A stretch of DNA of 64,000 bases, from positions 35,451,385 through 35,515,384 of the forward strand of contig NC_088295.1 in NCBI RefSeq assembly GCF_032854445.1, given 5' to 3'. This DNA is from Liolophura sinensis. Taxonomy: Eukaryota; Mollusca; Polyplacophora; Chitonida; Chitonidae. Each line of letters begins with the position of its first letter. Positions within the stretch are counted from its first letter, which is position 1. This document shows, piece by piece, positions 1 through 64,000 of the stretch. Position numbers and translations under genes: made by a program. The notes beneath the pieces were generated by a model. The model ran no database searches. It was not told the DNA's origin and saw only the letters and a list, made by a program, of their open reading frames with translations.

Positions 1-3411
<3,411 letters not shown>

Positions 3412-4550
3412 GGAGCCAGGGAAAGCAGCACAGTGTGACTGCAGCAAAACCGTGGAATATGGATCACAGAGACACCAGTTAAGGGTTGTGTTTGAGCTGA
3501 GAAACCATGGTTGTCAAGAACATTGTGGAGCCCGTTAGAATTATTTTTTCGTGTGATGGACTGCAAGTCCTTGCACAAGAACCAGTACACATTTAGGAAT
3601 GTGTCGTCAGTTTTTACAAGGAAATTTCTCTGACTTAATAGTGTTTTTGTGGGATGAAATTGGTAAAAAAATGAATAATGTTTATTGGAAATGAGGCCAT
3701 GGGTCGCAGAAGTTTATCCTGAGGGATTACTTTTGTGATAGCATGAAGAGAGTGGGCAGAGCTTAAGCAGAAGTGGAAAAGTTTCTTAACAGAGGAGTAA
3801 AAAGTGTCCGAGAATTGTGTGAAATACCATATTGTAGATGTGTGAATGTTGATGGCAGAAATTGTTCATCCAATGAGAACTGATCGACAGATTAAGAAGA
3901 ATTATACAAGCATTGAGAAGAAGTGGACAGCTAGTCAGTTTTGTGTGTGGCTTGGAGTGCCAGGTGATATTGAAGGACGGAGACGTGTAACTGTTGTGCC
4001 AGTCACAGGTCATTCAAATGAGGAATTGTGGACATTTGCATAAGGTACTGATATTGTTTCTTCGTTTGGAGTATGTAAATTCTTTTTCTCCAAGAGTATG
4101 CTCAAGACTGATCCCAGAACACCGTGATTTCCTGAATATGTCTTGTTTATACCTCGCTCAAATGTAACTTCCTGAGAAATGAACTTCAAAATCATTTAAG
4201 GCGAAGATAGTTACTGACTTGGTTCCAGACTTTTACTTGAGTTAAATGTAAGGAAGAGGTTGAATTCAGCAGGAGATGTTAAATGTGCAACCTGTCATAG
4301 GAGTAGTGTGTCTTTGTCTATTATCAGAACAGGAGTGAAATGACTGATGCATATTGCAGTCAGTTTTCAGGTACAGCTAATACCAGTTAAAGTTTTGGTG
4401 TCGAATGATACCATCATCAAGGAAAACCAAATCTCTAATAGGTAAACCAGTCGTGAGGTGTAACCAAGGTTACACATGCAGCTATATGGTGCGACAAAGT
4501 GAAGAGTGCAGCGAAGACGGGCACAACTGGCTGCATGGTACCACAAAGTG
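3412..4550. other. Probable SUZ12 3' untranslated and downstream sequence
   Basis: This follows the SUZ12 stop codon directly. There is no open frame of plausible size and no recognisable domain. The first clear AATAAA downstream is near 6047, so the UTR could be long; the true poly(A) site cannot be told from sequence alone. Confidence 0.4.
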
Positions 4551-4575
4551 GATACTGCGACAAAGATAGGCACAG

Positions 4576-5040
4576 TCAGCATGGTACCCCCTAGTAAACA
4601 GTACAACCAAACAGGCATAACCATCTTAATGGTGCCGCCAGTTGAGGAGTAAAATCAGAGACAGACAACCAACAGCATGGTGCCCGCCAATCACACAGTA
4701 CAACCAAACAGGCACAACCATCTTTATGGTGCCACCAGTTGAGGAGTAAAATCAGAGAGACTAAACCAACAGCATGGTGCCCCCCAATTAGACAGTACAA
4801 CCAAACATGCATAACCATCTTTATGGTGCCACCAGTTGAGGAGTAAAATCAGAGACAGACAACCAACAGCATGGTGCCCCCAATTAGACAGTACAGCCAA
4901 ACAGGCACGACCATCTTTATGGTGCCACCAGTTGAGGAGTAAAATCAGAGAGACTTAACCAACAACATGGTGCCCCCCCAGTTAGACCGTACAACCAATC
5001 AGGCATAACCATCTGCATGGTTTCCACCACGTGGAGAAGA
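4576..5040. repeat. 97-bp tandem repeat, about 4.5 copies
   Basis: The landmark ACCATCTTTATGGTGCCACC recurs with about 97-bp spacing (near 4616, 4714, 4811, 4908, with a degenerate copy near 5005). Each is followed by AGTTGAGGAGTAAAATCAGA and ACCAACAGCATGGTGCC. Copies differ by scattered substitutions and single-base indels. Confidence 0.88.
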
Positions 5041-6904
5041 CAAGTTTTGTGCTGGGATCTTGGACTTTAGAGCAAAGTTATGAGTTAAATTGAACCTGGG
5101 ACTTAATATGCAAAAGAAGTGGTGTGATGGTTAATGCCTGGTGTTAATTCCATCAGCAAAATACCTCAACACAAACTGTGCCATACTGGGATCAGTTGTG
5201 TATTCGATGCGGCATTCCAGCAAATCCTGCCATCGCTTATGACCACTGGCTGTGACTTCTCTGCTCTCATAGTTCATCCTCAAAATGGCATGCCCACACC
5301 TACATCACATTGTTCAGGTGGTAACTCAGGAAGCAACACTTCCACCTTTAACCTTTGTCCTATTTTTTTAAATCACCCACATGTACAGGTTACATGGGTT
5401 TATAGTAGATGTGGTGGTACACTGTCATGGCTGACACAGCCTCAGTTTAATTTGTTTATTGACCAACATTACCAGTATATTGTACACATGATCATCATGA
5501 AGAAACGTTCATTAAGGGTTCAAGTTACACTTACAGTTAGCTGTGGCAAGCAGCTCTATAGGTCACCTGGTTGGTCAGTCTGTGTGTTGGTTGGACCAAA
5601 TGTTGTGTTCTTGAATGCAAAACCATGACTTTCTGTGGATGTCTTGAGTGTTGCAAATTTGCATTTTGTTTAAAAGTCTGACAAGTTTTTCTTCATCTTG
5701 TCTGGAATTCTTCATCAGATCTGCTGGTGTATGTATAGATATTTTGTGGGTTCATTTTACCTCTTGCCTGTCATTTTGCATTGGAAAATGTCTGCTATTT
5801 TCATGTATATCTACTTGATTGAAATCAGATGTGACTAAGTCCATCTTTTTGTTAATCAGTCCAGTTTTTGACATCCTGTCTTTTAACATGGGCCCCATAT
5901 CTTTTGGTATGGGCCATTCATTGGACGAAGGGCTCGGTGAAAGGCGTAAAACAATAATGTCGTGGCTATTGCAGATTTATTCTTGATTTCCTAACAATGT
6001 TAAAAAAAAAAGAAGTGTGAGTTTAAGCACTGATTATTCCATACATGAATAAAGAAGGTCTGGTGTCAAACTATCAAATAATGGTTAAGTTTATGTAACA
6101 CTGCTCTTACAAAGTTTAAGGTCAAATTTTGTAAATCCACTTATAAATCAGTAAACCTCTGTCGAAAGCAAATTCCAGATATGCCCAATTTCCCACAGTG
6201 CAGATTGGCTGGTCAGAGCATCGTTGTGCAGATTAATGAAAAAAAATCTCCTCTGACATTTGTCATTTACAAAGGGTGTCTGCGTGGATCATTTTCAGAG
6301 GACATTGTCCTGGTTCATTTTCGGAGGGAACCTGCCAGGGTTATTTTGGGTGGTCATGTGGCAATGTCTGATATTTACCTGGCAGGATATACTCAGGGAT
6401 GCTTGGTTCCTTGCCAAAAACAAACCATTTGGTTAACAATCATGAACAGATATACATCTGAACATCCATATTCATGATAGGAGATGTAAGATCAGATTAG
6501 CCATTTTAAGATATTTTTTATCTCGTTTTTATATCTTTCTTACAGTACCAGATTGTCATATTATTATTTAATAGCACTTAAGATAACCTTTTTAGCTGTG
6601 AAAAGTAGGTAGGTGCACATTGTATCATTCTGCATAAGGCTGAAAACTAACGAAGTTTTGTAAAAGTGGCTCCTGATATTGTTGCTTTGAAATCTGGGGA
6701 ATGAAATGCCTAAGGATGATCTTGCATTGAGTTCTAGATAATGACAGTATCTGATATTTTTAGGTACTAAAACCAACAAATTTAGAGCATGGCAATGTGC
6801 TGTAGATATTAAAGATTTGCAGCATCTTGCACCTCTGCTTGCTCCCTACATTGACAAAGGCTAATTGTTTTATGAACATGTAGGATTTGGATATTGATTT
6901 ATGT

Positions 6905-7045
6905 CTTTGATTGGTGTTTTTATGGTGTAATGGGTCAGGTTTGTGGGTGGAGATAGCTGGAGTAAACCAGCACTATTTACCAGAAATACCTAACAAACCT
7001 CATGTTTCCCAGCTGCAGCCAGACCAGTAAGCTGGTCACATGGTC
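6905..7045. mobile_element. Dispersed repeat, second family
   Basis: This stretch (TTTATGGTGTAATGGGTCAG, GTAAACCAGCACTATTTACC, CTAACAAACCTCATG) resembles 32880-33095 and, more weakly, 16905-17000. All share a GTAAACCAC...ACCAG...CTGACAAACCTC layout. It is probably a second SINE family; its ends are not defined. Confidence 0.45.
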
Positions 7046-9852
7046 ACAATGGTTGATCTGTTGTTTCATGATGCTGTAGCGGACTAATCCAACAAGAAAT
7101 CAGATGCGGATATTTATGTACACAAATAATAATGCTAGATGCTATCGTGTAATATCTTAAAAAATATTTATTAATGTTTGCCTATGTCATACACTCATAA
7201 AAAAAGGATGCAGGCAATATGCAGACCCTGCTCATCAAAGTGACTTTAACCCTTTATTAACTTGGACCACACTAATTTAAATTGGTGCTTTACAGACAGA
7301 ATGAATCTTTTTTTTTTTTTCAATGTCAGAGGCAGGGGTATAAAAATAAAACTTAAAAATCATCTAATCTGTTGGAAGTGAGGACTGTTGTGATCATTTT
7401 TCTTGTTAAGGAAATACTTACATGATCAGAAAGCCTTAACGTATAGGAACATCCTAAAAGCATTAAGATTGGACAGAAGAAAAAGGTGGATTTTCAGTGT
7501 TACATTTATTCCATATTTGTTCCAAAATTGTCGCTTTAGTCAAAATTGTAACATAATTAACATTATCCAAGTTCAATGTTTTATTCTGGTACTTAAGGTG
7601 GTCTTTGTGTCAGCGTCTTTGTATAACAAGGCCTGCAATGAGAATGATACCTTAACAGGTACAGAAGGTTAATGTACGTAGTAATGTTAGTCGCGCATTA
7701 CAACAGTTTACAAATTACAACTGCCAGTCAACTGTAGGTCTAATTGCTGTTACCTTGCAGAGTTATATGTTAGTTTTTTTTTTTTTCATGTTACAGTACA
7801 TGTAATGGCATGGTTGCCTGAGTTTCATATAACATCACAAGATCACTGTACTTTCACTTGAGTCATGACTGATTCATTATTCATGCAAACTTCAGCACAT
7901 GTACACGGCCGGCAATTTTACTCAGGAAAAACTCTGCGAGCAACAGTTTGATGGAATATGGTAGAGTATTGTATCGGTATAAACCTGGTACAAGTATAAG
8001 CTGAAAGTACTACACTTCTCACTAGTGTCAGAGTGAAGTGAAATCATCACCCAGGAAATAAGGTCTGGTGTAAGGGAAATGGTATGACTTGACTTAAGTG
8101 TTCAGGTTGTAGAGGTACAGCTCTTCTCACATGGAATAGAATGACTGTGTATATTACAGTAGCAGTATAACAATACCAGCTGCATGTATATCGTGGCTAT
8201 AAAGGAGGAAGTGGAAAATGTTCATTTTTGTCAAATATCCTCAGAATCGATTGGTCAGGTTGTGGTAAAGAAGCTAACACACCTCTTCTCCAAGATATGT
8301 CTGTCGTATTGCCAGTGTGATGTTAAACCCTTATGGTTCATCCATTATGTTTCTACGTGTTGAGCATTTCTCCTTAATTTCTGTCCGTCTTTACATAGGA
8401 ATTGAGGATGACATAAGCTGGCATGATAAATTGAAAAGATATACATTATGTGACTAATGTTCAACTACCTGCTTACAGTAGTAGTGTTAAACATTTTCAG
8501 ATACATGTATCTGTCCTTTGTTAAGTAAATTTAGTGTAGTTATTTTTTGACACAATATCTAACCTGCTAGTTGTTTGTTGACCTGGAAAGTCCATGTTCT
8601 CTTTGGTCTTGTTGCTGTTTGGATTAATACACTTAATACAGATGTAAAGTCAGTGGTGAATCAACTAGTTTGCTAGTGGTGTGCTAGTGGTTTGCCAGTG
8701 GTTGGCTGGTGGTGTACCAGTGGTTGCTAGCAGTTTACCGGTAAATGCTATCAGCCACCTGCCACATTGTTGTACCAGGGCCGTCTTCTTATCACATAAA
8801 GGATATACACCACAGTATTTTTAATGCAGACAAAGTGTATTGCAAAGTGTTAAATGTACAGGACACACAATTCATTGTTCACAGATGCCATGTATGCTTG
8901 TAATTTGATTTCTAGGGAATGTACATTGTATATTTGAGTAACATTAGCATTTAATTTAATGCATATCTTTTGAATATGGCCTACTTGAGAAGGCCCTGTT
9001 TTATGCTTAACATGTTAGCACTGTTACTATACTTTAAAATTTAAGAGAAAAGAATTCAGTTTGACATTGTAATCAGATGTCCAAACAGCTTTGGAGCTAT
9101 GTATAAAGTGTATATAAATTATGAGACCAGGGACCATTTGCATGCATCAGATCAGTTTGGTTTGGCATCACCAATTGCTGCTGTTTCTTCATTTTTATAG
9201 TCTGTTCTTATTATGGTCACTTGTGAATCTGTATGAAAAAAGAAATTTGCACATTTTCATTTTTGATATGTATATTTAAATAAGTATCTAAATGGAGGAG
9301 GCTTGTGTGATAGAGAGATAAGCTGATAAGGTGGGAAGGGCCTGTAAATTGACAAAGTTTGTCAAAGTTTGAAAGTAAACATAAGAAGGGCAAAGTTATG
9401 GGTTGCTATTTTGAAATTGCAGAGGGGGAAGTGTACAGAGCTTAAAATATTTACATTTTATGATTTAGAATCCATGTGTGTTTGAGGGTTGTTTTATCAT
9501 TTTATGCACAAACTGTAATCATTCAGAAATAAACAATTTGTGGCCAAGCAATATGAAGGAATGTGCAAGACTCAATTTTAGTTGATCAATCCTACTGAAT
9601 TCAGTGCGCTGATCTGTATGTATAGATTTGCCCGACAATATAGTTGATATAAGACATTCTCTCGTTATTAACCTCAGCCACTGCTAGCTGTAAAAAGACT
9701 GATTGCTTGAAATTTCTTTTGCCTTTCAACGTTATTGTATAGTTGAATCATACCAATCAAAATCCCTTTGCTCAGACAGCAGTACCTTCATCGGGAACTG
9801 GATGCTACATTGTGCACGTAGTAATCACAAGTAAACGATACAAGGTACATCT

Positions 9853-9946
9853 GCCTGGTTTCCTCCACCATGATGCTGGCCGCTGTCTTAAAAGTGAAAT
9901 ATTTTTGAGCACAGTGTAAAACACCAATCAAATCCATCAAATCAAA
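9853..9946 (+). mobile_element. SINE tail fragment
   Basis: Reads CCTGGTTTCCTCCACCATGA, then a degraded GCTGGCCGCTGTCTTAAAAG and GTGTAAAACACCAATCAAAT in forward orientation. The tRNA-like head is missing. Confidence 0.75.
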
Positions 9947-10539
9947 TCACATCTGACTGCCACTGTGTTATTGCCAAAAATTCGGAAAGTGACAGTATGC
10001 TGTCAGCACAGATCACTCACATTAAGCTCTATGGAAGCCATGGTGCCACTGATCTCCCATAACCAGTGGAAATGCATCCAAGGTCACCGGGGAATCCTTG
10101 CATTCCCTAAAAGGCATCAGACGCTTGTGTTCTGGGGTTAAGCTCTAGGTCCTCCTTTTAATGTCATCTTCTGGTGCCCAAGTTAACATTCCCATCCTTG
10201 CATTAAATAAATGAGAACCATGGTATTAATACAGGAGACACACCATATTAAAAGTCACAATGAGAACTTATTCCGTAAAACTTTTATTCACTTCAATTCT
10301 GATGTAATAACAATTCGTTATTTGGGGGAAGCTGACAAGCTTGACCTGCATGAATGTGAAAATAGAATCGGCCCACTGCCTTCTCCTAAGAGAGGTGGCT
10401 TGAATAGTTTACATAGCCAACTTGTTTTTCCAACTGAAGTGCTGCCCATCAAGCAGATCCATATTTACTGAACAAAAATGTGAATGCAACACTCAAAATC
10501 AACTGCATTATCAAATTCCTTTCACTACCGTTTTTCGGT

Positions 10540-11430
10540 GGGGTGGCATGAAATGGGCTCTTAGCAATACATTTCCATAACTGATGGCAACGGACAACGG
10601 ATTGTAAAGCTGAGTATGTCCGCCATTTGCCTGCTGCACTGCTACACATCGTCGACGCATAGACCTGATGAGATGGTCAGTTGTGACTTGTGGAATGTTT
10701 TCCCACTCCTGTGAGAGGGCTTAAACCGAACTCTGCGATGTTACCCAGAGATGGAAGTCGCCGATGAACATGCCGGGGCGAGGACATCTCGCAGGTGTTC
10801 GTTTGGAGACAGTTCAGGTGAATACGCTTGCCAGTCCAGCACTGAGAGTACTGAGAAGTTGAGAGCGATGGCTTATCCTCGCCCACACAAGTACCCGACC
10901 ACCTCCATATTGCACCCTGTGCATGAAGGCTGTGTTAGCACAGCGCTCACCGACCCACCACCAATACCGGCTGTCTCCCTTCAGCTCTGTTTTGATGCAC
11001 ACTGGATTCAGCTAAAAACATAACATGCCGCCATTGTGTCAAAAGCTAACGAACATGAATGTTATGCCAGTGGTCTACGGGCTCGCAAATTCGCTTCTCT
11101 GAAGCGATTCCGAACTGTTTGAGTGGAATCCGGTTATTATGGAGCCCGTCTGTTTCATTAGCTGTGGCTGTCGCTGGCCTGAAATGGTCGCCGAAGAAGC
11201 GAATATGGCGTTCTTGGTCGGGGGTAGTTACACGCGGTCAGCGGGAATGCAGGCGATTAGCTGTCGTACCGAATTCTTCATGACGTCTTCTGAGACGACC
11301 AATCATTAATAAATTAAGTTTAAGGGCTCTGGCGATAGCTCTAAGGGTCATGTCAGCGTTGGCACAACCCGTTGGTTTTGTCGCACCTCTGGCGTTGTAC
11401 CTTTTGACTGAACTTGTACCGTAGGGGTGG
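10540..11430 (-). pseudogene. Tc1-like transposase remnant
   Basis: Reading the minus strand, about 11240-11420 encodes a helix-turn-helix-like stretch (MTLRAIARALKLN, then RLRRRHEEFGTTANRLHSRR). Around 10920-10990 there is a GGGSV-like segment, and near 10750-10850 DWQAYSPELSPNEHLRDVL matches the family's third catalytic motif. Near 10620-10680 LIRSMRRRCVAVQQANGGHT matches the usual C-terminus. Internal stops and frame breaks separate these pieces, so no functional enzyme can be made. Confidence 0.8.
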
Positions 11431-11571
11431 CCTTGTGTACACCTGAGGGTAAGAAGTGCCAGGGAAGACCTTACAGATAACTGAATACTACAGGTAGGGC
11501 CATACCTGTCTGACAGGTAAAAATGGTGAACAGACTTGAAGTCAACATTGGTTTTGGAGACTGGAATGTAA

Positions 11572-11616
11572 ACTGGGTAAGGCGTAAAACACCAATCAGA
11601 TAGATAAATAAATGAA
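11572..11616 (+). mobile_element. SINE tail remnant inside the Tc1-like element
   Basis: GGCGTAAAACACCAATCAGA followed by TAGATAAATAAATG matches only the 3' tail of the SINE family. The preceding 100 bp is not convincingly SINE-derived. Confidence 0.6.
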
Positions 11617-11735
11617 AACTGGTGTAACATTTTGGTCTTAGCCATTCCTCCGGTATTATATTGACAAAAATCACAGCATTATCTTGTGAAACATCGCAAA
11701 AACAAGAGTGTTTGCATTTATATTTTTGTTCAGTA

Positions 11736-12988
11736 TATTTAACGAAAAGTCAAATGGGACAAACCTGCATTTGTCTGGTTGATTGAAACAAAAAGTAATT
11801 TTCATCACACTGTACCATTTGTGTGGATTTTTAGCTTTTTAATCAAATTTAAATGCTTGTGATGTCACTCTATTCAGAAACTCTAATTTATCTGTGAGGA
11901 AAGAACGGCAGCCTTACTTTCTTACATTCGTCTGGCAGATTAGGTAATACATGTCGCTGTACATAAAGAATCACAATTAAAACACATCCTCAGTGCTGTC
12001 TGTGCACTTCCTATTCCCTGCCACCCCTAAACACAGAAATGCTTTATTATGTAACACTAATGCAACTGTTTAAGTGGCGGAAAGGCCTTGTAATTGTGGG
12101 TTCCTGGATAACTGTCCTCGGTGCTTTGTGCCTTGTATTTTGTCATCCAGGATTGTACAGTTACTTCTCCTTTCTCCACACCAGAACACCTTGAAAAACA
12201 GGCAAGTCATAAAAACATGAAGATCAGACAAAATAAATAGGTGGATTTTCAGTTTTCTTTTTATTTCATTTCTGGATTTTTTTTGTGTTGTCTTGCCGGT
12301 AAAAGTGAATACAAAATTGGTGTCACATAATGAGAGACAAATAACTGTGCACAATATATCTCCATCAATGTCAGATAACCTTACTATGAGAAGTAAGAGT
12401 GACATCACACATTCTTACGGCCAAAGACATTTTCCATGTGACCATATATAATAACTACTCCATTAAGACAGAACAATTCGGTCCATATCAGCGCAAATAG
12501 TGAACTCCTATTCTTCCTCCCCTTGGTCAACTCAGAGTTATCTCCCCTTAGTCCACTTGAATTTGGTACACACGTGCATAGATAGATCTAACGTCTAAAT
12601 GTTGATGAGATTTTCCAAATTTCCTGTGAAGTTTAAGATAGCATTGTTAATAATTATATTTTTATAACAAATAACTGCAAAGGATCTAAAATTTCGCCCC
12701 AAAATATTTAGAAGCAAATAAATGTCACAAAATACAATATAATATTTAGTGTGCCGAGCCTTACGCTTTCCAGTGGAATATCATCCTGCCTTTCAAATAA
12801 ACCTCAAGATACCTTTCTAAGATGAATGAAAATCTTAGAATTGGTAAAAATGGCCAACTGTGTCATGGTCAATATTTTGAGTTATTTAGAGTCAGTTCAG
12901 AGATGAAATAAAGATAATATTGTACGAGTAATGACACATTCATGAAAGTTTTTAGTCTGCTTCAATACATACACATAGAACTACCTCA
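11736..12988. other. Non-coding stretch downstream of METTL22
   Basis: No coding exon is recognised. On the minus strand an AATAAA lies near 12042-12050 (plus-strand TTTATT), a possible poly(A) signal for METTL22. A dispersed repeat occupies about 12680-12875. Confidence 0.4.
12680..12875. repeat. Dispersed repeat, copy 1 of 2
   Basis: Shares GCAAATAAATGTCACAAAAT, TTCCAGTGGAATAT-like and AAACCTCAAGATACCTTTCT with 20822-21010 in the same orientation and order, with many substitutions. No coding potential or terminal structure is apparent. Confidence 0.7.
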
Positions 12989-15900
12989 TCACATACCTAC
13001 CAGCTGAGGTGTTCTCTTATACTGGAAACACTGGGGGAAGTTTATCTCTACTTGTTCTACTTCATATCGCAGTCCGTTGTCTGTACACAAGTGCAGGTCC
13101 TTCAGACACTGCCTGAAGTGATCATAGGCTGGACACACCACATCACAGTCAGTGATGGTGAAAACTAGCCTAAAAAGCAGAGAGAATATGCCCAATCCAA
13201 AGTAACTTTTTAAAAATATTTGTAATAAGTGAAAACTACATTGGATGATGTTTATGCTTCTCGCCTAGTATTTTAAATTTTGGAAGATTTTGATAATGGC
13301 CAAGATATAGCAATGATCTGTGAAAAGAATTTGCCCAGTTATGGAGATGCACTTATCAGAAACTATGTGAGACGAAGCAAAATACTGAAGGAACACAAAG
13401 CTTTCTCCATTCACAACATTCAAATGAAGCCATAACTCTAATAAATCATGGCTGACCATGTCTCCAACACAATGTGCTAAAAGCAAGCCTTATGATAGCA
13501 ACCTATAGCAATACCTAAATATTGTCCACATCCTGTCTGTCACTGATAGCATCTTTAGCTATACTCTAAGTAAGCATAAAAATAGCTGCCAGACATTGAC
13601 CTAAACTCACCTTTTCTCCAAACTCAGGTAGAGTACTTTAGCAGGTGGTTGTGACATGAAGTGATGGAAAGTGCGGAAAAAGCCTTCTGTGAGATCCTCG
13701 TCATATACAACTGTGAACGAACCATATGGCAGTGTAATGTGGCTTAGCTAATTACTGTGTCGTAAAGGATACAGGAAACATTTGGTGTTTACTTCATAAT
13801 ATTCAGCTTAAGATGTGCTATCATAACATATAATTTATTCACTCATTCGATTTATCTGATTGGTGTTTTAAGCCATACTTAAGAATATTTCACTTATACG
13901 ATGGTGGCCAGCATTATGTTGAGAGGAAACGTAGAAGTATACCGTGGCTCTCGAAACTCACTTATAAAAACATGCATATACACTACATACTGGGTAATAA
14001 ATGTATATTCTTTTTATCAGTTACTATTATTTACCAATATATTCTGTAACCCTCGCCTGTTTTAATATTGCATAAGACTCCCATTAGTGTGCATGCAAAT
14101 CGCTTGTCTCATAGAACTGACAAGTCTGTTATAAAAAAGAATGTTGTTAATTATAGTCATTTACAGGTAGTAAATCTCAATGGCTTATGGCATCATTATG
14201 GTTATTTACATGTAGTAAATCTCAATGGTTTATGGCATCATTATGGTTATTTACATGTAGTAAATCTCAATGGCTTATGGCATCATTATGGTTATTTACA
14301 TGTAGTAAATCTCAATGGCTTATGGCATCATTATGGTTATTTACATGTAGTAAATCCCAATGGTTTATGGCATCATTATGGTTATTTACATGTAGTAAAT
14401 CTCAATGGCTTATGGCATCATTATGGTTATTTACACGTAGTAAATCTCAATGGTTTATGGCATCATTATGGTTATTTACATGTAGTAAATCTCAATGGCT
14501 TATGGCATCATTATGGTTATTTACACGTAGTAAATCTCCATGGTTTATGGCATCATTATGGTTATTTACATGTAGTAAATCTCAATGGCTTATGGCATCA
14601 TTATGGTTATTTACATGTAGTAAATCTCAATGGCTTATGGCATCATTATGGTTATTTACACGTAGTAAATCTCAATGGCTTATGGCATCATTATGGTTAT
14701 ATACATGTAGTAAATCTCAATGGTTTATGGCATCATTATGGTTATTTACATGTAGTAAATCTCAATGGCTTATGGCATCATTATGGTTATTTACATGTAG
14801 TAAATCTCCATGGTTTATGGCATCATTATGGTTATTTACATGTAGTAAATCTCAATGGTTTATGGCATCATTATGGTTATTTACATGTAGTTAATCTCCA
14901 TGGTTTATGGCATCATTATGGCCATTTACATGTAGTAAATCTCAATGGCTTATGGCATCATTATGGTTATTTACATGTAGTAAATCTCCATGGTTTATGG
15001 CATCATTATGGTTATTTACATGTAGTAAATCTCAGTGGTTTATAGCATCATTATGGTTATTTACATGTAGTAAATCTCAATGGCTTATGGCATTATTATG
15101 GTTATTTACATGTAGTAAATCTCAATGGCTTATGGCATCATTATGGTTATTTACATGTAGTAAATCTCCATGGTTTATGACATCATTATGGTTATTTACA
15201 TGTAGTAAATCTCAATGGTTTATAGCATCATTATGGTTATTTACATGTAGTAAATCTCAATGGCTTATGGCATCATTATGGTTATTTACATGTAGTAAAT
15301 CTCAATGGTTTATGGCATCATTATAATGGTTATTTACATGTAGTGAATAATAAAATGATTTGATGGCATACACAAACATACACCGGCCATTTACAAAGGG
15401 GACAAACCATTTTGCAGACAGCTTTTTGTCAGAGGAGTTTCAAGATTTGTTTTCCTGTGTACAAGTCTGCTGAACACTTACTACACTTACCATCAGCGGC
15501 TGTCAGAACCTTGACTGCCTGGATGTCCTCAAGGTCAGTGCTAGTCCAGCCAAATTCATCCTCTGGATCTACACAGACAAACATAAGTGTTGTGTACAGC
15601 AATAGTTTGGGACCATATAAGCAAATTTGATAAAGATGGTAGTGGTGAGGGAGGGTAGAGTCTGGAGCCAAAACGCTCTCTAACCTTTTACCAGTTAGGT
15701 GATCTGTTTAAGTCCAACACTGACACATTCTCCAGAAACCTTTCATCAAGGGCCTAGGCTACTATTTATCAAGCAACTTGAGACTTAAGTCATACACTGC
15801 AAGTACTTAGAAAGATGTACATACACTGTACTTAAAATAACTCACACATTGTGCAGAGATAATTATAATCTGTGTATACAATTGCAAACTTACTAGAGCA

Positions 15901-18900
15901 AAACCTTTTAAGTGTAGCTGTGTTCGTAGTTCTTTAGTATTTGCTGAATGTCAACTGAGGTAGTTCCAACACTGGCAATTTATTCATTAATATTTATTTA
16001 TTTAATTAGAGTTGTGATCCGTACTCAAGAGTATTTCATTTATTTGATGGTGTGAACCATTACAGTGTGAGGAAACTTAACAGAGCCCGGGGCACACCCA
16101 CAGGTTTCTAACATACATTCCCATGCATTAGCACTCCTATCTAGAGATTGCCTACCTCCAGATTCAGCAGTTTTTTCTTACTAACTACACCTGCATCATG
16201 CAATGTGAAGCAGACTCCATAGAACTCCACATCACACAGCTAATAATTACCTTGATCAGCTCTGACAGGGAACTCCCAGTCCCTCATCCAGTCTAAGTGC
16301 CGCACTTTGACAGGTGCAATTCTCTCTGCCCTCAACAACAGCTGACTGTTTATACCTGCATTATGCTCAGCCAATCTCAGAATACTGTTATGGACATCTG
16401 CAAAACAAACTAACTTTATGATCTGACATAACATATGGCCATCAACACACTAAAGGCCATCCACTTCTCAGTGGGCTTTTTATATTCAAGACAGAGAAAC
16501 TTTTACAAGGGCCAGAGTTGAACCCATAATCTGCACTTCTGAGGGGCTTCCCAAAATGCTGAGACCAGTGCATAAGTACTTGTTTAGTTGGAGAATTACT
16601 GACACAAGTAAACTACTGCTACAAGAAGGCTTACCTGTACAGAAGACCTGTTTAGCAAACAGAGCTGTGACAATGCTAGTCAGTCCCACCCCTGCCCCCA
16701 GCTCCAGTGTCACATGACCAGTAAACAGATCTGCATTTCCAAGAATGTACTCGCATAGTAACAAAGCTCCTAACCAAACCTGCAAAGTGTACGGTAGATG
16801 AGGAGATTTACTTGGAAACTATGCATGTACATGGACACAGGTATATTTATTTATTTACATGGTGTTTCACACCATACTCAAAATTTTTTCACCCCTATGA
16901 TGGCAATTAGCTTATTAATGAAACTGACCCAAGAAAACCACTGCCCTTCAATATGCCAGATGTGTACCTGACAAACCTCCGGAATCAAACTATCACATAT
17001 AACACACTGAATGCATATGTGGTATCAATTAAAGACACTGACATGATTGTATCCACATTAATTCATGACAAAATATATGCAGAGGGCATTTAGATATAAA
17101 TTATTTTCCCAGTTTAATCCAGTTGCAGGTAATAATCAGCTCCATCTTGAGTCTCTTCAAATGTAGCTTGTAAAATTTCACACTTACAGATGCAAATATC
17201 TCCTAGAGAAATAAGACTTTATTTTTTTAAACCTTCATATAAATGTGACATGGTTACACGTCACATGGAAATAATCAAAATAATTGAAAAAATGGAGGAC
17301 AAATCTGTGGTATGAGAAGACCACCAAGACCACTAGGGAATGTAATAACATAACATAACAGCAAAGGTGTGGAAGTAGAGCGAGAGAGAGAACTGAAGTG
17401 GTAAACCTTTGGAAGCTTACCTGATGCCCCACATCCCCTCTCTGTGTGGCTAAATGGTGAACTAAAACATAAACAGATTAATGATTTTATTCTGAAACTG
17501 AAGACAAAAACACTAGAACATGTCTTTTTCAGGATCCAGGATACATTTATTAATACTGAAATATAGTGATTATAACAATAACAGTATGGGCACTTAGCTT
17601 AATATTGCTTCTAATGAGCAACCACTTATCTGGTAACCACATTCATGCCACACACAACAAAAATTGAAACCTGTCCTCAGGAAAATGACATTTGTTATTG
17701 TCTGACATTGTTTTAGGTTGTGTTAAATTAATTCCAGAGGTTTAATGTTAAAAGTAAACATCATGTATAAAACAGTTGTAACAGTAACTGATTGTGAAGA
17801 AAATAATTGATGTAACAGGTCGGGTCTGAAATGAGTTTACCAATTGTTATGACAGACGTGTTGGATGTATCAGACTGCAATGGTCGCTGCAGGATGAGGT
17901 CACCTTCCTCATCTTCCAAAGAAGCCGTCAGGCAGTGGGTCTGTTTTTTGAGGTTAGGGCTGACAAGATCTAAATCTTCACAAAGCCTCGGTTTCTTCAC
18001 AGCTGTGTTCCCTCCTACATCTACATGTACATCTGGGGTTGTCACATTTTGTGATTCATCCCTGTCAATTTCTCCTCTCTCGCTTGTAAAATATGAATTT
18101 TCTTGGTTATTTGCACATAAATTTATGTTTCAAAATTTAACCAGCAAACAACTTTTCGTAGAATCATTTGCAACTTGCAAGTTGGTCATTTGCATATAAA
18201 TTTATGTTTCAAAATTTAACCAGCAAACAACTTTACGTAGAAGAGCTTAATGACTACACACGCACATAAGATTAATTAACATCCTTATACCATGGTTCTG
18301 TTGTAAAAATAGTGAAAACTAAATTAAAAGCTAAAGCATTTCATTGTCATTATGACCATGGTGGGGCCGTACTAACACTGATGAGACTTTCCCTTCATTA
18401 CTGCATGCTTGGTCTGTCTTGTCTGTAGCTGTCGGAGCATTCGCTATTGCACGTCCTGAGTAAGTTCTATGATTGTCGTCTCCAGATTCCCCAGGTCCTG
18501 CTGGTAAACCTTCTACACCAAATACAGCTGCTGATACATCAAACCTGGACACTGCAAATTAAAACCGTCATAAGTTTAACAATATAAATATATATCTACA
18601 ACAGACAACATAACATGGGAATCTTTACATCTAGATCTGCTGGCACTACTATCATAACGCTGGGTGCAGGTCGACTTGTGATTCTAAGTAACTGTGTCCA
18701 GCTTGACAGAGTCGACCTACGTGTTCGTCAAATAGTCTGATGAAGCCTTCTGAACATGAGCAATTAAACGTGACCATGCAACTGGTTGCACAGGTGCCTA
18801 GATCGGACACTAGGTACACAACTGGATGTTACAAGAAAGTAGATCATGTTCAATTTCAAGGAACTGCTGAGTCAACAGTTGTTGGCGATCTCAAGCCCGC

Positions 18901-19707
18901 ATGGATCGACTAGAAACAGCACCTCATGGGATACCCCCTTCAAAGCTGATGTTTCCAGTTGCTTCTAGTCACCCAAAACCCAGCTGTTCCCCCTTCATAA
19001 TGTCACTCTACACCCGACAGTATAAACAGGAGGCTATTTTACAGGGCCTACCCATACAGTACATGCCAAATGAAACATGATTCAATTTGTTCTGGCTAAA
19101 GTTAATTATTTTTTTTTTAATCCAAAACTTACTAAACGACTATAATAAACAATATTTTGTTAGAAAATAAAATATTGGCATAAGGATTTCAACATTATTT
19201 GTAAATAGTTTTTCATTATCGTTTCTAACAGTAACATTGTGTGTTGGAAAGTAAATTGATACCGTATTGCTGGATAAGGCACAATTAATGAATTATTAGG
19301 TTATTATTAGAAATCTCTAGGTATTGGCTCTGTAGTTGCGCAACACTGTATGGTAGGCCTACAGGTGAGCTTTGCAGCTACCCATTAATTATAATACACT
19401 GTCGGCCTATATCCGATGAATAGCAGTGCTTGCTATCGTGTAATTTGGTGAACTACTCAGTAGTTACATGTAGCAATAGTAGGCCTACCGTACACGAGCT
19501 TCTGTTGGCCCTATTGATAGCGGTACTGTCAACATTTATTTTTTATTTTATACCTGCTAAATTCTGTAATTCATCTGGAACTCCACTTTCAGCAGCCTTG
19601 TAACTGAATTGGGGATAAATAATACAGGCAGACGATTCATTCTGGCTCAGGGTATTAAACGGTGTTGATATATGAACATCTGACAACACAACTTCATTCA
19701 CTTCCAT
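12989..19707 (-). CDS. METTL22: METTL22-type protein lysine methyltransferase
   Basis: METTL22 is a seven-beta-strand SAM-dependent methyltransferase; the human enzyme acts on KIN17. Exons read on the minus strand: 19554-19707 (ATG at 19705-19707; VLSDVHISTPF matches the family N-terminus), about 18365-18551, 17841 to about 18095, 17421-17449, 16635-16779, 16251-16397, 15491-15568, 13611-13710, and 13169 down to 13001 or 12989. The 16635-16779 exon carries VWLGALLLCEYIL and the SAM-binding motif VTLELGAGVGLTSI. The next encodes NSILRLAEHNAGIN and VRHLDWMRDW. Then come VVYDEDLTEGFF, LYLSLEKR and CPAYDHFRQCL. Phases join cleanly from 17841 to 13169. The donor of exon 2 and acceptor of exon 3 are ambiguous. 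The last exon either stops at a TGA (12989) or is spliced at 13001 to an unseen exon. Confidence 0.9.
13849..13932 (-). mobile_element. SINE tail fragment
   Basis: Reverse-oriented tail: TTTATCTGATTGGTGTTTTA, then CTTAAGAATATTTCACTTAT, ACGATGGTGGCCAGCATTAT and GTTGAGAGGAAAC. It lies in a METTL22 intron next to the 45-bp minisatellite. Confidence 0.75.
14160..15345. repeat. 45-bp minisatellite, about 26 copies, in a METTL22 intron
   Basis: The unit contains TGGCATCATTATGGTTATTT, ACATGTAGTAAATCTCAA and TGG(C/T)TTA. It repeats without spacers at a constant 45 bp, with a final 3-bp slip near 15323. Variation is confined mostly to a C/T in TGG(C/T)TTATGG, CAA/CCA before TGG, and ACATG/ACACG. Because 45 is divisible by three and the unit lacks stops in some frames, long artificial open frames arise (14068-15045 with the 15-residue period LHVVNLNGLWHHYGY). 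ATTTAC and GTAAAT form a 6-bp inverted repeat in every unit. Confidence 0.95.
15979..16100 (-). mobile_element. SINE fragment
   Basis: TTTATTTATTTAATTAGAGT, then CCGTACTCAAGAGTATTTCA and GTGTGAGGAAACTTAACAGA match the tail and middle in reverse. Beyond the GAGCCCGGGGCACACCCACA region the similarity fades. Confidence 0.65.
16843..17000 (-). mobile_element. Degenerate SINE-like fragment
   Basis: The first 80 bp (TTTATTTACATGGTGTTTCA, CACCATACTCAA) recall the common SINE tail. The rest (GAAAACCACTGCCCTTCAAT, ACCTGACAAACCTCCGGAAT) matches the second repeat family seen at 6905 and 32880, so this may be a composite. Confidence 0.5.
18103..18241. repeat. 79-bp direct duplication
   Basis: TTGG(T/C)(T/C)ATTTGCA(C/T)ATAAAT followed by TTATGTTTCAAAATTTAACC and AGCAAACAACTTT occurs at 18103 and again at 18182, only a few differences apart. 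It abuts the upstream edge of METTL22 exon 3. Confidence 0.85.
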
Positions 19708-20821
19708 TGGTACAGAGAGAGGAGTTACTTCCCCTCATCCTCCAAGTTTGATATAAAAGACCTCATTTCAAAACAGTTTCACATGGTCAAACAGTATTTA
19801 AAGATATGCTTATCACTGAATATCCTGCTCAAATTGCTTGCACTAAAAAATCACCAGCTGAGCCAAAGACAGAAGGTCTAGTCCTTTTGCCTCCTCTTAA
19901 GCGACTTCCCAGCTGCCGCCATTTTTTACCAGAGTTATCTCCCCATTGATTAGTTGCGATTTCGCAGGGAGAAGTACATTTTCAGTGGTACCGTGATTAT
20001 AAAAATAGAAAGTAAAATATCTCGATGATCATTTATTCACAGCCTGTTAAAAAGGTATGCGCTTATGCACTTTTAATAACTTGAGTCATGCCCAGTGATG
20101 CCATTCTGTCGTCACGGTTCAAACCCAGATGCGGTCAAATATCCGACGTTCCAACATTTCAGTGTACCGGTAATAGTTTTCCTTTCTGGTGCACTTCATA
20201 AAATAATTGTAAGGTACATTGAACTAGTGCAGGCTTGAAATTACCTTCTGTACCACTTACATACAACATAATCAATGCTAGTCCGAATACCCGACGCCAT
20301 GGACAACATATATTTCGTGCTGGGGTTGCCATTGGCCAATTCTATGTCAATGCTTTCCATTAGGCCTACAGAGGCCTAATTTATTTATTAGGCATATTTA
20401 TTCTTCCGTGTGCAGACGATATCATTTAAATTTTGTTTACAATCACCATGCAGCACAATGTTTGAACAGCTATATTCCTAACTTTTTCATCTCTGTGTTA
20501 AAATGACCACATTTCTTACTTTTCCATGTCCGGTATATAGTTCAATACTGGACTATATAGTACCCATAACTCTCAGACGAATTGATGTTTCAAGGTTTGT
20601 AACCACCAGTCCAAACATAAACATCAGTTCTTTTACTTGGATAAAAAATATCCACTGAGTCTATTCCCAGTCCACTTACTGGTTATTCCCTGACCTCCCC
20701 AAATTCAACCAATATTTATATCCCACACTTTTAAGCCTACAGCTATTGTACCATTTTGTACAGAGTTGCAAGGGCTCTTATAGACTGGGTGCTCATAAGT
20801 TCCTTATAGGGATTACCCTAA

Positions 20822-21010
20822 ATGACCTTAAATTTCACCCAAAACAGTGCATTTCTAGAGGCAAATAAATGTCACAAAATATTATATTTGGTGCTGAAAT
20901 TAAACTTACAATTTCCCAGTAGAATATGTCCCATGTTCCAAGCAAACCTCAAAACACCTTTCTAAAATCAATAGAAATCCCAGAATCAGAAAAAATGGGC
21001 AAGTTGGTCA
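20822..21010. repeat. Dispersed repeat, copy 2 of 2
   Basis: Partner of 12680-12875: TTAAATTTCACCCAAAACAG, GGCAAATAAATGTCACAAAA, then AAACCTCAAAACACCTTTCT and AAAAATGGGCAAGTTGGTCA in the same order. Confidence 0.7.
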
Positions 21011-21380
21011 TGGATGAAACTCATGATGATTTAGGGCATGTACTCTCTCTCCACCAATATTTGCTTGAATGCTGCCTTATTTCAGATGCCTTGCAGGTAC
21101 AAGGCAAGACAACCGTTTCTCTGGTAGGGCCCTGTCCAGTTTTTATTCTCTCAAACACCAGATCACGGTCATATTGTAGCAGATATTGTTGAGTGAAGAA
21201 TAAAACTAACACATTATCAAAATTATGTGCTGGTGTTTCATTGTTGTTTATTGCCATGCTCAAAATTTTTATTTATATCACAGCAGTCAGCTTTATGGTT
21301 GCAGGAAAGTGAAGCGTCTTGAGCAAACCACTACATGGTACTTCCACACCCAAGGCTAAGTTTATCTTCACAAACCTGGT

Positions 21381-21790
21381 CAATTTTACTCCCACATCTC
21401 CACAACCCATACCAACTTTACTCCCACATCTCCACAACCCATACCAACTTTACTCCCACATCTCCACAACCCATACCAACTTTACTCCCACATCTCTACA
21501 ACCCAGGGTAACTTTACTCTCACATCTCCACAACCCAAACTAACTTTACTCTCACATCTCTACAACCCAGGGTAACTTTACTCTCACATCTCTACAACCC
21601 ATACCAACTTTACTCCCACATCTCAACAACCCAGGCTAACTTTACTCTAACATCTCTACAACCCAGGGTTACTTTACTTGCACATCTCTACAACCTAGAG
21701 TAACTTTACTCTCAGATCTCTACAACCCAGGGTAACTTTACTTGCACATCTCTACAACCTCAACCAACTTTACTCCAACATTTTGTGTAC
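21381..21790. repeat. 32-bp tandem repeat, about 13 copies
   Basis: TTTACTCCCACATCTCCACA followed by ACCCATACCAAC repeats head to tail; TTTACT is 32 bp apart at 21385 and 21417. Later copies drift (CCAGGGTAAC, TTGCACATCTCTACAACC). Confidence 0.92.
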
Positions 21791-23570
21791 ACCATTCAGA
21801 CTTTTGTCCCACAATCCCAGTATAATCCTACACACATGTACTATACCTCCACAACGCATTACATTTATCTTCAACACCATAAAATCTAACTGTCTAACAT
21901 TATTTATACCATAATACAGTAGAAGTACACAACGGTGTATCTTTTGCTGTTTAGGGTGTATGCTGTTGGAAAAAAATAACGCTTAGAACAATTCAAATTC
22001 AATATACAATCACACCAGCCTTTAATCTTCAATTCTCTCAACACATGGCCAATACAATTTTCACATATACATGTAACAAATTCAAAATTTAAAAAGACAA
22101 AATTTAAAACAAACTTTCAAAAGATCTTTATTTATACACATTTGGAAGATAATCCCAATGCAGTGATCAAATTTTGAACATATTTTCACAAAGAATAAAA
22201 TAAAACTGTCGCACACACATACAGTATGCCACATGAAACACTTCCCACAAATGTGTCCACTTTAAATCTGCATAAACATTTAGTCCACCATTCAGATAAA
22301 GCCTTAAAAATATATGGAAATAAATAACAGCTTGCAGTATTGGCAGATGAACTGTAAGGTCATAGATTTGGTACTCTGAAATTGCATACTGGGGTGGTTG
22401 AGTTGATATAGTCAGCTGGCAGTTGTATAGCAATAATCCTGGTCATGGTACAGTATAAATCTGGTGGGAGTCATTCTTCTAACTTGGACAACTCCGTCTA
22501 CATGTTTTATGATGTCAAATACTATCAACGGTGAGTCACATGGTATCCCAGGCAGAATAGAACTGGCCGTATTTTGCACTACAGGCCACTGCCAGCTGTA
22601 GAAACCCTGCCACCCACTTGTACATACATGTATATATACTTATATATATATATATATATTACACTGATCTACACTACCCAGAAGTGAAACCGCATTGTGA
22701 CAATGACGTACCCTTGAATATCGTTAATATTATCACAGTTACACATTAATCAAGAGGTCATTGGAGTTGAGCGTGGGGTTACAGGTGGACCAGCAACCAA
22801 GATGGTTAAATATCTGTATATGTACTTATATATAGAGACCAGATGTATGCTACAAACTGCTTACACCTCTACTGAAGGCCAATAACACATGTCAATGGCC
22901 ACAGAATTGTGAGAAGAATATACATATTTTTTCCTAGACATCCGTATAGCGTATGCCTTTAATGAACAACCACTGCTTTTATATGGGTACTAAATATACA
23001 AAATATACAACATTACTCACACGTCTCATCCTGACAGCCTTGTAAATCAACTAAAGTAAAGAATAATTTTACAAGTACTCACAGTAATACACAGTAAGAC
23101 TATCACCTATAAACATGCCAGAAGAATGGAGAAAACTCCAATACTAAAGGCATCATCCATGCTGAACAGACTTGTGCAATATTACTGCAACATCAGCAGT
23201 AATATGTCCACCACACCACAGAACTACCAGACAAATATCCGAGGGTTAATGAAGAGAGTGTATAATAAAAACTAACAGCATAAATACAACACAACGCAGG
23301 TGTGAGATTACATTATCAAAAGTAGTAAATTCCTCATATAAATACCCTCCCTCAGAACAGGCCGTTTAATTCACTGAAAGCAATGTTATAAAAATTAGCT
23401 AGATTTAAATATGCCCGATTCTGACTGGTCTCTCCATCATGGGAACTGTCGCTGTCTGGTCTATGCCAGCAGCCTATAGAATGACAACAGTCTTTATTCA
23501 AGACAAAGGCTCTAACCTAATATCTTTCAAATGAGTGTAATTGTTCGTGTTTGAAGCTAAGTTTCACTAA

Positions 23571-23961
23571 AAAGATCAACAGGTCACACATAAACGAAAT
23601 TACCAAGACTAAGTGACCCAAAAGTGAAAGAATAAGAACTCTGATCCAAGCATGTGATCTGGAATAAAGTGCCAGTGCATCAATAATACAGTTTTGTCCA
23701 TTACCTGGTACATAATGAGGCTCACCAGTCCCCTGCAAAGGGAAGCAAATGTTGTAACTGATGGAATAGCAGTGCCCTATCTGGTCGGGGCTTCTTGCAT
23801 AAAATGATTGTAGGATAATTTGACTGTAATTACCATGTCCACACATGAACAAAATTACCAAGATTAAGTGACCCAAAAGTGAAAGAATAAGAACTTTGAT
23901 CCAAACATGTGATCTGGAATAAAGTGCCAGTGGATCAATAATACAGACTTGTCAATTACTT
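23571..23961. repeat. Direct duplication of about 125 bp, offset 255 bp
   Basis: AAGTGACCCAAAAGTGAAAG, AATAAGAACT, ATGTGATCTGGAATAAAGTG and CATCAATAATACAG-like words occur at about 23590-23700 and again at about 23845-23955 with a few substitutions. Confidence 0.88.
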
Positions 23962-25246
23962 AAAGCCTCATTTTTTAAAATGTGTCTGCAGTTACAATCA
24001 ACTTAGCCTATAATCGCCAATGTGCAAGAGACAATCATTTTCTGCACACCACAGTCTACATGTACACTGGACCAGCACTCGGCCAAAATCAGAACATGTT
24101 TGTTTTTCATATGTTAATCAGATTCTACTTTGGTTTAAGCCAACAATGTAAATCTGCCATATTAAAAGAATGGTGAATTGATCAATAATTTAGCTAATTA
24201 TAGTACCCTCTTGTACTCTATTCAAGATGGCATCATTTACACAACTGTGGAGGAAACTATGCCAAGGCTAAGAGGCCAGGACTTTGTCGAGTATATGTAA
24301 TCATTTTACAAAAATTCCTACCTCAATTCCGTAAGTGTTTTCCCTACTGATTCAGCCTTCATGCCATTACAACAAAACAAAAAACAGCATTTAAGAAAAG
24401 TTGCAAAAAGATGGATTAAAGACATTTTGTGAAGGTGACCCCAGCACTTCAGAGCCCTTGTAGTAGGAGAGCTCTAAAAAACCAGAGATTTAGGAAACAT
24501 ACCAGTGTCCATGTACGTCAATAATATGATCACATCTGAAAATTCCTACATCATGACCAACTTTCTTTTCAGCTGAGTGGAGTAGGGCACACATTACACA
24601 TGAGTGATTTAATCAATCTGAACGCTAAAAGGGCTAAGTCAACCACATTGGTAATGCTAAGTTTCAGGATAAAAGCTGCGTTATGGAATACTGCAATGCA
24701 GTAATTTTGACTATTTGGAGACGAGGGGCCCATTTAAGGAAGCAATCCAATCGTGTCAGAACGTGTAACTTCCATGACATCACTTAGGTCCCAGAACAAA
24801 TGACACTAAAGCCAATTATTTTTGCGTGCACACTGCAAATAGTGTAAACACCAGTGTCCTTCTCTTGTATATAAAAAAAAACAATATTTTTAATCTCATT
24901 TTAGGAAACACCACTGGTGTCAGGTCTGTCAAGCATGAACAGTCAGTTTTTCATTGTAATCCTTCAATGATTAGTCAGCCAAAGGTGACAAACACAGTGT
25001 TTCTACCAAATCATAAATGCCCTTCTCTTATTAAGACAATTGCTATATTTGACTGCAAATTGGACTCATGACTACATTACTCATTTAGCCCCATTTCTGG
25101 GAGTTTGCTTTGAAGGTAGGATAATATCTAACCAGAAAAATGTGTTACAACTATAAAAGTAATCTTTTATCAGCTTTTCGTGCTTCTAAGAATGCTTTTT
25201 TGGGAGAAGTATTAGAACAAATACAGTCCTTTGTTGCAGCCGTGGC

Positions 25247-25426
25247 CTGATTTTGCGGGTGTGATTTCAGACCTGACCCTCCTTACTGTCTTATTTTGCA
25301 GATGTGATTTTAGACCTGAGCCTTCTTGCTGTCTTATTTTGCTGATGTGATTTCAGACCTGACCTTCCTTGCTGTCTGATTTTGCTGGTGTGATTTCCGA
25401 CTTGACCCTCCTTGATGTCTGATTTA
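25247..25426. repeat. 43-bp tandem repeat, four copies
   Basis: GTGATTT recurs at 25261, 25304, 25347 and 25390, each followed by a CAGACCTGACCCTCCTT-like stretch and (C/A)TGTCTTATTTTGC. Confidence 0.9.
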
Positions 25427-26956
25427 TAGGCTATTAGTATTTAATAATTCGATCACAAATTCTCAAACCAATACAATGCATAAAAAATGAAGCAACATTT
25501 AATGCCTTTGGTCAAACTGACAGATTAGACAATGTCCCACACAGGATCAAACCATCAAGTCTCAGCTTGGATTGACAACAGGAAAGATGGGCCGCTAACT
25601 AAACATCAATTAAGACTAAGATAAACAGCAAAACAAGCTGTACTCTAAAATTGCTATTTCTGATTATGTTTGATTACTAGATTGTCTACAACAGGCCTAT
25701 GATTTTACATCGGTGAAATCCTTTTTTTAAATTTTTTTATAGTTTTACTCTTTTTTAAACTTGTACAATCATAAATATGTATGTACACACAATACTGTTG
25801 GGAGTCAATAAATTATGTATTCCCAACTACAGACATGTGACCTATAAACCGATGTAGATATATTTACTAGCCCTGCTGTCACACAAAAAAAGCCACAACT
25901 GAAATGTAAATAAAAATAAAAATTTTTCTGATTGCTTTCCTGTTTTTTTTTTTTTTTCGAAAATGAAAATCCAAAAAATACACTTATCAAAATACACAGC
26001 CTCAATTTAAACCATATTCAAAGTCATGTAATGTACTGACAGAAATACACAGACAAAGTACTCTTCTGTCTGGGTGAAATAGTGAACCACCAAACACAAA
26101 ATAAATGTTTGTACACGTCATCCAAAATGAAGATACTAAATCACAAGAAAAACACAAAATTGAGGAAGGTAAGCACCAGTTAAACATACAGGTGGGATAA
26201 ATAGTTGTCCTCTTCTTGAAGGACAATATTCCTCTGGTAATACAAGCTATGCTAACCACCTCTCACAAGGAGAACTATACCTCATAGACACAGAATTGTC
26301 CAAGCTATTTCTCCAACAAAATATCAAAACAATATTCTGGGACATAAAGATATGTGTGGTAAACAAAGCCATAGATATCCCCTCAGTAGATCTGTCACAA
26401 AAAAAAACATAATAATAATATTTTGACACCCTTTCTAAGCAACAGATATGTTAGAGGACTGGACATTTGTATCTCTGCGATTCTGTGTTTATTCTGTAAA
26501 CAACAATTTACTGTATAAATCTGATTTCATTAAGTACAATGTTAAAATGTGTGGACATTCCTGTTACTTAAGATCAATATCCCAGTAAAGCTTATTCTAA
26601 CTTCATCCCTTTTTTTAAATACAGATATCCTAAATGTGTCCATGTTCTCTTTGGATAAGCTTTATTGTAAGAGTCTAGCCACAAAGCTCAATATTAAACA
26701 CACATACATTTACCAGAGGTTAAAATTGCACCATTGGTATTCAACCATACTGCATTACACTTGTACACATAGCCTGGCAAGCAGGGCCTCATCACACCCT
26801 GTGAGCCAAAATTAAGACTTGTAAAAAAAAACAAAAAAAAACCCAAAAACCCCTCCGGTTTAATTCTTTCATTTGTACAATTACCCAGACAAACTTGCCA
26901 CACCTATTATGCTACCAAGATTAAAACACACTACCAGATTTAAGCAGAGCTCAACC

Positions 26957-29900
26957 TCATTCATACTCCAGTATCTGTTTGTGGTAGAACAGCAAATACC
27001 TGAAAAATAAAGAATAGCAATTTCCCAACCTCATCTGGCAACAAAACATCGACAATTCACAGTCATATGTTTATAATGTCAACAACATTTGACTTGATAC
27101 TTGTAATCTCTAACAAAGGCCATGTTTGTACAGTTAAGCCAAAAGATCAGAACTATTCCGTATTTGCCAGAGGCAGACATTCATATCTGTGCACATATGT
27201 TCAAGGAAACATGTTGCTCACCTAAAAAACACTTGGTACAAATCATGTCTGTCATTCCAAAAAAATAAATTTAAGTGAAATTTATATCAAGTATTGGTAT
27301 TTATTTACTTGATGGTGTTTTTATCAAGTACTAACAATAGTAGATTATCTTAAAACTTCAAACTGATACTAGTGAACCTGTAACTTACCCTTCGCTGTTC
27401 AAAACTTCCTGAGGTACGGCCTTAGTGATCATATGGTCATCACACTTAAACCACTGGTTCTTGTGCTGACGAATGAAGCATGTGTAATGGCCGGCCTCAA
27501 TGGTGCCACTGTGGTTGACCACAGCAAACAGTGAGTATCTGTTAGAAAATACAATCCACTTTTATGTTCTACATATGCCTCCCACACCTACCTACCTGCC
27601 TGATGCATTTATTCTTTCACTTTCCAATAAAGGTATACATAGATTGAAGCGCTGATTAATAGAGTGTCCTCAAAGGTTCATATGAGACTAATTTACATAT
27701 TTATTTGACTGGTGTTTACGGAAAGCCAGATATTCTTTGTCCAGTGTCTTTAATGACAAAAGTAGCATTTCATAGAAAACAAATCACGCCCTCAAATTTT
27801 ATCTACAAATTACAAATTAACAGACTGATCAAATATTTTGCACCAAATGCCCTGCTTCAAATTTGTTAATATTTGTGAGAAATAGAACATGTACAAAGAT
27901 ATATAACAATGTGTTGTTAATCTATTAAACTGAAACACAATTGTCCTGGTGAAGGGATTGGACACATGATTAGTATTACTGAAAAAGGAGTAACCTACTT
28001 GTTGTCACAGGACAGACTGTTGGTGGATTCTAGTACAATTTGATTAGAATATCCGTTGTTGTTGTTTCTGGAGGAAGACATGAAGGGTGTCATGTCCAGT
28101 TCCTCAGGGAATGAGACATATGTTGAGATCTTCTTGTGGTAGCCTGTGGAATGCTCAAATCTCTGAAAGTTATAACAAAACTTCAGCGGTAACAAGACTT
28201 ACAATACATGTTTTAAAATTTCCTGTTTTAAAGTAAATACATAAAATCAAGAGACTGAAATATCACATGACATAAAGGTATCACATGTGATTTACAGGTC
28301 GTTAAAACACAAAACTTCAGCATTTAAAGGGTTATAACAGGGTAGAACTTTTCCTCATTAACCATCTTGCCTAACTAACTTACCTTCAAATGGAAACACA
28401 CTACCACTGGAAGCTTTTTCATCGTTAGCTGCTTTGTGGACTCCTGATAACTGTGGCATTTGCTACATTTTATCTTGGATGAACTGCCCAGATGTTCAGG
28501 CTTTGTAAACCTAGAGAAATACAGGCAGGATTACGACTCAATGACCTTGCTTTAATGCCTTCAGTGACACATTACACTGCACTTACACTAAGCTGAACCA
28601 ACTACAATTTCGGATTCATGTAGCTGACAAGTCTGTTTTTCATTTTAGCACATATCAACCAGGAAGAACATTCATAACACAATTTTTAGCAAATTCCCTT
28701 ACCCAGAAAAAAGTATAATTCATCAAGAGATGTTTTCATGAAAAATAAATGCACAATAATTCAGCTTAAAACACAGTGTTAAAAAATATTCTTGGTTATC
28801 AAGTAAACTCTGTCAGGTTTAGGACTAATTCCTTTTTTCTTGTGAATGTTACAATGAAGTAATGGAAGAAGTCAACACATAACACTATTACCAATATATA
28901 TTAATAAAATTTGGATAGAATGTTGAAAAATAAAGGTCTAATTTTAACTTAGTTCCAGCAATAGTGTAAAAGTGGCCTTTAGCTTATTTTTGCAAATTCT
29001 TTTTTCTCATCAGTTATAGGTAATTCAGTGATCAACTTAACATTCGTTTAAGATGCTTAACTCGCATTACCTTTTCAAGCAGTCAACTAATGAGGTAGGT
29101 TCATAGTTGCCAGGACTGTTTGAGCTTCCTGTAACAAACAATCATTGTAATATACATTAAGAGCTTAAGTTTATAGTTATTTGTACGTTAAAGTAAAAAT
29201 AGGAGAAGTTTATAATATCTATAGCGGATACAGATGAAACACATAAATATCAGCAGTTTGAACACAAAAATGAAAAGATTTAACTTCACAAAATTACAAA
29301 TTTGTAGGTTTAGCCTTGGTCCATTGTCCTGCTAGGGTCATCACTTAACATATTCATGTCCAGGCTACACCCACTGCCTGTCTGCTGATTCATGGTATTG
29401 TGGGGATGGTATTGTGAGGATTAAAAACTTTAATGGCTCAGAACACACTAAGTTCCCAGGTAAGGTATGTGACCAGTATGGAATCATGATAAATCAATTC
29501 TAAAAGGCAAAATAAAAAAATCTGATAAAAGGTACATGTAGGTGGTCCATGCAAAATGCCACATGACATGAAAAAGCATGTCACTTCAGTTACATAGCAG
29601 GCAACATGTTTGACATCGCACAAAAAAAAATTTGCGACGTTGAAGTCCTAATTCACTGCAGAGCCTGCTATTGTTACAGGAAAATCTGTCAGCATCCCAT
29701 TTCCAAGCATCTGCAAGTGTGTTGTTTATTAGAGTTCAATACACATGCATCTGATACATGTTAAAGAACTGTAGCATATTGCATGAAAGTGTAGAGGGTT
29801 ATGTACCAGATAGGATTTCCTTCACTGATAAATCAAGACCAGTCAAAATACTGTATTTAGTGTGACTCAAACTTGTGAGTGAAACCATTCCCATGTGGTT

Positions 29901-32900
29901 AGACAGCTCAGTTGGTAGAGCAGTGGGGCACACACTGTAAGTCATGAGTTCGAGTATCACTTGAGCCAGTATTTTCGCCGGTCAGGATTTATCAATGATA
30001 GGAATTATGTACCAGATCCTGGAGAAGAATCACTGCCTGTTGTCGGAGGTCCAGGGCCCAGGTCTAAGGAGATGTCCCAGAACGGATCAATCGTCGTTGA
30101 CACATTACTACCAAACAAATCAAAAAATAAACATATTCATATATGGGTTTTTATTTCTTATATTTATTTGATTGTTATTTAATGCCAAATTAAGAATTTT
30201 TCACATGTACGATGGCAGACTTTTTTATGGGCGGAGTAAATTATGGTCCCTGAACACATCCTTGACAAGAATTAAATTGCTAAATTTCCCCACGTCACAT
30301 ATCTCAACACTGCTGAAAGACCAACAGTCTTCAATAAAGACCACACAAGAGAGCACTGTTGTCCACTTCTTGACACAATGTAGCCAAAAACAATGGAAAT
30401 TGAGAATAATTGCAAATTCCCTATCAAAGACTGGGATTCAACCCACATCTTGAGTGAACTAGAGATTGAAAGGCCTTAAATTTAACACGCAGTCAATTGT
30501 AATACAAATTAAACCAAAGTAGTGTAAGCAGAATAATTTTCATTCACCTGAACATCAATTATGGCTACTCAACTTCATTTATCGTTTGTGTTTCTTCTGA
30601 CTACAGATGTACTTATTCGTCTTAGAGGGGGTTACTAACATTTTCTGCATGCCCCCCAAAAAGGGGGAATATTATGTAGGACTTCTATCTACACGCTAAA
30701 GAATCAAGTCTGATTTATTCCTTCCTTCAATCAGAAATAGTGTTCTGGTCACAATATAACTGTTATCAATTAACTTAACACAAATAAATGTAAACACAGC
30801 CTTACTTGCACTGTTGACATGTGACATCTGATTGTAAGCCACCTGTGAAAATCTGGTCTATGATACAGTTACAATGGTGAGGATTCGTCGTAGACATGCC
30901 ATTTGTTCCTGACAAATAAAATCATCTTGCAGTTAACTAGGTATTTGGTATTTCATCAGATCAACTCACAAGTTGAGATCTTTATTTATCTGACTGGTGT
31001 TTTACGCCGTACTCAAGAATCAAGTTGAGATCTTTCAATATACTTGAAAACATATATTCTACAATTTACAGCATAAAACCAGAAGGCATTCAAACTCTGC
31101 GAACTCAGAATCAGTTTATAATCAAACTTGCCCAACATCTTCACTGTATTTTTAATGCATTTATAGCCCATGTGCCAAATCAAACTAAAGCAATCATTTC
31201 ACCCACTCAATTCTCAATGCTTATTCTTGCTGCCTTGATTCCTGAAACATTTTGAAACAAGATGACCAATGTTTGGAGAAAAGTTCTGAAAGCTGAGTTT
31301 GCAGGTGATGCCATTAAAACAAAGCTGGCTTGTAAACGACAGATTATGTCAGTCTATGCAGGGAAATACTCTCATAAGTTGCCTAAATGTGCATTAGGTT
31401 TCACATTTCTCAAGACAGAGAATTAAGACAGATGTAACATCCTGAACCTTCTGCATCACCACCAAATGTTACCTTTACAGTGTCTGTGTAGAACATCCAG
31501 GGCTGCGATGAGGAACTCATGAGCATCCTGCTGCTCGTAGCCAGCCAGATGCCGTGCATTCGTCCACACAAGGTGCAGCAATCGGTATGGTATGTGAGGA
31601 GTACGTACACCCGAATAAAACTGCACAACATGTGTTCACACATTTATTTTACACTCAACGATTTTCTTACTAATAATACACGTAAGTTACAGTAACAACT
31701 CATTTTGTTTAAACACCTGGGATCCAGTAAGAAAACATCAAGAGGCCTTTAGCCCCTTGAATGTACTTATTTCAACCCATGATTCCAGACAGACTGGCAT
31801 TTTGAAAGAAATTCCATATTGAATACTTGCATATTTGTTACACATTCACTTATGTACATGTGTAACTTCATTACATTACTCAAGTTTAATTATTACCACA
31901 TAAACCATGGCAATCCATCAATATTTACACAAAGAATCATTCGGCAAAGTAGACTGCTGTACAAACCTCCTGGAATAAGCGGGCCATTTCACAAACAAGG
32001 CACTTTTGGGACTGAGTGGCTTGGGGGCAGTGATGTCTGTCAGCCAGAAAGAAGTCCCGCAGCAGTGGTGTATGAGTTAGGGCTTGGACTATACAGTTCA
32101 TAAAGCAGGTGTTCCCAAGATTGATTAAACCACGCAAACCTGCAAGCATTGCAGATCTTCATATCAAGGGACGACCAACAAAACATATGTCATGGGTGTT
32201 TTTATGGTGCAAGACAGAATGAACCAAAGGTAACAGGAAAATGTGGCCAGTATTATAAATCATGAATGAATAAATTATGAATAAATTATTGAACTCAGCA
32301 ACTCTTCAGTCTAAATATGATCAGTGTATATATGTTACTCCCATACTTTATCAGATTGGCCTTTCAGAGGATTAAAAACAAGGAAACAGTCGCTTCTTGA
32401 AGTCATATCAAAACAAATTCATGCACTTACAAACTCTTCTGGTAACAGATGAAAAAAAAACTGAATATCTGTAAATACAAACACTTTTGGTTTCTTTGGC
32501 AGGGCTTTGTAAGGTTGAAATCTAAGAAAATTGACATGTTTGTGAATGATACAGTCTAAACAGGGTTGAGCAGTGATGGAGCTTGTGGTACCACCTACCT
32601 ACAGTAGAGGTGCCCTCAACCTTCCTTCGTTTGGGATGCTGAATCAGAAGGTCAACTTCTTCCTGTGTTGGTTCCCATGGAGATAGGCGGTGACCTATAC
32701 CTTCACAAATTCAAAGTGTTTCAAGGTTATACAAACCTTAAATAGCTTGGAAAAGAGTGCATGGAGATTTATCAAACCGATGATTAACAGTTCAGAGGGA
32801 CAATAGTCTTTTATATTTGTTCAGGGTGATGAATTCACATACAGCATCTTTACATGTACATGCATATGTTGTATTCAAAATCTCTTTACAGGTGTCAGGT

Positions 32901-34715
32901 TTGTGGGTTGAAAAGAAAAAACTGAAGTGACTTTAGTAAACCACTACCATTTGCCAGGTAGGTCTACCTGACAAACCTCAACGCTTAAAGCCACAGACGA
33001 AGCCATGGGAGATGGCTACTGAACATGAATCATCAATGATCAAGAGCCTGACAGTTGCAGTCAGCCAATGGTTTAACTGTCTGAGCCAGTGAGGGCTCCT
33101 TTCTTCTCACTTCTTTGATAAGCATCAAAAGAAACAGTTTGGCTTTAATTGTTGTTCAACATAGAGTAGCATTAAAGGATACCATAGAAAGAGTATATAC
33201 CTGTAGTACCACTAAAGCTGCACTCACGTTTGTTAATGGGTCCCACCTTGGGGACTGCTTGTGTGACCTGTTTTTGAGCAATATCTTCCAAGTCTGCATC
33301 GTAGACATAATCACCACAAGCTATACAGAAAACAGCACCATATGTCAGGTCTACAGCTACAACAAAGGAAATCAACTTATTACTTCTCAGGAAGGTAAGA
33401 TTTATTTATTTATTTGATTAGTGTTTTACGCTGTACTCAAGAATATTTCACTTACACAATGGTGGGCTGCATTTAAATTGACAAGACCAGGCAGAACCCA
33501 GGGGAAAACCATCACCATTAGGATGCTGGCAGACCTTCCCATGTATGGCCCGAAAGGAAGCCAGCATGATCTGGACTTGAATTTACAGCGACCACATTGG
33601 TGAGAGGCTCCTTGTGCCACGCTGGCACGCTAACCAGCTCGGCCATAGAGGCACCAGGGCTCTCTTAATGTTATGAGCTCGCAACTATCATGACGACATA
33701 ATGCCTACACTAATGGTTGCCATGGTAGTTAAGTGAATGTAACATTAACAGTGTTTCGTGAAGCTGGGCCCAGAGAGATAAGAAAAAAGTACATTTTATG
33801 TGACTTACATTTTATTCCGCAACATTTACAAGGGTTGACTTACCTAATGGATGTTTACTAGTTTTGGCATGATCGTGGATATGTCCAGCACCATAACATC
33901 CAAAGTATATACAGTGTAGGCAGGAGTGGAGGCGTGGCACTGGTTGATGACACGAGTAACACAGACAGGATTTTGCCTGAGATATGATAAAAAGCATGAG
34001 TTAAAGTAAGATACTGACAGAAAATTATCAAATGAAAAGGTATGCTGAATAGTGACTAGTTTTTAAGACAAGTGCATATACAATGAAAGAATTTAACAAC
34101 TGTAACATTAAAAAAACCTTTACATCTCATATATTTCATGCACAGGTTGTACATGGGCTTAAGTTCGGGTGAGAGAAGCGATCTTGTATTACAATGTGTA
34201 ATTTAGGCCTACACAAGTGAACCAGCTATCTTGGACCAGGCACATGTTTACTTGCTCAATAATTCAACGAGATAAAGGTGTAACGCAGGTCCTTAAACAG
34301 CTTTGACATTCTTTACAGAGATAGTGTTAACTTAACAATAGTACCGTTGCTGAACTAGTCTGAAATATATCATCACAAAGCCAATGGATAAGGTGTCTTA
34401 ACAAGATCAAACTGGTTACACTGCCGTCTAAAACAAAACAAAAAAACGTAACAAAAAAAAAATAAATAAAAATAAAAAATACGCTAATGTGATGGATACA
34501 TGTTGTAAGGGCAAACGACATCGACACAACTACAATATATTGTTTTGTTATCATTCTTCAAGTTAAAGCTCTGTGGCAATCAGACGCTATCACACCTTTC
34601 GTCGAAGAGCATCGGCTGACGTGCAGGCGATGAAGTGGGCATGAATTATTCGGAATGGTTCTGTTCCTTGGGCTGCTTTGAAGGCACTCAAATGCTGGCA
34701 GCCATTTGAAGTCAT
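26957..34715 (-). CDS. USP22: Ubiquitin carboxyl-terminal hydrolase, USP22/27/51 family (SAGA DUB)
   Basis: This enzyme removes ubiquitin from histones as the catalytic subunit of the SAGA deubiquitinating module. Thirteen minus-strand exons: 34596-34715, 33844-33976, 33228-33356, 32599-32694, 31967-32139, 31473-31620, 30806-30908, 30013-30107, 29071-29128, 28384-28510, 27999-28162, 27389-27538, 26957-26999. Phases all join, totalling 1539 nt (512 residues plus TGA), close to the vertebrate length of about 525. Residues 6 to about 115 form the zinc-finger UBP domain ([24 protein letters not shown]). The Cys box [15 protein letters not shown] puts the catalytic cysteine at residue 171; QQDAHEF follows. 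Zinc-ribbon pairs include CQQC and CSKC. The His box has [11 protein letters not shown] (His466) and CDD at 481-483. The end [14 protein letters not shown] is family-typical. All catalytic residues are present. USP22, USP27X and USP51 cannot be told apart; USP22 is the ancestral form. Confidence 0.96.
27699..27740 (-). mobile_element. Very short SINE tail remnant
   Basis: TATTTATTTGACTGGTGTTT resembles the SINE tail, but similarity ends after some 25 bp. It lies in a USP22 intron. Confidence 0.35.
29893..29972 (+). repeat. tRNA-like sequence, probably a SINE head
   Basis: A perfect D-arm-like hairpin GCTCAGTTGGTAGAGC (box A) is followed about 35 bp later by GAGTTCGAGTATC (box B-like). The acceptor and T stems do not pair properly and no clean anticodon arm forms, so this is a decayed tRNA-derived repeat and not a tRNA gene. 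It ends about 40 bp from exon 8 of the deubiquitinase. Confidence 0.6.
30151..30221 (-). mobile_element. SINE tail fragment
   Basis: TATTTATTTGATTGTTATTT, AATTAAGAATTTTTCACATG and TACGATGGCAGAC match the tail in reverse. It lies about 45 bp from exon 8 of the deubiquitinase on the intron 7 side. Confidence 0.6.
30979..31022 (-). mobile_element. SINE tail fragment
   Basis: TTTATTTATCTGACTGGTGT then TTTACGCCGTACTCAAGAAT, a well preserved tail with nothing of the rest. Confidence 0.7.
32880..33095 (-). mobile_element. SINE-like element, second family
   Basis: It contains GGTGTCAGGTTTGTGGGTTG, TAAACCACTACCATTTGCCA and CTACCTGACAAACCTCAACG, similar to 6905-7045. Read on the minus strand, its right end starts CTCACTGGCTCAGACAGTTA, compatible with a degenerate tRNA box A. 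Confidence 0.5.
33396..33657 (-). mobile_element. Nearly full-length tRNA-headed SINE
   Basis: The plus strand shows the reversed element: TTTATTTATTTATTTGATTA, GTGTTTTACGCTGTACTCAA, GGATGCTGGCAGACCTTCCC, then TGGACTTGAATTTACAGCGA and, at the right end, GCACGCTAACCAGCTCGGCC. On the minus strand the head reads GGCCGAGCTGGTTAGCGTGC (box A) and CTGTAAATTCAAGTCCAG (box B). It lies in USP22 intron 2. Confidence 0.9.
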
Positions 34716-34990
34716 TTTTTGGAGACCACCGAGTCTCTTCGATACACTTTCATCTCGAAAACCTGATCTCAGTAATCCTGCTCCGGTAGAAACACGACAA
34801 AGGCAGCCTGTTCAACCGTCCATTCACAACGACAGCACCGCCAAAAGTTCCGTTTCCGGATAGTTTTCATACAACCCACCAGAGGGCGTTCAAGTGGGTT
34901 CTGTGGACAGCGTGACAACTACGACATCACAGAGGGACAGTTAAGCTCAGCTCGACCAGCAAACCCTTGGTATTTCCTAAATACGCTGCA
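34716..34990. promoter_or_regulatory. Shared upstream region between two divergent genes
   Basis: Only 275 bp separate the start codon of the minus-strand deubiquitinase (34715) from the first ATG of the plus-strand unknown gene (34991). Both promoters and 5' UTRs must fit here or overlap, suggesting a bidirectional promoter. It is visibly richer in C and G than its flanks. I see no convincing TATA box. Confidence 0.6.
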
Positions 34991-35129
34991 ATGTTTTACA
35001 GAGAAATTGAGTTTGTGTTTTGTGCTCTTTGTTTGATACAACTGTCATTACTTTCAGTATCGACAAATTCGCAAACTAGCAGCACAACACCTCCCGGGAA
35101 ATACAATGTCACAGGGCCCAAGCCTTCAG
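34991..35129 (+). CDS. Exon 1 of the unknown gene: signal peptide
   Basis: ATG at 34991 opens 46 codons and one extra base before TCAG|GTATGA. The product starts MFYREIEFVFCALCLIQLSL; cleavage somewhere around SVS/TNS is plausible. It then reads TSSTTPPGKYNVTGPKPS, with NVT as a possible N-glycosylation site. The leftover G joins GT of exon 2 to make Gly. Confidence 0.65.
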
Positions 35130-38100
35130 GTATGACAATATACGAATGTTACTTATGTCACGTGTAGGAGTAAGAAATGATCCAGTGTGGCAGTAGTAGA
35201 CATATTCAATTTGATCAACTAAACTACATGGCATTGGACTAATATTCTTTATTTTATTTTTCTGATTCTTTTTTTAATGACACTGTACCACCATTTTACT
35301 TTTAGACATTGTATGCTCGTCTGATTGGCTCGACTCTGTACATTTACTCTACTCTGTGCATTTACTCTTGTGTATACTTCTGATAAACCATACTTGTTCT
35401 CTCAAAGTTCTAATATTTTTGAACCGCCTCGAATAATATTAAATCCCTTACACGAAGGTACATGTACATATCAGATCTTGCTTCTGAGTGAAGGGAGATT
35501 CAAGTGATATCGCTTCTAGAGGATGGCAGACGGAGCGAAAACATTTTATTTAGACATTAATGTTTTAGATTGATGCTCTGTACCGAGGCTGACATGACCA
35601 AATTTTGAAACGAGATATGTGTTAAGATTTGTGCGTGGGATTTGTTTTGATTTGAGGCGGGTGAAAATACTGCAGACTTTGAGCGAAATATGACGCACAT
35701 GTCTCGGTGACGAGTGGGAAAGGTGTACTCAAAATATTTTCGGTCTTGGGTTTTCCTCGGGCTCTGCCCGGTTTCCACCCACGATAATGCTGGCCGCCGT
35801 CGTATAAGTGAAATATTCTTGAGTACGGTGTAAAACACCAATCAAATAAATAAATAAATAAACAAAATATTTTCACTAATGTGATGATGGCTATTTTTAT
35901 GAGTGGAGCAAACTGAATCATCAGTGGCAAGTTACTGACCTTCCCCGGCTTCCGTGGCTTAGTTGGTTAGCGTGCTAGCGCAGCGTAATGACCCTGGAGC
36001 CTCTGACTGATCTGGTCGCTGTGAATTCAGGTCCACCTCATGCAGGCTTCCTCAAGTCTGGCAGCAACCTGCAGATGGTCATGGGTTTCCTCCGGGCTCT
36101 GCCTGGTTTCCTCCCACCATAATTCTGGTCACCATCGTATAAGTGGAATATTCTTGAGTACGGTGTAAAACACCAATCAAATAAATAAATAAATGAATAT
36201 TGACTTTCCACAAAAAGTATGGAGATGTGTGCACTCGATTATTTGTGGAAGTTATACATGAGTGGTCTTTAATAACGTTATATTGTGCAACAGCCACATG
36301 AGCATCATTGAATGTTTTTTGTCACCAAGGCCCTACTAAATGTGAGAAATTCCCTGTTTCAGGCCACTTTTGAACTTTGACTGTATGTGTCTTACAAAAT
36401 GACCTGATACCTAAACTAGTATGATGTACTTGGTGTTTTTAAAATTTAGCAGAGTTTATCTTGTGACATTTAAAATATGCTCATAACTGTGGGATTTTTA
36501 ATGCCAGCGGCCAATATAGCTGTAGTAATATGGTTGACCTTTCAGTTAGGCAAGTTATTGACAAAACTTTCCACATGAAATGTACACATGTTCACACTTG
36601 TATATTGGTGAAAGATAGATTAAGTGGTCTTTAATGAATGTTAGATTGTGCAACATCTACATGAGCATCTTTGACCACTTAGTGTCACCAAGGTCACCAG
36701 GTAGATTGGGGAATTCTGCACCGTGAGTAATGTTGACTTCCAGCATAGGGAGTGATGTACATTGTCAGCATAGAAAGTAATGTGGACTTCCAGAATAGGG
36801 AGTGAGGTACATTGTCAGCATAGTGAGTAATGTGGACTCTCAGAATAGGAAGTGATGTACACTGTCAGCACAGTGATTAATGTGGACTTCCAGAATAGGG
36901 AGTGATGTACACTGTCAGCACAGTGAGTAATGTGCACTTCCATGAAGGATAGGGAGTAATGTACACTGTCAGTATTGTGAGTCATGTGGATTGTCAGAAT
37001 AGGGAGTGATGTACACTGTCAGCACATTGAGTAATGTTGACTTCCAGAATAGGGAGTGATGTACACTGTCAGCATAGTTGGTAATGTGCACTTCCAGAAT
37101 AGGGAGTGATGTACACTGTCAGCACAGTGAGTAATGTTGACTTCCAGAATAGGGAGTGATGTACACTGTCAGCATAGTTCGTAATGTGCACTTCCAGCTT
37201 TCCACAATACTAGTTTGGCTGTTTGTGCAGTTTTTGAACCAATATGGTCTCCCTCCGTATTTTTCAGGTCCTCTTGTTCACTTTTATTTGTACCGTAGTA
37301 TGGTTTTGTCAGGACATAGGAAAGCATACACAGTTTGGTCTGTAATAAAAAGCCAAAAATATTGCTGTGATGTCACTGATACCCTCCTATGTTTTAAATG
37401 CATTTAACTCGGTTAGAAAAAAATTAAAAGAAATAAATGAAACTATTTTCCTGGACAGTGTTTAATGGTCCTTATTGTGTTTTTGAAATAACAAGTTCAG
37501 GAAATTTACAGTGTACATGTGATGGTGTACATGTTTTTATATTTTGATTTGATTTATATAATTGGTGTTTTACGCTGTACTCAAGACTTTCATATTTTGA
37601 ACACCTTTAAACCAGCTATTGTGATAGTATGTATTCAGTTTGTTGCTGAATGTGCATATGAAATGAAATTAAGAACATGTGTCTCCAAATTTCTGATTGC
37701 AGGTTTACAGCAGGTTGTGGACCCAAATGGAAACTGTTCTCTGAATACTTCTGATTATTCTGCAGTTTATAACGAGAGATGTGGATCTTCGAGACCACTA
37801 CCACCCTTATTGCAATATTTCTGTGGGTATATTGTGAAGATTCTGCAAAAAGTTTGTACGGATCATAATCCACAGCTGAAAATAACTGTACCTTCTGATG
37901 AACCCTGGCCTGAATCTAGATGTGAGGACCTGAGAAAGCTTGCTGCAGAGATTGAACAAATTCATCCCTCAGAAACAAATATCACAGATTCAGATTATAG
38001 ATATTGTCAGTTCATCTGTGCAGGTCAAGACGCATTCTGTCAGTTATTTCGTGGATCTTTGTTACTGTTGCAACATTCTGTTACAGGTAGTTATACATTT

Positions 38101-41100
38101 TCTTGCTTTGCAAAAATACTTTATAGACATTTACATGCTGTTTTATTTAGTAATTTATTGTTTTTGCTGTGATTCATTTTGTTTTTATGCACCTGCCATT
38201 AGGTGGCATTATGCTACAGCGATTTTGTCTGTCTGTCTGTCTATTGTCATGTCTGGCTATATCTCAGATTATTTTCCGTGTGCAGGTTTAATTTTTGGTT
38301 GCTACCTTGATACTGAGGTAATGATGTGTACGACTCCAATCTGTTTTCCACGTTGAATTTTGAGTTTTGAGGATACATAGATACACAGATGACGATGTTT
38401 CACAACTCACATTCATCTATTTCCGCGATTGTCATGGTAACCGGATCGCCATTTTCCATATGTATACTATGTAAATAGATACGATTTTGTGTCCGAGCTA
38501 CATGTACTACACCTAGTGTTTTCACGTACGTAGATTTATTTATTTGTTTGATTGGTGTTTTACGCCAATGATGTATATGATGGCAGCCAGCATAAGAAAC
38601 TGGGCAGAGCCCAGGAGAAACCCACAACCATCCGCAGGTTGCTTGAAGACCTTCCCAGGTGTACCAATAGTTTTTTGTCACTATTGTAGCTATAGTTTAG
38701 ACCGAAACAATCTGTAGGAACTGACACAATTTACAACCTGTTTTAACCATTGCATCGCTTTTCTTGGCAGCTGTATATTGTAGCTGATTTTCACATTCTG
38801 CTTTGCAGTTTGATCCCTTCAGTCACTATCCACAACTAAACATACCTAGGAAACACCTACTCCTGACAAGAAAATGACTACTCCAACACTTACTACCCAA
38901 AACGCAACTGTTCCTTCCAAAATTTCAACCATTTTCCATTTGTATGCTATGTAGATAGATACAATTTCGTGTCGGAGCTACTACTCCAAGTGTTTTCACA
39001 TACCAGTAGATTTATTTTTTTATTTGATTGGTGTTTTACACTGTACTCAAGAAAATAACTACTCCAACTGTTATTACCCAAAACACAACTGTTCCTTCCA
39101 AGAATTCAGGTGGTTAGCGGTTGCAGTAAAATAAACACTATAGGGACTTGGATTCTTATGGGCAGCTCATTTGAAGCGTTCATTCTATCCAACATTGTGC
39201 TGATACACATGTCCTATTACTAGATGCGATGTACTAAAAATTGTTGCAAACTGCATGTTTATCGGGTAGCATGCTTACAATATTCATACATTCATCCTAG
39301 ACATGAGAACATGATAAATGCATTATATGGCATGTGGATCTACATGTAATGTGCCAAATAAAGTAAATTGTCGTTTGGATAATTTTTCCAGCACTGCAAG
39401 TTCTGCATTTATTCACACAGGTCAACAATTTTCAGCACACATGCAGTACATACATAGCCCTTTGCCATTTTCAGCTTTACATGTGTAATGGTTTTCTGTC
39501 ATGTGGCCTCCAAATGTGGGGATTTAGCGCTTTTACCAACTTTATTTGCAACCTGCGTCAAAACAATCCATCGCAGAAAAGAATAGAAAAGACCAGAGTC
39601 GTCATGAGAATATCAAACTTTGTCTGGTAGCATATGTAAAATATTTAAACTCCGGAAATTTTGGTTAGGTGACAAATTTGGTAATCGGTACATTTCAACA
39701 GTTTTGAATATATTGAACTGATTCTTTTATGCTTCATTTCCCCCAACATGTTCTGTCAGCATTCTGAAAATTAACAGTTGTGGATAAAAATATTTCCAAA
39801 GTGAGCTGGATTTGAACCTCAAATTGCTAAATATTGTATGCAAGAAAAACATAAAAAGGAAGAATGATGAGGAATAGACTGGACTTGAATCACAGACTGC
39901 TAGGACTGGTAGTGTAATATCTGTTAGTTTTGTGAGAATGAAAAAGAACAAAGTAAAAATATGGGCAAGAATTAACTGGATTTGAACCGCAGGTGACTGT
40001 CAGTTACAGCTTCTGTGAAGACCAGTGAATAGAAATTAAAGATTGTCCTCTGCTAACAGTGCTAGATTGCATGTATGAAGAGATTATGGCTTTGATCACG
40101 AGAGTGTTTCTTTAATTTACTTCCCCTGGCAGCAGACAAATTTAGAATACATGTCCTGTAGCTAGAAAAACTACATACAGTCTAGCAGGAAGCTCCCATT
40201 TTATTTCAAAGGTAAGGTTGGGTTGTCAAATTTTTGTTGCTTTTTTGGTGGATTATAACATGAAAATAATACAAAGTACATGTACAAAAACAATTCTGGT
40301 AGATTTGTAATCCTGATGTAGGGGAGCACCAGCCTGTGTGTTTTGTTAAAAGCATTGGTTTGTTGGCCTAGTTTGCATACCAAACCGAAAGTCTTTTTAC
40401 CAGCAGAGTATGATGATAAGCGTGGAATCAGCAAGTGAAATTTTGTATTGAAAGCTTTTGCTGTTTTTGAGGAGAAAATTTTTTAAGCTTATGAGTAAAA
40501 TTAAAAATTTGATATTTTAGTGTTATCATATATATGGTCATCAGAAGCTGTTTCATGATCACAAAAGTCTAAGGCTTTCACTTTTTCTTTTTCAGGTAAT
40601 GGAGGGACTAGTGAAAGTCCAGGTAATCCCATTGCCTTGTGTTATGAAATAATGATAAATTGAAGCTGTTGCCATGGTTGCTGTCACTAGTCTTTTACCA
40701 CTTCTGGTAGCCAGATGTATATAAAGCTCATGATAATTGAGAAAAAAATGTGGAACAAAGATGGTATTAATTCACCAGGTTTGAGTGGGAGACTCTTAAA
40801 ATGTACATTCAAAACAGAAAGTTATCAAAGAGGAAAGAAGATATATGTGAGCAAATTGTTGCAAACTACATGTTTATCGGGTAGCATGCTTACAATATTC
40901 ATACATTCATCCTAGACATGAGATCATGATAAATGCATTATATGGCATGTGGATCTACATGTAATGTGCCAAATAAAGTAAATTGTCGTTTGGATAATTT
41001 TTCCAGCACTGCAAGTTCTGCATTTATTCACACAGGTCAACAATTTTCAGCACACATGCAGTACATACATAGCCCTTTGCCATTTTCAGCTTTACATGTG

Positions 41101-44100
41101 TAATGGTTTTCTGTCATGTGGCCTCCAAATGTGGGGATTTAGCGCTTTTACCAACTTTATTTGCAACCTGCGTCTAAACAATCCATCGCAGAAAAGAATA
41201 GAAAAGACCAGAGTCGTCATGAGAATATCAAACTTTGTCTGGTAGCATATGTAAAATATTTAAACTCCGGAAATTTTGGTTAGGTGACAAATTTGGTAAT
41301 CGGTACATTTCAACAGTTTTGAATATATTGAACTGATTCTTTTATGCTTCATTTCCCCCAACATGTTCTGTCAGCGTTCTGAAAATTAACAGTTGTGGAT
41401 AAAAATATTTCCAAAGTGAGCTGGATTTGAACCTCAAATTGCTAAATATTGTATGCAAGAAAAACATAAAAAGGAAGAATGATGAGGAATAGACTGGACT
41501 TGAATCACAGACTGCTAGGACTGGTAGTGTAATATCTGTTAGTTTTGTGAGAATGAAAAAGAACAAAGTAAAAATATGGGCAAGAATTAACTGGATTTGA
41601 ACCGCAGGTGACTGTCAGTTACAGCTTCTGTGAAGACCAGGGAATAGAAATTGAAGATTGTCCTCTGCTAACAGTGCTAGATTGCATGTATGAAGAGATT
41701 ATGGCTTTGATCACGAGAGTGTTTCTTTAATTTACTTCCCCTGGCAGCAGACAAATTTAGAATACATGTCCTGTAGCTAGAAAAACTACATACAGTCTAG
41801 CAGGAAGCTCCCATTTTATTTCAAAGGTAAGGTTGGGTTGTCAAATTTTTGTTGCTTTTTTGGTGGATTATAACATGAAAATAATACAAAGTACATGTAC
41901 AAAAACAATTCTGGTAGATTTGTAATCTTGATGTAGGGGAGCACCAGCCTGTGTGTTTTGTTAAAAGCATTGGTTTGTTGGCCTAGTTTGCATACCAAAG
42001 TGAAAGTTATTTTACCAGCAGAATAGGATGATAAGCATAGAATCAGCAAGTGAAATTTTGTATTGAAAGCTTTTGCTGTTTTTGAGGAGAAAATTTTTTA
42101 AGCTTATGAGTAAAATTAAAAATTACCGATAAATCACTTTTGCTAACAACACAATGAATACACAATCCATAAAATTGTACATTTGTGTCAAATTGGTTTT
42201 TGGTGTTGGGTTAAAAGAAGCGAGATAGGTTTATACTTGATGGATTTAGCTATAGACTAGACTTTTCCTTAATTTTAAACATTTTGGGGTTTAAAAGTAT
42301 TGACAAAATGAACTTGAAACAAAAAGTTCTTCAATTGAGTTTTGTGTGGTTTAAATTTTAAATAGGAGAACCACAATTTGCAATACATTTTAGTAGTGTA
42401 ATTTTATTTTCAAACTGTTATGATGGTATATAGAAGTTGAGTTAAGCTATTTAAGTATTTATTCTTGTCATGTCAGTAGCCATTGAAATGAATATACTAG
42501 GTATTAGGTAGTATTGGTATTAAACGATAAACTTTGCTATTTGATTTCTTGGTATTTTTTCTGTGGCATGTCAGTATGTAGGTATTCAAACAAGGAAATA
42601 TACAATTCTGAAAATATATAAGTATTTGTCCTTGCTATATGTGATTGGAAATTGGAATGATATGAGTTGATTTATTTTATTGTAAATTACGGTGCAACTT
42701 TGGGCATTAATCTTGATATTTTAGTGTTATCATATATATGGTCATCAGAAGCTGTTTCATGATCACAAAAGTCTAAGGCTTTCACTTTTTCTTTTTCAGG
42801 TAATGGAGGGACTAGTGAAAGTCCAGGTAATCCCATTGCCTTGTGTTATGAAATAATGATAAATTGAAGCTGTTGCCATGGTTGCTGTCACTAGTCTTTT
42901 ACCACTTCTGGTAGCCAGATGTATATAAAGCTCATGATAATTGAGAAAAAAATGTGGAACAAAGATGGTATTAATTCACCAGGTTTGAGTGGGAGACTCT
43001 TAAAATGTACATTCAAAACAGAAAGTTATCAAAGAGAAAAGAAGATATATGTGAGCGAATTGTTGCAAACTACATGTTTATCGGGTAGCATGCTTACAAT
43101 ATTCATACATTCATCCTAGACATGAGAACATGATAAATGCATTATATGGCATGTGGATCTACATGTAATGTGCCAAATAAAGTAAATTGTCGTTTGGATA
43201 ATTTTTCCAGCACTGCAAGTTCTGCATTTATTCACACAGGTCAACAATTTTCAGCACACATGCAGTACATACATAGCCCTTTGCCATTTTCAGCTTTACA
43301 TGTGTAATGGTTTTCTGTCATGTGGCCTCCAAATGTGGGGATTTAGCGCTTTTACCAACTTTATTTGCAACCTGCGTCAAAACAATCCATCGCAGAAAAG
43401 AATAGAAAAGACCAGAGTCGTCATGAGAATATCAAACTTTGTCTGGTAGCATATGTAAAATATTTAAACTCCGGAAATTTTGGTTAGGTGACAAATTTGG
43501 TAATCGGTACATTTCAACAGTTTTGAATATATTGAACTGATTCTTTTATGCTTCATTTCCCCCAACATGTTCTGTCAGCGTTCTGAAAATTAACAGTTGT
43601 GGATAAAAATATTTCCAAAGTGAGCTGGATTTGAACCTCAAATTGCTAAATATTGTATGCAAGAAAAACATAAAAAGGAAGAATGATGAGGAATAGACTG
43701 GACTTGAATCACAGACTGCTAGGACTGGTAGTGTAATATCTGTTAGTTTTGTGAGAATGAAAAAGAACAAAGTAAAAATATGGGCAAGAATTAACTGGAT
43801 TTGAACCGCAGGTGACTGTCAGTTACAGCTTCTGTGAAGACCAGGGAATAGAAATTGAAGATTGTCCTCTGCTAACAGTGCTAGATTGCATGTATGAAGA
43901 GATTATGGCTTTGATCACGAGAGTGTTTCTTTAATTTACTTCCCCTGGCAGCAGACAAATTTAGAATACATGTCCTGTAGCTAGAAAAACTACATACAGT
44001 CTAGCAGGAAGCTCCCATTTTATTTCAAAGGTAAGGTTGGGTTGTCAAATTTTTGTTGCTTTTTTGGTGGATTATAACATGAAAATAATACAAAGTACAT

Positions 44101-47100
44101 GTACAAAAACAATTCTGGCAGATTTGTAATCCTGATGTAGGGGAGCACCAGCCTGTGTGTTTTGTTAAAAGCATTGGTTTGTTGGCCTAGTTTGCATACC
44201 AAACCGAAAGTCTTTTTACCAGCAGAGTAGGATGATAAGCGTGGAATCAGCAAGTGAAATTTTGTATTGAAAGCTTTTGCTGTTTTTGAGGAGAAAATTT
44301 TTTAAGCTTATGAGTAAAATTAAAAATTGCCGATAAATCACTTTTGCTAACAACACAATGAATACACAATCCATAAAATTGTACATTTGTGTCAAATTGG
44401 TTTTTGGTGTTGGGTTAAAAGAAGCGAGATAGGTTTATACTTGATGGATTTAGCTATAGACTAGACTTTTCCTTAATTTTAAACATTTTGGGGTTTAAAA
44501 GTATTGACAAAATGAACTTGAAACAAAAAGTTCTTCAAATAAGTTTTGTGTGGTTTAAATTTTAAATAGGAGAACCACAATTTGCAATACATTTTAGTAG
44601 TGTAATTTTATTTTCAAACTGTTATGATGGTATATAGAAGTTGAGTTAAGCTATTTAAGTATTTATTCTTGTCATGTCAGTAGCCATTGAAATGAATATA
44701 CTAGGTATTAGGTAGTATTGGTATTAAACGATAAACTTTGCTCTTTGATTTCTTGGTATTTTTTCTGTGGCATGTCAGTATGTAGGTATTCAAACAAGGA
44801 AATATACAATTCTGAAAATATATAAGTATTTGTCCTTGCTATATGTGATTGGAAATTGGAATGATATGAGTTGATTTATTTTATTGTAAATTACGGTGCA
44901 ACTTTCGGCATTAATCTTGATATTTTAGTGTTATCATATATATGGTCATCAGAAGCTGTTTCATGATCACAAAAGTCTAAGGCTTTCACTTTTTCTTTTT
45001 CAGGTAATGGAGGGACTAGTGAAAGTCCAGGTAATCCCATTGCCTTGTGTTATGAAATAATGATAAATTGAAGCTGTTGCCATGGTTGCTGTCACTAGTC
45101 TTTTACCACTTCTGGTAGCCAGATGTATATAAAGCTCATGATAATTGAGAAAAAAATGTGGAACAAAGATGGTATTAATTCACCAGGTTTGAGTGGGAGA
45201 CTCTTAAAATGTACATTCAAAACAGAAAGTTATCAAAGAGGAAAGAAGATATATGTGAGCAAATTGTTGCAAACTACATGTTTATCGGGTAGCATGCTTA
45301 CAATATTCATACATTCATCCTAGACATGAGATCATGATAAATGCATTATATGGCATGTGGATCTACATGTAATGTGCCAAATAAAGTAAATTGTCGTTTG
45401 GATAATTTTTCCAGCACTGCAAGTTCTGCATTTATTCACACAGGTCAACAATTTTCAGCACACATGCAGTACATACATAGCCCTTTGCCATTTTCAGCTT
45501 TACATGTGTAATGGTTTTCTGTCATGTGGCCTCCAAATGTAGGGATTTAGCGCTTTTACCAACTTTATTTGCAACCTGCGTCAAAACAATCCATCGCAGA
45601 AAAGAATAGAAAAGACCAGAGTCGTCATGAGAATATCAAACTTTGTCTGGTAGCATATGTAAAATATTTAAACTCCGGAAATTTTGGTTAGGTGACAAAT
45701 TTGGTAATCGGTACATTTCAACAGTTTTGAATATATTGAACTGATTCTTTTATGCTTCATTTCCCCCAACATGTTCTGTCAGCGTTCTGAAAATTAACAG
45801 TTGTGGATAAAAATATTTCCAAAGTGAGCTGGATTTGAACCTCAAATTGCTAAATATTGTATGCAAGAAAAACATAAAAAGGAAGAATGATGAGGAATAG
45901 ACTGGACTTGAATCACAGACTGCTAGGACTGGTAGTGTAATATCTGTTAGTTTTGTGAGAATGAAAAAGAACAAAGTAAAAATATGGGCAAGAATTAACT
46001 GGATTTGAACCGCAGGTGACTGTCAGTTACAGCTTCTATGAAGACCAGGGAATAGAAATTGAAGATTGTCCTCTGCTAACAGTGCTAGATTGCATGTATG
46101 AAGAGATTATGGCTTTGATCACGAGAGTGTTTCTTTAATTTACTTCCCCTGGCAGCAGACAAATTTAGAATACATGTCCTGTAGCTAGAAAAACTACATA
46201 CAGTCTAGCAGGAAGCTCCCATTTTATTTCAAAGGTAAGGTTGGGTTGTCAAATTTTTGTTGCTTTTTTGGTGGATTATAACATGAAAATAATACAAAGT
46301 ACATGTACAAAAACAATTCTGGTAGATTTGTAATCTTGATGTAGGGGAGCACCAGCCTGTGTGTTTTGTTAAAAGCATTGGTTTGTTGGCCTAGTTTGCA
46401 TACCAAAGTGAAAGTTATTTTACCAGCAGAATAGGATGATAAGCATAGAATCAGCAAGTGAAATTTTGTATTGAAAGCTTTTGCTGTTTTTGAGGAGAAA
46501 ATTTTTTAAGCTTATGAGTAAAATTAAAAATTACCGATAAATCACTTTTGCTAACAACACAATGAATACACAATCCATAAAATTGTACATTTGTGTCAAA
46601 TTGGTTTTTGGTGTTGGGTTAAAAGAAGCGAGATAGGTTTATACTTGATGGATTTAGCTATAGACTAGACTTTTCCTTAATTTTAAACATTTTGGGGTTT
46701 AAAAGTATTGACAAAATGAACTTGAAACAAAAAGTTCTTCAATTGAGTTTTGTGTGGTTTAAATTTTAAATAGGAGAACCACAATTTGCAATACATTTTA
46801 GTAGTGTAATTTTATTTTCAAACTGTTATGATGGTATATAGAAGTTGAGTTAAGCTATTTAAGTATTTATTCTTGTCATGTCAGTAGCCATTGAAATGAA
46901 TATACTAGGTATTAGGTAGTATTGGTATTAAACGATAAACTTTGCTCTTTGATTTCTTGGTATTTTTTCTGTGGCATGTCAGTATGTAGGTATTCAAACA
47001 AGGAAATATACAATTCTGAAAATATATAAGTATTTGTCCTTGCTATATGTGATTGGAAATTGGAATGATATGAGTTGATTTATTTTATTGTAAATTACGG

Positions 47101-50100
47101 TGCAACTTTCGGCATTAATCTTGATATTTTAGTGTTATCATATATATGGTCATCAGAAGCTGTTTCATGATCACAAAAGTCTAAGGCTTTCACTTTTTCT
47201 TTTTCAGGTAATGGAGGGACTAGTGAAAGTCCAGGTAATCCCATTGCCTTGTGTTATGAAATAATGATAAATTGAAGCTGTTGCCATGGTTGCTGTCACT
47301 AGTCTTTTACCACTTCTGGTAGCCAGATGTATATAAAGCTCATGATAATTGAGAAAAAAATGTGGAACAAAGATGGTATTAATTCACCAGGTTTGAGTGG
47401 GAGACTCTTAAAATGTACATTCAAAACAGAAAGTTATCAAAGAGAAAAGAAGATATATGTGAGCGAATTGTTGCAAACTACATGTTTATCGGGTAGCATG
47501 CTTACAATATTCATACATTCATCCTAGACATGAGAACATGATAAATGCATTATATGGCATGTGGATCTACATGTAATGTGCCAAATAAAGTAAATTGTCG
47601 TTTGGATAATTTTTCCAGCACTGCAAGTTCTGCATTTATTCACACAGGTCAACAATTTTCAGCACACATGCAGTACATACATAGCCCTTTGCCATTTTCA
47701 GCTTTACATGTGTAATGGTTTTCTGTCATGTGGCCTCCAAATGTGGGGATTTAGCGCTTTTACCAACTTTATTTGCAACCTGCGTCAAAACAATCCATCG
47801 CAGAAAAGAATAGAAAAGACCAGAGTCGTCATGAGAATATCAAACTTTGTCTGGTAGCATATGTAAAATATTTAAACTCCGGAAATTTTGGTTAGGTGAC
47901 AAATTTGGTAATCGGTACATTTCAACAGTTTTGAATATATTGAACTGATTCTTTTATGCTTCATTTCCCCCAACATGTTCTGTCAGCATTCTGAAAATTA
48001 ACAGTTGTGGATAAAAATATTTCCAAAGTGAGCTGGATTTGAACCTCAAATTGCTAAATATTGTATGCAAGAAAAACATAAAAAGGAAGAATGATGAGGA
48101 ATAGACTGGACTTGAATCACAGACTGCTAGGACTGGTAGTGTAATATCTGTTAGTTTTGTGAGAATGAAAAAGAACAAAGTAAAAATATGGGCAAGAATT
48201 AACTGGATTTGAACCGCAGGTGACTGTCAGTTACAGCTTCTGTGAAGACCAGTGAATAGAAATTAAAGATTGTCCTCTGCTAACAGTGCTAGATTGCATG
48301 TATGAAGAGATTATGGCTTTGATCACGAGAGTGTTTCTTTAATTTACTTCCCCTGGCAGCAGACAAATTTAGAATACATGTCCTGTAGCTAGAAAAACTA
48401 CATACAGTCTAGCAGGAAGCTCCCATTTTATTTCAAAGGTAAGGTTGGGTTGTCAAGTTTTTGTTGCTTTTTTGGTGGATTATAACATGAAAATAATACA
48501 AAGTACATGTACAAAAACAATTCTGGTAGATTTGTAATCCTGATGTAGGGGAGCACCAGCCTGTGTGTTTTGTTAAAAGCATTGGTTTGTTGGCCTAGTT
48601 TGCATACCAAACCGAAAGTCTTTTTACCAGCAGAGTAGGATGATAAGCGTGGAATCAGCAAGTGAAATTTTGTATTGAAAGCTTTTGCTGTTTTTGAGGA
48701 GAAAATTTTTTAAGCTTATGAGTAAAATTAAAAATTGCCGATAAATCACTTTTGCTAACAACACAATGAATACACAATCCATAAAATTGTACATTTGTGT
48801 CAAATTGGTTTTTGGTGTTGGGTTAAAAGAAGCGAGATAGGTTTATACTTGATGGATTTAGCTATAGACTAGACTTTTCCTTAATTTTAAACATTTTGGG
48901 GTTTAAAAGTATTGACAAAATGAACTTGAAACAAAAAGTTCTTCAATTGAGTTTTGTGTGGTTTAAATTTTAAATAGGAGAACCACAATTTGCAATACAT
49001 TTTAGTAGTGTAATTTTATTTTCAAACTGTTATGATGGTATATAGAAGTTGAGTTAAGCTATTTAAGTATTTATTCTTGTCATGTCAGTAGCCATTGAAA
49101 TGAATATACTAGGTATTAGGTAGTATTGGTATTAAACGATAAACTTTGCTCTTTGATTTCTTGGTATTTTTTCTGTGGCATGTCAGTATGTAGGTATTCA
49201 AACAAGGAAATATACAATTCTGAAAATATATAAGTATTTGTCCTTGCTATATGTGATTGGAAATTGGAATGATATGAGTTGATTTATTTTATTGTAAATT
49301 ACGGTGCAACTTTGGGCATTAATCTTGATATTTTAGTGTTATCATATATATGGTCTTCAGAAGCTGTTTCATGATCACAAAAGTCTAAGGCTTTCACTTT
49401 TTCTTTTTCAGGTAATGGAGGGACTAGTGAAAGTCCAGGTAATCCCATTGCCTTGTGTTATGAAATAATGATAAATTGAAGCTGTTGCCATGGTTGCTGT
49501 CACTAGTCTTTTACCACTTCTGGTAGCCAGATGTATATAAAGCTCATGATAATTGAGAAAAAAATGTGGAACAAAGATGGTATTAATTCACCAGGTTTGA
49601 GTGGGAGACTCTTAAAATGTACATTCAAAACAGAAAGTTATCAAAGAGGAAAGAAGATATATGTGAGCAAATTGTTGCAAACTACATGTTTATCGGGTAG
49701 CATGCTTACAATATTCATACATTCATCCTAGACATGAGAACATGATAAATGCATTATATGGCATGTGGATCTACATGTAATGTGCCAAATAAAGTAAATT
49801 GTCGTTTGGATAATTTTTCCAGCACTGCAAGTTCTGCATTTATTCACACAGGTCAACAATTTTCAGCACACATGCAGTACATACATAGCCCTTTGCCATT
49901 TTCAGCTTTACATGTGTAATGGTTTTCTGTCATGTGGCCTCCAAATGTGGGGATTTAGCGCTTTTACCAACTTTATTTGCAACCTGCGTCAAAACAATCC
50001 ATCGCAGAAAAGAATAGAAAAGACCAGAGTCGTCATGAGAATATCAAACTTTGTCTGGTAGCATATGTAAAATATTTAAACTCCGGAAATTTTGGTTAGG

Positions 50101-53100
50101 TGACAAATTTGGTAATCGGTACATTTCAACAGTTTTGAATATATTGAACTGATTCTTTTATGCTTCATTTCCCCCAACATGTTCTGTCAGCGTTCTGAAA
50201 ATTAACAGTTGTGGATAAAAATATTTCCAAAGTGAGCTGGATTTGAACCTCAAATTGCTAAATATTGTATGCAAGAAAAACATAAAAAGGAAGAATGATG
50301 AGGAATGGACTGGACTTGAATCACAGACTGCTAGGACTGGTAGTGAAATATCTGTTAGTTTTGTGAGAATGAAAAAGAACAAAGTAAAAATATGGGCAAG
50401 AATTAACTGGATTTGAACCGCAGGTGACTGTCAGTTACAGCTTCTGTGAAGACCAGTGAATAGAAATTAAAGATTGTCCTCTGCTAACAGTGCTACATTG
50501 CATGTATGAAGAGATTATGGCTTTGATCACGAGAGTGTTTCTTTAATTTACTTCCCCTGGCAGCAGACAAATTTAGAATACATGTCCTGTAGCTAGAAAA
50601 ACTACATACAGTCTAGCAGGAAGCTCCCATTTTATTTCAAAGGTAAGGTTGGGTTGTCAAATTTTTGTTGCTTTTTTGGTGGATTATAACATGAAAATAA
50701 TACAAAGTACATGTACAAAAACAATTCTGGTAGATTTGTAATCCTGATGTAGGGGAGCACCAGCCTGTGTGTTTTGTTAAAAGCATTGGTTTGTTGGCCT
50801 AGTTTGCATACCAAACCGAAAGTCATTTTACCAGCAGAGTAGGATGATAAGCGTGGAATCAGCAAGTGAAATTTTGTATTGAAAGCTTTTGCTGTTTTTG
50901 AGGAGAAAATTTTTTAAGCTTATGAGTAAAATTAAAAATTGCCGATAAATCACTTTTGCTAACAACACAATGAATACACAATCCATAAAATTGTACATTT
51001 GTGTCAAATTGGTTTTTGGTGTTGGGTTAAAAGAAGCGAGATAGGTTTATACTTGATGGATTTAGCTATAGACTAGACTTTTCCTTAATTTTAAACATTT
51101 TGGGGTTTAAAAGTATTGACAAAATGAACTTGAAACAAAAAGTTCTTCAAATAAGTTTTGTGTGGTTTAAATTTTAAATAGGAGAACCACAATTTGCAAT
51201 ACATTTTAGTAATGTAATTTTATTTTCAAACTGTTATGATGGTATATAGAAGTTGAGTTAAGCTATTTAAGTATTTATTCTTGTCATGTCAGTAGCCATT
51301 GAAATGAATATACTAGGTATTAGGTAGTATTGGTATTAAACGATAAACTTTGCTCTTTGATTTCTTGGTATTTTTTCTGTGGCATGTCAGTATGTAGGTA
51401 TTCAAACAAGGAAATATACAGTTTTGAAAATATATAAGTATTTGTCCTTGCTATATGTGATTGGAAATTGGAATGATATGAGTTGATTTATTTTATTGTA
51501 AATTACGGTGCAACTTTGGGCATTAATCTTGATATTTTAGTGTTATCATATATATGGTCATCAGAAGCTGTTTCATGATCACAAAAGTCTAAGGCTTTCA
51601 CTTTTTCTTTTTCAGGTAATGGAGGGACTAGTGAAAGTCCAGGTAATCCCATTGCCTTGTGTTATGAAATAATGATAAATTGAAGCTGTTGCCATGGTTG
51701 CTGTCACTAGTCTTTTACCACTTCTGGTAGCCAGATGTATATAAAGCTCATGATAATTGAGAAAAAAATGTGGAACAAAGATGGTATTAATTCACCAGGT
51801 TTGAGTGGGAGACTCTTAAAATGTACATTCAAAACAGAAAGTTATCAAAGAGAAAAGAAGATATATGTGAGCAAATTGTTGCAAACTACATGTTTATCGG
51901 GTAGCATGCTTACAATATTCATACATTCATCCTAGACATGAGAACATGATAAATGCATTATATGGCATGTGGATCTACATGTAATGTGCCAAATAAAGTA
52001 AATTGTCGTTTGGATAATTTTTCCAGCACTGCAAGTTCTGCATTTATTCACACAGGTCAACAATTTTCAGCACACATGCAGTACATACATAGCCCTTTGC
52101 CATTTTCAGCTTTACATGTGTAATGGTTTTCTGTCATGTGGCCTCCAAATGTGGGGATTTAGCGCTTTTACCAACTTTATTTGCAACCTGCGTCAAAACA
52201 ATCCATCGCAGAAAAGAATAGAAAAGACCAGAGTCGTCATGAGAATATCAAACTTTGTCTGGTAGCATATGTAAAATATTTAAACTCCGGAAATTTTGGT
52301 TAGGTGACAAATTTGGTAATCGGTACATTTCAACAGTTTTGAATATATTGAACTGATTCTTTTATGCTTCATTTCCCCCAACATGTTCTGTCAGCATTCT
52401 GAAAATTAACAGTTGTGGATAAAAATATTTCCAAAGTGAGCTGGATTTGAACCTCAAATTGCTAAATATTGTATGCAAGAAAAACATAAAAAGGAAGAAT
52501 GATGAGGAATAGACTGGACTTGAATCACAGACTGCTAGGACTGGTAGTGTAATATCTGTTAGTTTTGTGAGAATGAAAAAGAACAAAGTAAAAATATGGG
52601 CAAGAATTAACTGGATTTGAACCGCAGGTGACTGTCAGTTACAGCTTCTGTGAAGACCAGTGAATAGAAATTAAAGATTGTCCTCTGCTAACAGTGCTAG
52701 ATTGCATGTATGAAGAGATTATGGCTTTGATCACGAGAGTGTTTCTTTAATTTACTTCCCCTGGCAGCAGACAAATTTAGAATACATGTCCTGTAGCTAG
52801 AAAAACTACATACAGTCTAGCAGGAAGCTCCCATTTTATTTCAAAGGTAAGGTTGGGTTGTCAAATTTTTGTTGCTTTTTTGGTGGATTATAACATGAAA
52901 ATAATACAAAGTACATGTACAAAAACAATTCTGGTAGATTTGTAATCCTGATGTAGGGGAGCACCAGCCTGTGTGTTTTGTTAAAAGCATTGGTTTGTTG
53001 GCCTAGTTTGCATACCAAACCGAAAGTCTTTTTACCAGCAGAGTAGGATGATAAGCGTGGAATCAGCAAGTGAAATTTTGTATTGAAAGCTTTTGCTGTT

Positions 53101-56100
53101 TTTGAGGAGAAAATTTTTTAAGCTTATGAGTAAAATTAAAAATTGCCGATAAATCACTTTTGCTAACAACACAATGAATACACAATCCATAAAATTGTAC
53201 ATTTGTGTCAAATTGGTTTTTGGTGTTGGGTTAAAAGAAGCGAGATAGGTTTATACTTGATGGATTTAGCTATAGACTAGACTTTTCCTTAATTTTAAAC
53301 ATTTTGGGGTTTAAAAGTATTGACAAAATGAACTTGAAACAAAAAGTTCTTCAATTGAGTTTTGTGTGGTTTAAATTTTAAATAGGAGAACCACAATTTG
53401 CAATACATTTTAGTAGTGTAATTTTATTTTCAAACTGTTATGATGGTATATAGAAGTTGAGTTAAGCTATTTAAGTATTTATTCTTGTCATGTCAGTAGC
53501 CATTGAAATGAATATACTAGGTATTAGGTAGTATTGGTATTAAACGATAAACTTTGCTCTTTGATTTCTTGGTATTTTTTCTGTGGCATGTCAGTATGTA
53601 GGTATTCAAACAAGGAAATATACAATTCTGAAAATATATAAGTATTTGTCCTTGCTATATGTGATTGGAAATTGGAATGATATGAGTTGATTTATTTTAT
53701 TGTAAATTACGGTGCAACTTTGGGCATTAATCTTGATATTTTAGTGTTATCATATATATGGTCATCAGAAGCTGTTTCATGATCACAAAAGTCTAAGGCT
53801 TTCACTTTTTCTTTTTCAGGTGATGGAAAAAATGGAGGGACTAGTGAAAGTCCAGGTAATCCCATTGCCTTGTGTTATGAAATAATGATAAATTGGAGCT
53901 GTTGCCATGGTTGCTGTCACTAGTCTTTTACCACTTCTGGTAGCCAGATGTATATAAAGCTCTTATAATTGAGAAAAAAATGTGGAACAAAGATGGTATT
54001 AATTCAGCAGGTTTGAGTGGGAGACTCTTAAAATGTACATTCAAAACAGAAAGTTATCAAAGAGGAAAGAAGATATATGTGAGCAAATTGTTGCAAACTA
54101 CATGTTTATCGGGTAGCATGCTTACAATATTCATACATTCATCCTAGACATGAGAACATGATAAATGCATTATATGGCATGTGGATCTACATGTAATGTG
54201 CCAAATAAAGTAAATTGTCGTTTGGATAATTTTTCCAGCACTGCAAGTTCTGCATTTATACACACAGGTCAACAATTTTCAGCACACATGCAGTACATAC
54301 ATAGCCCTTTGCCATTTTCAGCTTTACATGTGTAATGGTTTTCTGTCATGTGGCCTCCAAATGTGGGGATTTAGCGCTTTTACCAACTTTATTTGCAACC
54401 TGCGTCAAAACAATCCATCGCAGAAAAGAATAGAAAAGACCAGAGTCGTCATGAGAATATCAAACTTTGTCTGGTAGCATATGTAAAATATTTAAACTCA
54501 AGAAATTTTGGTTAGGTGACAAATTTGGTAATCGGTACATTTCAACAGTTTTGAATATATGTAACTGATTCTTTTATGCTTCATTTCCCCCAACATGTTC
54601 TGTCAGCATTCTGAAAATTAACAGTTGTGGATAAAAATATTTCCAAAGTGAGCTGGATTTGAACCTCAAATTGCTAAATATTGTATGCAAGAAAAACATA
54701 AAAAGGAAGAATGATGAGGAATGGACTGGACTTGAATCACAGACTGCTAGGACTGGTAGTGAAATATCTGTTAGTTTTGTGAGAATGAAAAAGAACAAAG
54801 TAAAAATATGGGCAAGAATTAACTGGATTTGAACCGCAGGTGACTGTCAGTTACAACTTCTGTGAAGACCAGTGAATAGAAATTAAAGATTGTCCTCTGC
54901 TAACAGTGCTAGATTGCATGTATGAAGAGATTATGGCTTTGATCACGAGAGTGTTTCTTTAATTTACTTCCCCTGGCAGCAGACAAATTTAGAGTACATG
55001 TCCTGTAGCTAGAAAAACTACATACAGTCTAGCAGGAAGCTCCCATTCTATTTCAAAGGTAAGGTTGGGTTGTCAAATTTTTGTTGCTTTTTTGGTGGAT
55101 TATAACATGAAAATAATACAAAGTACATGTACAAAAACAATTCTGGTAGATTTGTAATCCTGATGTAGGGGAGCACCAGCCTGTGTGTTTTGTTAAAAGC
55201 ATTGGTTTGTTGACCTAGTTTGCATACCAAACCGAAAGTCTTTTTACCAGCAGAGTAGGATGATAAGCGTGGAATCAGCAAGTGAAATTTTGTATTGAAA
55301 GCTTTTGCTGTTTTTGAGGAGAAAATTTTTTAAGCTTATGAGTAAAATTAAAAATTGCCGATAAATCACTTTTGCTAACAACACAATGAATACACAATCC
55401 ATAAAATTGTACATTTGTGTCAAATTGGTTTTTGGTGTTGGGTTAAAAGAAGCGAGATAGGTTTATACTTGATGGATTTAGCTATAGACTAGACTTTTCC
55501 TTAATTTTAAACATTTTGGGGTTTAAAAGTATTGACAAAATGAACTTGAAACAAAAAGTTCTTCAAATAAGTTTTGTGTGGTTTAAATTTTAAATAGGAG
55601 AACCACAATTTGCAATACATTTTAGTAATGTAATTTTATTTTCAAACTGTTATGATGGTATATAGAAGTTGAGTTAAGCTATTTAAGTATTTATTCTTGT
55701 CATGTCAGTAGCCATTGAAATGAATATACTAGGTATTAGGTAGTATTGGTATTAAACGATAAACTTTGCTCTTTGATTTCTTGGTATTTTTTCTGTGGCA
55801 TGTCAGTATGTAGGTATTCAAACAAGGAAATATACAGTTTTGAAAATATATAAGCATTTGTCCTTGCTATATGTGATTGGAAATTGGAATGATATGAGTT
55901 GATTTATTTTATTGTAAATTACGGTGCAACTTTCGGCATTAATCTTGATATTTTAGTGTTATCATATATATGGTCATCAGAAGCTGTTTCATGATCACAA
56001 AAGTCTAAGGCTTTCACTTTTTCTTTTTCAGGTAATGGAGGGACTAGTGAAAGTCCAGGTAATCCCATTGCCTTGTGTTACGAAATAATGATAAATTGGA

Positions 56101-59100
56101 GCTGTTGCCATGGTTGCTGTCACTAGTCTTTTACCACTTCTGGTAGCCAGATGTATATAAAGCTCATGATAATTGAGAAAAAAATGTGGAACAAAGATGG
56201 TATTAATTCAGCAGGTTTGAGTGGGGGACTCTTAAAATGTACATTCAAAACAGAAAGTTATCAAAGAGGAAAGAAGATATATGTGAGCAAATTGTTGCAA
56301 ACTACATGTTTATCGGGTAGCATGCTTACAATATTCATACATTCATCCTAGACATGAGAACGTGATAAATGCATTATATGGCATGTGGATCTACATGTAA
56401 TGTGCCAAATAAAGTAAATTGTCGTTTGGATAATTTTTCCAGCACTGCAAGTTCTGCATTTATTCACACAGGTCAACAATTTTCAGCACACATGCAGTAC
56501 ATACATAGCCCTTTGCCATTTTCAGCTTTACATGTGTAATGGTTTTCTGTCATGTGGCCTCCAAATGTGGGGATTTAGCGCTTTTACCAACTTTATTTGC
56601 AACCTGCGTCAAAACAATCCATCGCAGAAAAGAATAGAAAAGACCAGAGTCGTCATGAGAATATCAAACTTTGTCTGGTAGCATATGTAAAATATTTAAA
56701 CTCCGGAAATTTTGGTTAGGTGACAAATTTGGTAATCGGTACATTTCAACAGTTTTGAATATATTGAACTGATTCTTTTATGCTTCATTTCCCCCAACAT
56801 GTTCTGTCAGCATTCTGAAAATTAACAGTTGTGGATAAAAATATTTCCAAAGTGAGCTGGATTTGAACCTCAAATTGCTAAATATTGTATGCAAGAAAAA
56901 CATAAAAAGGAAGAATGATGAGGAATGGACTGGACTTGAATCACAGACTGCTAGGACTGGTAGTGAAATATCTGTTAGTTTTGTGAGAATGAAAAAGAAC
57001 AAAGTAAAAATATGGGCAAGAATTAACTGGATTTGAACCGCAGGTGACTGTCAGTTACAGCTTCTGTGAAGACCAGTGAATAGAAATTAAAGATTGTCCT
57101 CTGCTAACAGTGCTACATTGCATGTATGAAGAGATTATGGCTTTGATCACGAGAGTGTTTCTTTAATTTACTTCCCCTGGCAGCAGACAAATTTAGAATA
57201 CATGTCCTGTAGCTAGAAAAACTACATACAGTCTAGCAGGAAGCTCCCATTTTATTTCAAAGGTAAGGTTGGGTTGTCAAATTTTTGTTGCTTTTTTGGT
57301 GGATTATAACATGAAAATAATACAAAGTACATGTACAAAAACAATTCTGGTAGATTTGTAATCCTGATGTAGGGGAGCACCAGCCTGTGTGTTTTGTTAA
57401 AAGCATTGGTTTGTTGGCCTAGTTTGCATACCAAACCGAAAGTCATTTTACCAGCAGAGTAGGATGATAAGCGTGGAATCAGCAAGTGAAATTTTGTATT
57501 GAAAGCTTTTGCTGTTTTTGAGGAGAAAATTTTTTAAGCTTATGAGTAAAATTAAAAATTGCCGATAAATCACTTTTGCTAACAACACAATGAATACACA
57601 ATCCATAAAATTGTACATTTGTGTCAAATTGGTTTTTGGTGTTGGGTTAAAAGAAGCGAGATAGGTTTATACTTGATGGATTTAGCTATAGACTAGACTT
57701 TTCCTTAATTTTAAACATTTTGGGGTTTAAAAGTATTGACAAAATGAACTTGAAACAAAAAGTTCTTCAAATAAGTTTTGTGTGGTTTAAATTTTAAATA
57801 GGAGAACCACAATTTGCAATACATTTTAGTAATGTAATTTTATTTTCAAACTGTTATGATGGTATATAGAAGTTGAGTTAAGCTATTTAAGTATTTATTC
57901 TTGTCATGTCAGTAGCCATTGAAATGAATATACTAGGTATTAGGTAGTATTGGTATTAAACGATAAACTTTGCTCTTTGATTTCTTGGTATTTTTCTGTG
58001 GCATGTCAGTATGTAGGTATTCAAACAAGGAAATATACAGTTTTGAAAATATATAAGTATTTGTCCTTGCTATATATGATTGGAAATTGGAATGATATGA
58101 GTTGATTTATTTTATTGTAAATTACGGTGCAACTTTCGGCATTAATCTTGATATTTTAGTGTTATCATATATATGGTCATCAGAAGCTGTTTCATGATCA
58201 CAAAAGTCTAAGGCTTTCACTTTTTCTTTTTCAGGTAATGGAGGGACTAGTGAAAGTCCAGGTAATCCCATTGCCTTGTGTTACGAAATAATGATAAATT
58301 GGAGCTGTTGCCATGGTTGCTGTCACTAGTCTTTTACCACTTCTGGTAGCCAGATGTATATAAAGCTCATGATAATTGAGAAAAAAATGTGGAACAAAGA
58401 TGGTATTAATTCAGCAGGTTTGAGTGGGAGACTCTTAAAATGTACATTCAAAACAGAAAGTTATCAAAGAGGAAAGAAGATATATGTGAGCAAATTGTTG
58501 CAAACTACATGTTTATCGGGTAGCATGCTTACAATATTCATACATTCATCCTAGACATGAGAACATGATAAATGCATTATATGGCATGTGGATCTACATG
58601 TAATGTGCCAAATAAAGTAAATTGTCGTTTGGATAATTTTTCCAGCACTGCAAGTTCTGCATTTATTCACACAGGTCAACAATTTTCAGCACACATGCAG
58701 TACATACAGTCATGGAAAAAATTATTAGACCACTCATATTTTCTTTGGTTTCTTGTTCATTTTAATGCCTGGCAACCCTAAAGGTGTATTAACCGAAGAT
58801 TACAATGAATACGACAAAAATCCAGCTGATTCCATAATACTTTGTCGTATTTGATATGCTTTAAGGTCAGTTGTATTCCTAGGGTGTATGCCAGGCAATT
58901 TCATGCTTTCCATTTACATGCAGACTTACATAAAGAGTGGTTTCCTGTTTACATGTAGGCTTACATAAATAGGGGTCTCTTGTTTATATATTAAGACGCA
59001 GCACAACTCGGTAGTTGTCAGCTCTCATAATGCCTAAAACGAAAGAATTATGTGGAGCCAGAAAGGCAGCCATCTTGGCATAGCTGGATACTGGATTGAG

Positions 59101-62100
59101 CGAGCGACAAGTGGCCAAAAAACTGAAGATCTCTAAGACAGCAGTTCATTACACCAAGAAAAAGCAAGCCGAACATGGTACTACAAAACTGCTAGCTGGT
59201 CGAGGCAGGAAACGTCTTTCTACCCCACGAGATGACCGAGCACTCATCCGGTCCTGTATCAAGAATCGTCGTCAGACCTCCAGAGACCTTAGAAATGAGT
59301 GGGCATTGTCAACAAATGTGACTTGTTCAGCAAGAACAGTTCGAAACCGACTCCTTGAAGCTGGTCTAAAGTCGCACAAGGCACGGAAGAAGCCCTTCAT
59401 CAACGAGAGGCAGCGGAAGGCCCGCTTGCGTTTTGCGAGGGATCACAAGAATTGGACTGTTGATGATTGGGCTAAAGTTCTCTTCAGTGATGAATCCAAT
59501 TTTGAGTTGATGCCTACTCCAGCCAACTTACTGGTTAGGAGGAAGCCTGGGGAAGCCTACAAACGAGACTGCCTTGCTCCTACTGTAAAGCATGGGGGTG
59601 GATCAGTGATGATCTGGGGTTGTTTCAGTATGGGTGGAACAGGACAGATGCAGTTGTGTGAAGGGAGAATGAACCAAGTCACATACAGAGCTACTCTTGA
59701 AAACAGTCTTCTTCCATCAGCTGCTAAACTCTTTCCTGGCTCGAATGACTGGATTTTCCAACAAGACAATGCCCCTTGCCACACGGCAAGGTCAGTTAAA
59801 ACCTGGATAGAGAACCGGAACATTCGAACCATGAATTGGCCTGCTCAGTCACCTGATCTGAATCCAATTGAAAACCTGTGGAATATTATCAAGTTCAAAA
59901 TGGAGAACCACAAGCCCAAAAACAAAGCAAATTTGTTCGAATTTTTGCAACAGGAATGGGCTGCTGTGACCGCAGGGCAATGTAACAAACTGGTGGAGAG
60001 CATGCCAAGGCGCATGGCTGCAGTCATCAAAAACAATGGGCATGCAATCAAGTACTAACTCCCGTGTGAGACTGAGAGTCATGTGACTACGTGACTAGGA
60101 GACAGGAGAAAAAATGAAATGCCAAAATGTTTTTGAGAATACAGTTGCCACATCTACAGATGTATGAACTTAAGTGATTTTGGTCATTGTAAAGAAAGTC
60201 ATAGAGAACTGATAGATATCACCTCTTAAATAAAACCCTTATGAACTATTTCTGTTTTCATCACTTTCTTTGCCCAAACAAATGTTCCTTCAGTTGTGCA
60301 AGGTTTTAAAATGAACAAGAAATGGGAGAAAGCAAGGGTGGTCTAATAATTTTTTCCATGACTGTACATAGCCCTTTGCCATTTTCAGCTTTACATGTGT
60401 AATGGTTTTCTGTCATGTGGCCTCCAAATGTGGGGATTTAGCGCTTTTACCAACTTTATTTGCAACCTGCGTCAAAACAATTCATCGCAGAAAAGAATAG
60501 AAAAGACCAGAGTCGTCATGAGAATATCAAACTTTGTCTCGTAGCATATGTAAAATATTTAAACTCAAGAAATTTTGGTTAGGTGACAAATTTGGTAATC
60601 GGTACATTTCAACAGTTTTGAATATATTGAACTGATTTCTTTATGCTTCATTTCCCCCAACATGTTCTGTCAGCATTCTGAAAATTAACAGTTGTGGATA
60701 AAAATATTTCCAAAGTGAGCTGGATTTGAACCTCAAATTGCTAAATATTGTATGCAAGAAAAACATAAAAAGGAAGAATGATGAGGAATAGACTGGACTT
60801 GAATCACAGACTGCTAGGACTGGTAGTGAAATATCTGTTAGTTTTGTGAGAATGAAAAAGAACAAAGTAAAAATATGGGCAAGAATTAACTGGATTTGAA
60901 CCGCAGGTGACTGTCAGTTACAGCTTCTGTGAAGACCAGTGAATAGAAATTGAAGATTGTCATCTGCTAACAGTGCTAGATTGCATGTATGAAGAGATTA
61001 TGGCTTTGATCACAAGAGTGTTTCTTTAATTTACTTCCCCTGGCAGCAGACAAATTTAGAATACATGTCCTGTAGCTAGAAAAACTACATACAGTCTAGC
61101 ACTAGGCTCCCATTTTATTTCAAAGGTAAGGTTGGGTTGTCAAATTTTTGTTGCTTTTTTGGTGGATTATAACATGAAAATAATACAAAGTACATGTACA
61201 AAAACAATTCTGGCAGATTTGTAATCCTGATGTAGGGGAGCACCAGCCTGTGTGTTTTGTTAAAAGCATTGGTTTGTTGGCCTAGTTTGCATACCAAACT
61301 GAAAGTTTTTTTACCAGCAGAGTAGGATGATAAGCGTGGAATCAGCAAGTGAAATTTTGTATTGAGAGCTTTTGCTGTTATTGAGGAGAAAATTTTTTAA
61401 GCTTATGAGTAAAATTAAAAATTGCCGATAAATCACTTTTGCTAACAACACAGTGAATACACAATCCATAAAATTGTACATCTGTGTCAAATTGGTTTTT
61501 GGTGTTGGGTTAAAAGATGCGAGATAGGTTTATACTTGATGGATTTAGCTATAGACTAGACTTTTCCTTAATTTTAAACATTTTGGGGTTTAAAAGTATT
61601 GACAAAATGAACTTGAAACAAAAAGTTCTTCAAATAAGTTTTGTGTGGTTTAAATTTTAAATAGGAGAACCACAATTTGCAATACATTTTAGTAGTGTAA
61701 TTTTATTTTCAAACTGTTATGATGGTATATAGAAGTTGAGTTAAGCTATTTAAGTATTTATTCTTGTCATGTCAGTAGCCATTGAAATGAATATACTAGG
61801 TATTAGGTAGTATTGGTATTAAACGATAAACTTTGCTCTTTGATTTCTTGGTATTTTTTCTGTGGCATGTCAGTATGTAGGTATTCAAACAAGGAAATAT
61901 ACAGTTCTGAAAATATATAAGTATTTGTCCTTGCTATATGTGATTGGAAATTGGAATGATATGAGTTGATTTATTTTATTGTAAATTACGGTGCAACTTT
62001 GGGCATTAATCTTGATATTTTAGTGCTATCATATATATGGTCATCAGAAGCTGTTTCATGATCACAAAAGTCTAAGGCTTTCACTTTTTCTTTTTCAGGT

Positions 62101-62134
62101 GATGGAAAAAATAGAGGGACTAGTGAAAGTCCAG
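34991..62134 (+). CDS. Unrecognised secreted/membrane protein gene with tandemly repeated mini-exons (3' end outside window)
   Basis: Model: exon 1 34991-35129, exon 2 37703-38086, then up to ten mini-exons spaced about 2.2 kb from 40596 to 62134, continuing past the window. Exon 1 starts at the first in-frame ATG and encodes a probable signal peptide (hydrophobic core FVFCALCLIQLSLLSV) followed by a Ser/Thr/Pro-rich stretch. Exon 2 encodes 128 residues with eight cysteines and NCS and NTS, plus NIT, potential N-glycosylation sites. Each mini-exon encodes GNGGTSESP or a 12-residue variant. Every exon junction is phase 1, so the frame holds whichever mini-exons are used. A cysteine-rich ectodomain on a Ser/Thr/Gly repeat stalk is a reasonable guess. 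I do not recognise the family; a mucin-like or TGN38-like membrane protein is possible. No membrane segment is visible within the window. Confidence 0.6.
35742..35865 (+). mobile_element. SINE, 3' half
   Basis: TCGGGCTCTGCCCGGTTTCC, GATAATGCTGGCCGCCGTCG, TATAAGTGAAATATTCTTGA, GTACGGTGTAAAACACCAAT and a (AAAT)n end. It is among the best preserved tails in the window; the tRNA-like head is missing. Confidence 0.9.
35946..36197 (+). mobile_element. Full-length tRNA-headed SINE
   Basis: The head begins near CCCCGGCTTCCGTGGCTTAG (box A TGGCTTAGTTGG) and has CTGTGAATTCAGGTCC (box B). The middle CAGCAACCTGCAGATGGTCA and CCTCCGGGCTCTGCCTGGTT is followed by the tail TGTAAAACACCAATCAAATA and AAATAAATAAATG. 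At about 250 bp it serves as the reference copy for the family here. It lies in intron 1 of the unknown gene. Confidence 0.92.
36198..36720. other. Intron 1 of the unknown gene, unique sequence
   Basis: No coding signal is seen. A phrase near 36255-36310 (AGTGGTCTTTAATAACGTTA, TTGTGCAACAGCCACATGAG) recurs loosely at about 36625-36670, suggesting an old local duplication. Confidence 0.4.
36720..37195. repeat. 50-bp tandem repeat, about 9.5 copies
   Basis: GTAATGTGGACTTCCAGAAT followed by AGGGAGTGATGTACACTGTC and AGCACAGTGA repeats; GTAA marks lie at 36727 and 36777. One copy near 36940 carries an extra short insertion. It lies in intron 1 of the unknown gene. Confidence 0.92.
37535..37595 (-). 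mobile_element. SINE tail fragment
   Basis: GATTTATATAATTGGTGTTT and TACGCTGTACTCAAGACTTT. It sits just upstream of exon 2 of the unknown gene. Confidence 0.6.
37703..38086 (+). CDS. Exon 2 of the unknown gene: cysteine-rich domain
   Basis: The acceptor is TGATTGCAG|GT and the donor TTACAG|GTAGTT. 384 nt gives a phase-1 symmetric exon. It encodes eight cysteines (in NCS, RCG, FCGY, VCTD, RCEDL, YCQFICAG and FCQLF) and the helical-looking segment CEDLRKLAAEIEQIH. The even cysteine count suits disulphide pairing in a secreted domain. No known domain is recognised. Confidence 0.7.
38533..38665 (-). mobile_element. SINE fragment
   Basis: TTTATTTATTTGTTTGATTG, GTGTTTTACGCCAATGATGT, then AACTGGGCAGAGCCCAGGAG and CCGCAGGTTGCTTGAAGACC in reverse orientation. 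A short deletion removes the TACTCAAGAATATTTC block. Confidence 0.8.
39009..39055 (-). mobile_element. SINE tail fragment
   Basis: TTTATTTTTTTATTTGATTG followed by GTGTTTTACACTGTACTCAA. It is truncated immediately after and lies next to duplicated block B2. Confidence 0.7.
40596..40622 (+). CDS. Mini-exon 1 (GNGGTSESP)
   Basis: 27 nt between TTTTTCTTTTTCAG and GTAATCCC; phase 1 at both ends. It follows the unit that lacks the 589-bp block, so the intron before it has a shorter final kilobase. Confidence 0.55.
42800..42826 (+). CDS. Mini-exon 2 (GNGGTSESP)
   Basis: Identical to mini-exon 1 and exactly 2204 bp downstream. The preceding intron is of the sequence type also found before mini-exon 4. 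Confidence 0.55.
45004..45030 (+). CDS. Mini-exon 3 (GNGGTSESP)
   Basis: Identical 27-nt exon with the same acceptor and donor. The preceding intron is of the type also found before mini-exon 5. Confidence 0.55.
47208..47234 (+). CDS. Mini-exon 4 (GNGGTSESP)
   Basis: Identical 27-nt exon; its upstream intron shares diagnostic variants with that of mini-exon 2. Confidence 0.55.
49412..49438 (+). CDS. Mini-exon 5 (GNGGTSESP)
   Basis: Identical 27-nt exon. The intron just upstream has a private A-to-T change (GGTCTTCAG in place of GGTCATCAG, near 49355). Confidence 0.55.
51616..51642 (+). CDS. Mini-exon 6 (GNGGTSESP)
   Basis: Identical 27-nt exon; its upstream intron shares rare variants (GTGCTACATTG, AGTCATTTTACC) with the intron before mini-exon 9. 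Confidence 0.55.
53820..53855 (+). CDS. Mini-exon 7, 36-nt variant (GDGKNGGTSESP)
   Basis: A 9-nt in-frame addition near the 5' end changes the start of the peptide to GDGKN while keeping GGTSESP. Acceptor, donor and phase are unchanged. The exon begins GTGATG in place of GTAATG. Confidence 0.58.
56032..56058 (+). CDS. Mini-exon 8 (GNGGTSESP)
   Basis: Standard 27-nt form. The donor-side intron carries TTACGAAATAATG in place of TTATGAAATAATG, shared with unit 9. Confidence 0.55.
58235..58261 (+). CDS. Mini-exon 9 (GNGGTSESP)
   Basis: Standard 27-nt form, 2203 bp after mini-exon 8 (one T lost from a T run near 57990). The intron after it holds the Tc1-like transposon. Confidence 0.55.
58707..60364 (+). 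mobile_element. Tc1-like transposon inserted in the array
   Basis: The left end CAGTCATGGAAAAAATTATT is mirrored at the right by AATAATTTTTTCCATGACTG, with the inverted similarity continuing into AGACCAC/GTGGTCT. TA is duplicated at 58705-58706 and 60365-60366. The neighbouring units read straight through GTACATACATAGCCC, so the empty site is known. Length is 1658 bp, and the single plus-strand transposase frame lies at 59030-60058. The near-perfect inverted ends and one-lesion frame point to recent insertion. Confidence 0.97.
59030..60058 (+). pseudogene. Tc1 family DD34E transposase with one premature stop
   Basis: It cuts and pastes the element at TA sites. From the ATG at 59030, 342 codons read through except for a TAG at codon 18 (59081-59083); everything after it is open to the TAA at 60056-60058. 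The helix-turn-helix starts LSERQVAKKLKISKTAVHY. The catalytic triad is present: Asp154 (VLFSDESNF), Asp246 (IFQQDNAPCHTA) and Glu281 (SPDLNPIENLW), with exactly 34 residues between the last two, the Tc1 signature. GGGSVMIWG and the C-terminal SMPRRMAAVIKNNGHAIKY are also family-typical. No ATG close behind the TAG would keep the DNA-binding domain. A non-ATG start or stop readthrough is the only route to a full enzyme. Confidence 0.9.
62099..62134 (+). CDS. Mini-exon 10, 36-nt variant (GDGKNRGTSESP)
   Basis: It has the same 9-nt addition as mini-exon 7 plus one G-to-A change that turns Gly into Arg. The intron after it shares with that of mini-exon 7 the short forms CTCTTATAATTG and ATATGTAACTG. 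The next mini-exon should fall near 64300, outside the window. Confidence 0.58.
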
Positions 62135-64000
62135 GTAATCCCATTGCCTTGTGTTATGAAATAATGATAAATTGGAGCTGTTGCCATGGTTGCTGTCACT
62201 AGTCTTTTACCACTTCTGGTAGCCAGATGTATATAAAGCTCTTATAATTGAGAAAAAAATGTGGAACAAAGATGGTATTAATTCAGCAGGTTTGAGTGGG
62301 AGACTCTTAAAATGTACATTCAAAACAGAAAGTTATCAAAGAGGAAAGAAGATATATGTGAGCAAATTGTTGCAAACTACATGTTTATCGGGTAGCATGC
62401 TTACAATATTCATACATTCATCCTAGACATGAGAACATGATAAATGCATTATATGGCATGTGGATCTACATGTAATGTGCCAAATAAAGTAAATTGTCGT
62501 TTGGATAATTTTTCCAGCACTGCAAGTTCTGCATTTATACACACAGGTCAACAATTTTCAGCACACATGCAGTACATACATAGCCCTTTGCCATTTTCAG
62601 CTTTACATGTGTAATGGTTTTCTGTCATGTGGCCTCCAAATGTGGGGATTTAGCGCTTTTACCAACTTTATTTGCAACCTGCGTCAAAACAATCCATCGC
62701 AGAAAAGAATAGAAAAGACCAGAGTCGTCATGAGAATATCAAACTTTGTCTGGTAGCATATGTAAAATATTTAAACTCAAGAAATTTTGGTTAGGTGACA
62801 AATTTGGTAATCGGTACATTTCAACAGTTTTGAATATATGTAACTGATTCTTTTATGCTTCATTTCCCCCAACATGTTCTGTCAGCATTCTGAAAATTAA
62901 CAGTTGTGGATAAAAATATTTCCAAAGTGAGCTGGATTTGAACCTCAAATTGCTAAATATTGTATGCAAGAAAAACATAAAAAGGAAGAATGATGAGGAA
63001 TAGACTGGACTTGAATCACAGACTGCTAGGACTGGTAGTGAAATATCTGTTAGTTTTGTGAGAATGAAAAAGAACAAAGTAAAAATATGGGCAAGAATTA
63101 ACTGGATTTGAACCGCAGGTGACTGTCAGTTACAACTTCTGTGAAGACCAGTGAATAGAAATTAAAGATTGTCCTCTGCTAACAGTGCTAGATTGCATGT
63201 ATGAAGAGATTATGGCTTTGATCACGAGAGTGTTTCTTTAATTTACTTCCCCTGGCAGCAGACAAATTTAGAATACATGTCCTGTAGCTAGAAAAACTAC
63301 ATACAGTCTAGCAGGAAGCTCCCATTCTATTTCAAAGGTAAGGTTGGGTTGTCAAATTTTTGTTGCTTTTTTGGTGGATTATAACATGAAAATAATACAA
63401 AGTACATGTACAAAAACAATTCTGGCAGATTTGTAATCCTGATGTAGGGGAGCACCAGCCTGTGTGTTTTGTTAAAAGCATTGGTTTGTTGGCCTAGTTT
63501 GCATACCAAACCGAAAGTCTTTTTACCAGCAGAGTAGGATGATAAGCGTGGAATCAGCAAGTGAAATTTTGTATTGAAAGCTTTTGCTGTTTTTGAGGAG
63601 AAAATTTTTTAAGCTTATGAGTAAAATTAAAAATTGCCGATAAATCACTTTTGCTAACAACACAATGAATACACAATCCATAAAATTGTACATTTGTGTC
63701 AAATTGGTTTTTGGTGTTGGGTTAAAAGAAGCGAGATAGGTTTATACTTGATGGATTTAGCTATAGACTAGACTTTTCCTTAATTTTAAACATTTTGGGG
63801 TTTAAAAGTATTGACAAAATGAACTTGAAACAAAAAGTTCTTCAAATAAGTTTTGTGTGGTTTAAATTTTAAATAGGAGAACCACAATTTGCAATACATT
63901 TTAGTAGTGTAATTTTATTTTCAAACTGTTATGATGGTATATAGAAGTTGAGTTAAGCTATTTAAGTATTTATTCTTGTCATGTCAGTAGCCATTGAAAT

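Follow-up and report, generated by a model that had tools for sequence, protein, structure and literature searches.

Does a tandem array of DNA that consists almost wholly of intron lengthen a repeat protein by one tiny exon at a time? The question is raised by a stretch of contig C1 (NC_088295.1) in the 609-Mb genome of the chiton Liolophura sinensis, an assembly first published under the name Liolophura japonica (PMC11068029) before its species name was amended to L. sinensis (PMC12441733). The window analysed here, 64,000 bp in length, corresponds to C1 35451385-35515384 and is numbered 1-64000; the following 60 kb of the contig are numbered onwards to 124000 and are referred to below as "extended" positions. 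We consider it probable, with good confidence, that the array belongs to one chiton gene whose product would be a KCT2-family membrane protein with type I topology and a stalk encoded by 15 mini-exons that grew in number by unequal exchange. The parts of this model that are read directly from the DNA are the array itself, the splice signals, the exon phases, the open frame and the family match of the C-terminus.

Organization of the array and its mini-exons

The array starts at position 39238 on the forward strand, fills the window to position 64000 and runs on to extended position 74331 (C1 35525715), for a total of 35,094 bp in units of about 2.2 kb. The repeated unit of intron plus mini-exon described in the initial annotation is thereby borne out, and it continues past the end of the window. 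The 14 full units measure 2,203-2,213 bp, save one that carries an insertion, and the first unit of the array is truncated, being without about 585 bp. Between the BLAST-aligned pieces of the array and the first full unit, identity amounts to 98.0-99.8% (97.6% for one piece, once the 9-nt exon insertion is counted). A Tc1-like transposon of 1.66 kb (58707-60364, forward strand), with TA on both sides and a stop-to-stop open transposase frame at 59084-60058, is located within the intron 3' of mini-exon 9. Neither this element nor the truncation of the first unit was mentioned in the initial annotation.

The array contains 15 mini-exons of two lengths: eight of 27 nt, which encode GNGGTSESP, and seven of 36 nt, which encode GDGKN[G/R]GTSESP. 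Ten of them are in the window, all on the forward strand. The eight 27-nt copies are mini-exons 1 to 6 (40596-40622, 42800-42826, 45004-45030, 47208-47234, 49412-49438 and 51616-51642), 8 (56032-56058) and 9 (58235-58261), and the two 36-nt copies are mini-exons 7 (53820-53855, GDGKNGGTSESP) and 10 (62099-62134, GDGKNRGTSESP). Mini-exons 11-15, past the window end, are all of 36 nt. The order from 5' to 3' is hence six mini-exons of 27 nt, followed by one of 36, two of 27 and six of 36 nt, and the sole length change among the copies is one of 9 nt, in frame. All 15 are stop-free and in phase 1 at both ends, with GTAATC directly 3' and ...CTTTTTCTTTTTCAG directly 5' of the mini-exon. Mini-exonic DNA accounts for 468 of the 35,094 bp (1.33%). 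These figures agree with the earlier description of at least ten phase-1 copies of 27 or 36 nt, preceded by CAG and followed by GTAATC, in repeated DNA that is about 99% intronic.

Searches of the whole genome with two longer mini-exon patterns, allowing up to three mismatches, recovered only the eight 27-nt copies of the array. A 20-nt junction pattern, searched genome-wide with up to two mismatches, gave 17 matches, of which 15 are the array exons with the start of their introns and two, both at two mismatches, are found one on C1 and one on C7. The latter two are at chance level, because the reversed-pattern control gave eight matches; the pattern had been aimed at a processed copy of the gene that could serve as proof of splicing.

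The gene model and its predicted protein

The complete gene model comprises 19 exons that together form one open frame of 1,314 nt (437 residues) with a terminal stop, and all 18 introns are of the GT-AG type. The coding part of exon 1 (34991-35129, forward strand) opens with the ATG at 34991 and the predicted signal peptide MFYREIEFVFCALCLIQLSLLSVS..., and has a phase-1 end (CAG|GTATGA). Exon 2 (37703-38086, forward strand), in phase 1 at both ends, encodes 128 residues of a Cys-rich luminal region. This ATG, the donor after position 35129, exon 2 and the first two mini-exons had all been placed correctly before. The model requires a phase-1 exon 3' of the array, and the exon at extended 77697-77875 (C1 35529081-35529259) fits, since it has a phase-1 acceptor and encodes GEDDTPITGKKGDTLPKGKKDDTLTTVEEDVPTSS together with a transmembrane helix. 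The last exon (extended 80410-80553) encodes the tail and ends in ...GDYKLLQSNVEEAMSSLDKSVTTKNYIY and the stop. Hydropathy exceeds 1.6 in two stretches, residues 365-387 and residues 5-27, the latter being the signal peptide as called by eye and hydropathy only. The tail holds a tyrosine motif of the Yxx-phi type, YKLL (GDYKLL).

The predicted protein would begin with a signal peptide and a Cys-rich lumen, continue with a repeat stalk of low complexity and cross the membrane once by a helix before ending in a short YKLL tail, the stalk being the putative product of 15 phase-1 mini-exons, each embedded in a unit of about 2.2 kb. The initial annotation had proposed a secreted or membrane protein with a repeat stalk whose length would track the copy number of the array; the signal peptide and a stalk drawn from phase-symmetric mini-exons are supported by the present model.

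Exon 2 has a single match in the genome, its own locus. A protein query made of the last two exons was likewise matched at its own locus only in the whole genome, with both exons found, the second at 71%, a value due to read-through of the intron. No Pfam match was obtained for the Cys-rich exon 2, and among solved structures neither this exon (best E 0.27) nor the last two (best E 0.087) has a convincing relative. A single-sequence AlphaFold model of the Cys-rich exon gave a mean pLDDT of 45 and was unusable. As for a neighbouring gene, a METTL22-like reading was without Pfam support and was dropped.

Relationship to the KCT2 family

A signal peptide, a single transmembrane helix and a Yxx-phi motif in a short tail characterise proteins of the KCT2 family, and all three features are predicted in the chiton gene model. 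Pfam KCT2 (PF17818, gathering cut-off 26.2) was matched by residues 363-436 of the full model at 37.8 bits and by the last two exons alone at 41.5 bits, the E-value for the C-terminus being 2.8e-9. The match spans only profile positions 117-186 of 187, and no luminal homology to KCT2 was found, the Cys-rich exon being unmatched. A search of the whole genome with the same profile gave no match, even at the gene's own locus, and says nothing here, because 14 control genomes were empty too.

The KCT2 family is presumably related to the trans-Golgi proteins TGN38/TGN46. Mammalian TGN46 has a low-complexity repeat lumen, encoded within one large exon. Type I topology has been described for TGN46 and a tyrosine motif for TGN38, and the lumen of both is portrayed as poorly conserved (PMC10928510, in the parts that deal with these features). 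The chiton protein would share with KCT2, TGN38 and TGN46 the Pfam KCT2 C-terminus, the type I topology and the tyrosine motif of the tail, and would differ from mammalian TGN46 in that its repeats are distributed over 15 exons instead of one. A function in the Golgi would be in keeping with this kinship. Among the listed matches of an open-access literature search for TGN38 or KCT2 in invertebrates or molluscs, nothing concerned this gene.

Splice signals and possible use of the mini-exons

All splice-site scores given here were computed from approximate, generic consensus frequencies, and the bit values are to be read accordingly. The mini-exon acceptor scores 15.6 bits and its donor 7.8 bits; outside the array, 0.02% of 5,045 AG sites and 1.4% of 5,272 GT sites, respectively, reach these values. 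The combined score is 23.4 bits in each of the 15 copies. We then considered every exon candidate with phase 1 at both ends, a length of 15-150 nt, no stop and more than 2 bits at each site. At 23 bits or more the array yields exactly the 15 mini-exons, and the remaining sequence (about 89 kb, either strand) yields none; outside the array one candidate reaches 20 bits or more, six reach 18 and 27 reach 15. Since the copies descend from one another, these observations amount to a single ancestral exon that was multiplied, and must not be counted as fifteen independent cases. In the 14 full units, the variable columns number one of 36 in the exon versus 67 of 2,191 in the intron. Exonic sites thus vary as much as intronic ones and give no hint that the mini-exon is under selection in these units, and the array is too uniform for selection to be read.

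From these signals we infer that the mini-exons are spliced and included in the transcript. Foremost among the alternatives, although in our judgement unlikely, is that the mini-exon is real and mostly skipped: the array would then be a neutral intronic macrosatellite, and in most mRNAs exon 2 would be spliced to the transmembrane exon directly or with one or two copies in between. The equal variability of exon and intron speaks for this reading, phase 1 is kept whatever number is skipped, and tiny exons without a G at position +5, which is absent from the mini-exon donors, are easily skipped. Against it are the identical splice score of all 15 copies, the single length change that leaves the frame intact, and an acceptor of 15.6 bits, compared to 8.7-10.3 bits for the acceptors of the other exons of the gene.

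A further feature, also new, could make the mini-exon a recursive-splice exon. Each of the 15 copies starts with GTAATG or GTGATG (donor-like GTRATG), so that joining to an upstream ...CAG recreates a donor at least equal to the mini-exon's own (CAG|GTRATG, 8.0-8.1 bits by the same generic consensus, versus 7.8 bits in all 15). The starts of the other exons of the gene score only 0.9, 3.3 and -9.8 bits as donors, and beyond the array none of 56 acceptor-like sites is followed by such a donor-like start. RS-exons are those whose first nucleotides, once joined to the upstream exon, form a 5' splice site again, and their inclusion in human cells is reported to be governed by the exon junction complex and by competition of one donor with the other (PMC6224609, PMC8605326, in the portions devoted to this process). 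The mini-exons have this defining sequence feature, but RS-exons as described in those portions are single annotated or cryptic exons, whereas the chiton array has 15 copies in a row. The array might accordingly be read as fifteen recursive-splice exons along which the spliceosome would step, with a choice each time between retaining and omitting 9-12 residues. We regard this as improbable: the copies represent one event, the scoring consensus was a generic one, the start may follow from the phase-1 glycine codon G|GT, and annotated RS-exons are described as prevalent in deuterostomes (in one of these papers), to which a chiton does not belong. If the reading were true, stalk length would be a graded, regulated trait (for example, via the exon junction complex), over and above any variation in copy number.

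Returning to the model of included mini-exons, their number may be wrong, because the assembly is based on 14x HiFi reads averaging 8.3 kb, from an animal with a heterozygosity of 1.24% (according to the assembly data given in PMC11068029). Together with the fact that some units are only 1-5 bp apart, this would be compatible with an assembly artefact in which the unit number was inflated or collapsed from a shorter or longer array. Such an artefact is quite improbable, given the private differences in the units, the exon types largely sorted into 27 nt at the 5' and 36 nt at the 3' side, the unique transposon in one intron and the absence of any N from the 124 kb of window and extension. That the segments are chance matches within a tandem repeat, and not exons, would require only a single ancestral coincidence copied 15 times, the copies not being independent, and is nevertheless most improbable in view of the absence of any equal candidate of 15-150 nt outside the array, the agreeing phases of the flanking exons and the family-matching C-terminus that completes the frame.

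Proposed growth of the array

In the preferred model, unequal exchange among introns that are nearly identical would have multiplied the units, one to three at a time. Owing to the phase-1 ends and the in-frame lengths of the mini-exons, each extra unit adds 9 or 12 residues and leaves the frame intact. Several of the closest pairs of units are found at a distance of three units (units 10 and 13, one mismatch; units 11 and 14, four) and of two (units 1 and 3, five mismatches; units 4 and 6, three; units 10 and 12, three), and the neighbouring units 12 and 13 are also close, with two differences. The mean number of differences is 18.7, 15.5, 16.4, 23.0 and 20.8 for lags of one to five units, respectively. 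This distribution of pairwise differences suggests block copying. We further infer from the model a recombinational mechanism and a copy number that would vary between animals.

In unit coordinates the array begins at position 236 and breaks off at position 1140; it therefore consists of whole units plus 905 bp. These 905 bp form a direct repeat on either side of the exons, the two end copies being 98.9% identical. The same excess of 905 bp would be seen if an array had been trimmed at one of its ends. The direct repeat overlaps a dispersed repeat family: unit positions 259-1173 have at least 65 matches of 66-78% identity on at least ten contigs, figures that refer to 38 scored candidates of 561, in a list from which the array's own copies were absent. 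The first unequal exchange may perhaps have begun between two pieces of this dispersed repeat. The possibility of the 905-bp repeat being a single, clean transposon lost support, since among seven fetched copies the dispersed matches exceed its 5' side in four (L010-L013) and its 3' side in one (L008), and a repeat whose matches run past its boundaries is not one cleanly bounded transposon.

Comparison with known systems

The initial annotation knew of no described example of such a gene, a claim that fails: the SmPoMuc genes of Schistosoma mansoni share the plan. In an open-access literature search for other tandem mini-exon genes, papers on SmPoMuc and on schistosome MEGs were among the matches listed.

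Spider silk genes have large exons and encode structural proteins. They consist of exon and intron repeated together in tandem, and their introns are homogenised (as cited in PMC2576457). The chiton array resembles them in assigning a repeat protein to tandem units of exon and intron, and differs in the size of the exon.

The schistosome MEGs carry signal peptides, and their micro-exons differ from one another. As far as they are described in PMC4350168, these genes have very small symmetrical exons that make up most of the coding region, and alternative splicing keeps the frame. The chiton mini-exons are equally symmetrical and very small, but they are copies of one exon and constitute 468 of the 1,314 coding nucleotides (36%), which is short of most of the coding region.

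The nearest parallel is with SmPoMuc. In the sections of PMC2576457 that treat gene structure, a 27-bp exon is located in tandem genomic repeats of about 1 kb, in up to 20 copies, with introns over 93-94% identical, concerted evolution and more than one type of repeated exon. The genes form a multigene family of parasite mucins, with GA microsatellites between the units and up to 100 repeats in the transcripts (PMC2576457). Common to both systems are thus a short exon within kilobase-scale tandem repeats, near-identical introns and the encoding of the protein's repeat region. A multigene family like that of SmPoMuc was not found in the chiton genome, where exon 2 and the last two exons match this locus only. 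A search of the 64-kb window, which holds the introns up to mini-exon 10, against Rfam at gathering thresholds gave no match, and hence none in this part to an intronic hammerhead ribozyme of the SmPoMuc type.

Compared to the SmPoMuc mucins with their units of about 1 kb, the chiton case is new in that it concerns another kind of gene (a predicted membrane protein), of which one locus was found in its genome, in a free-living animal, with 2.2-kb units and two exon lengths, 27 and 36 nt. The array offers a natural test of how the spliceosome handles a succession of fifteen near-identical tiny exons, and also of whether stalk length is set by genomic copy number or by splicing choice. Should the model hold, an arrangement of mini-exons in tandem like that of the schistosome mucins also arose in another type of gene in a free-living animal, and its recurrence outside parasites would make it a way of building repeat proteins that is more general, and not a peculiarity of parasites.

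Repetitive elements and neighbouring genes

An intron of the array carries a Tc1-like transposon (window 58707-60364), which is confined to a single array unit. Its ends form terminal inverted repeats that match over 27 bp, as judged by eye, and a TA flanks the element at either side. Within it, a stop-to-stop frame is open for 324 codons and contains the transposase-type domains HTH_Tnp_Tc3_2 and DDE_3.

The introns of the host gene also contain minisatellites. One, with a 50-bp unit in about nine copies, lies between exons 1 and 2 (window 36723-37197); another lies upstream of the transmembrane exon (stretch L002, 76796-77567 in the numbering extended past the window end), where tandem repeats (SYHALRYKLPYHIMHCATSCPI...) are read in all three plus-strand frames. 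A further minisatellite-like stretch (window 14050-15326), with long tandem repeats (HVVNLNGLWHHYGYL...) in its reading frames, is probably not a gene.

The neighbouring genes are represented by a VEFS-box exon of a SUZ12-like gene (window 1952-2203, plus strand) and a ubiquitin hydrolase exon of a USP-like gene (window 31937-32158, minus strand). On the minus strand of stretch L004 (extended 97048-97467), a small secreted cysteine-rich protein is predicted; at 21.6 bits, under the Pfam cut-off of 27.9, it resembles pacifastin inhibitors.
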